Origin: Styela clava
Lineage: Eukaryota; Chordata; Ascidiacea; Stolidobranchia; Styelidae
Direction of reading: 5' to 3'
NCBI RefSeq assembly: GCF_964204865.1
Contig: NC_135259.1
Location: 15,138,974 to 15,202,973, forward strand
DNA length: 64,000 nucleotides
Shown: piece after piece, positions 1 through 64,000 of the stretch
How positions within the stretch are numbered: the first letter of the stretch is position 1
Layout of the letters: every line of letters starts with the position of its first letter
Program-made: the position numbers and the translations under genes
Notes under the pieces: generated by a model
What the model saw: the letters and a program-made list of their open reading frames with translations, nothing else
What the model was told of the DNA's origin: nothing
The model's database searches: none

Positions 1-21
1 TCCTACGCGCTTGATACAAAG

Positions 22-1423
22 ATGAAGACCGTCGCAATTTTTCTTGTTGTAGTTGTGCTGGTTAGCCTGGAAATTTCCCCAACTGACTGTCAGATATTGA
101 TGATCAGTTCACCGGTACAGGGGAGGTAAGTTTATTAGATTTCTGTTATTGAAGACGAATTGTACATATGGATTGTTTTGGTATTATGTTGTTGTTGTTC
201 TAGTTAGTGTTTCTTTTCTTGTTGCTGTTAACTATTGGACCAATTGCTTTGAAATTTTCTACTGGTAAAAATTGTATCGTTCGCTAGAAGGCTCATTACT
301 TTCATCTGTTTCATAAATTTCTGTAGGCTCTAAGTGATTCGTTTTTTTATGTTTGGTGAAATCATCAAAATTAAATATTGAGCACTTGTGGCAGTTCTTT
401 GTTCGTGTTAGTAGTCAGGCGAAGTCATTAATACTGTGGGATAGGTGGTCTACTGCGAAAGATTGCATATTCATACTACTCTGGTTTCGCCCTCGTGTAC
501 CTACATTTGAGCATTGCTCTCTTACTTTCTATAGAAGATCGGATTGAAGTTTTGAATGTTTGCACTCTATCCTCTCATGCTCTGTATTTAAACATTCGAT
601 ATAATTTCACAAATTCTGAATTGTTTATTCAGGGTGATAAATGATGATTTTCAAAAGTTTTCTTCGCCGATCGTTCGACGATGGAAATTTATCATATTTT
701 AATTTACCATTATATATACATTACACTTTATACGAATTGATAAACTCATTCACACAAGTAGATTAATTGATATAACTTTGTTAACAAAGTACACCAGTGG
801 TTCCAACTAGGGTTCCGAGTAACCCAAGGGTTACGCTAGTTCCGTCCAGGGATTCCACAAGTTTAAATCCAAATCCTAGAGTCTGTATGGTGTACGTATA
901 TTGTTTGTCTATAATCAATACGCGACTATGAGATAATCATATAATAAGTGTGTTTCACTATTGTTCGGTGAAAGATCGCCAGACGTTCCGCGTCAAATCG
1001 TCGTTTCACATTTTATGATTATAAATATAAGCATATTTAGATATAATCAATTTCACGGGAATTTCTCGAGTTTTTGAAATGTTTGTTGGTGTAAAAACAC
1101 TGCTCTACATCAACTTTACGTTTTCTATATTTCAGATATACCACACATGCACCATCTGTATGGAAACGGAAAAAGCGGAATGTCGAAAAGGATGAAAATT
1201 TGCAGACTGAAGGTGAAATATAGCAAAATTGTTAATTAATGTTACACTTGAAAGTGAATTTATCTTTAAAAACAAATTCAAATCGAGTCAAAGCCGTGGC
1301 TTCAACATTTCAAAACCTGAAGCTCAGTATTAATCTGTGGGAAGCTTCATTCCCGTCAATGTTATCATGTAAGTTTAAACATCTCCACCTTTTATTACAG
1401 AAAGAGAGAAGGATTTATTTTGA
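22..1423 (+). CDS. A1, secreted peptide precursor (67 aa, 3 exons)
   Basis: Exons 22-125, 1136-1212 and 1401-1423. Donors are AG|GTAAG and AAG|GTGAAA, acceptors TTTCAG and TTACAG, and phases (2, then 1) match every other family member. Residues 1-23 form a hydrophobic signal peptide ending PTDC. A Gln follows, so a pyroglutamyl N-terminus is possible. Exon 2 gives YTTHAPSVW followed by KRKKR, then the acidic NVEKDEN. The tail is EEREKDLF. Trp sits right before the basic run, but no Gly is present, so amidation is not predicted. Poly(A) signals AATAAA lie at 1483-1488 and 1505-1510. It is the most divergent A copy, and its 10-residue ISSPVQ region aligns with A2-A8. The ATG at 22 is close to the window edge, so the promoter is not visible. 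Function is not recognised; secretion and dibasic processing are inferred. Confidence 0.8.
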
Positions 1424-1504
1424 CACGGGTATAATGAAGTATGAAAGATCAATCGGATTCACAATGCCATGGCGGGATTTTAAATAAATGAATATAGATG
1501 GAAA

Positions 1505-1510
1505 AATAAA
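1505..1510 (+). terminator. poly(A) signal of A1
   Basis: AATAAA lies 82 nt after the A1 stop codon; a second AATAAA is at 1483-1488. Confidence 0.55.
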
Positions 1511-2907
1511 GCGTAATATTGTTTGGTTTATACAATTGGGTATTCTGAAAAATATTGAGTTTTTGTACTAGTGAAGAAATTTATGACCATGTGATATAAT
1601 TGATATGATTAATTATCACCGTTGTCAGGTGATTTTGAACTTGATTTCCCACAAGTAGTAAGAAATGCTTCAGCAAGTTTGGAATTTTTTTTGCGGCCTT
1701 TGCTTACATTTCACTTCGAACATTGCTCAGCCACTGCATGAAATGTATCGCGCTAGTGTTTTCTGCAAGAACCGGAACCATTTTGGTTAGACATTTTCCA
1801 CCAAATTTATTACACCTGATGAGCTTAAATCCGAAAATTTTAATCTGCAATATCAATGGAGTAGAATTCACAGCGCTCTAAGCACTAGTTCACCACGCCT
1901 ATCGTTTCACCAATAATGTAAATAGTTACTAAGAGTGGAAATGATACTTTAGCTGTAATCTTGCGATGCAGATGCCAGTAGACATCATTTTGAACAAGAT
2001 TTGAAACACTATAGATGACAGGAGACAAGCCAGGAATCAGATAAACCTTCTTAAAAGACGATTACAGACATTTCAGACAATTATAGTCCGTCATAATATC
2101 TATTGCTACACTTCGAGCTATAAGTTGTTGAATCTCTGAGCTTAAATGAAATGCAATTTTTGACAAATACAATTTTGACCAAAAAGATAGAAAAGACAAT
2201 GAGAATTGAACAAAAACCCTCGTGCATTATTTTTTGTTTCACATTAGTTTTTAAACGTTTAAAGCTTCAATCCGACATCTTGAACTCATATATTAAGAAT
2301 GTACATTAGTAAACGTAGTGTAGTAAACGTTATACTTGTCAAAACTACTCATTCGTCTGCGCTTAAATTGTTGCCGTACTTGTTTTAAAATTAGTCAATG
2401 GGAGAGTATCATGGAGCAGAAGATACGTCGTTGATGGATAGAATGATATAGTTGAGATTTACTGCATTAGCGGTTGATCATATGCTTTTTTGGTTTCATT
2501 AAAGAAAAAATAGAATAAAGAATTGTTAATCTCAGCTTCCAATTTTAAAACTTAGTTATTGATAAATTTTTCACCCAAAATGTGCTTTATTTTTAGACAT
2601 GAAGTCCATTATTTTTAGATGTGATTTTAAAAGTACAACAACCTTAATATTACTGTAGTTTTTTATGGCTGTACGTGATTTGAACAACAACGAATTTGGC
2701 AATAGGTCGAGGTTTTGTACAACAAAATTTATTAGGTACAGATAAACTGTTCAGCTCAATGTTCTGTTTTGCAATAATTACATCCAACTTTACAACGCTG
2801 CACCTTCGAGATTTTGCGGTAACAAGATTATTAAATGATGTGCCATTGCCAGAAATATATGACTTTTATAGCATTTTCTAAAATTCTCGAATTAAAAAAA
2901 TAAATTT
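1511..2907. other. AT-rich intergenic stretch, no gene seen
   Basis: I see no exon with the family pattern, no conserved ORF and no repeat copy from elsewhere in the window. The short ORFs here have no recognisable domains. Confidence 0.5.
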
Positions 2908-3845
2908 CTAATATAGTTTATTCGTCATCACAACATAAGCACAAACATGAATACTGGAAAAGAGGAAAAAAGAACAAAATGTATGAAATATATTGTAAAA
3001 AGTCACAAATCTATTTATACAATTCCAAGTTGTAAAATTAATTAACATTTTACATAAAAAACTGAGATCGTCTTCTATTTTGAAAAGCGCACTTTTGTGA
3101 CAAAGAGAAGAAAATGTTGAATGACTCTGATTATTGAACATCTTCGAAAAGCTCAAAATCTGAAAAATAGGAAAATAATTTCAATTACTGGTATTATACA
3201 AAGAAAAACACTAAGCTGATTATTACTAGAAATAGAGTTTAAGCACAATGCGTGACATTTAAGCTATTATATTTTTAGATTATGCGATACTACAGGCGAA
3301 GTGTGATAAAATACATACGCCGCCACACTCTTACAAAGAATATGATTTGCATATAAAATAGAAAATATAATTGAATTGCATTGATTAAAACGTGTGGTCC
3401 AAAACCAATGTATACCACAATATTGAACGTGCCTGTATTTTCATCAATTTCAACTATTGATCTTCTTTTCTTTTTCCCCGCCCACCCCGGATCTGACGCC
3501 GACGGTTGTCTGAAGTGAAAAACATAACATGTTGGCAACAAATTTATTATTTTCGTTTAAATTAGAGTGTAAAAGTGAGAAATGTGCAATAATTTATTTT
3601 CTCACTTTTTTGAATTGTTGAAGCAGTTTTACTTAACAGTTTCAATATTACATTTGTTATATATTATACAAAATATTCATTTACCTAACTTAATTGATGA
3701 AATAATTTATGTAAAAATTAAAAAATCACCTTGACTCCGATTTACCGCTGCCAGGCTGACCCATAAAAATCATGTCCGCGCAAATAATGACTTGTACGAA
3801 AATGGAGCAATAAATGGCACACATGAGAACAAGTTTCAGATTCAT
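2908..3845 (-). CDS. C1, secreted amidated-peptide precursor (119 aa, GC donor)
   Basis: Exons on the minus strand: 3845-3730, 3509-3433 and 3074-2908. Signal peptide is about residues 1-23 (MNLKLVLMCAIYCSIFVQV start). Exon 1 ends phase 2 at AAG|GTGATT and the split codon encodes Arg. Exon 2, 77 nt as in A1, encodes QPSASDPGWAGKKKRR: Gly before KKKRR predicts a GWA-amide C-terminus, and Gln after the split Arg could cyclise. SIVEIDENT follows. The second donor is the rare GC type (ACAG|GCACGT). Exon 3 starts EDDLSFL, matching the other tails, but then runs on for about 48 residues with no early stop; the stop overlaps an AATAAA. The third exon has two candidate acceptors 3 nt apart (TAG and AAG). 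Exons 1 and 2 are well supported, exon 3 less so. Confidence 0.7.
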
Positions 3846-5257
3846 ATTTTTATATTTGACTGTTTAGGTATTATGTTGATACAAATTTATATTATAGCTA
3901 GTATGAAAAATATATCATATATAACAAATAATCTAGAATTATGGGAAATAAAATAAACATATTCTTCTTTATTTTCATATGTTTAGTATTGTCATGCTTT
4001 TCAGTATTCACCAATAAAACATCACAAGTTGGTTATTTACCGTATACCACCGTTTGTCGCTTTGATGAGATTTATATTTAACACTTTCAACCGCTACACG
4101 TAACCACCAAAAATATTTTATTGACAATGATCATTTGATAAATGTAAGTACACGGTTGTCAAGTGCAGCTGTGAAAGTTTGATGAGTCGTTAGTCATCAA
4201 ACGGCTTCTCTAGAGTTTCCTAAAGTTACGAAATATCTTTTTCGATTTTTAATTTTGTCATAATTTGTTGCCGCTTTTAAACTATATCGACTTATAGTGC
4301 TTACTTATTTTAACACGTTTCGCACAAACAATACAACCTCTGGCATCTTCACTGCACCAATTGAGCATGTAGCTCAACAATCCCTAGCTCTTATATCTAT
4401 AATAAATCTGTATTACATGAGCTATTGCGGCTTTGTCTGTACGGCCAAACTTTGATGAAGCATATGATACGAAGATTTTATAAAAAGGAAAGTGATCCCA
4501 TATATATAGCTACTGCGCGCAAAAGACATCATTTCAAACGAGCTTAAATTTAAGTCGCCACGTAATTTCCAATAATTATGTGCTCAAGTGTATATCTATT
4601 ATTGAGCCACAAAAGTGGATAGAACATAATCATACACAAGGCAATCATCGACAAATCAAATTACTTTTAATCATCCAAATAGAAGAGTTTATTAATCGAA
4701 CGAAGAGTTTATAAATATGATCAGAGGCATTTCAGGAATTAGGTATCGATCATTATTATCGTCAATATATGTAATTTTTGTAGGTATACTGAAATAATTA
4801 GGCCATTAGATAATTTTTGCCATTATCCAAACCCTTCTTTTTCGATTTGAGTCCTATTTGTTTTCAAACTCAAGTGGGTTTCAACTTAATTATAATTTCT
4901 AAAAAGCAAATGAGATTTAGTATTTATTACAGAGTACTTTACAATTTGTTTAATAAGTATAGTTTTAAAAGGTTTATTCTTTAAGTGTCGCCTTATAATG
5001 AAAGTATTTTGAACATTATCAATAACACTCCATTTATTATAAAAGAATATTTGGCAATATGAGCAGCGTATAACATTCAATCTTACATTCTATGCTTTTA
5101 CATCTTGTGTGTATGAGAGCATTTTTATTTTGAAAATACTCGTTATTGTGCGTTCAATAGTCCAGATAATTTAAAATAAGTTTGTTTTTAACAGTCTCTA
5201 ATATTCAGTTGTTTCCCACATACAATCTGAGCTACAATGTTCACCAATAAATGCAAA
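3846..5257. promoter_or_regulatory. shared upstream region of head-to-head C1 and C3
   Basis: 1.4 kb separates the two divergent start codons. It is AT-rich with no exon-like sequence. The C1(-)/C3(+) arrangement resembles the A(-)/B(+) pairs of the array, so this may be a bidirectional control region. No specific site is claimed. Confidence 0.35.
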
Positions 5258-6063
5258 ATGATGACTTTAGTGTTTGGGGCGATGCTTCTGCTGAACTTGT
5301 CATTCATTTCGGAGAAGTCATCAATGGTGGTTGCTCAATCATCAACAACAGTGAACCCAACGGGTCAAAGGAGGTAAGAAACTTTTTTCTAAAATCTAAA
5401 CAAGTAATCGTAGACGATGTTGATGTACCGAGATGATGTAACCGAACGTAATTGTTTCAAACGGAGTCTTTATCATGTATACAGGATCAACAAAACAACA
5501 TGAAAGTCCTATTCCCACTATATTTCTATTGAAAACAAGAATAGAGATAGGTAATAAACCACGATAAGCTTGTGATGATGTGTTTTAACAACCTCCGTCA
5601 ACCACGTTTCGGTCAGATACATAGAACACTTTTATTTACTCATATTATCACAGATATTCAACCCCGTGGGGTGGAAAGAAACGATCAGTGGGGACGGACG
5701 AATTTTTCGGTAAGTTTTACGAAAACATTCAAACCTTTTTCGTGGTTTTGTAGCAAACGAATTTACTGAAGTCCATATTTGACACACATAATGAAATAAA
5801 TATAATTGTATTGGCTAAAATCAGACAGAATCCAAACGTATTTATTTGGTTAACACACACTAATGGCAATGATTGTGCTCCAAAGTAAAATAATTTTTTG
5901 AGGTTATAGATCTGGTCTCTACGTGATATTCCTAATTGTATTGAATTAAAATCAATCAAACATCAGCGTAAAAGTGTATTGAGTTATAAAGTTGACTAAA
6001 TTATTTTTATTCCTTTTTATCTTAGATGGCATCCAACTACTTGACGAAAACCACTTAGATTGA
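5258..6063 (+). CDS. C3, secreted PWG-amide precursor (69 aa, 3 exons)
   Basis: Exons 5258-5373, 5654-5709 and 6026-6063; donors AG|GTAAGA and CG|GTAAGT, acceptors TCACAG and TCTTAG after pyrimidine-rich tracts. The start is MMTLVFGAMLLLNLSFIS, a signal peptide of about 26 residues, followed by Gln. The precursor then reads through VNPTGQRR to YSTPWGGKKR. Gly before KKR predicts a PWG-amide end. Cleavage at the internal RR would release a six-residue YSTPWG-amide. The acidic spacer SVGTDEFF and tail DGIQLLDENHLD follow. Exon 2 is the shortest in the family (56 nt). An overlapping ATG at 5251 opens a different frame with no signal peptide and is rejected. It forms a divergent pair with C1. No known family is recognised. 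Confidence 0.85.
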
Positions 6064-8035
6064 ATTAATGGATTTTCGATGATGTTACCGATATCGCCCA
6101 TGCACAATATTCTATGTATCTTTACTTTATTATGAAGTATTTTTGTGTAATTGAAGAACTTGTCCATCCTGAAACTTTTGAAACCAGTTCTTTTGCATTA
6201 ATTTATTGTGTTGTGTTTGTATCAATATGTACAATTCTCTAACTCGTGTTTAAATTACATAGAATAATCACTAGAAATGCTAACAACCCGACTGTAATTT
6301 CTTCGTTATCTTGACGAATAAAACTTTTGAGAGGCAGTATAGATTACCAGCTGACATTGTAGCTTTTAAACATAATTCGAAGGAACGAATAATATATAAT
6401 TAAGCCTGCAAATTAGCAGAATTGTTAAATTTAGCAGTTTTAGTCGTGTGAACTGTATTCACTAAGGTTGTAGCAAAATGCAATATAATTTAAATGTAAG
6501 GTCTACGGAATTAAAAAATATCACCGTTGGACAATCCATCCCCAACAATAGCTGCATTTTGTTCCGGATATAGCAAAGAATTAAGTGTTGTATCAACTTT
6601 TCACGTAGGCTTTCAGCTGTAATGGTGGCAGAATCTTTTGATATAAATCGGAAAAGCGCCGCACTGGAAGATTCAAATCAACCAGCGGTGATTATTTGGT
6701 GAAAAAAAAAATAAGAGAATATTTTTCAATTGGGCACTGCAAAGCGACGCCGATATTTTTCTAGTTTATTTGTTTATCATAATGTCAGTTCGCAAGAGTT
6801 TTAAACATTTCATGTTACCAATTATTTCAAAGGTTCAGTGGATTATTGTATAAAATATAAATCAAACAGAATTAAATGACACACACAAAAATACTGTATT
6901 GCTTTCAAGCTCATGCTACCGATGAGTTTCTATGGGACTAACTACTCATCGTTCTTCTAAGCTTTTGTGTCGATGGATTCGTATGCATATCACAACCTGA
7001 CATTAATAATTTATCGAATACAATTTGGTGATGGAAAAGAATTAGACATAGATAAACAAGGTTTCTGTCACATCAAATGTATCGCTCTCCAGATTTAGAG
7101 ATACAACAACACAAACCGTTTCAGCGGGTTGTTGTTGAGTTTTTCATGTTTGTGAGCAAGTTTAATTATTGAAACTTCCCTCTCTCACTTCCATTGTATA
7201 ATGTATTTTTGTGCTCTGTCATTTTCTGTGGTTTTAAAGTTGGAATTTATTACTCTACCATCTAAAATGAAATATCGTGGAAAATATTTTATTATGTATA
7301 TTGTATCAAATGGACTTATATATATATAGATATTGTGATTAAACTTATCTATCTATCTATATATTGATAGTTTGCATATGTACATGCCTGTTATAAGCCA
7401 GAGCAAGAAGCAATGTAACCACATCTTGGCCCTAATGCATCTGCGGTAGTTCTTAACTCCTCGGTCAAATTTAAAATTGAAAGAAATTGACCCAGAACAG
7501 TGGTTTTGAACGACCTTGGTGCGATGGAACCCCAATGAAACATCCCCGAGAATCTGGGAACTCTGCGCAATTTTATTTGTCGTATGCAAAAAAAAAATTA
7601 AATACTGTATGTCTGTATATATAAAACCAAAGTCACCACTGGCTCAGAAATAACTTTGAAATTAGATATCATACTGTGATAGTTACCCTTCATTTCATGA
7701 CGAACTCCTTACATCTCAACTACCTTTCCAAGTTTTACCAGCTTGGTTTTAGCTGGTTGTTTCATAAATAATCCAGGCGATCACATTCGTTTACGATCTA
7801 AATCATTATCATTCCCTATCTATTTTCGCCTTTATATCGGAAGAGTAAATCTATATTCACCAGCTTGTCAAATATTGCTTATTACATTTCTATCACTTCT
7901 CTTTGCACTTTTATTTGCGTACGCTCGATTTTGTTTTGAGCTTTGTACACAAAGTTATTTTAAAGTATTATCTTCCTCCTAAACCAATTTTTAGAAAGCG
8001 TAAGCAACAATGATATAACAAACAAACAAAATTAA
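6064..8035. other. intergenic, no gene seen
   Basis: AT-rich sequence with a short TATC-type microsatellite near 7349-7370. No family exons or transposase fragments are visible. The ORFs here look random. Confidence 0.45.
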
Positions 8036-8041
8036 TTTATT
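8036..8041 (-). terminator. poly(A) signal of C2
   Basis: AATAAA on the minus strand, about 70 nt beyond the C2 stop codon. Confidence 0.55.
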
Positions 8042-8111
8042 GACAAGACACAATGTTATATGTTACACAATCATAGTTCTGTTGTATCGGGACTCCGCCG
8101 CTTTGTCCACA

Positions 8112-8814
8112 TCAATCTTCATCAAATAAAAAGTTCTCAACTGAAAAAAAATGATCGATTTTATTTTTTTTAAAATTCTTTAGCTTGCTACTACGGCAAT
8201 GCCTGGAGTTGCTGAATTCTACGCGTAACGCTGTAGACGCAGGCAATTGAAGTAGAAAAAATATATATATATATCGTTGAATCGTACATAATTTATCATT
8301 CCCAAAAATATCTAAAATTTGTCATTTGTTAGCTCACCTTCAGCAGCAAAATCTTCTGCAATTGATCTTTTCTTGCTGCCACCCCATGGTGGACTCGGAG
8401 TACCTATTCTGTAGAATGTATTTGTCACACATATAAAATTTTTCCAAAAAGTAATAATTCAATATAAATCAGATTAGGTCAAATGAAGCATCTTTTTACA
8501 ATTTGTTGCGATGAAATACGCATTGTCCCTTTTAACTCGAAAAAAATTTGAATTGGCCAAGTGTAATCCCCAATGATATTTTAGTTAGCACTCTAAATTT
8601 GCACACTCAACATCTACTCTTCGCGATATCGAGCGAATTCTAAACCGAAAAGTTAATTTTATTTGGTGTTGAATGTTTGTAAAAGAGATTTTATTTATAT
8701 TAGTATAAAATGTACAAACCTTCCTTGGTCAGGCGGAACTGCTTCTACACAATGATCTGAGACGACAAAAAATCCAAACATGAGCACAAAGCATAGACAT
8801 GTTAACATCTTCAT
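8112..8814 (-). CDS. C2, secreted peptide precursor with PPWGGS-KKR (64 aa)
   Basis: Minus-strand exons 8814-8720, 8408-8338 and 8140-8112. The donor of exon 1 is AAG|GTTTGT, exon 2 ends AAG|GTGAGC, and the acceptors are CTACAG and TTTCAG. The signal peptide begins MKMLTCLCFVLMFGFFVV and likely ends near HCVEA (residue 25). VPPDQG and the split Arg codon lead into exon 2, IGTPSPPWGGSKKR. Here Ser, not Gly, precedes the dibasic site, so amidation is not predicted unless GGS is trimmed. SIAEDFAAE and the acidic tail VENFLFDED complete the precursor. Splice phases are identical to the A and B genes although the sequence is very different, which is strong evidence for common ancestry. Confidence 0.85.
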
Positions 8815-8901
8815 TTTGCGCAGAGTCTCATTCGCTCAAAAATAATATGATTAAAATCTAATCTGGTTCATAAAACAATTATTTTCAATAAGTACAGAAT
8901 C

Positions 8902-9949
8902 AATATTTCCATAATTATTAGCAAATCATTAGATTAGGCGACGGGTTTATGCAGTTGTCGCATAAAATAATAGAATGCAAGCATATTTGATATGCAGATT
9001 TGCTTCCAACGCAAACGGAGGTCATCTATTTAAGAGAAGTCTGCTTAACTGCGTAACTGTTGTATTAGTGGGGTGTGGTTAGCTTAGCACTATGGTTAAA
9101 TTGCATTGGAAACACAAATTAGGAGCCTCCCATATCCACCTGGCTCATATCATCTCGCGTCTGAAATGAGTATTGCAAGTATTTAGGAAAGACTGACTAA
9201 ATTTATTTAAGTTTCGTACTGCAGTGAACACTCGTTGGTTCGGTTCTTTTTGTCTATTTGCAAACAACTCGGGGCGCTATATGTAAGGGTTGCTGCTACT
9301 CACGGAATGCATATTTAGAAAAAAATATTAAAATCGATAACATATATAAGAGATACCAATTTGTAAGTGGCACTTTAGCAATCTCTCAAGTGTTTTGCAA
9401 TTTGTTCCAGAACACTTCTAAATCGAAGCCCTGTGCACGAACCGTAGTTAAATCTGGGGATCGAATTGAATGCCAATTAGAAAATTTGAAAATGTACCAC
9501 ATATCTGTGATGAAATTTCGGATATTGCTCAAATCGTTTTCTTCGGGGCCTGTGAAAAGTGTCCATGATTTGAGAGAAGGACAAGTTTGTTGACAACCTT
9601 TTATTTTTTGTTGTTATTCACGTTATTTAGTAATATAACTATATGATTGGCATTTCTGAATGTGATATGTGTATTTGCTGTAGGCCTATAAAACTCCAAT
9701 ATGTTGAATAAAGATTCAGAGCTTTACACAATATAATATGAATCAATAAAATGGAAACTGCCAAAATTAATATTATTGAGGTAATTGAACAGTACAACAA
9801 AAATTTATATTTTTACCAATCATTCCGTGCCGTAGCAATTTGACAAGACGGCATTGTTTCTGTATAAATTTTTGAAGTTTTAGATTAAATTAGGCAAACT
9901 ACGAATTTCTTTTCCATAACATGGTTTTCGTTGTTTTTGAATTAAAATT
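8902..9949 (+). repeat. segmental duplication, left copy (direct)
   Basis: About 1.05 kb nearly identical to 14309-15379 in the same orientation. It includes the shared stretch around AACTCGGGGCGCTATATG, with small indels. No gene is seen inside; the ORF 9258-9593 is disrupted in the other copy. Confidence 0.8.
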
Positions 9950-10314
9950 GTTCATCACTTTACCGAAAACTTTTATTGAGATCCTAAAAAATCGTGTCAG
10001 CATGGCCTTGTTTTGGCAAGGTATATGCAGATTGTATGAGTTGAAACTCCTCAAAATGCTGACAAGTTGTTTAGTAATGCTATTGCAATGCTGTTTGCAA
10101 TTATAGTTGTTTGCATTACATGGGAAATTTGATGTGTGTACAGTGTACGGTGTAAAGCGGAAAAGGTCAATAATATATATACCGGCAAAATGCATTCATT
10201 GCGAAGTGCATATGATATATATAATAATAACAATATTAAAAGAATATTTCAATTCCTCACGCATATACGACTACGACTAAAAGATAACGAGTCAAGTGTT
10301 CCTAGCAAAATCAA
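9950..10314 (+). repeat. segmental duplication, inverted partner at 15833-16190
   Basis: This stretch reappears reverse-complemented at 15833-16190. The ORFs in both strands are by-products of the duplication. Confidence 0.75.
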
Positions 10315-10427
10315 ATTTGACTCGAATTAAAACGTTGTATCAATATCAAATCAAAGGATAATATTCAAATTTAGTTACAACCATTTGCAAATATAAATTA
10401 TCGATATTCAATATTCTCCTTCATAGC

Positions 10428-10888
10428 GGAACGTCATTTGAGTTTTGATTTTATTTGAAAAGGCAAAATGATTGCTCTCATTTACTACTTTAAATATCAG
10501 AGTTCAGAACAAGTGTTTGTGCTAATGGACAAATTCATACTTTAAAAAATTAATGATAATCATGATTGCACGAGCAATTAAGGCCTTTATATCTGAAGAG
10601 ACGGATTGATTTCATATCAAAAAGTTTGATGAAAAAATTGATCTTTTTGATGAATTCGTTTTGAGATTGCTGCAATTACCGCGATTATTTATATAATTGA
10701 TCGACAATGCCGTGTATAAATCACTCCAGAAACTAATCCAACAACGCATTCCTAAAAAATTGAGCTTTCAGCTTCATTAAACCGGAAGAAATTTGGATAC
10801 TTGAGAACAATCTTGTTCGGACAAAACAATCTCATAAAAATAAATCAACTGAAGTCCAGTTTAACATTCTGACGCGTCGTAAACTAAG
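10428..10888 (+). promoter_or_regulatory. conserved A-type upstream region with TATA box
   Basis: A block upstream of A2 that is repeated upstream of A3 to A7. It holds a TATAAAT at 10715-10721 (174 nt before the ATG) and the inverted-repeat-like stretch TCAAAAAGTTTGATGAAAAA. The leader ends GACGCGTCGTAAACTAAG directly before the start codon. Equivalent TATA boxes are at 13234-13242 (A3), 17394-17402 (A4), 22771-22777 (A5), 25254-25262 (A6), 49531-49539 (A7) and 55173-55181 (A8); the last five are on the minus strand. Confidence 0.6.
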
Positions 10889-11807
10889 ATGAAGAATATC
10901 GCAATTTTTCTTGCTGTAGCTGTGTTAGTTCTTAGCCAGGACATTTCGTCCGTTGAATGTCGGACATTGATGATCAGTTCACCGATACAACATCGGTAAG
11001 TCTTTTAGATTTCTAATATTTTGTATAGCTGATAGAATATAAGAGTTTATAGGTTCTCCATCTCTTTATGTCTCTCCTACTTCTATCTTTTGATATATTT
11101 ACAAATTCTTCATTGTATAATGGTATACTGGGTAATAATGAGATTTAAATAAATATCTTCCTCTTCGATGAATCGAAAACACAAATTTACCTAATTACCG
11201 TTATACCAACATTATCATGGATTAAGCGATTCAATTAATTGAGTGATTAGTTGAAAGTAGTTTCTATAGCAACCTTTTGTTTTACATTTTCCAGATATAG
11301 CACAATACCACCATTCTACGCATATATACTGAAAAAGCGCAATGTGGAAAATGATGTGAATTTGCAGACGAGAGGTGACGACATTTTTGATTGTTGTTAG
11401 AAATTCTAAATTAATTTTTTTTTATTAAAATAAAATTTCACTGAGGTAATATAAGTTTTATTTCAGTCAAACAAGCGACGAAACGCGACCAAGTCGGATT
11501 AATAGTTTTATTTTTGCCCGAGATGCTCCCAATCTTAGTTCCAATACTTTGTGAGAGCCATACACCTATTCACTTAAGGCATCACGAGGTGAATTATTTG
11601 AAAGTGAAAGTTATGACTCGAAAAGGTCTCAGTTTTTAATCGAGAGTATCTTGAGGTTGCAGCTTCAACGTTTGAAACCTCAAGCTCAGTACTAAGTTGT
11701 AGGAATCTCCATTGTCGTGAATATTATCTTGTAAGTTAAAACATCTCTACCTTTTTTTTACAGAAAGAGAGAACATGATCATTGGACAAGCAAAAAATGA
11801 AGTATGA
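10889..11807 (+). CDS. A2, secreted peptide precursor (76 aa, 3 exons)
   Basis: Exons 10889-10995, 11295-11374 and 11764-11807, with donors CG|GTAAGT and GAG|GTGACG and acceptors TTCCAG and TTACAG. The signal peptide is about residues 1-24 (MKNIAIFLAVAVLVLSQDIS start, ending VEC). RTLMISSPIQH follows, then the split Arg codon and YSTIPPFYAYIL-KKR. The predicted mature peptide is about residues 25-48, without Gly for amidation and with no Cys. NVENDVNLQTR and ERENMIIGQAKNEV form the tail. An open frame at 11467-11639 after TTTCAG keeps the same phase and could be an alternative third exon. A2 is most like A5, its mirror image across the array. Confidence 0.85.
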
Positions 11808-12252
11808 ATGAACAATCGGATTGAAAATGCCATGACGGAATTTTAATTAATATATATATATATTGCATAAATTAAGCGTAACATTGTTTGGTCTATTGGG
11901 CAGGCATGAGACATGAGGTCTATTGGGTAGGCAGAAAAACATTGAGTTTTAGTATTAGTGAAGCAATTTTGTGCCCATGGGATATAATCGTAATAAATAT
12001 GTTCATCAGTGCCATCAGAAAATTTTCAACTTTATTTCACGCCAATAGTACAGAATGCTTTACACGGTTTGCGATTTTACACGGCATTTTCGGTCTTTTT
12101 AGTTCGAAAAACGCCCGGTTATATAGTTTTCCCTGAAATGAGCTACTACTTTCTGGGATGATCGGAATCGTTTCGAATGCACATTGACCACCTAATGTAA
12201 AACACCCTGGATAATATGGCGAGGAGAACAATTCATGACCTCTATCCACTAG

Positions 12253-12942
12253 CTAGGAGTGGGCAACCTTTTGTCGCTCGCGGGCCAAAATTAAGGGTTG
12301 CAAGTCTAGGCGGGCCGCACATATTTTTAAAAAGGTAAAAACCGAATGGATGGCCAATGAATCACAATTTTTTCACACAGATCAGAAGATGAAATTTTAG
12401 ATTTGAAACAGCGTGCGGGGACTGCGACAACTCGTGAACTCAGTCGTCTTACTAAAAGAAAAAAAATTACAAATAAAAATAAATGTGACATTGTTGCATC
12501 ACGTTTGATAATTTTTCGACATCGGGCGGCACACTGGAGGAATCCAAAATCGAAAACAAAATTCTAAATGGCCATTACTAATCCGAGTTTATTCTTTGTA
12601 ATGTTCATTTTTGAAAATTTTTGTTGCCACGCATATGTACTTCCAATCATCAATTTGAGTTTATTTGCATGGTTGGTCATATTTGGATAGAGATTTCTCT
12701 CAAGAAGACACTTTTTATAAATATAAGAGCTGATACATCTCTCGAATTGAATATAGATTTTATTTCCTCATTGCATTGCATCTCAAAAAGCTCTATTTGA
12801 ATATTTTCTGCGCCATTCAACTCTCTACACTCAACGTCAACTTTTCTGCGTGTTGCCGTTTTTGAACACGTAGTGGACCTATGGATCGTTTTGTTATTAT
12901 GTTGTTGTTGTTTTTGTTGTTCTTTGTCAAGGAAAAAAAACT
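12253..12942 (-). mobile_element. hAT transposon remnant with transposase fragments
   Basis: The left end TAGGAGTGGGCAACC and the adjacent GCGGGCC resemble hAT terminal sequences. On the minus strand, around 12952-12677, the translated ELNGAENIQIEL..EMQCNEEIKSIF segment resembles the region before the C-terminal dimerisation domain of ZBED/GTF2IRD2-type hAT transposases. Further on, at about 12560-12660, MIGSTYAWQQKFSKMN resembles the dimerisation motif itself. The element is short and degenerate, and lies between A2 and A3. The inverted copy is at 20640-21304, with the same flanking sequence, so it was duplicated with the array rather than inserted twice. Confidence 0.75.
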
Positions 12943-13409
12943 TCTCCTTCAAAGCGGAACGTCATTTAAGTTTTGATTTTCATTGAAAAGGCAAAATGAT
13001 TGCTTTCGTTCACTACTTTAAATATCAGAGTTCAGAACAAGTGTTTGTGCTAATGAACAAATTCAAACTTTAAAAAATTACCATGATTGCACAAGCAATT
13101 AAGGCCTTTATATCTGAGGAGACGGATTGGTTTCATATCAAAAAGTCCGATGAAAAAATTGATCTTTTTGATGAATTCGTTTTGAGATTGCTGCAATTAC
13201 CGCCATTATTTAAATAATTGATCGACAATGCCCTATATAAATCACTCGAGGAACTAATCCAACAACGCATTCCTAAAAAATTGAGCTTTCAGCTTCATTA
13301 AACAGGAAGAAATTTGGTTACTTGTGAAAGGTCTTGTTTGGAAAAAACAACCTCATAAAAATAAATCAACTGAAGTCCAGTTTAACATTCTGACGCGTCG
13401 TAAACTAAG

Positions 13410-14252
13410 ATGAAAAATATTGCAATTTTTCTTGCTGTGGTCATGTTAGTTCTTAGCCAGGACATTTCGCCCGTTGAAAGTCGGACATTGATGATCAGTT
13501 CACCGATACAAGACCGGTAAGTCTATTAGATTTCTGTTATTTTGTATAGCTGATAGAATATAAATGGTTATATGTTCTCCATCTCTTTATGCCTTGCCTA
13601 CTCCTATTTTTTGATATATTACCAATTCTTCATTGTATAATGGTTACCATTATACCAACCTCATCATGGATTAAGCGATTCAGTTAATTGAGTGATTATT
13701 TGAAAGTAGTTTCCATAGCGACATATCGTTTTTCATTTTCCAGATATAGCACAATACCACCGTTCTACGCATACAAACTGAAAAAGCGCAATGTGGAAAA
13801 TGATGTGAATTTGCAGACGAGAGGTGACGACATTTTTGATTGATGTTAGAAATTCTAAATTAATTTTACTTCAAAATAAAATTTCATTGAGGTAATATAA
13901 GTTTTATTTTAGTCAAACAATCGACGAAAAGCGACCAAGTTGGATTAATAATTTCATATTTGCCCGAGATGAACCCAATCTTAGTTCCAATACTTTCTAA
14001 GAGCCATACACCTATTTCTTTGTGGCAACACGAGGTGAATTAATTGAAAGTAAAAGTTATGACTCAAAAAGGTCTCAGTTTTGAATCGAGAGTATATTGA
14101 GCATGCAGCTTCAACGTTTAAGACCTCAAGCTCAGTACTAAGTTGTCGGAAACTCCATTATCGTGAATATTATCTTGTAAGTTAAAACATCTCTACCTTT
14201 TTTTACAGAAAGAGAGAACATGATAATTGGACAAGCAAAAAATGAGGTATGA
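13410..14252 (+). CDS. A3, secreted peptide precursor (76 aa)
   Basis: Exons 13410-13516, 13744-13823 and 14209-14252. Sequence is close to A2, with ISPVES instead of ISSVEC before the predicted cleavage, IQD instead of IQH, and FYAYKL instead of FYAYIL just before KKR. The tail is the same as in A2. The possible alternative third exon of A2 meets a stop much sooner here, which weakens the idea that it is functional. Closest relative is A4 (shared SPVES and YKLKKR). No B-type partner survives upstream: the sequence joins the hAT remnant directly at about 12943. Confidence 0.85.
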
Positions 14253-14308
14253 ATGATAAATCGGATTCAAAATGTCATGACGGAATTATAAATAATATAT
14301 ATATATAT

Positions 14309-15379
14309 AATATTTCCATAATTATTAGCAAATCATTAGATTAGGCGACTGGTTTATGCAGTTGTCGAATAAAATAATAGAATGCAAGCATATTTGATAT
14401 GCAGATTTGCTTCCAACGCAAACGGAGGTCATCTATTTAAGAGAAGTCTGCTTAACCGTAACTGTTGTATTAGCTTAGCACTATGGTTAAATTGCATTGG
14501 AAACACAAATTAGGAGCCTCCCATATCCACCTGGCTCATATCATCTCGCGTCTGAAATGAGTATTGCAAGTATTTAGGAAAGACTGACTAAATTTATTTA
14601 AGTTTCGTACTGCAGTGAACACTCGTGGGTTCGGTTCTTTTTGTCTATTTGCAAACAACTCAGGGCGCTATATGTAAGGGTTGCTGCTACTCACGGAATG
14701 CATATTTAGAAAAAAATATTTAAAACCGATAACATATATAAGAGGTACCAATTTGTAAGTGTCACTTTAGCAATCTCTCAAGTGTTTTGCAATTTGTCCC
14801 AGAACACTTCCAAATCGAAGCCCTGTGCACGAATCGTAGTAAAATCGGGGATCGAATTGAATGGCAATTAGAAAATTTGAAAATATACCACGCATAGGCA
14901 TAAATAAATCTGTGATGAAATTTCAGATTTTGCTCAAATCGTTGCGCCCGTGAAAAGTGTCCTTGGATCATGATTTGAGAGAAGGACAAGTTTGTTGACA
15001 ACCTTTTATTTTTTGTTGTTATTCACGTTATTTAGTAATATAACTATGTGATTGGCATTTCTGAATGTGATATGTGTATTTGCTGTAGGCCTATAAAACT
15101 CCAATATGTTGAATAAAGATTCAGAGCGTTACACAAATTGAAAAATAACAATAAACGATTATATAATATGAATCAATAAAACGGAAACTGGCAAAATTAA
15201 TATTATTGAGGTAATTGAACAGTACAACAAAAATTTATATTTTTAACAATCATTCCGTGCCGTAGCAATTTGACAAGACGGCATTGTTTCTGTATAAATT
15301 TTTGAAGTTTTAGATTAAATTAGGCAAACTACGAATTTCTTTTCTATAACATGGTTTTCGTTGTTTTTGAATTAAAATT
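14309..15379 (+). repeat. segmental duplication, right copy (direct)
   Basis: Copy of 8902-9949. It joins the A3 downstream flank in a TA-rich run, where the breakpoint probably lies. Confidence 0.8.
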
Positions 15380-15832
15380 TATAAATATTCACAGATAATC
15401 CTAACAATTGTAATTGCAACTTTAAGTCCAATCACAGTGTATGTTTTTGTAGCAATCACGTACTCCATCTCGCCAGGTTATTATTGATATTAAAATTTAG
15501 TGGTTGTACTTTTAGGGATGAGTGATATCTTATTCTTCGTGTATATTGTATCGTGAGATACGGTTACGAAAACACTATAAAAATACTATGCCTTTGAGAA
15601 TCAATAACATTTATATCAAAATATTAACGTAAGGTCAGAAACATTATCGCATATTAATTCATAATTCGAATTCGAACTTGCTTTGGAGATATTCGACCTG
15701 ATTAAAGTGTATATTCATCTGAGGATATCTGAGTCTATAATTTACCAATTGTTCGAAAAGTTTAAAAAGATAAAATCATTGAACTTAAAATGCTAAACTA
15801 GTTTATGGTTCTACAGACAGTGTAAATTTTAT
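15380..15832. other. unique AT-rich spacer at the centre of the mirrored array
   Basis: About 450 bp without a copy elsewhere in the window and without a recognisable gene. It lies between the A2-A3 half and the inverted A4-A5 half. Confidence 0.4.
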
Positions 15833-16190
15833 TGATTTTGCTAGGAACACTTGACTCGTTATCTTTTAGTCGTATATGCGTGAGGAATTGAAATACTCTT
15901 TTAATACTGTTATTATTATATATATCATATGCACTTCGCAATGAATGCATTTTACCGGTATATATATTATTGACCTTTTCCGCTTTACACCGTACACTGT
16001 ACACACATCAAATTTCCCATGTAATGCAAACAACTATAATTGCAAACAGCATTGCAATAGCATTACCAAACAACTTGTCAGCATTTTGAGGAGTTTCAAC
16101 TCATACAATCTGCATATACCTTGCCAAAACAAGGCCATGCTGACACGATTTTTTAGGATCTCAATAAAAGTTTTCGGTAAAGTGATGAAC
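15833..16190 (-). repeat. inverted copy of 9950-10314
   Basis: Reverse complement of 9950-10314. At 16190 it joins the A-type 3' flank that begins ATATTTATTACGATTATATC. Confidence 0.75.
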
Positions 16191-16380
16191 ATATTTATTA
16201 CGATTATATCCCATGGGCACAAAATTGCTTCACTAATACTAAAACTCAATGTTTTCCTGCCTACCCAATAGACCTCATGCCTATACCCAATAGACCAAAC
16301 AATGTTACGCTTAATTTATGCAATATATATATATATATTATTTATAATTCCGTCATGACATTTTGAATCCGATTTATCAT

Positions 16381-17225
16381 TCATACTTCATTTTTTGCTT
16401 GTCCAATGATCGTGTTCTCTCTTTCTGTAAAAAAAGGTAGATATGTTTTAACTTACAAGATAATATTCACGATAATGGAGTTTCCGACAACTTAGTACTG
16501 AGCTTGAGGTCTTAAACGTTGAAGCTGCATGCTCAATATACTCTCGATTCAAAACTGAGACCTTTTTGAGTCATATCTTTTAATTTCAATTAATTCACCT
16601 CGTGTTGCCACAAAGAAATAGGTGTATGGCTCTCAGAAAGTATTGGAACTAAGATTGGGTTCATCTCGGGCAAATATGAAATTATTAATCCAACTTGGTC
16701 GCTTTTCGTCGATTGTTTGACTAAAATAAAACTTATATTACCTCAATGAAATTTTATTTTGAAGTAAAATTAATTTAGAATTTCTAACATCAATCAAAAA
16801 TGTCGTCACCTCTCGTCTGCAAATTCACATCATTTTCCACATTGCGCTTTTTCAGTTTGTATACGTAGAACGGTGGTATTGTGCTATATCTGGAAAATGA
16901 AAAACGATATGTCGCTATGGAAACTACTTTCAACTAATCACTCAATTAACTGAATCGCTTAATCCATATGATGATGTTGGTATAATGGTAACCATTATAC
17001 AATGAAGAATTGGTAATATATCAAAAAATAGGAGTGGGCAAGGCATAAAGAGATGGAGAACATATAACCATTTATATTCTATCAGCTATACAAAATAACA
17101 GAAATCTAATAGACTTACCGGTCTTGTATCGGTGAACTGATCATCAATGTCCGACTTTCAACGGGCGAAATGTCCTGGCTAAGAACTAACAAGACCACAG
17201 CAAAAAAAATTGCAATATTTTTCAT
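16381..17225 (-). CDS. A4, secreted peptide precursor (76 aa)
   Basis: Minus-strand exons 17225-17119, 16889-16810 and 16424-16381, canonical splice sites as in A3. Differences from A3: the signal peptide has FFAVVLLVL, the segment before KKR is FYVYKL, and the tail reads ERENTIIGQ (Thr for Met). It is the left partner of a head-to-head pair with B1; the start codons are 1.96 kb apart, including a 386-bp insertion. TATA box at 17394-17402. Confidence 0.85.
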
Positions 17226-18035
17226 CTTAGTTTACGACGCGTCAGAATGTTAAACTGGACTTCAGTTGATTTATTTTTATGAGGTTGTTTTTTTCCAAAC
17301 AAGACCTTTCACAAGTAACCAAATTTCTTCCTGTTTAATGAAGCTGAAAGCTCAATTTTTTAGGAATGCGTTGTTGAATTAGTTCCTCGAGTGATTTATA
17401 TAGGGCATTGTCAATCAATTATTTAAATAATGGCGGTAATTGCAGCAATCTCAAAACGAATTCATCAAAAAGATCAATTTTTTCATCGGACTTTTTGATA
17501 TGAAACCAATCCGTCTCCTCAGATATAAAGGCCTTAATTGCTTGTGCAATCATAGTAATTTTTTAAAGTTTGAATTTGTCCATTAGCACAAACACTTGTT
17601 CTGAACTCTGATATTTAAAGTAGTGAACGAAAGCAATCATTTTGCCTTGTCAATGAAAATCAAAACTTAAATGACATTCCGCTTTGAAGGAGAATATTGG
17701 ATATCGATAATTTTGCAAATGGTTGTCACTAAATTTGAATATTATCCTTTTATTTGATATTGATACAACGTTTTAATTCGAGTCAAATACACTCAGGTTA
17801 GTGTTTTGCTCTACACTGGACAAAAAAAGTTCACCACTTGGGTAAAACCTATATCCAGTTAAAAATATTTATTTCGAATAAAAAAACTTTCGTAGTATCA
17901 GTTTTAGATTATCAATTTTGTGCATACAAATAATAATATTTGACCAAATGCCATTACTGAAGAATTGCACTCATTATTTCGAATTCCATACTACGTTTTC
18001 AGTATCGACTTCACTGTTCTACGGTGTTTGTTATT

Positions 18036-18421
18036 ACTTATCGATTTTAATCGGTAGGTAAGTTGATAGGTATTTGTCTGCCTGTCTGTGTGTCTGTGTG
18101 TCTGTGTGTCTGTGTGTCTGTGTGTCTGTATGTCTGTATGTCTGTATGTCTGTATGTCTGTATGTCTGTATGTCTGTCTGTTAGATGCACGCGATATCTC
18201 ACGAAAGCGAGATTGAATCTGCTCCAGATTTTGCATGTGCATTCATCTTATCCCGGACCAGAAGCCTATTGATTTTGGGCGAATTATGTCGTATAATTAG
18301 CGAGTTTTCAATTAATTAGTGATGGGACACAAGGTGTCACTATGGAATAAGAGCGCTGTTTTGGGGGATCCCCTAACTTTCGATCGATAAGTCTTCGGTC
18401 TCTGACCGATATTCTCGTTTG
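18036..18421. mobile_element. short insertion between A4 and B1
   Basis: The homologous regions at 25640-25960 and 49910-50240 lack this 386-bp stretch, which interrupts the otherwise alignable upstream DNA. Its ends carry CTTATCGAT (18037-18045) and the inverse ATCGATAAG (18383-18391). GTTTGTTA/GTTTGTTT flanks suggest a target duplication. No coding sequence is seen. The class of element is not identified. Confidence 0.55.
18074..18180 (+). repeat. 8-bp microsatellite (TGTCTGTG/TGTCTGTA)
   Basis: A run of TGTCTGTG units followed by TGTCTGTA units, inside the insertion at 18036-18421. The long overlapping ORFs on both strands are artefacts of this repeat. Confidence 0.95.
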
Positions 18422-19186
18422 TTTACTTTTATTGCATTCGATTCAGTAGTTTTATGCCTACCAAGTCAATACCTCTTTATACTTTTGTTTAATTATTGAG
18501 TTCTAGCATTAACAATATACTCTTTTGCTCCAATGAATATTATTGAAAAATATTGGAATCCAAAATACGAGGTGCGGCTAAAATGAAACGGGACTGACGT
18601 CACAGATTGCGCAACACGATTAACCATCGGTAATCAGCTCCTTTGCAGTGTGGCGTAACATGTTTTCTTTGTTTAACGGCTGTTTTGCACAATATCGCAA
18701 TTATTTTTGCTTTTCAGGATCCATAAGTGAATGTGATACAATGCTTGTTGAAGAAAAATGCTGTGGGAGGTCTGATTGAGTTTTTTGGTGATAGGGGGTT
18801 CAATTGCAGAATAACGATTGAGCAAAGAATTAACATTAAATTTTGTGTCAAACTTGGAAATCATGGCGTCGAAACCGCCATTTACTGCTGTATCAAAAGT
18901 CAGTCACAACTCACGAGTAGCACCATTGCGACCCGATTAACGAAAACATCTTGAGCATACTACTTCAGAAAATGACATCAATCCAATTACTTATTCTCAA
19001 CAAGATAATTGTTATGCAATAATTAACTTTTCGATCCACAAGTAGTTATTGCAGAAGCAGTTGCTAAGGGTGAATCTCCCCTCAGGCAATCAGTAAAAAG
19101 ATATAAATTACTCCAAGTCAAAACAGAAAAGACACTCATAATCCGAGACTCTCTTCTTGTTTACGACTATACGCAACGCGAAGAAA

Positions 19187-20127
19187 ATGAAACATTTGAC
19201 GATTCGGTGTTTTGTCTTATTGTCTTTTATGCTTCTGATGTCTTACAACATTGTTCATACTCAACTGACTACGGAAGGACCTATACAATCAAAGTATTCC
19301 ATAATCGTATATCCAAGTGCAATTGCTCCGCATACTTGTTTGCGCTACTGTAAAAGTCTGAATATTGTATTTTGACACACATTTGATTTAGAACATCACA
19401 GATTGATTTGATTGCAACATGATAGAATGAAATTATATGTGATCAATTTGATTGGCTAATAAATATATATATATAACATCGCTGATTTTTGGAGAATTTT
19501 ACTATTCAAATGTCATGCAATTGTATTTAGATGATATTGCTTTTATTTTAATCCAAATTATCTTTATCAATCAAGAACTAATTACATATGTATTATTTAT
19601 TTAATGTAAATATCTACATTCCAAATTGAATGTATTATATTTCCGCTATATGTAACTATAGAAAAATTTCTTTGGGGTGAAACAGCCTTCATGATAAACA
19701 TAGGCCTATCCGATACGTAAGTCCAGTCAAACGAAAATTAATTGATTCTCCATCTAAATATTATTTAATTTCTCATTTATAGACAAGGCAACACCCCACC
19801 GTGGCCAGGAAAGAAGAAACGGGACGTTGGAAAATTTGATAGAATTACAGGTTTGTTACTAAAAATTGCTCAGAAGTTTGCAGAAATATGAGCAAGACCC
19901 AATATAGAAGTAAAATAACAATAAATCAAAAACGTAATATACCGCACTATTTATAGCCTTTTCAGATACCGTACCATTTACCATGTATGCTCTTTTATAA
20001 CGAAAAATAATAACTCGTGTATTCAAATACTTTCTAAAATACAAATACTTACATGATATCTTATAAAGTTTTTTCTTGTACAGATGACGAATTATTCTTT
20101 GACGACGACTCACAGATTGATCACTGA
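19187..20127 (+). CDS. B1, secreted PWP-amide precursor (72 aa)
   Basis: Exons 19187-19293, 19783-19850 and 20084-20127. The signal peptide is about residues 1-25 (starts MKHLTIRCFVLLSFMLLMSY, ends VHT). QLTTEGPIQS follows, so Gln26 may become pyroglutamate. The split codon encodes Lys here (Arg in B2 and B3). Exon 2 gives QGNTPPWPGKKKR; Gly45 before KKKR predicts PWP-amide. DVGKFDRIT and a strongly acidic tail DDELFFDDDSQIDH follow. The first donor is weak (AAA|GTATTC). TATAAAT lies at 19102-19108, 79 nt before the ATG, and an AATAAA at 20200-20205. B1 and A4 are divergent neighbours. The mature peptide has no Cys, so disulfide-rich families are excluded. Confidence 0.9.
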
Positions 20128-20199
20128 ATAAAGATTGCTGTTACCGTGTTTTATGACATCTTGGAAGTTCTTCATTTTTTTGTAATTTGTGAATGGCGT

Positions 20200-20205
20200 A
20201 ATAAA
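20200..20205 (+). terminator. poly(A) signal of B1
   Basis: AATAAA in the sequence GCGTAATAAAAG, conserved downstream of B2 (28473-28478) and B3 (52213-52218). Confidence 0.6.
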
Positions 20206-20639
20206 AGTTATCACAATAATTTCATCGTGTAATTATTTATTCATAAAAATTGAAATCTTGATCGATTAAGTAAATCTTTGATTGACTAAGTTGTGTGAGC
20301 TACGGGACGTTGAGAGAGAGAGAGACGGAGATTTATTGATGCGTCAACCAAAAACAGTCATAAGCAAAAGCAAAAATAAAATTATTTATTGCAACAAAAA
20401 TAGTTGAAGGGAATTATTATGTTAATTTTTTTAGATATGCATCTTTCGAATTGCTGATTAAAACCTCCAGACAAATGTAAATATATTTAACCCTCTATTA
20501 ACCAAGACCTTTTCTAGAGATAGGAAAATTATTTCCTTCGGTGAAAATATTTATTTTGTCTTACTATTTGAAAAAAAATTAAGCGCTTCTACGCATATAT
20601 ATATATATATTTGAGAAATTATTCTCAAGTAATCAAATA

Positions 20640-21304
20640 GCAAAGCGTTTTTTCCTTGGCAAAGAACAACAAGAACAACAACATAATAACAAAACGATCC
20701 ATAGGTACACTACGTGTCCAAAAATGGCAACACGCAGAAAAGCTGATACTGAGTTCATAGAGTTGAATGGCGCAGAAAATATTCAAATAGAGCTTCTTGA
20801 GATGCAATGCAATGAGGAAATAAAATCCATATTCAATTCGAGAGATGTATCAGCGCTCATATTTATAAAATTTGTCTTCTTAAGAGAAATCGCTATCCAA
20901 ATATGACGTACCATGCAAATAAATCCACATTTATGATTGGAAGTACATATGCGTGCAAACAAAAATTTTCGAAAATGAACATTACAAAAAATTTATAGAA
21001 ATTTTTCTGATTTTGCTTCTTCCAGTGTGCCTCCCAATGTCGAAAAATTATCAAACGTGATGCAACAAGTATCACATTTAATTTTATTTGTAATTATTTT
21101 TTTTAGTAAGACGACTGAGTTCACGAGTTGTCGCAGTCCGCGCGCGCTGTTTAAGATCTAAACTTTCACCTTTTAATCTGTGTGACAAAATTGTGATTCA
21201 TTGGCCATTTATTCGGTTTTTAACTTTCTAAAAATATGTTCGGCTCGCCAAGACTTGCAAGCCTTAATTTTGACCCGCAAGCGACAAAAGGTTGCCGACT
21301 CCTA
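20640..21304 (+). mobile_element. hAT remnant, inverted copy of 12253-12942
   Basis: Plus-strand ORF 20724-20906 encodes the same ELNGAENIQIELLEMQCNEE transposase segment as the copy near A2. The end GGTTGCCGACTCCTA matches the other copy's terminus, and both copies share the flanking sequence CCTCTATCCACTA. It is not a separate insertion. Confidence 0.7.
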
Positions 21305-21684
21305 GGTAGTGGATAGAGGTCATGAATAATTCTCCTCACCTTACTTAGGGTGTTATACATTTAATGGTCAATATCCATTCGAAATGATTCCTCCCAGAAA
21401 GTAGTAGTTCATTTCAGGGAAAAGTAAAAAGACCGAAAATGCCGTATAAAATCGCAAACCGTGTTAAGCATTATGTACTATTGGCGAGAAATAAAGTTGA
21501 AAATTCTGGCAGTGATGAACATATTTATTACGATTATATCCAATGGGCACAAAATGGCTTCACTAATACTAAAACTCAATGTTTTTCTGCCTACCCAATA
21601 GACCAAACAATACTACGCTTAATTTATGCAATATATATATATTATTTAAAATTCCGTCATGACATTTTGAATCCGATTTATCAT

Positions 21685-22603
21685 TCATACTTCATTTTTT
21701 GCTTGTCCAATTATCATGTTCTCTCTTTCTGTAAAAAAAAGGTAGAGATGTTTTAACTTACAAGATAATATTCACGATAATGAAGATTCCTACAACTTAG
21801 TACTGAGCTTGAGGTTTCAAACGATGAAGCTGCAACCTCAATATACTCTCTATTAAAAACTGAGACCTTTTCGAGTCATAACTTTCACTTTCAAATAATT
21901 CACCTCGTGATGCCTTAAGGAAATAGGTGTATGGCTCTCACAAAGTATTGGAACTAAGATTGGGTGCATCTCGGGCAAAAATGAAACTATTAATCCGACT
22001 TGGTCGCTTTTCGTCGCTTGTTTGACTGAAATAAAACTTATATTACCGCAGTAAAATTTTATTTTATTAAAGAAAAATTAATTTAGAATTTCTAACAACA
22101 ATCAAAAATGTCGTCACCTCTCGTCTGCAAATTCACATCATTTTCCACATTGCGCTTTTTCAGTATATATGCGTAGAATGGTGGTATTGTGCTATATCTG
22201 GAAAATGTAAAACAAAAGGTTGCTATAGAAACTACTTTCAACTAATCACTCAATTAACTGAATCGCTTAATCCATGATAATCTTGGTATAACGGTAATTA
22301 GGTAAATTTGTGTTTTCGATTCATCGATGAGGAAGATTTTTATTTAAATCTTATTATTACCCAGTATACCATTATACAATGAAGAATTTGTAAATATATC
22401 AAAAGATAGAAGTAGGAGAGACATAAAGAGATGGAGAACCTATAACCTTTTATATTCTATCAGCTATACAAAATAATAGAAATCTGATAGACTTACCGGT
22501 CTTGTATCGGTGAACTGATCATCAATGTCCGACATTCAACGGACGAAATTTCCTGGCTAAGAACTAACACAACTACAGCAAGAAAAATTGCGATATTCTT
22601 CAT
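21685..22603 (-). CDS. A5, secreted peptide precursor (76 aa)
   Basis: Minus-strand exons 22603-22497, 22197-22118 and 21728-21685. Exon 2 is identical in protein to A2 (FYAYIL-KKR) and the precursor shares SSVEC with A2, while exon 1 ends IQD as in A3. It has a TATA box at 22771-22777. The upstream region of a B gene follows it but the B gene itself is missing (replaced at about 23700 by a hAT fragment), so A5 has lost its partner. Confidence 0.85.
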
Positions 22604-23179
22604 CTTAGTTTACGACGCGTCAGAATGTTAAACTGGACTTCAGTTGATTTATTTTTATGAGATTGTTTTGTCCGAAAAAGATTGTTCTCAAGTATCCAAA
22701 TTTCTTGCCGTTTAATGAAGCTGAAAGCTCAATTTTTTAGGAATGCGTTGTTGGATTAGTTTCTGGAGTGATTTATACACGGCATTGTCGATCAATTATA
22801 TAAATATTCGCGGTAATTGCAGCAATCTCAAAACGAATTCATCAAAAAGATCAAATTTTTTATCGAACTTTTTGATATGAAATCAATCCGTCTCTTCAGA
22901 TATAAAGGCCTTAATTACTCGTGCAATCATAATTATCATTAATTTTTTAAAGTATGAATTTGTCCATTAGCACAAACACTTGTTCTGAACTCTGATATTT
23001 AAAGTAGTAAATGAGAGCAATCATTTTGCCTTTTCAAATAAAATCAAAACTCAAATGACGTTCCGCTATGAAGGAGAATATTGAATATCGATAATTTATA
23101 TTTGCAAATGGTTGTAACTAAATTTGAATATTATCCTTTGATTTGATATTGATACAACGTTTTAATTCGAGTCAAACAC

Positions 23180-23700
23180 ATTAGGGTTAGTGTTTTGCTC
23201 TACACTCAACAAAAAAGTTTACCACTTGGGTAAAACCTAAACCCAGTTAACAATAATTAATTCGAATAAAAAAAAACTTTCATATTATCAGTTTTAGATT
23301 ATCAATTTTGGGCATACAAATAATCACATTTGACCAAATGCCATTACTGAATAATTGCATTCATTATTTCGAATTCCATAATACGTTTTCAGTATCGATT
23401 TCACTGGTCTACGGTGTTTGTTATTTGGTTACTTTTATTACATTCGATTCAGTAGTTTTATGCCTACCAAGTCAATACATATTCAAGCATTAACAATAAA
23501 CTCTTATTCGTAGGTTTCATAAGATCAAAACGACTGTTAGAACAGGCCAATTCATATACTTGGGCTCGAGAAGCAGAATAAAAAAGCAAAATTGAAATTC
23601 AACCAATCTTCAATATCAATATCATTTCAGAAATATAATATCAGCATCAATATCTACTATATTTTTTTTAACAATAAATTACTTGCACCTATTATCTATT
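23180..23700 (+). repeat. truncated upstream region of a lost B gene
   Basis: It aligns with the A-B intergenic region at 25640-26200 and 49910-50480, then stops. The short ORF 23308-23493 has counterparts in those copies, but only because the whole block was duplicated recently. Confidence 0.7.
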
Positions 23701-23715
23701 CATTAAATGCCTTTG

Positions 23716-23815
23716 CCTTTTAGAAAATTTTCAGATTTTGGCTTTTTCCAGTGTGCTGCCCGATGTCGAAAAATTATCAAACGTGATGCAACTTGTGTCA
23801 CATTTAATTGGTCAA
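23716..23815 (+). mobile_element. 100-bp hAT fragment at the B-gene deletion point
   Basis: It matches the hAT remnants at 12480-12560 and 21010-21070 (shared CGATGTCGAAAAATTATC). It sits where the deleted B gene should be, so it may mark the recombination junction. Confidence 0.6.
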
Positions 23816-24187
23816 TGTGCATTCGAAACGATTCCGTTCCTTCCAGAAAGTAGTAGCCCATTTCAGGAAAGAGTATATGCCCGGGGGTTTTTCGAACTAA
23901 AATGACTGAAAATTCCGTGTAAGATAACAAACCGTGTTATTTTGTACTATTGGCGAGAAATAAGGTTGAAAATTTTCTGATGGCACTGATAAACATATTT
24001 ATTACGATTATATCCCATGGGCACAAAATTACCTCACTAATACTAAAAATCAATGTTTTTCTGCCTACCCAATAGACCTCATGCCTCACGCCTATACCCA
24101 ATAGACCGAACAATATTACGCTTAATTTGTGCAATATATATATGTTATTTAAAATTCCGTCATGACATTTTGAATCCGATTTATCAT

Positions 24188-25086
24188 TCATACTTCATTG
24201 TTTGCTTGTCCAATGATCGTGTTCTCTCTTTCTGCAAAAAAGGTAGAAATGTTTTAACAAAATAATATTCACGATAATGGAGATTCCGACAACTTAGTAC
24301 TAAGCTTGAGGTTTAGAACGTTGAAGCTGCAAGCTCAATATACTCTCGATTCAAAACTGAGACCTTTTCGAGCCATAACTTTTACTTTCAATTAATTCAC
24401 CTCGTGATGCCACAAAGAAATAGGTGTATGGCTCTCTCAAACTATTGGAACTAAGATTGGGTGCATCTCGGGCAAAAATGAAACTATTAATCGCTTTTCG
24501 TCGCTTGTTTGACTGAAATAAAACTTATATTACCTCAGTGAAAAATTATTTTAATAAAGAAAAATTAATTTAGAACTTCTAACATCATTCAAAAATGTCG
24601 TCACCTCTAGTCTGCAAATTCACATCATTTGCCACGTTGCGCTTTTTCAGTTTATATACGTGGAATGGTGGTATTGTGCTATATCTGAGAAATCTAAAAC
24701 AAAAGGTTGCTATAGAAACTACTTTCAACTAATAACTCAATTAACCGAATCGAATAATGATGATGTTGCTATAATGGTAATCAAGTAAATTTGTGTCTTG
24801 ATTCATCGATGAAGAAGATTTTTATTTAAATCTCATTATTACCCAGTATACCATTATATCATAAAGAATTTGTGCAATTATATCAAAAGTTAGAGGTAGG
24901 CGAGGCATAAAGACATGAAGAACATATGACCCTTCAATTCTATCAGCTATACAAAATAACAAAAATCTAATAGACTTACCGGTCTCGTATCGGTGAACTG
25001 ATGATCAATGTCCGACATTCAACGGACGAAGTGTCCTGGCTAAGAACAAACACAACTACAGCAAGAAAAATTGCGATATTCTTCAT
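24188..25086 (-). CDS. A6, secreted peptide precursor (76 aa)
   Basis: Minus-strand exons 25086-24980, 24684-24605 and 24231-24188. It differs from A2 at the end of the predicted peptide (FHVYKL-KKR), has RTLIISSPIRD in exon 1 and NVANDV after the cleavage site, and the tail has QANNEV. A 10-nt deletion breaks the frame that is open in A2 as a possible alternative third exon. It is head to head with B2, 1.8 kb apart. TATA box at 25254-25262. Confidence 0.85.
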
Positions 25087-26912
25087 CTTAGTTTACGACG
25101 CCTCAGAATGTTAAACTGGACTTCAGTTGATTTATTTTTATGAGATTGTTTTGTCCAAACAAGTCCTTTCACAAGTAACCAAATTTATTCTTGTTTAATG
25201 AAGCTGAAAGCTCAATTTTTTGGAAATGCGTTGTTGGATTAGTTTCTGGAGTGATTTATATACGGCATTGTTGATCAATTATCTAAAAAATCGCGGTAAT
25301 TGCAGCAATCTCGAAACGAATTCATCAAAAAGTTCAAATTTTTCATCGAACTTTTTGATATGAAATCAATCCGTCTCTTCAGATATAAAGGCCTTAATTG
25401 CTCGTGCAATCATAATAATTTTTTAAAGTATGAATTTGTTCACTAGCACAAACACTTGTTCTGAACTCTGATATTTAAAGTAGTGAACGAAAGCAATCAT
25501 TTTGCCTTGTCAATGAAAATCAAAACTTAAATGACGTTCCGCTTTGAAGTAGAATATTGGATATCGATAATTTATATTTGCAAATGGTTGTCACTAAATT
25601 TGAATATTATTCTTTGATTTGATATTGGTACAACGTTTTAATTCGAGTCAAATACACTAAGGTTAGTGTTTTGCTCTACACTGGACAAAAAAGTTTACCA
25701 CTTGGGTAAAACCTAAACCCAGTTAACAATAATTAATTCGAATAAAAAAAACTTTCATATTATCAGTTTTAGATTATCAATTTTGTGCATACAAAAAATC
25801 ACATTTGACCAAATGCCATTACTGAATAATTGCATTCATTATTTCGAATTTTATACTACGTTTTCAGTATCGACTTCACTGGTCTACGGTGTTTGTTATT
25901 TGGCTACTTTTATTGCATTCGATTCAGTAGTTTTATGCCTACCAAGTCAATACATATTTATACTCTTAATTGAATATTGAGTTCTAGCATTAACAAGAAA
26001 CTCTTATTCGTATGTTTCATAATATCAAAACTGTTAGAACAGGCCAATTCATATACTTTGGCTCAAGAAGCAGAAACTAAAAAAGCAAAATTGAAGTTCA
26101 ACCAATATTCAATACCAATATCATTTCAGAAATATAATATCAGCATCAATATCTACTATATTCTATTAACATTAAATTACTTCACCCATTATCCGTGCAT
26201 TAAATGCCTCTGCCTAAGTTAAAGGTAAATTTAGAATTTTGCAATTAAACAAATAATGGTAATGATCTCGATCATCCTACTAAAACGAAAACAAACTGAT
26301 ATGGACATTTTGAATATCTCAAGTGGCGGAAACCATATTACTTATGTCTAATTAGTCGCAAAAGATCGTGAATGAGTTTATTCAATTTAAACTCGCGCAC
26401 CCAACGAAAATGATTATTCAAAATTTTTGTCGCAGCGAAAAGTAAATTGCTTTGTAGTTATTTTTAGTTCAAAAGTTAAAAAATTCATGTTTGTGACTTG
26501 TGAAGGAGTCTTGCTGTAATATGACTTATTGTTCATACCCAAGGAAACATTTTATGAAAATCACAAGCTTTCGTTCGGTTCACAATTTGGGTATTGTAAT
26601 CATAGTGTCGAAATTGCCATATACTGCTGTATCAACCGTCAGCTCACGAGCACCATCTTATGGCGACCTGATTAACGAAAACATCTTGAGCTTCAGAAAT
26701 AGACATCAATCCAATTACTTGTTCTCAACAGAATAATTGTTATGCAATAAAAAAAAATTTGATCCTCAAGAAGTAAATGCAGAAGCAGTTGCTAATGGTG
26801 AATCTTCCCTCAGGCAATCAGTAAAAAGATATAAATTACTCCAAGCCAAAGCGGACAAGACACCCAAAATCGAAGACCGTCTTCTTGTTTACGACTAAGC
26901 AACGCGAAGAAA
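25087..26912. promoter_or_regulatory. intergenic control region of the A6/B2 pair
   Basis: Nearly identical to 49369-51196 (A7/B3) and, less closely, to the A4/B1 and A8/C6 spacers. A-type TATA on the left and a B-type TATAAAT at 26830-26836 on the right. The ORFs inside (25783-25980, 25977-26222, 26500-26736) change or break between copies and I do not call them genes. Confidence 0.5.
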
Positions 26913-28139
26913 ATGAAACATTTGACGATTCGGTGTTTTGTCGTATTGTCTTCTATGCTTCTAATGTCTTACAACATTGTTCATACTCAACTGACTACGG
27001 AAAGACCTATACAATCAAGGTATGAGCATTCATTCCATAATCGTATATCGTATATCCAATCCAATATATCCAATAATCGTATATCCATGTGCAATTGCTC
27101 CGCATACCTGTTTGCGCTACTGGAAAAGTCTTAATATCGTATTTTATCACACATTTGATTTTGAACGTCATAGATTGAATTCAATGCAACATGATAGAAG
27201 GAAATTATATGTGATCAATTTGATTGGCTAATAAATACATATATATATATAACATCGTTGATTTCTGGAGAATTTTACTATTCAAAGGTCATGCGATTAT
27301 ATTTAGATGATATTGCATTTATTTCAATCCAAATTATCTTTATCAATCAAGAATTAATTACATATGTAATATTTATTTAATGTAATTATCTAAATATATA
27401 TTTCAAATTGAATGTATTATATTTCCGATATATGTAACTATAGAAAAGTTTATTTGGGGTGAAACAGCCTTCATGATAAACATGTAGGCCTATCCAATAC
27501 GTAAGTCCAGTCAAACGAAAATTAATTGATTCTCCATCTAAATATTTTTTAATTTCTCATTTTTAGGCTAGGCAACACCCCACCGTGGCCAGGAAAGAAG
27601 AAACGGGACGTTGGAAAATTTGATAAAATTACAGGTTTGTTAGTAAAAATTGCTCAGAAGTTTGCAGAAATATAAGCAAGACCCAATATAAAAGTCAAAT
27701 AACATCAAATCAAAAACGTAATATGCCGCACTATTTATATCATTTTTAGATACCGTACCATTTACCATGTATCCTCTTTTATAACAAAAAATAATAACTC
27801 GTGTATTCAAATACTTTTTAACATACAAACACTTACATGATATCTAATAAACTTTTTTTTTGTACAGATGACGAATTATTCTTTGACGACGACTCACAGA
27901 TAAGGATGCCAAGTATGAGTACTTACAAGTATTCGATTCTTATCCGATTCCTAAATTTTCGATTCCGATTCTCGATTCCGAATCTCGATTCCTCGACATA
28001 TCTTACCGAAAACACATACCCACCTAAGCAATACCATATGAAAGTAGTATGGGTATCCAATCTGCCACAGGAGACAAAATCGCACAAAAAAACAAATCCC
28101 TCAGAACCCACAGAGATTTTTAAAATAAATAAACGTTAA
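26913..28139 (+). CDS. B2, PWP-amide precursor with transposon-derived tail (148 aa)
   Basis: Exons 26913-27019, 27567-27634 and 27868-28139. Residues through DDELFFDDDSQI match B1 and B3, including TPPWPGKKKR (PWP-amide predicted). The last exon is then interrupted by a 478-bp hAT-like element, so the reading frame continues for about 77 foreign residues until a stop at 28137-28139. The signal peptide has VVLSSML and QLTTERPIQ in place of the B1 residues. The peptide part lies upstream of the insertion and should still be made. The poly(A) signal beyond the insertion, 28473-28478, is retained. Confidence 0.8.
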
Positions 28140-28378
28140 AGCCTTCTATCGAAATACTATGTATTATATATAGTGAAGTTTGCGTTGTCGTAGCAACTCT
28201 ACATAGCAGTGAAGCAGTTTATACATATATGTGAAGAAATTGCCACAAAACGTTACACATTGTTTGCAATCCAAGTTTTAACCTCGAGAATCGATTCCAA
28301 TGCATCGGAATCGATTCTAGTCGATTCCGCAAAGAATCGATTCTGTAATCGAATCCGGACTCGATTCCGCCATCCCTA
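27901..28378. mobile_element. non-autonomous hAT element in the last exon of B2
   Basis: The 478-bp insert is bounded by the perfect 8-bp duplication CTCACAGA (27893-27900 and 28379-28386), the length typical of hAT. The ends TAAGGATGCC and, inverted, TAGGGATGGC resemble hAT termini. The interior is rich in GAATCGATTC-like palindromic units. B1 and B3 show the empty site. Confidence 0.9.
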
Positions 28379-28916
28379 CTCACAGAATGATCACTGAATG
28401 AAGATTGCTGTTACCGTGTTTTATGACATCATGAAAATTCTTTTTTTTTTTTTTGTACTTTGTGAATGGCGTAATAAAAGTTATCAAAATAATTTCATTG
28501 TGGAAATATTTATTCATAAAAACTTGATTCATGTTAGATTAAGTAAACATGGATTGACTAAGTTTTGTGAAATACGGGACGTTGAAAGAGAGAGAGGCGA
28601 AGATTTGTGTATGCGTCAACCAAAAACAGTCATAAACAAAAGCAAAAAAATAATTATTTGTTACAATGAAATTGTAGTTGAAGGGAAATATTATGTTAAT
28701 TTTTGTTAGATATGCATTTTTCGGATTGCTGATTAGAACTTCAAGACAAATGTAAAATTATTTAACTAGTCAGTAAGCGCTTTCACGTATATGTATATAG
28801 ATCTTATAAGATTTTCAGTTATCCCACGAGAGGAAATCCGATCGCGGTTTCATCATATAGCGAGCAACGGCCCCTCGTATGGTTACTGATTCACGCCAGG
28901 TATGGTATTACTTAGG

Positions 28917-31900
28917 CCAGGAGTTCTCAACCTGGGGTTTGCAAACCCCCAGGGGTGCACGAGAAGATTTCCAGGGGTACTTGGACGGCAGTCTAGTTTT
29001 TGTGTGTTGCTGTTTTTACATAGCCTTCATTACTACCAGAGAAAAATGCGTGTCGATTGAAACTAGATGCAAATTGAAACGTAGATTTTCCTTGATGATG
29101 CGTTGTTTTTTGATTGTGACACAACAATATGAAATTCACGGCTTTGCAGACAAACTGTGAAATCTCAAAGACAGCGTGCTGCGAGCATTTAGGCCGCGAG
29201 CCGAGGCCCTGAAAAAAAGCCTAGAAAGTGAGTTTCGTAGCGCACATCAGGTAACTACCTGAAAATGATTTTAAAATGTTCCTTAAAAATTTTGTAACAA
29301 ATATTGCCTTGTTCCCACTTCCAAAACTTGCACGTTTTACGGAAAAGACGCTTTTACTACAAGAAATATGTGCTACGATCTGTCCTATGTTCTCTACATT
29401 TCCGGAAATGAACAATGACTTCTGCATGACGTAACAATTGAATCGAATCAGCTGTTAGCGAGCGGATGAATCTTAGGTATTACTGCTCGATCTTGCGTTG
29501 AGTTGGGCAGCCTTTCCATAGCTCTGTTTAGTTATTATTAGTTAAGTTATGCTAAGACGTTGTTAAAAAGTATAAGCAAGTTACTAAACAATTAGATACT
29601 TACCACGGATATGGGTCGTGAGACGAAGCCCTGAAAACGCCCAGAAAATAAGTTTCGCAGCGCACATCTGGTAACTAAATAAATTCTTCAGTTTTGTGTG
29701 AAAATGAACATACTGAACGCATTACAGCTTGTTCCACAATCCTGATGCGAAATTGCATATAAAAGGTTCGCGAGTGACCTCGAAAGGTCTTCAAGCAGCG
29801 ACACCTACAACGCTGATTCACATTAGCGAATAAATTTTATGTACCGGTAATAACCACAAGCAGTTTACAACAAGAGCAGCATAAAAAGCTACATCCATTT
29901 TATAGAAGCTATCGAACGTATTTATTTTTAAGCAATGAAGTCACAAATTAACATCGTGAGCACGAAAACACAAATAAATCAATTATTTCTCACTTAGAAA
30001 TTTACCGGAAAAGTCAAGAAAATTAAATGAATGTACAGTATGTACATAACATAGTGAACAGAAATATTACAATTAGTCTTTTTTTGGTTTGTGTGGTTAT
30101 GTATTTGAACAAAGGCAATATTATTTCTAGAAACAGGACTACGACACTGACAAATGTCCGAAAAACAAAACAAATAAATGATACTTATTAACTCAACTGC
30201 AATATCTAATTCACTTTCTTCTGAATTGTTTTCGAAATCCACTATCTTGAAAATCGACTTTTCCTCTATAAGTGTACTATGATTTTTGCAGTCAATACAA
30301 AAACAAAAATCTGTGCAATTTAAGTTGATTTCGGCACACTTGCATAAATTATTTTGACTATTTTTCTTACACCTGCAGTTTGCCAACTCAAGAACTGGTT
30401 TGAGGGCCACATGCTTCTTCAGTGAATCATTGTTGGGTGGAAAGAGTATAATCCTTATTGTTTGCCAGTGTTAAATAGACGTGCCCTGGTATCATTTACT
30501 TTCTTTATATCCTCTTCATACAGTGAACAAACAAATTCCTCAGCTTTATTTATTAATGCCTCGTTAACCTCAAAAAATCTTCATAGTTGAGAAAAAAAAT
30601 GAATTGAAACCTCAATGAAGTCTCCAACATGAGTTTGATGGGCAGTTCCAATTGCAGAAAAGTGCTAAAATATTTCAATATGAATAGCCCATCTAAGCTG
30701 TTTGCAACTATTATGATTCTCATATACCTTTACGCTTCAAGACGTCTTGTTTAATCCATTTTATGGCACTGATAGCAGCAGGGATTAGAGCCTGCGATAG
30801 GTCGGATTGGTGGAACATTGCCGTTTTCTTTTGTAGTACAGTATCTGAAATGAGAAAGAAAACCATACTTGGAACAGTAAGTGTGTAAAAATACCACTAA
30901 ATACTGACTAATACCTTGAATACATAATGCATTTTATCTGATTTACTCAATGAGCGTATATATGCTCATTGCATGTACTACAGTCCAGCAGTGTTTGCAT
31001 ACCAGTACTAGACTATATCTACACTACATTTTGATATATCACAGTCTGAAATGCCATATGGAATAGGCCTATAGACTATATTTTAATACATCAACTGTCT
31101 GTCTATAACTTGATTTCTCATCTCTCAATCGCTTCCAATGCTACTTTCTTTTCACTCCGGCATAACTCATCATCGCTTCCCAGGTTCTTTTCGACTCTAT
31201 GAATTTAGATTCAGATCAACCGACATTAGTAAAATTGATTATTTTCTTCTCTTTCACACAACCGTGCATTACAGAAACAGCCATTAATTTATATTTCCAA
31301 ATATGCTGTGGCCTATATAGTAGTATAAGTCTGCTGAATAGTCAAGAAGAGTCATTAAATAATCATAAACATTTCATGCAAGCCAGAAAATATCGTTGTT
31401 TGTGACATATTATTCTAGGTCTAGCCTTCCTTGGAATTACCGCACCGTACCTGTCTAACAACGTCTTATGAGCTAGTGCTCAACTAAAATTGCTATTTAT
31501 GGTAAGGATATACAAGTGTTTAATATCTTACTTATACTTTTCAACACCTGCTTAGAATAACTGAACTAATAATAACTGAAAAAAACTATGGAAAGGCCAC
31601 TCAACGCAAAAGCGAGCAGTAGTGCCGTACATCTGATACAGTATTCATCCTACCACGGGGGATCAACCTACAGCTGACTAATTTGATTGTTACGTCAGGC
31701 AGAAGTCTGCGTTCATTGGCCCATGATACCGGAAAAGCAGAGAAAATAGGACAGTTGGTAACACATATTTATTGTAGTAAAAGCGTCTTTTCTGTAAAAC
31801 GTGCAACTTTTAGAAGTGGGAACAAAGCAATATTTGTTACTAAATTTCTAAGGAACATCTTAAAATCATTTTCAGGTAGTTACCTTATGTGCGCTACGAA

Positions 31901-32160
31901 ACCGAAAAATAAATGACCTCGGCTCTCGGCCTAATTAGAGAAAGTGATTATGCTTATTAAAACTTGTGAGAGATTTTAAGAATTCATTAGTTAGGCGGAG
32001 GACAAAGGCAACAATATCAACACCAAGATTTAATTTAGTTACATCTAGTCAATAAATTGTTGTTTCAACAAATCGTTAGTCAATATATCACAACTTTGTT
32101 CGGTGTGTGATTACTGGATTACTGAGGGGGGTCACGTTGAATGTTTCGTGACTCTGGGTC
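28917..32160. mobile_element. hAT element with internal inverted arms, right end truncated
   Basis: Left terminus CAGGAGTTCTCAACCTGGGG is the same family as the element at 53922-54459. Sequence near 31975-32155 matches the reverse complement of that element's other end but stops short of the tip, joining a different repeat at about 32160. Internally, 29220-29430 and 31710-31915 are inverted copies of one another. No intact transposase is seen. Confidence 0.7.
29994..30410 (-). pseudogene. Cys-rich ORF within the hAT element
   Basis: 138-codon frame whose N-terminal third has CRCKKNSQNNLCKCAEINLN followed by C-x3-C-x-C-x2-C spacing. This resembles the CXC half-repeat seen in tesmin/TSO1-like and some transposon proteins. 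It lacks a recognisable remainder. It could be a captured or transposon-encoded DNA-binding fragment, or a chance frame. Confidence 0.4.
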
Positions 32161-32167
32161 TGACTCT

Positions 32168-33366
32168 TGCACCTAATTGTTCCCCACGGGCTCCGAAGCC
32201 ATTCAGGGTAATATCCTTCGATATATTGAGACATTTGACGGCTCGTAAATTCATATCAGCGGTTATAACTAACATGTACTGCCAATCTAGTTTACATTGA
32301 GGAATCTGTGATCATACGACAGCCTGTCAATGAACAATCACAACATCGCCCATAGCAAACCACATTCAAAATTTTGTAAATTGTTTTTCATAAGCAGATA
32401 ATCATCGCAATCAATAATCGACTTACAGTAGGAAAATAATTGATATTACTAGAAAAAATTATATTCTGCAAAACCTAGCACCAAACTTACTGGTTGGTAT
32501 ATGTAAAAAAATATATCAAACCCACCTAGAAAAAGATTCATCAATTTTCGATGAAGTGTACTGTCCTGAACTCCTTTTGGTAGAGTTCTTTAAAAATGTT
32601 GCAAAGAAATTCATGAGCTGGAAGGCCTTGTTTACGAGCTTGCGGAAGAACCGTTTTACACAACTGAAAAAGTTAAGGAGCAAGACAGGCGCTCTAAACT
32701 GGAAAATCTTGGGCTTTACGTTCTAGAACCAATGCCAAGTTAGGATACAGACAAACTGGTAATTGAGCATATAATTGCCAAATTTACTAACAAGAAGATA
32801 TTATAATCCTAAATAAAATCCTCCAAAATCAACATCTCATTTTAATTGGCAATTAACAACGACACTGACTTTTTCCCTTTTCATATCAAACAGTGAGCGA
32901 ATAGTTCGAATAAATCGAATTGCTTATCTAATGTAAAAACAAAACACCTATATCTGTCGCCACTATTAATTGTTGTTGAGGGCAATTACTTTTTAATGAG
33001 GTGGAAGCAGAATTGCAATAGCGTTTTTTCGTGATCTTACATTGGGATTTTGGACATTTTCACTCATCAAATTTAGGGATGCTTGCTTACAACTTATCAT
33101 TTTATGAATCATGGTCCGAGGTACCTCAATACCTATAATAACGAGCTATTTTTGTCTGAACTTTCCGCCTCTGTTTTCCCAGGAAAGATTTTATCGTGAG
33201 GGCTTGGATTGTCAAATCTCCATGCGGAAAGTGTCACCGGTAAATTTCGATGTGTGTAATTCGTTCCACAAACCCTGTCCCCATAGACGAAATAGACATA
33301 GATAGGGTAAAGCAAGCGTTCAATTTTCACTTTTAGTAAATATTTGTATAATTTGGTGACTTAGAG
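32168..33366. repeat. array spacer repeat, interrupted by the large hAT element
   Basis: Matches 52530-53250 in two blocks (TTGCACCTAATTGTTCCCCA.. and TTTGTCTGAACTTTCC..). It continues on the far side of the large hAT insertion at 47981, so it is one ancestral spacer now split. No gene is seen. Confidence 0.65.
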
Positions 33367-33565
33367 CAGGGATGCACAACTCAAATGACGATACATGCCA
33401 GATTTTTTAAAATAATCTTGTCGCGTGACACGCACAATCGTTGGTATTGTAATCAAACTCCCGTAAAACACATCAAATAAATTTTAATATTAATACATAA
33501 TAACGAATTTATTGTACCAATTTAATGTCCTGAAAAACTGCTGATTTGAAGATGTTTTTTATGGA

Positions 33566-35325
33566 TTAAGATTGAAATGTGGGCTTCAAAGGAGAAATAG
33601 CGATGCGCATCACTGAATCTAGATGTTCATCTAGTAAACGAGTCCGTAGCTGGGATTTGTTTATTTTCATGATTGAGAATGCCTGTTCACAACTGTACTT
33701 GCTTGCAAATTGACAAACCCATATTTTTGCATTTCTCAACAAAACTGGATAATTCTCTTCTTCGAGGCGAGAGTAGAACTCAAGTAATGAATTTTCTTGA
33801 AAAACATCCTGCAAAACTTGATTTGACCTCAAATCCAGTAGTTCCAGTTGAGCGTCAGCGTCTTCAATATATTCAACATCCACACTAAATGGTCTTTGAA
33901 ATAAATCCATTTGCGGCTTCTGGTCATTAAGATCTTGAAAGCGTTTTAAAAAGTTTTGACGAAGGTCGCCGCACATTACGGCATACTTCTCAAAGTCAGG
34001 AACCAAGTCTGCCTTTCTTTTTTCAAAAAACAAAGACATACTTTCAAACTGGATCATGTTGCCAGTTGATAGTTGCTTCTGAAACAGTTCCAGTTTACTT
34101 TGTAAAGCATCGACAGCAAGTAGTTGGTTACGTCCTTGCATTCTGATACCTAGGTTGTTCATATGCTGTGTGAAATCTATCAAAAAAAGTAAGATCCAGC
34201 AACCAAGTATTGTCACACAGGAACGTCATAACATCTGCACCACTTTTAGTCTTCAGTGTTGGACTATTTTCCTGTAAAAATATTTTAATTTCGTTAAAAA
34301 GACTAAGAAAGCGCTGCAAAACGTTTCCTCGACTCAACCAGCGAACTTGGGAATGATACACCAAGTCTTTGTATTGTGTATTCATCTCCAACAAGAATGC
34401 TCGAAATTGGCGGTGCTTCAATCCTTTCGACAGAATTTCATTCACACATTTTACAAAAACGTCCATAACATGGGTCATCTTTATACTTTGAGCACAAAGA
34501 CACTCCTGGTGAATGAAGCAGTGAAGAGTAATAATGTCCTGGGTGAAATCAGGTTCTTGCAAGTACTTTTTCAATAGTGCCACCGCGCCATTTTTTTTTA
34601 CCAATCATAGAAGCTGCACCATCTGTCGTCAATCCAACTAGTTTGGTAAATTTGGAATTTTATAGTGAAGCGCATTTAATACAGCTTCTTTTATATATAC
34701 CCCGCGTGTTGTGTCATAGAGAGGAATAAGTCCGACAAGATCTTCATAAACAGATAGGTCTTTTGCTACAGTGCGGATAAAAACTGATAATTGCGCAGTA
34801 TCACTCATATCACAGCTTTCATCAAGAAGCCAGTGAAAAGTATTCGAAGGAATCTACTTTCGATTGCAGTTGCTCATTTAGATTTTCGCCAATTTCTTCA
34901 ATTCTTCTAGCAATGGTAGTCCTCGAAAGGCTGATTTTTTAAAAAAGATGTGCTTGCTTAGGAACTATCAACTCTGCCACGTCCTGAATGCATTCTCGAG
35001 CAAACTCGCCATCTGTGAATGGCCTCGAATAGCGAGCAACTTTTTCTGCTACAACATAAGATGCGGCGATGGCGTTTTCATTTTCCCCGATGGGCTTTTT
35101 AAATACGTTCTGTTGCGCGTCAAGGGCATTTTTTAGTTTCGCCACCAAATTTTCTCTTAGTTTTCCGACAGTTATATCATATTTGTGTTGATGTTGGGCG
35201 TTATAGTGTCTCTTCACCTTGAAGGCTTTCGAAATAGAAAATGTTGTGCCACAAACCAAGCATAAGGGCTTCTGCTTCCATTCGATAAAAAAAAAGTCAC
35301 TTGTTCTTAAATTCACGAGTCTCAT
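33566..35325 (-). pseudogene. hAT transposase (ZBED/GTF2IRD2-like), frameshifted
   Basis: Read on the minus strand, N to C: a zinc-finger-like start with PLCLVCGTTF and HYNAQHQH; LDESCDMSDTAQLSVFIRT and TTDGAASMIG, typical of this transposase group; HCFIHQECLCAQ; QVRWLSRGNVLQRFLSLF; and the C-terminal dimerisation domain with FASKYSCEQAFSIMKINKSQ. At least three frame breaks occur (near 34180, 34650 and 34820-34940), so no full-length protein is made. It is the transposase of the surrounding element. Confidence 0.9.
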
Positions 35326-35339
35326 CTCCTTTTCTTTTG

Positions 35340-38182
35340 CAGCGAATGGTTTTGCTCATTGCTGCAATCAGGGCGAATTAAGGTGTTAGTATTGCTGTTG
35401 TCAATAAAGCTAATGGTAAGCTGCTGGCAACACAAGAATACAATGGAATTAATATATGTCGTCAAACCAACCATTAACCCTACTAGTTTCTGCTTCTGAT
35501 AGAACTAAGAGCTAGGTACACGCAAAGTGAATATAAACCAAGTGGAGACACCGAGTGCAATGGTGCATATCGGACGTTATTTTGTGCCCGTTATTTTTTC
35601 TTTGCTATTTTCCTCGTGGAATCAAACTGGTATCGTGCGGTTTCGTGAAAGTTGCGATAGTTATCTTATCATCCCGTGTGAGTTATGCAACTTTGAAACC
35701 TCATATCTCACGAACCTTATATTATATGCAGATAAGATTTATATTGTTTGAGAGACAATCTAGGAGACTAAATATAAATATGAGATAGAGATAAAATGTA
35801 GCCATTATCATACAAAAATCGGCAAAATTGAAAATGCAAGCTTTTGAATTAAATAACAAAAACTTCGATTTGTTCTTTTTTTAACCTAATATGACATCGA
35901 CACATTTGCAGAGGTTAAAGATAGCTTTAAACATTAGATAGAATTTATCGTGCACCAGTAAAATTGTATAAGGTATTTCATTCAATGTTCACCAATTCTT
36001 GACATGTCCACTGCGCCAGCTTGAGTTAAACAACAACGTTCCCTAATTACTTCGTTACACAATTACGTAGCAACGTTCCGTATGAAAAACACATATCTTT
36101 TTCCTTCGCACGTGTGGAACGTCATTAACCTAGTGCATACGTTTAAATCAGGTACTATTTGAACTGGTATTATGATACCTGTTCACACCATGCCGAAAGT
36201 TTGGAGCCTGTGTTTTACATTAATCATTCCAGAAACTGATGAAATGAATTTTCTCGGTAAAATTTTTCTTAATTTATCGAGCTGTTACAACAGTTCCTCC
36301 AAAAATTATAGAATGTAGATGATCTCATGGCTAGCACATTGTGCGACCTCATGAATTTCATCGAAACATGTACATTATGAGGTACAAAATTCAAAAACCA
36401 GTGCCGCGACTGGTGTTGCAGGTCTTATCAACTTATTTTTGGCAGGATATTTCGATTCTTTTGCGTCGGAAAATGTAAAATATTTACTAGGTGATCTAGC
36501 GACGCCATCATGTCTTCTACGTTCTCGTTGATAAAACTTAATTGTAATTTTATCGATATCCAACAGTGAAAAATTAGCCTCGATGTTTCCGGGGGAACCC
36601 TATAAAGACACGGGGTTCAAATTGTTTGTTTGTTTCTATGGAAAGTGTCAATTCCGATGAATGCCCACAATTGTTACTTACCCTTTTTAGGTCTTACACA
36701 CATGATAAATATTTGAAAATTGATAGTTTTACCCAATATTTATGCCACCCATCCAAAAAAGCAATCGTGTTTTTGCGCGAAGCATAAACTATATTTCATA
36801 ATTATATGCCTTTCATAATATATGTTCGCCTGTTACTTTTCTGACAGATAAGTTGCTTGAGATATAATTTCCCAGCTTTCCACAATATCGCTTTTAAAAC
36901 TTTGAAACGTTTTCTCAATTTGAGGTTGAATATTCACGCGAAAGAGGAGATAAATAAAATTATTGAAAAACGGTATGGTAGTTACAGGTTATGGTTCCGG
37001 AATGCGCTCTATGAAATCTGGCAAGATTCAGAAACCTAAAAAACGGCACGCGTGCTTTGCTGTTCTGCGTGATTTTCCTGATTAATATAATCATCAATAT
37101 CATACGTTATGCATATTTCTTTCTTTTTATACCAGAAAACAGTCAAAAACAGTATAGTTTTCCAGTGATGTAAGAACTTGTTGCGACCATACAGGTGGCC
37201 ACGAGACGCGCAAAAAAGCATGGGCCGCAGAGATCTTTTCCAGTATTTTGAGCAGACACAGTTGGATTTTGAGCTTACTTGAAACAATTTTGGATATTTC
37301 TTGATAACGAATACCCATCGCTAAATAATCGAGCAATCAAACTGTTGTCCCTATTTTCAACCAGTTACTGCGTTAGTTTTTCACCGTTTTTTTAGGTGTG
37401 CATTTTTGCACACCTAGAAGCATATTGGGTGCCCGACATTGCATTATATTACGCAAATCTATGTTATTCAGAAATATATATGTTTCTGTTCCGGTTATCT
37501 CAATTTTTGCTGGTCCGCCAACACATTTAATTTAATTTTACCGGTCCGCCAGGGTGAAAAGGTTGGGAAACACTGTGCTAGTAGACCTGCTGCAAGAGCT
37601 CAAGTCAAACAGATAATATATTATTTTATACACTCTAGATTATTAGATGTTCTTGTGAACTTGATATACGCCGTTATCCTTCAATCCATGCATGTAGTAT
37701 ATTTCCTAATATTATTTTGACAATGTACACCTTGTTAACAATTTGCGTTACGCATATTTTAATATCATGACATGTACCGCAAAAATAGTTCTGTAGTATA
37801 ATTTGTATTGTAGTTCTGTCAGTTTGTTGAAATAGGTTTCGTGCAAGTAGCGATACTTACATCAGGAATTTTATAATAAAATGTGTATATTTTGTTTAAT
37901 ATTTAGGTCTCATTGGGTTGATTTTAACCTTAACTTCGTATATGCTGACCATACCGCCGAGCCGAGATATCCGAGAAACATCTGCGAATAATCAATTTTT
38001 CAGAAGAATGTTCATTCGTTTTGCCGCTGCGAAAGTTTGGTCCAAATTATTGAGCGTCGTCTTTTTTTATTCAGCTGTTTAACAATCGCAGATTTAAATC
38101 ACTCATACAGCGATAGAATTCTGGACACAAAATGGCTGGTGAGACTTCACACGAGCGCTTACAACGTTACCAATGCATGTCC
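35340..38182. other. hAT interior, non-coding, with a foreign hAT end
   Basis: No transposase frame is visible beyond 35325. At 37540-37578, ACCGGTCCGCCAGGGTGAAA and AGGTTGGGAAACACTG form a terminus of a different hAT family (CAGTGTTTCCCAACC inverted); no matching second end was found in the window. Confidence 0.45.
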
Positions 38183-40040
38183 AGTAGTATACTATGTCGT
38201 ATCCAACACACAAATGTTGAGCAAATGTTGGTCAATGGTGATGATGTCGAATCCAACACATAAATGTTGTTGCAAATGTCAAGCAAAATTATGTTGGTCA
38301 AACGTTGGTCAAACGTTGGTCGATGGTGATGCGTGGGAAGTTGTTATGTAATATTGTTTCCGGTATCAGGGGATAGCGTTTGGTAATTTTCGAAAACCAT
38401 ATCGACAACCGTGTGTTAGTCATTAAGTTTATGGCTTTGCGTATGTTTACTGATCGACATATGTCAAAATAATTGAAAAACGCCATAACCGGATGGATTA
38501 AAAGATAGAATTACATGAATAATATGATGTACTGACTTTAGTAGAAAATTGACAACTGAGTTGACATAATTAAATTCAAAAAACGTATGTTTACTGACCG
38601 ACGTATGACAAAATAATTGAAAAACGCTTTTTTACAAGAAATCGATAGTTCAACATATTATTTACCACAGAGATTCTTTTTCACAGACTTTACTGTTGTT
38701 TTTGATAATTTGCGAATACAATCAGCATTTCAAGTACATGTACCTACACTACTTGCATTTTGAAATTTGGATTTCATCAATATTACTTAAGTCAGTACGT
38801 ATATGTGAGTATTATACGTCAGTGAAACATGACTGTATTCCTCATAGCAATGCTCGTATTAGAAGTGAATAAGATATGATTTATTTGATTAGTTTTTATC
38901 ATTGGCAGCTTTCGTTAATGTTCTTTAGCTTCCCAAATGTGTTAGTCATTAAATTTATGGTATATTTTGTATGTGTTTATATATTTGAGTATTGAGCAAT
39001 ATATATGAAGGTTTAAATCTTCTTTTTTGAGCCGAGTGATGCAGAGTGGTAATTTATTTCGTGTTTAGGAAATCATGCAATGTCGTAGTTAAGTTTTGTG
39101 CATCTGTTGATTGGAAACAACCATAAGGATGTACTGACTTTAGTAGAAAATTGACAACTGAGTTGACATAATTAAATTCAAAAAACGTATGTTTACTGAC
39201 CGACGTATGTTAAAATAATTGAAAAATGATTGTTATCGAAGGTTTAGCGAGAAATAAAAGGCAACAGGCTGCGCATCGGTTTAAAAAAAAAAATTACAAT
39301 ATAAAACAGCTGATAAAAAAAGGTCGTGTTTTCCGGTCTAGTCTTTTGATTTGTATTTTTACAGTTGTTTTTATTTTTCATTACTCTTTTATTTTATTTT
39401 CGGTTTATTTTTGATTTTGAAAATTTTTTTTTTTTTTTTTTAATTTTATTTTTTTTTTAAATTTTATAAGAGATCGATAGTTCGACATATTATTTACCAC
39501 AGAGATTTTTTTTCACAGACTTTACTGTTGTTTTTGATAATTTGCGAATGCAATCAGCATTTCGAGTACATGTACCCACACTACTTGCATTTTGAAATTT
39601 GGATTTCATCAATATCACGTAAGTCAGTACGTATATGTGAGTATTATACGTCAGCGAAACATGACTGTATTCCTCATATCAATGCTCGCAAGTAGATTGT
39701 TCTTCCTCGTATTAGAAGTGAACAAGATATGATTTATTTGATTAGCTTTTATCATTGACAGCTTTCGTTTATGTTCTTTAGCTTCCCAAATAGGCAACCC
39801 TAGTGATTGTCCTACATTCCCCAGATGTGATGCCAGACTTCAATACCTAACTTCGGTAAAATTGTCTTTGAATATTCAGAAAATGGCATATTTATCAGTG
39901 TAGAGTAGATGGTCTGTCATATACATAACACATTTTTATAAGTTTCAAATAGTTTCATCGCTATTGGCAAAATATTTACCACCCTCTAAATTTCGAAACA
40001 CAACCCCCCCAATAATGAAAATATATATATATCAATGGAG
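38183..40040. repeat. left inverted terminus
   Basis: Pairs with 46470-47546. Longer than the right arm because an internal stretch (38525-38625) is repeated at 39125-39225. Contains TGTTGGTCAAACGTTGGTC-type short repeats near the tip. Confidence 0.8.
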
Positions 40041-40168
40041 CATGGTAGCCAGAATAATGATGTCATAATGGATGGGAAGCAGATAATAATATTTAACAAA
40101 GGTTACCAAAGTAAACAAGATCCGAAAATGATATAAATATATTAGTACAATGTCATAAAGCTTCAATA

Positions 40169-41095
40169 TCACCGTAGAAGTTTTTTGTTGATAATTTCCC
40201 ATACCATGGCTCGCTGAAAGTAAGGCATATCTCGCTGGGAAAATGTTAAGTCTGATTTAGAAGTAATATACTCTGCAAATTTGCAAGCAAAGACTCCACA
40301 ATCTGATCCATTCATTTGTTGCGGTATATCAGACATTGACAACAGTTGCCAGTCAGAAAGATTGATCTCTGATCCTTTTTTATTCTTGTGCTCACAAAGA
40401 AGATAATTTTTTAGGATTTCAAGGCATTCCCGATTGGCTCCACCCATTGAATCATAATATCTTATTTGTTTCGATATGAAATCAACGACAGCTAGACACC
40501 AATGCACGCCAAGATGTATTGGATACAGAACGATGTCTTTGGAAAATATATCAACTTTTTTTTGTCCACCGACGTACTGATGTATAAGATTGTGTACTCA
40601 ATCGAGGATAAAAGAATGTATTCATGGAATGTACTGCGGGGTAATCTTTTACATCTTTAGAGCGCTGGACAATCAATTCCATATAAAAATTTATAATTTC
40701 ATCATTAAGCCAATTTAGACCGAACAAAGTCGACATGTGCTCGCGGGTTATTGAAATGTTGAAACACTCAGAAAGGACTTGATTTGGAGGATATGGAACT
40801 AGTGCTTTGTTTATGTGTTCGCTCATGTCGGAAGTCAGCTCAGGAAGTGTGGGTTGTTCGATAATCTTTTTTTCTTGGAGTTTTAATTTGTTGTGTAAAA
40901 TTTCAGCCAGAAGTGCATCTTTCTCTTTACGTTTCTCGTGCCAAAGTCGGGCTCGTGTTTCTTCAGCACGTGTTGGAGCTTGCCTTTGACGAACTCGGCG
41001 ATTGTATGTCTTTAACATGTCAGGAACGAAATTTTGTGACAAATATGGAGAAGAAAACTCTTTCAAAATCTGGCTTCTCTTTATACTATCATTGA
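40169..41095 (-). pseudogene. SENP1/2-like SUMO protease, intronless copy with one frameshift
   Basis: The C48 cysteine-peptidase domain is clear: LNWLNDEIINFYMEL, then HWCLAVVDF (catalytic His), YYDSMGG (catalytic Asp) and [19 protein letters not shown] (oxyanion Gln, nucleophile Cys). All catalytic residues are intact. SENP enzymes mature SUMO and remove it from proteins. The N-terminal part is Arg/Lys/Glu-rich, as in SENP1. The frame is open from upstream of 41066 to 40551, breaks in a run of eight A (40557-40564), and resumes 40507-40169. Family genes normally have several introns; none is seen, so this looks like a reverse-transcribed copy captured by the element. The frameshift could also be a sequencing error. 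Confidence 0.85.
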
Positions 41096-41104
41096 GAGTG
41101 GTTT

Positions 41105-41830
41105 CTGTTTGACTTTCGGCACCCCGAAGGACTAAGTTGTATATACTTATCGCTTTGTGTAAAAACTTTCACTTGAATCGTTTTTTATTTCAATTTTTAA
41201 ATTTTCACGTCATTGGACGCAAAATGGACGTGTCCTTTGTCCTGTCCGATATCCATTTTGTTATTATGCTATTGTTGTAGTTGGAATTCTTCTTTTTGTT
41301 GTGAAAAAAAAATCGCGTTTCTCATTAACTACAAGACCAATTGCTTTTGCTTTGATTAGTTTCAAAGACTTGTGTGGTCTTTATGGAATTATTCATTCCA
41401 AAATTTTTAACTCTTAACTATATGCACATATATACTTGAGTTTTTACACCAACTTCATCTTGCAGTCAAGCGAAAAATTACAGCTTATAATTAGAGAAAA
41501 ATAAATTAAATTTTTTAAAATTTTTGATAAAAAAAAAACACACTTCTCTTATTTTTAACATCCATAAAACAGTATTCATCAAAAAATAAATGAAGAATCT
41601 AATTATATTGCAAAACTTCCACGCCAGAAGGACCAAATAATATATACTTATGAGAAATGCTTCGCGTCAGCATCTTTGTTTTGAATTGTTTTTTATTTCA
41701 ATTTTGGAACTTCATTTTATTGGACACGAAATGAACCTATAATTGCTTTCTTTTTCATGTTATTGTAACGTTATTGTTGGTGTAATTTCACTTTTTGTCG
41801 CTTTTCTCTATCTATGGAACCAATTGCTTT
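41105..41830. repeat. nested inverted repeat, left arm
   Basis: Reverse complement of 44220-44960, sharing GGACAGGACAAAGGACACGT and the ATTGGACACGAAATGAACC-type stretch. It starts immediately at the SENP gene's 5' side. Confidence 0.75.
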
Positions 41831-44092
41831 GAATTTTGCAGTGGGTAAAGATCGTTGTCCTCTAATTAATTTAAAAAACTTTTGTGGGCTCTATGGATTG
41901 TATTTTTTTTCATTCCAAAAAAAAAAAAAAAAATGCGTCAGTCTGCTGATACTGTACGATTATGATGCTATTTCATTTTGGCTTTCGTGTCCATATATTG
42001 GAGCATTGATCTTTTGTTTTTATAAGAGCAAGCAAGGCCATGCGCACCGACTCAGGAGTAAAGGAATCTGACCTCGATACATTGTACGAGTTAAAAATAA
42101 AATCTCCGCTTAGCAAATCTTACGATGGAAATATTGGAATATTACGGAATCTGCAACGTAGAGTGTTCTATTCACTGAAAACATCACAAAGATAGAAACT
42201 ATATTCATCAAATAAACAGTCGCAGGTTCAATTATTATTCGTTTTCAGTGTACGTAACTAATCAGTAGAGTAAATCCACATCTTGCAATCAAACTTGATT
42301 CTAAAAATATAAAAAATATGATTTGTCTCAATATTATTCCGCATGATGCAAATGTATTTGGTGTACTTGCTTCTGAATCTACTTATTTTGGGGATTGCAC
42401 CCAATACAGCATTCCACTTTTTATATGTATATATTCGCTTTTAACAAACTTTGAAGTCAAAGAGATTACAAAAAAATTAGTCTTAAGTGACCACTAACTG
42501 TATGCAAAAAAAAAAAAAAAAAATTATTTTTTAAAGGCACAAGTTGATATGGTATCACAAGAAGAATATTTTTTCGTCTGGAACAATTATGAAAAACGCA
42601 AAATGATAAATCGCTGATAAGAACACACTTCGGATTGAGAGTGCGCTACCGGTAAAGTTTTCTCGGATAGGATACGGTCGACAAAAAATTTAACTTACCC
42701 TTACCGGTATTTTTACGCAGGAACGTAGCAAAGTTGAAAATGTGTAATATTAGGCTGTGATTAAAGAGCATTGTTTCTGCACATATACTAAAACAAAAAC
42801 ACTCACTTGATCCCGTTGATTGCACCTCGGACGTAATTTTGGTAATGCGTACTCAATTCTGTACTTGAATGCACTGGAAAATGGAACCGTTCTAGACCAA
42901 TGTAGTTGTACTTCGCTGATTGAAATTATTGAGAAGATTTTAATAATATATCTGTCTTAAGGCTACCATAATAACAGAAACAAGAGAGCAATTTCCAAAT
43001 ATATGTACACGTTAACCAGAGCGAAGCAATGCTTACCTTTACCGCTACCGGTACCCTCCAAAAATTTCCGAGTTACTCGTGGCAAGAATTTACAGTATCT
43101 AACTGGACAGCCAGAGTTCCCATGTATAAAATAATACAGCGAAATTTTGGACGAAATATCAGATTTCATACGAAATTTAGACATAAAGAAAAGTAATAGC
43201 CTTCTGGTAAAAAAAATCAATCTTTAACCACTGAAAATTTTAAAGCCATTGTCCAAGTATTCGAAGAGAGAAGCTATTTTTAATGATAATGATGACGAAT
43301 AACAAGAACAACAACAACATAATATCGAAACAATCGCTATGTCCATGAGCGTGTCCAAAAACAAAGACATTGTAAGAAAGGTAAGGTTTGTTTTTTCGTC
43401 CGGGTGTCAACGGATCGTGGAAGTACTACATCGAGTTACTCGTGGCGTCAAATTTAATACCCATTCGAAAACCGATGTTCTTTTCTTTAGCTACTGGACT
43501 AAACGCTTTCGAAATATCAGATGTTGAATATAGTGTCATCCTCTAAAAAAAATTACTTTCCTTTTTACATAAATCATCAGGACTTGCTGTGCTCATTGTA
43601 ACACCACATATTGTTTTAAGTTGAACTACGGCGTGGTTTTTCCGATGAGCCAATTTTCCGAGCAAGTATTAAAAATAGTGAGACAAAAATAGAACAATAT
43701 AACAGAGTTGAACGATGATTTAGCAAAACTTTCCACAGGTTTATTTATGTTCAATAGGCTACTGAGATGATAACTTTTATTTAGTTACAATAGCTTACTT
43801 TCATTGCATATTGCATTAAATGTTTCGTTTTATCATATGAAAGAGAGACCGCTTTCTTTACGCCAGGCATCGTTATAAATATCAACTTTTTTACGGTATT
43901 CAAAACTTCGCGAAGAGCCTGAGGACCAAAAATAAAATGGCAAGTTGTTATCAAAATTACCTTGACAGCGAACGTTCATTATGATTATTATAATATAAAA
44001 TTAATGATATCGTGGTAAGGACATTCTCTAAAGTCTAAACTATACATTGTCAGTAATCATAATTACATACCAATCAGTTCTTATTGGTGACA
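41831..44092. other. non-coding interior of the 9.36-kb element
   Basis: AT-rich, with long A runs at about 41920 and 42505. The ORFs 42963-43220 and 43339-43527 have no recognisable domain. No polymerase, integrase or capsid motif seen. Confidence 0.45.
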
Positions 44093-44230
44093 GCACATTT
44101 GAACCCACGTACATTTGCACCCGCAAACTGCACCCAAGACATTTGAACCTCTATACTATTGCATCCACCGACATTTGAACCACGAACATTTGCACCTCGG
44201 ACATTTACATCCCGGACATTTGAACCCACG
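44093..44230 (-). repeat. 15-bp minisatellite
   Basis: About nine imperfect units of ACATTTGAACCCACG and variants. On the minus strand it would encode NVRGA-type pentapeptides, but this follows from the 15-bp period and is not evidence of a protein. Confidence 0.85.
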
Positions 44231-44960
44231 AGAGAAAAGCGACAAAAAGTGAAATTACACCAACAATAACATGAAAAAGAAAGCAATTATAGGTACATTT
44301 CGTGTCCAATAAAATGAAGTTCCAAAATTGAAATAAAAAACTATTTAAAACAAAGATGCTGACGCAAAGCATTTCTCATAGGTATATACTATTTGGTCCT
44401 TCTGGCGTGGAAGTTTTGCAATATAATTAGATTCTTCATTTATTTTTCGATGAATACTGTTTTATGGATGTTAAAAATGAGAGAAGTGTGTTTTGTTTAT
44501 TAAAAACTTTGAAAACTAATTTATTTTTCTCTAATTATAAGCTGTAATTTTTCGCTTGACTGCAAGATGAAGTTGTTGTAAAAACTCAAATATATATTTG
44601 CATATAGTTAAGAGTTAAAAATTTTGGAATGAATAATTCCATAAAGACCACACAAGTCTTTGAAACTAATCAAAGCAAAAGCAATTGGTCGTGTAGTTAA
44701 GTTAAACGCGATTTTTTTTTCACAACAAAAAGAAGAATTCGAACTACAACAATAGCATAATAACAAAATGGATATCGGACAGGACAAAGGACACGTCCAT
44801 TTTGAGTCCAATGAAGTGAAAATTTAAAAATTAAAATAAAAAACGATTCAAGTGAAAGTTTTTACACAATACGATAAGTATATACAACTTAGTCCTTCGG
44901 GCGTGGAAGTTTTGTAGTGTGATTAGGTTCTTTATTTAATTTTTGATCAATAATGTTTTA
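44220..44960. repeat. nested inverted repeat, right arm
   Basis: Pairs with 41105-41830. The 44608-44811 ORF is within the arm. Confidence 0.75.
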
Positions 44961-46469
44961 TGAATTTTGAAAATGTATTTTTTTTTTTTCTTCAAAAGCT
45001 TTAAAAAGTAATTTATTTCTTTTATAGTAATGAACTGTAATTTTTCGCTTGTTTAGAAAATGAAGTTGGTGTAAAAACTAAGGTATATATTTGCTGATAG
45101 TTATAAGGAAAAGTCAAAATTTACCAATTTTTTATTGTCAGTGTAATCGTTGATAAAATCTATAAATTTGTTGTATTTCGCTGATGGGATGGGACAGGCA
45201 TAATTTCTATGGGATGGGAATGGGACAGAAAAATGTGTTCCATGGACAAGCCTGAATATCAGAGCTTGCTTGAAAGTCGAATCGTTTGCATAAAATACGC
45301 AGTAAGATCAAGACCGCGTTCTCCCTATATTCTCGCATGATTGCTAAAATTGATTGTTTGCATCTTTCCAAAGTATGTTTTATTTCTTTCTATTTTTTTT
45401 TTTTTTTTTTTTTGGTATACATCCAAATCATCATGCAGACAACTCGGTCTTTCTATACAGAAATATTCTAATACATAGAGCTCCTTTTCGTAGAAAACAA
45501 CTCGTGCTATTGAGTCACTGCTTGTTGGAAGTTTGCTTTCATATTAAACTTATATAGCAATATTTACATATATCTATGGATATAACCTTCAAAATACTGT
45601 CGCAATCTCAGCAAAAATTACAACCGAATTCTAAAAGAATTGTACGAATGTTATATGAAAGCGTGCTGTGAATAATAAAAAACCCAAATTGGGTTGAGAG
45701 CATCGAAGGAATTCCTAAAAATAAAAGAATGGCTTCTAGAAAACTCCTTACATCTTACTATAAATCTGAACTCGAAATGAAAATATTGGATCTTATAGGT
45801 TGATTCTCCAATCTCGGCCTCCTCTTGAACATTCCGAATGCTTGAGACTTTGATATACAGAATATATTATGCGAAAAATAATATTCCAATGCGCAGATTT
45901 TTGATACCAATGCATAGATTTATTTACTCGAAAATAGGCCACATAGGTTGAACTCAAAATGTACATTTTCACCCACTGTCAATAGAAATGTAGTGATTGT
46001 TCAGATTCGCTATATAAATGTTTGCTGACGTTTTGCTGATGTCAACAACAAACAATAAAAATTTGAAACACCATCTAAATTCTAAGATGACCATTGAAGT
46101 TTCGAAAGGATTGTTCTTGTTCATGGTTAAAGCAGTACGTGGAGCGTGGAACGAAAAAACTCCACCCACATTTCAGCTTAGTAGGAAATGAAATAATTGA
46201 AAGTAATGGCTACCTACGCTGCGTGAGTCATAACAACAGATATATAGTTATTATTTCAATACCTTATAAAGATTTGTAAAAATATTTATTTTTAAACTCG
46301 TACTTTTTGTCAGGCGTATACTAGAAATTAGTGAGATGAATTTTAAGGCATTCCAGGCAAGCTTGTTTCATATCTAGTGTTAGTCAAAATATAAGTATTC
46401 CAAAATTGATTTAGATATATTTGGGTGAAGGATTTGATAGGAGAAGCTGATATATATCGCAGCCGATAT
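44961..46469. other. non-coding stretch of the 9.36-kb element
   Basis: Contains repeated GATGGGATGGGAC-like motifs at 45180-45235 and a T run near 45390-45413. No gene is seen. Confidence 0.4.
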
Positions 46470-47546
46470 ATATATATTTTCATTATTGGGGGGTTGTGTT
46501 TCGAAATTTAGAGGGTGGTAAATATTTTGCCAAAAGCGATGAAACTATTTGCAACTTATAAAAATGTGTTATGTATATGACAGACCATCTACTCTACACT
46601 GATAAATATGTCATTTTCTGAATATTCAAAGACAATTTTACCGAAGTTAGGTATTGAAGTCTGGCATCACATCTGGGGAATGTAGGGAAATCACTAGGGT
46701 TGCCTATTTGGGAAGCTAAAGAACATAAACGAAAGCTGTCAATGATAAAAGCTAATCAAATAAATCATATCTTATTCACTTCTAATACGAGGAAGAACAA
46801 TCTACTTGCGAGCATTGATATGAGGAACACAGTCATGTTTCGCTGACGTATAATACTCACATATACGTACTGACAAACGTGATATTAATGAAATCCAAAT
46901 TTCAAAATGCAAGTAGTGTGGGTACATGTACTCGAAATGCTGATTGCATTCGCAAATTATCAAAAACAACAGTAAAGTCTGTGAAAAAAATCTCTGTGGT
47001 AAATAATACGTCGAACTATCGATTTCTTGTAAAATTTAAAAAAATAAAAAAAATTTAAAAAAATAAAATAAAATTTTCAAAATCAAAAATAAACCGAAAA
47101 TAAAAAAGTAATGAAAAATAAAAACAACTGTAAAAATACAAATCAAAATATAAAAAAATGAAAATTAAAAAACGCGCTAAAAATAAAAATGGCGTTTTTC
47201 AATTATTTTGACATACGTCGATCAGTAAACATACGTTTTACGAATTTAATTATGTCAACTCAGTTGTCAATTTTCTACTAAAGTCAGTACATCATATTAT
47301 TCATGTAATTCTATCTTTTAATCCATCCGGTTATGGCGTTTTTCAATTATTTTGACATATGTCGATCAGTAAACATACGCAAAACCATAAACTTAATGAC
47401 TAACACACGGTTGACGCACAGAACAACGGTATCCCCTGATACCGGAAACAATATTACATAACAACTTCCCACGCACCACCATCGACCAACGTATTGACCA
47501 ACATTCGACCAACATTTGTGTGTTGAATTCGACATCATATACTACT
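46470..47546. repeat. right inverted terminus
   Basis: Reverse complement of parts of 38183-40040, including the GGGTTGTGTTTCGAAATTTA boundary block and the terminal ATACTACT. Confidence 0.8.
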
Positions 47547-48455
47547 ATGTCCTCACTTGGTTTATAGTCACTTTGGGTACACGTGAATCGAAGTGCAAAG
47601 TGAATATAATATAGTCAAGTCATACGGTAGTCGCTTTGGTGGGAATGAATATGCCGATTTAAATTATTACGACATAAACACACCTCATTGCCATCAGCGA
47701 TGCGTGGAAAAGTCACGTTTCACCTACCGGTACCTAACTGCTCGCTACTCTAGGCCAGCCTAATTACTAATTTTCAGCAACTACCTTCTGAACAGAGGGC
47801 CACGAGCTAGCAATGTGTGGATAAACATGATCATTCAAGTTTCTTTCGATATAAACGTGTTATTTTAATGTTTGTCATAACTAATTATTTTTTCCACAAA
47901 ACCGTTAGCGTGCCACGTCTGAGGGCATGGCGTGCCAAATTTGGCACGCGTGCCACGTGTTGTGCACCCCTGACCTAGAGGCTAGAACGCTATGACTTCA
48001 ACTATGTTTCATCGCAAATCAAATATCTCGGACGCAATCCCCATTTCCCTCACTTATCTTGTGGTGCAATAAATTGTGTAGGCAATTTGCAACAACAGCC
48101 ATTGCGCTCCTTGCAGAAAATAGTAGCTCGTGTCAGTGAAAACTATGACTGAGCGTCTTCGGACTAAAATGCGTGAAAACGACGTATGAAATCGCAAACC
48201 GTGTTAGGCATTTTGTACTATTGGCAAGAAATTGGGTTTAACATTTTCTGATGGCAGTGATGAGCATATTTATTACGAATATATCACATGGCCACAAAAT
48301 TGCTTCACTTATACTAAAACTCAATGTTTTTCTGTCTACCCGATTTACCTCATGCCTAATGCCCAATAGACCAAACAATATTACGGTCAATTTATGCAAT
48401 ATATATATATATATTAATTAGAATTCCGTCATGACATTTGAATCCGATCGTTCAT

Positions 48456-49368
48456 TCATACTTCATTTTTTGCTTGTCCAATGATCATGTTCTCTCTTTC
48501 TGTAAAAAAAAAGATAGAGATGTTTTAACTTACAAGATAATATTTACGATAATGGAGATTCCTACAACTTAGTACTGAGCTTGAGGTTTCAAACGTTGAA
48601 GCTGCAACCTCAATATACTCTCGATCAAAAACTGAGACCTTTTCGGGTCATACCTTTTACTTTCAAATAATTCACTTCGTGATGCCTTAAAGAAATAGGT
48701 GTATGGCTCTCACAAAGTATTGGAACTAAGATTGGGTGCATCTCGGGCAAAAATGAAACTATTAATCCGACTTGGTCGCTTTTCGTCGCTTGTTTGACTG
48801 AAATAAAACTTATATTATCTCAATAAAATTTTATTTTAAAGAAAAATTAATTTAGAATTTCTAACATCAATCAAAAATGTCGTCACCTCTCGTCTGCAAA
48901 TTCACATCATTTTCCACATTGCGCTTTTTCAGTTTATATACATGGAATGGTGGTATTGTGCTATATCTGAGAAATGTAAAACAAAAGGTTGTTATAGAAA
49001 CTACTTTCAACTAATAACTCAATTAACTGAATCGAATAATGATGAAGTTGCTATAATGGTAATCAAGTAAATTTGTGTTTTGATTCATCGATGGAGAATA
49101 TTTTTATTTAAATCTCATTATTACCCAGTATACCATTATATCATAAAGAATTTGTGCAATTATATCAAAAGTTAGAGGTAGGCGAGGCATAAAGACATGA
49201 AGAACATATGACCCTTCAATTCTATCAGCTATACAAAATAACAAAAATCTAATAGACTTACCGGTCTTGTATCGGTGAACTGATCATCAATGTCCGACAT
49301 TCAACGGACGAAGTGTCCTGGCTAAGAACAAACACAACTACAGCAAGAAAAATTGCGATATTCTTCAT
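48456..49368 (-). CDS. A7, secreted peptide precursor (76 aa)
   Basis: Minus-strand exons 49368-49262, 48966-48887 and 48499-48456. The exon 2 peptide ends FHVYKL-KKR as in A6, but the following NVENDV matches the other copies. The signal peptide contains VVVFVLSQDTSSVEC, also shared with A6. The pair A7/B3 is the best preserved copy of the A6/B2 block. TATA box at 49531-49539. Confidence 0.85.
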
Positions 49369-51196
49369 CTTAGTTTACGACGCTTAGTTAAACTGGACTT
49401 CAGTTGATTTATTTTTATGAGGTTGTTTTGTCCAAACAAGTCCTTTCACAAGTAACCAAATTTCTTCCTGTTTAATGAAGCTGAAAGCTCAATTTTTTGG
49501 GAATGCGTTGTTGGATTAGTTTCTGGAGTGATTTATATACGGCATTGTTAATCAATTATTTAAAAAAATCGCGGTAATTGCAGCAATCTCGAAACGAATT
49601 CATCAAAAAGTTCAAATTTTTCATCGAACTTTTTGATATGAAATCAATCCGTCTCCTCAGATATAAAGGCCTTAATTGCTCGTGCAATCATAATAATTTT
49701 TTAAAGTATGAATTTGTTCATTAGCACAAACACTTGTTCCGAATTCTGATATTCAAAGTAGTGAACGAAAGCAATCATTTTGCCTTGTCAATGAAAATCA
49801 AAACTTAAATGACGTTCCGCTTTGAAGTAGAATATTGGATATCGATAATTTATATTTGCAAATGGTTGTCACTAAATTTGAATATTATCCTTTGAATTGA
49901 TATTAATACAACGTTTTATTTCGAGTCAAATACACTAAGGTTAGTGTTTTGCTCTACACTGGACAAAAAAGTTTACCACTTGGGTAAAACCTAAACCCAG
50001 TTAACAATAATTAATTCGAATAAAAAAAACTTTCATATTATCAGTTTTAGATTATCAATTTTGTGCATACAAAAAATCACATTTGACCAAATGCCATTAC
50101 TGAATAATTGCATTCATTATTTCGAATTTTATACTACGTTTTCAGTATCGACTTCACTGGTCTACGGTGTTTGTTATTTGGCTACTTTTATTGCATTCGA
50201 TTCAGTAGTTTTATGCCTACCAAGTCAATACATATTTTTACTCCTAATTAAATATTGAGTTCTAGCATTAACAAGAAACTCTTATTCGTAGGTTTCATAA
50301 TATCAAAACTGTTAGAACAGGCCAATTCATATACTTTGGCTCAAGAAGCAGAAACAAAAAAAGCAAAATTGAAGTTCAACCAAGATTCAATACCAATATC
50401 ATTTCAGAAATATAATATCAGCATCAATATCTACTATATTTTATTAACATTAAATTACTTCACCCACCCGTGCATTAAATGCCTCTGCCTAAGTTAAAGG
50501 TAAATTTGGAATTTTGCAATTAAACAAATAATGGTAATGATCTCGATCATCCTACTAAAACGAAAACAAACTGATATGGACATTTTGAATATCTCAAGTG
50601 GCGGAAACCATAATACTTATGTCTGATTAGTCGCAAAAGATCGTGAAGGAGTTTATTCAATTTAAACTCGAGCACCCAACGAAAATGATTATTCAAAATG
50701 TTTGTCGCAGCGAAAAGTAAATTGCTTTGTAGTTATTTTTAGTTCAAAAGTTAAAAAATTTATGTTTGTGACTTGTGAAGGAGTCTTGCTGTAATATGAC
50801 TTATTGTTCATACCCAAGGAAACATTTCATGAAAATCATAATCAGCTTTCGGTCGGTTCACAATTTGGGTATTGTAATCATAGTGTCGAAATTGCCCTAT
50901 ACTGCTGTATCAAACGGCAGTCACAGCTCACGAGCATCATCTTATGGCAACCTGATTAACGAAAACATCTTGAGCTTCAGAAAAAGACATCAATTCAATT
51001 ACTTGTTCTCAACAGAATAATTGTTATGCAATAATTAATTTTTCGATCCTCAAGTAGTAAATGCAGAAGCAGTTGCTAAGGATGAATCTCCCCTCAGGCA
51101 ATCAGTAAAAAGATATAAATTACTCCAAGTCAAAGCAGAAAATACACTCATAATCGAAGACTCTCATCTTGTTTACGACTACGCAACGCGAAGAAA
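49369..51196. promoter_or_regulatory. intergenic control region of the A7/B3 pair
   Basis: 1.83 kb, close to the A6/B2 spacer. B-type TATAAAT at 51114-51120. ORFs at 50061-50258, 50255-50497 and 50775-51020 are duplicated along with the block. Confidence 0.5.
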
Positions 51197-52141
51197 ATGA
51201 AACATTTGACGATTCGGTGTTTTGTGTTATTGTCTTTTATGCTTCTGATGTCTTACAACATTGTTCATACTCAACTGACTACGGAAGGACCTATACAATC
51301 AAGGTATGAGTATTCCATAATCATATGTCCAAGTGCAATTGCTTCGCATACTTGTTTGCGCTACTGTAAAAGTCTGAATATTGTATTTTAACACACATTT
51401 GGGTTTGAACGTCCTAGATTGAATTGAATGCAACATGATAGAAGGAAATTATCTGTGATCAATTTGATTGGTGAATAAATATATATATAACATCGTTGAT
51501 TTTTGGAGAATTTTACTATTCAAAGGTCATGCGATTGTATGCAGATGATATTGCATTATTTCAATCCAAATTATCTTTATCAATCAAGAATTGAGTACAT
51601 ATGTTTTATTTATTCAATGTAAATATTTAAATATTTTAAATTGAATTTATCTTATTTCTGCTATATGTAACTATGGAAAATTTCTTTGAGGTGAAACAGC
51701 TTTCATGATAAACATGTAGGCCTATCCAATACGTAAGTCCAGACAAACGAAGATTAATTGATTCTCCATCTAAATATTTTTTAATTTCTCATTTTTAGGC
51801 TAGGCAACACCCCACCGTGGCCAGGAAAGAAGAAACGGGACGTTGGAAAATTTGATAAAATAACAGGTTTGTTAGTAGAAATTAGTAAGAGTTTGCAGAA
51901 ATAAAAGCAAGACCCAATATAAAAGTCAAATAACATTAAATCAAAAACGTAATATACCGCATTATTTAGAGCCTTTTCAGATATCGTACCATTTATCATG
52001 CATCCTCTCCTAAAACAAAAAATAATAACTCGTGTATTCCAATACTTTTTAACATACAAATATTTACACGTTATCTAATAAACTTTTTTTTGTACAGATG
52101 ACGAATTATTCTTTGACGACGACTCACAGATCGATCACTGA
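51197..52141 (+). CDS. B3, secreted PWP-amide precursor (72 aa)
   Basis: Exons 51197-51303, 51799-51866 and 52098-52141; donor AAG|GTATGA, acceptors TTTTAG and GTACAG. The signal peptide matches B1. The segment is QLTTEGPIQSR then LGNTPPWPGKKKR, so QLTTEGPIQ..TPPWP-amide of about 19 residues is predicted, possibly pyroglutamylated. The spacer is DVGKFDKIT and the tail is DDELFFDDDSQIDH. This is the cleanest copy: no insertion, good splice sites, TATA and AATAAA (52213-52218) in place. Confidence 0.92.
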
Positions 52142-52529
52142 ATGAAGATTGCTGTTACCGAGTTTTATGACATTATGGAAGTTTTCTATTTTGTGTAATT
52201 TGTGAATGGCGTAATAAAAATTATCAAAATAATTTCATTGTGGAAATATTTATTCATAAGAACTTGATTCATGTTAGATTAAGTAAATCTGGATTGACTA
52301 AGTTTTGTAAGATACGGGACGTTGAAAGAGAGAGAGACGGAGATTTGTTGTTGCGTCAACCAGAAACAGTCATAAACAAAAGCAAAAATATAGTTATTTA
52401 TCACAATAAAGATTGTTGTTGAAGGGAATTATTATGTTGAATTTTTTTGGATATGCAGCTTTCGGCATGAAATTGATGGTAAGCCGTGACAGACCAGTGA
52501 AGACGTGAACCAACCTACAACGGCGGGGA

Positions 52530-52805
52530 GTTTATCAATCATCTTGCACCTAATTGTTCCCCACGGGCTCCGAAGCCATTCATGGCAATATCCTTCGATA
52601 TACTAAGACATTTGACGGCTCGTAAAAAACAAAAAACTTTTCCTTTTCATATTAAAACAGAAACATTTTTGTCTGAACTTTCCGTCTTTGTTTTCCCCAG
52701 GAAGGGTTCAATCGTTAGAGGTCCTGAATTATCAAATCTATATACGGAAAGTTTTTACCAATATATTCCGATGTGTGTGATTCGTTCCACCTACCCTGTT
52801 CCCAT
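52530..52805. repeat. array spacer repeat (shorter copy of 32168-33366)
   Basis: Shares the TTGCACCTAATTGTTCCCCA and TTTTGTCTGAACTTTCC blocks with the other copy, with a large internal deletion relative to it. The GTGAACCAACCTAC motif just before it (52508-52521) recurs near 58600. Confidence 0.6.
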
Positions 52806-53105
52806 AAGTGGGGGTGCCCAACACGGGGCATGCGGGCCCAAAGTGGCACCTCATATGCTATAGACGTAGCACGCTAACGATTTGGAAATAAGTAATTCTT
52901 TTATTCATGGTAAATCCTAATAACTCACGTTTATATCTAAATTAATTCAATTCGTCTTTAAAAGCGTCTTCAAGACATTAAATATTTTGAGTAAATAATT
53001 TTTCCTTAATATGTGTTTTGCTGAAGTTCTTGTACATTACCCACAATGTTCGAACGTGACGTGGCACTTCGGTAACTATGCTCATGAAACTTGTGCACCC
53101 CTGTC
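52806..53105. mobile_element. short hAT-like insertion in the spacer
   Basis: Left GGGGGTGCCCAAC and right GTGCACCCCTG resemble the ends of the 33367 element, as does the internal AGCACGCTAACG. The flanking duplication is unclear, so the exact limits are approximate. Confidence 0.5.
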
Positions 53106-53651
53106 TCAAAGTGAACATTTAAATTGTTTCAAATCTCGTTCCAAACTCTATCTAATGCATCACCGACACGAAGATAAAGCATATCAATTACACTTTTAGG
53201 TGAATATTTATATAATATTGCGATATTGGCCTATATGGATTAGAGCGCTATGACTTCAACTATGCTTCATCGCAAATCAAATATCTCGAATTCATGGTGT
53301 GATAAATTGGATATGCAATGCATAACCGGAGCAATTCCGCTCGTTCCTGAAAATAGTTGGTTGTGCAGTGAATATTATGACTTGGCGTTTTTCGTACTGA
53401 AATGCCTGAATATGGCGTGTAATATGGCAAACTGTGTGAAGCATTTCATACTATCGACGAAAAATAAAATTAAAAATTAACAAGCGACAGTGATAAGCGG
53501 TTATATCACATGATCACAAAAGTTACCAATACTAAAACTACATGTTTATCTGTCTACACTACACAATAGACTAAACAACAGTACGATTTGTTTATGCAGT
53601 ATATATATTAATATAGAATCCCGCCATAACATTGTGAATCCGATCGATCAT

Positions 53652-54968
53652 TCATACTTCATCATCTGCTTGTCCAATAAAATTGTACGCTCTTTCTGTA
53701 ACAAAAGGTAGAGATGTTTTAACTTACAAGATAATATTAACGGCAATGGAGATTCCCACGACATAGTAGGCTACTGAGCTTCAGATTTTGAACGTTGATG
53801 ATATGATCATATTATTTCCTTAATACAGAACTGAGATCTTGTCCAGCAATAACTTGTACTTTCAAATAATTTGCATAGTAGTGCATCAAAGAATTTTTTT
53901 GAATAGAAGAATCTATTAGACCAGGGGTTCTCAACCTTTTTTCTGTCAAGTACCCCCATCCAAGTCACGAAACAATCAACGTGAAACCCCGGTAACCAGA
54001 CACCGAACAAACTTGTGATATACTGATATATTGACTAACAATTTGTTGCAACACCAATTTAATGACCATATGTAACTGAATTAAATCGTCTTGTTGATAT
54101 TATTGCCCTTGTCGTCTGCCTAACTGATAAATTCTTAAAATCTCTGCAAAGTTTCAATAAGCATAATCACTTCTCCAATGCTCGCAGCACACTGTATTTA
54201 GAGATTTCACAGTTTGTACGCGAAGCCTTGAACAAACTGAACAACTTTCACATTGTTGTGTCACAATCACAACAACGCAAAATCAGGGAAAATCTAAGTT
54301 TCAATGGCCGTCTAGTTTCAATGGGCACGAATTTTCCCATGGTAGTAATAAAAGATAACAAAAACAGCAACCTACAAAAACTCGACTGTCATCTAGGTAC
54401 CCCTGGAAATCTTCTCGTGAACCCCCGGGGATTCGCGAACCCCAGGTTGAGAACTCCTGTATTAGACTTTCGAATCTCACATTAATCAAAAATGTCATCA
54501 CCTTTTGTCTGCAAATTTACATCATTTTCTACATTGCGCTTTTTCCGTTCCCATGCGTAGAATGGTGGCTGTGTGCTTAACCTGCAAAATGTGAAACAAA
54601 CGATAGCTACTTTCAACTGAATCACTTAATACACGATGAGGTTGGTATAAAGGTAGTTAAAATATGGAAAACTTGTGTTTTCGATTCATCGGGGAAGAAA
54701 ATTTCTGTTTGAATCACATTAATTATCACCCAGGATTTTTTTTTTAAATGAATAATTTGTGAAATTATATCAACTGTGTAAAAGTAGCCGAGGCACAAAG
54801 AGATGTAGAACATACAACCCTTCAATCCTAACAGCTATACGAAATAACATAAATCTAACTGACTTACCGTATCGGTGAGCTGATCATCATTATCCGAGAT
54901 TCAACGGGCGGAATGTCCTCGCTAAAAACTAACATAACTACTGCAAGAAATATTGCGATATTCTTCAT
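53652..54968 (-). CDS. A8, divergent secreted peptide precursor (74 aa)
   Basis: Minus-strand exons 54968-54868, 54581-54502 and 53695-53652, same phases. Exon 1 is two codons shorter (ends SSPI then the split Arg). Exon 2 gives LSTQPPFYAWERKKR: Trp is present where A2-A7 have Tyr, as in A1. NVENDVNLQTK and ERAYNFIGQADDEV form the tail. Intron 2 carries a 538-bp hAT insertion, which leaves the splice sites untouched. It is the left partner of the decayed C6. TATATAAAG at 55173-55181. Confidence 0.85.
53922..54459. mobile_element. non-autonomous hAT in intron 2 of A8
   Basis: Ends CAGGGGTTCTCAACC and, inverted, CAGGAGTTCTCAACC. Perfect 8-bp duplication TATTAGAC (53914-53921 and 54460-54467). 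538 bp, same family as the element at 28917. The ORFs within (54228-54485, 54301-54501) are not genes. Confidence 0.92.
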
Positions 54969-57254
54969 CTTAGTTTTCTAATCTTCAAGATAATCAGAAA
55001 AATTTATATTGTAATTGACACAAGAAATTCAAGTAATGTCGAGTTGGGGGAAATTATTTTTATGAGTTTTTTTTGCTCGAACGAGATTCTTTGCACGTGG
55101 CCAAAATCCGTCTAGTTAAAAAAAGCTGAAAGCTGAGTTATTCAGGAATGTGTTGGATGTGTTTCTGAAGTGCTTTATATACGGCATTGCCGATCATTGA
55201 TTTAAATAATTACGGTAATTGCAGAAATCTCAAGACTAGTCTATCAAAAAATATCAAAGTTTGATCAAAGTTTCCGATATGAAACCAGTTAGGTAAGTCT
55301 CTTGAGATATAAATGTCTTGATTGCTTGTGCAATAGTAATTAACATTAGTTTTTCTAAGTATGAATTTACTTAATAGCACAAACACTTGTTCTAATGTTT
55401 AAAGTACTAAATTTTCTGTCTTGTCAAAAAAAATCAAAAATTAAATGACATTTCACTTTTGAGATGATGAGTGGAAATCATAATAATTAAATCCAAATGG
55501 ATTTAACTGAATGCGAATATTATCCGCCAAATTGATATTGATCTTGAGTGCCAGTACCCACAGTTTTTCATTCGAGTTAATAAACAGGTTTTGCTATACA
55601 TTGGACAAAAAATAAATTCAAACATTCTTCAAATCACCACTCTTATAGAACCAAAAGGTTCTAGAATTGGCAAGAAATGTTTTTCCTCCAAAGTATATTT
55701 TAGAAAGTCCAAAAATCAGTCTCTGTCCAAATAGGCAGAACAAAATTTCTGTTAGAATGGACAAGTTTTCAATATTAAGTTAAACATAGAAGAAGTGAAA
55801 TTAACCTTATATTAAGATTCTATACCAATATCATTTCGGCAATATTGTCGTTAAATTGTTAGATCTGACTGAAGTTAATTGTTTGTACCTATTTTCCAAC
55901 CATTAAATGATTCTACCTAATGGCAAGGTAAAAGTGGAATTTCTAAAATAAATCAATATAGAGGTAAGAATTGATTGTATTGATAAGCCCGGTCATTTTA
56001 TATAAAACGAAAATAAAGTGAATGGACATTTAAAAGATTTAAGTGGTAGAAACCAATCTTATGTTTTTAAAGATGATTTTAGTTATTTATATTAGGTCGC
56101 AAATGATCTCAATTAAATAGCAATTTAAAGTAGTATCCGTTGAAGAATAAGCAACATGTAATCTTTTGGAGCGATGATTATGAAAAATTTCTTTCTTATT
56201 ATCTACTTAAGCAAGTGCATCTTTTTCTACTTTGAATTGGTTCACTTTTCTGATACTTGTTTATGATTATGTTATAGCCTATCTACGATCGCATATTCAA
56301 AATAAAATTAGTGAAAAATGGATAATGTTCTAAACATTTTTGGAATGTGATTACTTTTATTTTTGTCAGAGTATTCTGGGCAAAATCTTTCCATCCCATT
56401 TTACAGTAGAGTTTACAGACGAGATCAAAAAGGGTTGGTTAATGGTTTAGATTAGAACATTGCCGCTGATCTGGTAACTCAACCTAAAATATCAAATCAG
56501 TGATGGGAGATTTTACGCACTTTTGTTGAAATATTTTTCGATGAGTTACCAACAAACTAGATTACTAGAATAATCCGTGGTGATAAGAAATAGTATGAAA
56601 AAATAAACGATCCCTTTGAGAGGTCGTTAGATGATTAAAATCAGCTCATTCATCAAACTTTCACAGTAGTTGAATTACGTATGTATGAGCGTTATTTTGG
56701 ATCTGATAAAACTGATGAAAGAAATAGTAAATGATAGATGATTAATTCCTAATATTTTATCTATGAATGCCGAATTACTGTGAGGAATCAACCTATACTG
56801 TACTTATGTAATTGTGTTTTAATGGAATTTTCAATGCTCGGAATAATTTGAGTTGAAACGCATTGACTGTAGATATAATATGAATTGAGTTGACTCTGTC
56901 TTGGTATTTTTTTAATCTTGATCTTTTTCCAAGAAAAAAGTATTCATTTAAAGCGTTTAATTCATTGTTTCCGCCCTTTTCATACCTTATTCTTGAACAA
57001 ACTGTTTTTAATTTTGTTTTTCAATTTTTGTTTAGAATTTATTGAATTTGATTTTGCTCATAATTTTGTTTTAATCAAGAGTTGTATTAAAGTTACATAG
57101 GTATAAATGTCAACGCTTTCGATCGTTTAATTTTACTAAATGTCACTTTGAAATAGGAAATTCGAACAATGGTCAGATTTTAGTCTTATATTTTTTAATT
57201 TCAATACTAACCATAAATGTGTTTAACATTAAACGTAAAGGTGAGAACAGGAGT
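54969..57254. promoter_or_regulatory. intergenic region of the A8/C6 pair
   Basis: Diverged but recognisable homology to the other A/B spacers, e.g. CAATATTATTTC-type blocks such as ACCAATATCATTTC near 55830 and AAGTGGTAGAAACC near 56040. This supports C6 as the B-type partner of A8. No other gene seen. Confidence 0.45.
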
Positions 57255-58128
57255 ATGAAAATAAATTATTTTTTTTATCTGTGTACTTTATTGCTTTATC
57301 TTCATACACATTCCCAATTTCAATGGCAAGGATGAAAATTCGGCTGATCATGGCACAGTTTATTCAAGGTAGTGTTTTATTGATTTTGTTTAGAAGTATC
57401 AACCAATTTACATGGCATTCTGTATACATTTTAAATAAATTAAGTTTTCATAGTAGCAAATAAGTGACTCAAAATGACACATTTTGTGAATTCTGGTATT
57501 TTTGTTTGATAAAATAAAATCAAACTATGCAATATATTTTTCCAATAAAATAATAAATATTTTGTATTAAATATCCGGTAGCCCCGGCATGGCTTGGAAA
57601 AGAGAAAAGATCAACAGTGGACAATGATGAAAATTTAGGCGCGTGCAAAATTACTTTCATACATTCGTGCTGGGCCATTCTACGAACAGAGATCTATTTT
57701 TATTTTTGCCTTATTGGCCATGGAGAATTTCACATAAGCTTTTCATAAACCATATTTTCAAAGCAGTTTACTAGTGCGCAATAATGCTAAACATTGAGTA
57801 AAATATTGAGAATTTTGAATTAGGTATTTACAAAGGTGCACAGGCTTCCTAAAAAGCTCCAGTATCGCTCTATTAAAATGTTATTGGATATTCTATTGAA
57901 TTAATAAAAAAGGGACGAATTTTATAAATTCGATTTACCTTTTTATAAGCAAAATTTGATCAATTTCAGTCGGTAACTCAATTGATTTTAGGTTTATCGA
58001 ATATATTTTGCACTGTCATGTTGTCAGATTTATCAAAATTTATTTCTTTTTGCTTCACTAGTAATTGAATGTATTACTCTTTTTTTGCAGATATTGCACT
58101 CTTTATAGAGGCGGAAGTTTTCGACTGA
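57255..58128 (+). pseudogene. C6, decayed B-type precursor
   Basis: Exon 2-like 57571-57638 (68 nt, as in B and C8) encodes YPVAPAWLGKEKRSTVDNDE, ending TTAG with a GC donor. Exon 3, 58091-58128, after TTTTTTGCAG, encodes DIALFIEAEVFD. But the exon 2 acceptor is AA instead of AG, with no alternative AG nearby, and the exon 1 candidate (57255-57368) has stops and ends in the wrong phase. Position and exon length suggest it is the old B partner of A8. Gly before the KEKR site suggests it once gave an amidated peptide. Confidence 0.7.
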
Positions 58129-59172
58129 ATCGTTCAACATATTCAAAGGATGTTTAACACATTTCGTTTTTAATTTTTCGATGCAAAAATTAAAATTAAA
58201 TGATGTTTAATAATTTATTGATTAATATTTTTGATAAATGATTTTGCAATACATTAAATGAAATTTGTTTGAAAATATCTTGTCTTCAATTGAAATAATG
58301 ATATTTTAGTGATGATATCTGAACTGAACGTCTTCATTGCATGCATTATATTTCTTATATTGGAAGTTTTTCAAATTATAGGACGGATAGGATTTACAAA
58401 TTTATCCTGCGAGCGAGGAAAGCCGATCTCTCGCCCGGTTACCAGGTCATGCCGCCTATAGGATTGATTAGTTAGTCAGTTATGTGTTTTTCAGATGATA
58501 ATTTGTGCTCGTGTGATATTTTTTACCGGTTAGAAAAAAAACTTGACTTGACTCGGACTTGATGGTGGAGGAAGCCTTAACCGACTAACAGTTACGTGAA
58601 CCAACCTACGGCGGCGAGGAATCCAGCAATCTCCCCGCATATAATTTACTCTACATTGAATTCGCACCTGCGAACCCACGCAAGGTAATCAGAGATGCGG
58701 TGGCGAGCATATTTCTAACGCTTAGGAATATGCGCCACGCCGCGGAGTCAATTTTTTCGTTATTCAATTCGATCAGCAAGATATTTGAAACAAAAAGTGA
58801 GCATATGTATGTAATTGAACAGATTTCTAGTATAATCGTTGCAAGCAAAAACTGAGAAAAGAACTGAAATTAGGCATTAACTTACTTGGTAAATTTAACA
58901 ACGCTGCTTAAGGTACAGAATAGAGAATGCTCCAAAGGCTCAGACGTGGGCCCAGTCATCCTTCTCGAATCCAAGACAATAATCTATTCTCAATAGGAGT
59001 TCTAGTGTATCTTTCCTATCATATTGCCTTCGCCTTTACTGCTATATTGAGATGCTATCAAGCACAAACGTAAGGTGATAAAATTTATTTTATGTTTCAA
59101 ACAAACAACATACACAACTACGTGTTAAATTGAAATCGGAATTAAAAATGTGTCGTGACGTCGTTGATTCGT
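58129..59172. other. intergenic with repeat-like fragment
   Basis: 58380-58650 contains GC-richer sequence with GTGAACCAACCTAC shared with 52508-52521, likely a dispersed repeat. No gene is seen. Confidence 0.4.
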
Positions 59173-59178
59173 TTTATT
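59173..59178 (-). terminator. poly(A) signal of C7
   Basis: AATAAA on the minus strand about 50 nt after the C7 stop codon. Confidence 0.6.
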
Positions 59179-59227
59179 GTGGATATCTTGCAACTAGTTT
59201 TTGTATAGTCGCCCGACTAGCGTGAAG

Positions 59228-59793
59228 TTATTGATGCTCATCAGGCGAGTTAATATCTCCAAACAGAATAATATCCATGTCTGAAACAGAAAACAAATGT
59301 TTGTAAAATATCACCAGATTAAAGCAAGGATTATTAATATATGAAGTTTCTCAAAAATTATGCGCAAGAACCTGCTTCACAGAAAGTTGGGCTTCTCATG
59401 CATAAATCCCCTTCTGGTAGCAGCCAAATTACATCTTTTGAATAATATTGAAATTAATTTTACCTAGATCATTCATATCATCTTCAAGAGATCTTTTCTT
59501 TTTTCCACTCCATGGTGCTTCTCCGCCTGGTACTCTTAATTATATCAACAACAATTGAAACCAAGGATAATGAAAACGATTAAAAAAAAATTGTGCAAGT
59601 TGCATTGGGATTCGGGTTCTCTCAAAAATGAAGAAACAGGAATCAACATTCAAAAATTGCTTAAAAAGATTTGTTTAGTACATTACCTTGATTCTGGTCC
59701 GTAAAATGGGTGTTCTGCGTTCCCTTCTTGAGCTCCTAACAATATTGCTACACACATCGCCAAAACAAAAATCCATTTTGTCAACGCAGCCAT
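59228..59793 (-). CDS. C7, secreted PWS-amide precursor (76 aa)
   Basis: Minus-strand exons 59793-59687, 59534-59464 and 59280-59228. The signal peptide begins MAALTKWIFVLAMCVAILLG and ends near GNA (residue 26). EHPFYGPES, the split Arg codon and VPGGEAPWSGKKKR follow; Gly46 predicts PWS-amide. The spacer is SLEDDMNDL, the tail DMDIILFGDINSPDEHQ, acidic. Donors AAG|GTAATG and TAG|GTAAAA are good; the first acceptor (ATTAAG) has a weak pyrimidine tract. All phases match the family. It is in tandem with C8. Confidence 0.88.
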
Positions 59794-62168
59794 TTATACT
59801 TTAATGCTAACTTTCTCATAAAACGCTGTTTACCAAAAATAGAATATGAAATTTGCTTATGAGTGATTTAAAACACAAATATCAATTCTTTTCAATAAAA
59901 GCTTGCAAACGAATATCTTACACGGTTCTAAACTATCGCATTCTTTAAGTACAGCTAAACAAAGTCTATATCTGATATTTGGATGATAAGGATTAAAAAC
60001 TATAAAATTGCAGTTTATTTGAATGGAAAAACGTTGATTTACCGGGGATGAATCCCAGATTGTATAACAGTTGTACCGACCCTAAGAAATATACTAATCT
60101 GAATTAATTAATACGTTTTCTATTCAAACGAAATAAATAATGATACAACAGAACAAACCCTATCACAAAAACTGTGATAGTAGCATGAGGAGGCTCGTAT
60201 GTCCAAATGATTTTTGAAGAAGTTCTGTTTCAATTTATAAATTTTGTATCCATTAACTGAGGACCTAATGCTTTTATGATGCAATTATGAATGGGTAATG
60301 TTGATAATCACTATTATTATATACTTCCAAATTGACTTTAAAATGACATATTGGTGATTGCATAATGAGTACTTATTCAAGTCACCAAGATTACTCCTTA
60401 ATTCTTGAATAGCGCGATGGCTTTGCTGTTGAAGCTTTATACTTTGCTCCGTGGGCGTCGTAGGTCTTATATCTCGGAGTCAAATCTCATGACCCCATCT
60501 CACCCAAGGTGTACACACTGGACAGGCAATGCCGAACCGTAAACATAATGGCTCTTCCAAATAAAATTGGAAAATGAGTGATTGATTGCATAGGGTTTTG
60601 TTCGGAGCAAAAAGCGTGGAAAAGCGTCGTATGACGAAAATCAGGTGCCACTTTGGTAAGCGACCTCACTTGCTTATCGCGATCTCATTCTTATAAAGGC
60701 ATTCTCGTAGAATTCAGTTCCTAACTCTAACCAAAAGAACTGTGATCACACAGCCGCTAGGATCGCCTAACAAAGTAGTACCGAACAATATATCTAATGC
60801 TAGTAATGGTTGATGAGGTGCAGCATCGCAGTGTTTGTATTGATATAATATGTAGGTAGGCCTTGTCTTGGCATCGTGTCATAAACTAACTCAGAAAACG
60901 CTACATTTTAAAAGTCAACCGTGTGCGATATAATCACTCATTTACCTAAATTATCTCTTTATCTAGTCGACTCTGCAGAAAGTCGCTAAAAGTATAGTAG
61001 GCCAGGGGAAGTCGGACCTACTAATAACTTATTTTGAATAACTTTTTACGCGAGGTGTCGCTATTAGAAGGATTTTATTTTGCCTGTCCATCATACCCCG
61101 ACCTATTGTATAATAATTTTACTTTGGCTTGTTTAGTGTTAATTACACGTTTTTACCGCGACACGATAAATGTGGGCAGCAATGTACCTAAGTAAAAGCA
61201 ATTGTTAAGCAAAATCACTACCCAATTTTAAACATTTATACTTCACTAATAGACAAACTACTTGACGTTAAATTGCTCTCTACTCACGAAAAGTCGATGC
61301 TCTTCCTAATGCATTACTTGAACAAGGCAATATATAGATCATTCTATTGTAATATGTAAGAACAATCTCGCGCGGTATTGAGAGGATAATTAGGAAGTAA
61401 TCCGACGTTGAATTGAAGTACTAGATATGTAACCATCACCCAAGCGCAATTATCTTAATTTATCATCACCAACCATCTAAATTATTTCAGTTCAATTGAA
61501 AACGCAAGTACCAATTATGTCCTCAATGCATCCATTCCTGTATGATATTCAGAATCAAATCATTTAGCATTTGTGGGTAGAAATGTTATAAATTGAAATT
61601 AACATATATATGTTAAAAATCAATCAGAAATCTGAGCTTCCTCATGTTGATATCATAGACTTTTTGATATTGGGGTTTTTCATTTATTTTTGATTAGGAA
61701 TTCATTTATTATTCACTATGAATTGATATATTTCTCCCAATTTCATAATGTGAAGATAAATTGATACATCACAACAGTAATTTTGCAGAATATTTACTGA
61801 AAAGAATTGATTCTGTACGAATTGATGATTCGTAATATCAAATAATTATGTATTGATGTTTCAAGTGGTATTTTAATACGTTTAAATATATTTCATTAAT
61901 TAAACCGCCAGTGCGTAATTTCCCAATTTTGAAATATCAATATTACTTTGCTATGTTCCTGCACTCAGAACAATGAACAAAGTTTTTTCCTAATTTCTAC
62001 GTATTTGAGGGTTGTCAATAGGACGCTGTCTAAACACAAAAGACGCGATCTTTTTATTACGAACCGTAGGAAATGCCTGCTTTATGGACTTTCACTATCT
62101 GTTTAAATATGCTACTTTTCAAATCGCATATAAATCACTACAATTCATTTTGTAGAAATCTTATTTTC
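59794..62168. other. intergenic, no gene seen
   Basis: I found no exons, tRNA or transposase. The ORF at 60487-60669 has no recognisable domain. Confidence 0.45.
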
Positions 62169-62174
62169 TTTATT
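62169..62174 (-). terminator. poly(A) signal of C8
   Basis: AATAAA on the minus strand about 120 nt after the C8 stop codon. Confidence 0.5.
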
Positions 62175-62295
62175 ATTATTGTACTTCAAAATTAAAAAAG
62201 CAACAAGTAAAAGTAAACAATTCATAATCTCAATTTCATATGAGGTTGCATTTTTGTTTTTGTCTGTGATGTGGTGCTGCATATATTTACTGATG

Positions 62296-63040
62296 TCATT
62301 CAGGAATGTTAAAGAAAGCAACGTCCATGCCTGGGAAAAAAATATATATATTTAGCATGAAGCTATAAAACTAAATAAGCTACGTAAGTAAACCACCTTC
62401 GCTGAGCAAACTCCTTCTTTATATAAGAAGTCATACCAACGTTGAACTTCAATTTACCTGGATAGTACCCCATTCATAAAAACCTATTACTCAGTCTTTT
62501 GAAATAAATCTTACCTATATCACTTTGCGTATCGTCAACAGATCTTTTCTTCTTTACAGACCACGGAGTGCCTTCAGGAAATCTTAAAATGTACAGAAAA
62601 ATATATAACTATTGCATTTTCGGTACACCCGTAGTATGTGTACCAGGTTAGGGTTAGGCCATAATTTTATTTTGATTTCCCTTATTTTAGTTCTACTACG
62701 AGTTTGGGGACTGTCTGTGATAGCCATGTGAATTTACCTCCTACCCATAGACTTCAGTACCTTTACACAACTTGATTTAAAATAGGCGAACAAAATTAGT
62801 TACCTCCATATTGGTACACATACTTCTGGAGCGCCAACTTTTCAGTAACAACTGACTAAATATTATATACCACCGAGTATGTTTGTAATCTTGCAATTTG
62901 ATGATATGATTGTTTCACCTAACATGTTATGAAAACACTTCAAAAACTTACCTTGTTGGACCTGCATCTGTTAACTGAGCCGCAATAAGTATTGCAACAC
63001 ACATCATCAACACCGGAAACAACAGTTTGAAAGTAGCCAT
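62296..63040 (-). CDS. C8, secreted TPWSV-KKKR precursor (63 aa)
   Basis: Minus-strand exons 63040-62952, 62582-62515 and 62330-62296. The signal peptide begins MATFKLLFPVLMMCVAILIA and ends near TDA. GPT, the split Arg and FPEGTPWSVKKKR follow. Val stands where C7 has Gly, so PWS-amide is not predicted. SVDDTQSDI and the tail GMDVAFFNIPE complete it. Donors are AAG|GTAAGT and TAG|GTAAGA; the last acceptor is CCCAG. The MA(A/T) start, CVAIL and APWS/TPWS make it the nearest relative of C7. Confidence 0.85.
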
Positions 63041-64000
63041 ACCCGATTTTATAGGCTCCTCTTCAGTTTAGTTATTAGAAAACAATTTTCTAAAAATGAA
63101 ATAACATAGATTTCAATCATGATGCCAAGAAATAATCATGTGTTTTTATTTATTCATTGAATATCATGCAAATGAAGTCTCAATTTCCAAACTTCACTGC
63201 CCAAAGTTGTGCATTCGAATATATTTCAAAGATATTGAGACATCACTTGAAACCTCAATACAAAAATATTTATTATCAATTTTGTACTTCTCTAAATACA
63301 TAAAAAAAAAATAAGAAAATATCTCATCTATAATATAAATGAACAAGCAAACTCAATCTTTAGTTCTCATAACATCAGTGCCAACCAGGAAAATATAGTA
63401 ATACAAGGTAAATGAGTTCCTAATGAAAAAGAAATAAAATACGGTATAACAGACCCCCATATCACAAAGGCAATGATACCAACATAAGGAAGATCGGAAT
63501 TCAGAATGATTTTCAGCATATTGTAATTTCAATTTATAGCATTTGAATCCTTTTGATGGCTTAATGATTTGATTCCAAATATCTTACAGGTATGAATGTG
63601 TATTGGGAATCTGAGTGGTATTTGCGTTCACGTTCACTTGAACTAAAGTGCTTCAGATTATTGGTGATGGTGAATTAAGATAATTATACATTGGTGATGG
63701 ATACATATCTATCACGTCAACCCTATCCTTGAAATTACCTCCCATTAGCCTCCCAATACCACGTGACATTACACTTTTAAATTGCAGTAAAAGAATCTGC
63801 AAATCACTTTGGTATAATTTGGAAACTTGTATTTCCGTGAGTGTTGTGAAATTACCCCGTTCAAGTAGTTAGTAGGCAACCATTTCGTACATTCAAGTAA
63901 CGAATTATGAAGAGCATTGACATTTCGAGAGTTGAGTAATTCAACGTCAAATATTTTGTCTGTTAATGAAGTTGTACAAATGGTCGAGTATGAGCGGGTA
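63041..64000. other. 3' end of window, no gene seen
   Basis: AT-rich DNA with no family exon or repeat copy. The upstream region of C8 lies here. Confidence 0.4.

Follow-up and report, generated by a model that had tools for sequence, protein, structure and literature searches.

The window, that is, the whole stretch of 64,000 nucleotides that was analysed (C13:15,138,974-15,202,973, in a genome of 376.6 Mb and 379 contigs), contains a cluster of related small secreted-precursor genes. These genes form a real tunicate peptide family that was unrecognised by the Pfam, PDB and open literature searches made here. Judging from their sequences, they are probably a tandemly expanded family of prepropeptides, in which each precursor would give rise to one short, often amidated signalling peptide. 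The original prediction of a 17-member cluster was borne out, with all 17 proposed genes present at their positions.

Organization of the array

Sixteen of these genes could be rebuilt as complete models. All 16 display three exons, intron phases 2 then 1 and an open spliced frame, as anticipated; splice sites were chosen by hand along the proposed architecture, in the window as in the flanks, so that the agreement in phases is not a blind prediction. An exon 2 of 56-80 nt carrying a KKR-type site and a hydrophobic start in exon 1 likewise occur in 16 of the 16 models. Intron donors are GT with the exception of the GC donor of intron 2 in C1, a feature shared with the two C6-type genes that are intact in the flanks.

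Subgroup A comprises, on the forward strand, A1 (22..1423; exons 22-125, 1136-1212 and 1401-1423; 67 aa), A2 (10889..11807; exons 10889-10995, 11295-11374 and 11764-11807; 76 aa) and A3 (13410..14252; exons 13410-13516, 13744-13823 and 14209-14252; 76 aa). Its members on the reverse strand are A4 (16381..17225; exons 17225-17119, 16889-16810 and 16424-16381; 76 aa), A5 (21685..22603; exons 22603-22497, 22197-22118 and 21728-21685; 76 aa), A6 (24188..25086; exons 25086-24980, 24684-24605 and 24231-24188; 76 aa), A7 (48456..49368; exons 49368-49262, 48966-48887 and 48499-48456; 76 aa) and A8 (53652..54968; exons 54968-54868, 54581-54502 and 53695-53652; 74 aa). The seven members other than A1 were recovered by tblastn with exon 1 of A1. 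An alternative exon 3 for the A genes, with an acceptor sooner after exon 2 and a long frame, was dropped because the later acceptor is common to A1.

The three B genes are all on the forward strand: B1 (19187..20127; exons 19187-19293, 19783-19850 and 20084-20127; 72 aa; peptide QGNTPPWP(G)KKKR), B2 (26913..28139; exons 26913-27019, 27567-27634 and 27868-28139) and B3 (51197..52141; exons 51197-51303, 51799-51866 and 52098-52141; 72 aa; peptide LGNTPPWP(G)KKKR). The frame of B2 is still open, but the final exon continues into unrelated sequence, reaching 272 nt versus 44 in B1 and B3. Among the C genes, C2 (5237..6063; exons 5237-5373, 5654-5709 and 6026-6063; 76 aa; peptide YSTPWG(G)KKR) is on the forward strand. 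On the reverse strand are C1 (3131..3845; exons 3845-3730, 3509-3433 and 3159-3131; 73 aa; peptide QPSASDPGWA(G)KKKRR), C3 (8112..8814; exons 8814-8720, 8408-8338 and 8140-8112; 64 aa; peptide IGTPSPPWGGS-KKR), C7 (59228..59793; exons 59793-59687, 59534-59464 and 59280-59228; 76 aa; peptide VPGGEAPWS(G)KKKR) and C8 (62296..63040; exons 63040-62952, 62582-62515 and 62330-62296; 63 aa; peptide FPEGTPWSV-KKKR). C6 (57255..58128, forward strand, span read by eye) was described at the outset as a pseudogene and is indeed degenerate. Its exon 2 and exon 3 are recognisable; the part of exon 1 resembling its relatives, which are intact outside the window, is out of frame with the ATG, and the exon-2 acceptor is broken and unlike theirs.

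The array runs past both ends of the window, where 10 further exon-2s, besides one remnant, bring it to 27 recognisable exon-2s in about 101 kb, spanning about C13:15,107.4-15,208.0 kb. Nine of these were detected with an exon-2 profile in the 100 kb on each side of the window, including one B, two C7-type, two C6-type and two A8-type sequences, as well as two representatives of a new subgroup, D, whose matches were weak (E 0.024 and 0.033). Subgroup D has another gene, its third, that was located through its exon 1 rather than by the exon-2 profile, and the D-type remnant matched at E 0.034 once D was included in the profile. Seven flanking genes, the two intact C6-type copies among them, were rebuilt full length, each with phases 2 and 1 (7/7); the three flanking exon-2 members standing without a full-length model are D1, D3 and an A8-type copy in which the aligned position has no ATG. 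For one A-type exon 1, near C13:15110732, no exon 2 could be found. Extending the search outward by another 30 kb at both ends revealed no more exon-2s (best E 0.29, judged chance), and when the whole genome was searched with a B protein, 10 candidates being scored, all 8 matches at E <=0.001 were in this locus. Copy counts for the remaining peptide subgroups, and for the receptor-like proteins described below, cover 324 kb of C13 (15,009-15,333 kb). Neither Rfam nor tRNA scans gave a hit in the window.

Relationships among subgroups

The exon-2 motif in its splice context was observed 16 times in the window, compared with a mean of 0.025 and a maximum of 1 in 40 first-order Markov windows, and the exon-2 profile recovered 17 members at E <=7e-4, the next match being at chance level (E 4). 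Since motif and profile were both learned from these sequences, the subgroups were omitted one at a time. B, C1, C2, C3, C7 and C8 were each recovered above every non-member (E 8.5e-7 to 0.2), and a profile built from B only ranked C3, C7, C8, C2, C1 and C6 next (E 0.006-1.7), above any non-member. At the sequence level, B, C and D are homologous and share an exon-2 core, R-x(n)-P-x-W-x-G-K-[KR]-K-R-S-[IV], with variations; the earlier statement that the subgroups have almost no other sequence in common is thus wrong for these three.

Subgroup A behaved differently. When it was left out of the profile, A1 came back at E 0.21, but the remaining seven members only at E 2.8-4.4, among non-members; with a profile of A only, a non-member (E 0.039) outranked C2 (E 0.16), and neither the B-only nor the C-only profile listed any A member. 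These results indicate that A is tied to the rest by architecture and hardly by sequence, the common features being the intron phases, the junction arginine, the basic run, the tail and a place in the same physical array. Of the proposal of one ancient family, the part that is supported is a single family of small precursors sharing a basic processing site, to which A belongs by architecture, not sequence. The A genes may make the same kind of product as the other subgroups. The proposal that the family is fast-changing fits the comparison between subgroups, with B and C members being 18-28% identical to A1, but not that within A2-A7, as documented below.

Evidence of constraint

Across A2-A7, dN/dS was 0.36, with values of 0.48 in the signal, 0.36 in the peptide region and 0.23 in the tail; selection among these genes is purifying. 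Values in pairs with A8 were 0.40-0.90, with single pairs up to 0.78-0.90, and B1-B2 gave 0.59. Positive selection in A was tested by dN/dS and not found. Mean pairwise divergence among A2-A7 was 0.067 (exon 1), 0.051 (exon 2) and 0.039 (exon 3), and 0.099 (intron 1) and 0.069 (intron 2); exon 1 has thus diverged as much as intron 2, a point against the prepropeptide reading. The A2-A7 exons have no indels, while their introns have gaps. In B1-B3, introns (0.082 and 0.104) are about twice as diverged as exons (0.037, 0.039 and 0.000).

These data bear on two other readings of the array. That it consists mostly of non-functional duplicates carried along by segmental duplication is highly improbable: the degenerate C6, the run-on exon of B2, the orphan A-type exon 1, the A8-type copy without an aligned ATG and the D-type remnant would fit this view, but 16 of the 17 window genes have open frames and splice sites, two flanking C6-type genes are intact, and constraint is seen in A2-A7 and B. 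Reproductive or self-recognition peptides, such as a gamete or larval cue diversified between subgroups, are a quite unlikely explanation. Such a role would agree with subgroups that have strongly diverged while keeping their architecture, with tandem and inverted duplications that are in many cases about 90% identical, and with the tandem receptor-like family nearby, but A2-A7 have no excess of amino-acid changes, even if single A8 pairs reach 0.78-0.90.

Several gene signals accompany the models. Inspection by eye revealed TATA-like elements ahead of A2-A8 and B1-B3, and 15 of 16 genes, all but A8, have poly(A)-type hexamers no more than 400 nt from the stop; both occur in AT-rich DNA and come with no chance control. 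Ranked by hydropathy among 447 open ATG starts, the predicted starts belong to the top 0.2-14%. Signal peptides were judged from hydropathy and a naive (-3,-1) rule only, by which C2 received no cut site.

Anatomy of exon 2 and predicted peptides

Twenty-six exon-2s were tabulated (16 from the window, excluding C6, and 10 from the flanks), including three sister copies entered with the exon-2 sequence from the profile search. The codon split by intron 1 encodes Arg in 25 of them and Lys in one. It is followed by 6-12 residues and then by a basic run of the KKR or KKKR type, which comprises at least three residues in all 26, a run being itself part of the gathering profile and motif. Gly directly precedes this run in 13/26 exon-2s and in six of the nine subgroups (B, C1, C2, C6, C7 and D), and is absent there from all 10 A exon-2s and from C3, C8 and D3. 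Trp is found within four residues of the run in 20 of the 26, the six others being A2-A7. Fifteen of the 16 window genes have tails with a net charge of -2 to -9; the exception is B2, whose tail, including the run-on exon, is at +2.

Based on this anatomy, the following mode of action can be proposed. Once transcribed, exon 1 would provide the signal peptide followed by a short linker, exon 2 one short peptide of 6-12 residues, usually with Pro and with Trp towards its end, and exon 3 the remainder of an acidic tail. The peptide would be flanked by two basic sites, namely the basic residue whose codon is split by intron 1 and the KKR/KKKR-type run. The precursor would enter the secretory pathway, where a furin/PC-type convertase may cut after the basic run, which a carboxypeptidase would then remove. 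Wherever Gly precedes the run (13/26), an amidating enzyme could generate a C-terminal amide, giving PW-x-NH2-like peptides. The upstream cut possibly occurs at the basic residue of the junction, which is mostly single and hence a weaker site, and the acidic tail would be discarded as a propeptide. Points against this scheme are that single upstream residue, the missing Gly in A, C3, C8 and D3, and the missing Trp in A2-A7. If both sites are used, the predicted amides include LGNTPPWP-NH2 (B2-B4), YSTPWG-NH2 (C2), VPGGEAPWS-NH2 (C7), QPSASDPGWA-NH2 (C1), HPVAPAWL-NH2 (C6 type) and IATPRWE-NH2 (D2); an example of a predicted free, non-amidated form is YSTIPPFYAYKL. As these likely products can be read straight from exon 2, short synthetic peptides could be prepared for testing.

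The products would most likely be extracellular signals acting on cell-surface receptors. APGWamide and GLWamide precursors also combine a Gly plus dibasic amidation signal with a Trp near the C terminus, and carry many peptide copies each. In contrast, the present precursors have one peptide each, a residue after the Trp and, in some subgroups, no amidation signal. Neuropeptide precursors in general usually hold several copies, and the single-copy genes of this array therefore count against the signalling reading.

Comparison with host-defence peptides

Among the roles initially offered, an antimicrobial one is less favoured since the predicted products are near neutral, and neural and gamete signalling cannot be separated. 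Predicted product charge is -3 to +1 in the 15 genes with a guessable signal cut, which argues against a membrane-active antimicrobial. A basic run left untrimmed would confer a cationic end on the product and weaken this argument.

The antimicrobial reading supposes host-defence peptides that are active as a product extending through the basic run, with the acidic tail as a neutralising propiece, as in the mussel myticalins, and we regard it as rather unlikely. The myticalins of Mytilus are described as having a signal peptide, one central peptide, a dibasic site and an acidic C-terminal extension with a phase-1 intron within it, and as forming a multigene family with pseudogenes (PMC5577615); they are grouped here with the modiocalins of Modiolus (PMC12294457). 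The order of parts, the phase-1 intron in the acidic tail and a multigene family with degenerate members are common to these mussel peptides and the array; these features, the tandem arrangement of the array and its acidic tails speak for an antimicrobial role. The two differ in that myticalins carry an intron immediately upstream of the ATG and a single exon that encodes signal, mature peptide and dibasic site together (PMC5577615), whereas a phase-2 intron parts the signal exon from the peptide exon in the array (16 window and 7 flanking models). Myticalins are also cationic and rich in Pro and Arg there (PMC5577615), unlike the near-neutral array products, in which neither an arginine run nor any cationic stretch besides the processing site was found.

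The linear cationic antimicrobial peptides of ascidians (LCAMPs: Ci-MAM, styelins and clavanins), described as cationic amphipathic helices (PMC7387483), also derive from short tunicate precursors in which a signal and a peptide are followed by an anionic tail in most candidates. This anionic end favours the host-defence reading. However, Ciona LCAMP candidates are reported in PMC7387483 to be without basic processing motifs, whereas the array has KKR-type runs and short Pro/Trp peptides; by charge only, no LCAMP-type cationic active region was found in the array. CiEMa, a peptide amide of Ciona haemocytes cut at Trp-Asn and Gly-Asp, resembles the array in being tunicate-restricted and in being a short amidated peptide (predicted for the array) from a secreted precursor, but its sequence and cut sites are different and it is described as one gene rather than an array (PMC10888236).

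Database searches

In agreement with the initial failure to match the family to a known one, scanning 15 of the 17 members against Pfam yielded nothing over the cut-off, and a PDB search with a profile of the same 15 matched no family. The open PMC papers searched contained no matching family and none of six exact motif strings. Two sub-threshold Pfam candidates were rejected: Sex_peptide (PF08138), in one of the 15 members (E 0.26; 11.9 bits against a cut-off of 25; residues 1-16 only), and DUF1514 in one other member (E 0.24). These searches illustrate that intron phase together with a processing site can expose a family missed by the profile libraries searched.

Receptor-like neighbours

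A tandem family of intronless receptor-like membrane proteins begins some 16 kb beyond the outermost D gene on that side, with six copies at C13:15,224-15,248 kb, five of which are open and one frame-split; a further broken copy occurs within the peptide array at 15,112.7 kb. No copy was detected in the additional 30 kb at either end (60 kb in all). Copies with an open frame encode 329-340 residues, and a plain hydropathy count gives the five open copies 5-7 hydrophobic segments. In four aligned copies, two to three N-glycosylation sequons are located at the amino end, and K and R are more frequent in the assigned inside loops than in the outside loops, following the seven-segment layout of one copy. 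A Cys pair of two outer loops is invariant in the aligned copies. Pfam and NCBIfam returned nothing over the cut-off, and a PDB profile search nothing at E <=10. The likeness to class A receptors is one of topology only.

This neighbouring family is a source of candidate partners for the peptides. It is doubtful, though conceivable, that the PW-x-amide-like peptide array and the receptor-like family constitute a ligand-receptor locus, whose partners would duplicate and diversify together as a tunicate-specific chemical recognition system.

Genome context

Tunicates, the group most closely related to vertebrates, possess peptides that are restricted to their lineage and of obscure use. A cellulose synthase joined to a GH6 domain is a mark of this group, and the succession of a cellulose-synthase exon and GH6 exons identifies the genome as that of a tunicate. 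The cellulose-synthase exon is on C9 and scores E 2.2e-4, above the cut-off of its family, with Pfam as a second source. Less than 5 kb further on comes a GH6 exon whose E of 9.9e-11 also passes the cut-off, and a second GH6 piece with an E of 5e-4, under the cut-off.

Features of the peptide array and its surroundings

In the array of tandem three-exon genes for small predicted secreted precursors, the donor of intron 2 is GC instead of GT in the C1 gene (window 3431-3432), as well as in two intact C6-type genes of the flank (C13:15120797 and 15132637, in chromosome positions). Large duplications, both direct and inverted, occupy window 8.9-28.8 kb and 48-52 kb, with an identity of mostly 86-98%, and they carry genes of the A and B subgroups.

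The array is adjoined by a tandem family of intronless, predicted receptor-like membrane proteins (C13:15,224,021-15,248,044), a broken copy of which lies within the array itself (C13:15,112,680-15,113,664). For this family, library searches returned no match over the cut-off in Pfam or NCBIfam, and a profile of the family matched nothing in PDB at E up to 10.

On the reverse strand, a SENP/Ulp1-like protease copy (window 40172-41120) exhibits a Peptidase_C48 domain match limited to its first part (E 3e-8). Its reading is intronless and spread over two overlapping frames, and this copy looks like a retrocopy. hAT transposase remnants, distributed over several frames, were identified at window 33566-35325, also on the reverse strand (Dimer_Tnp_hAT, E 1.2e-6). 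Across the whole 64 kb window, the short words AGGCCTA and TAGGCCT have a combined raw count of 13.
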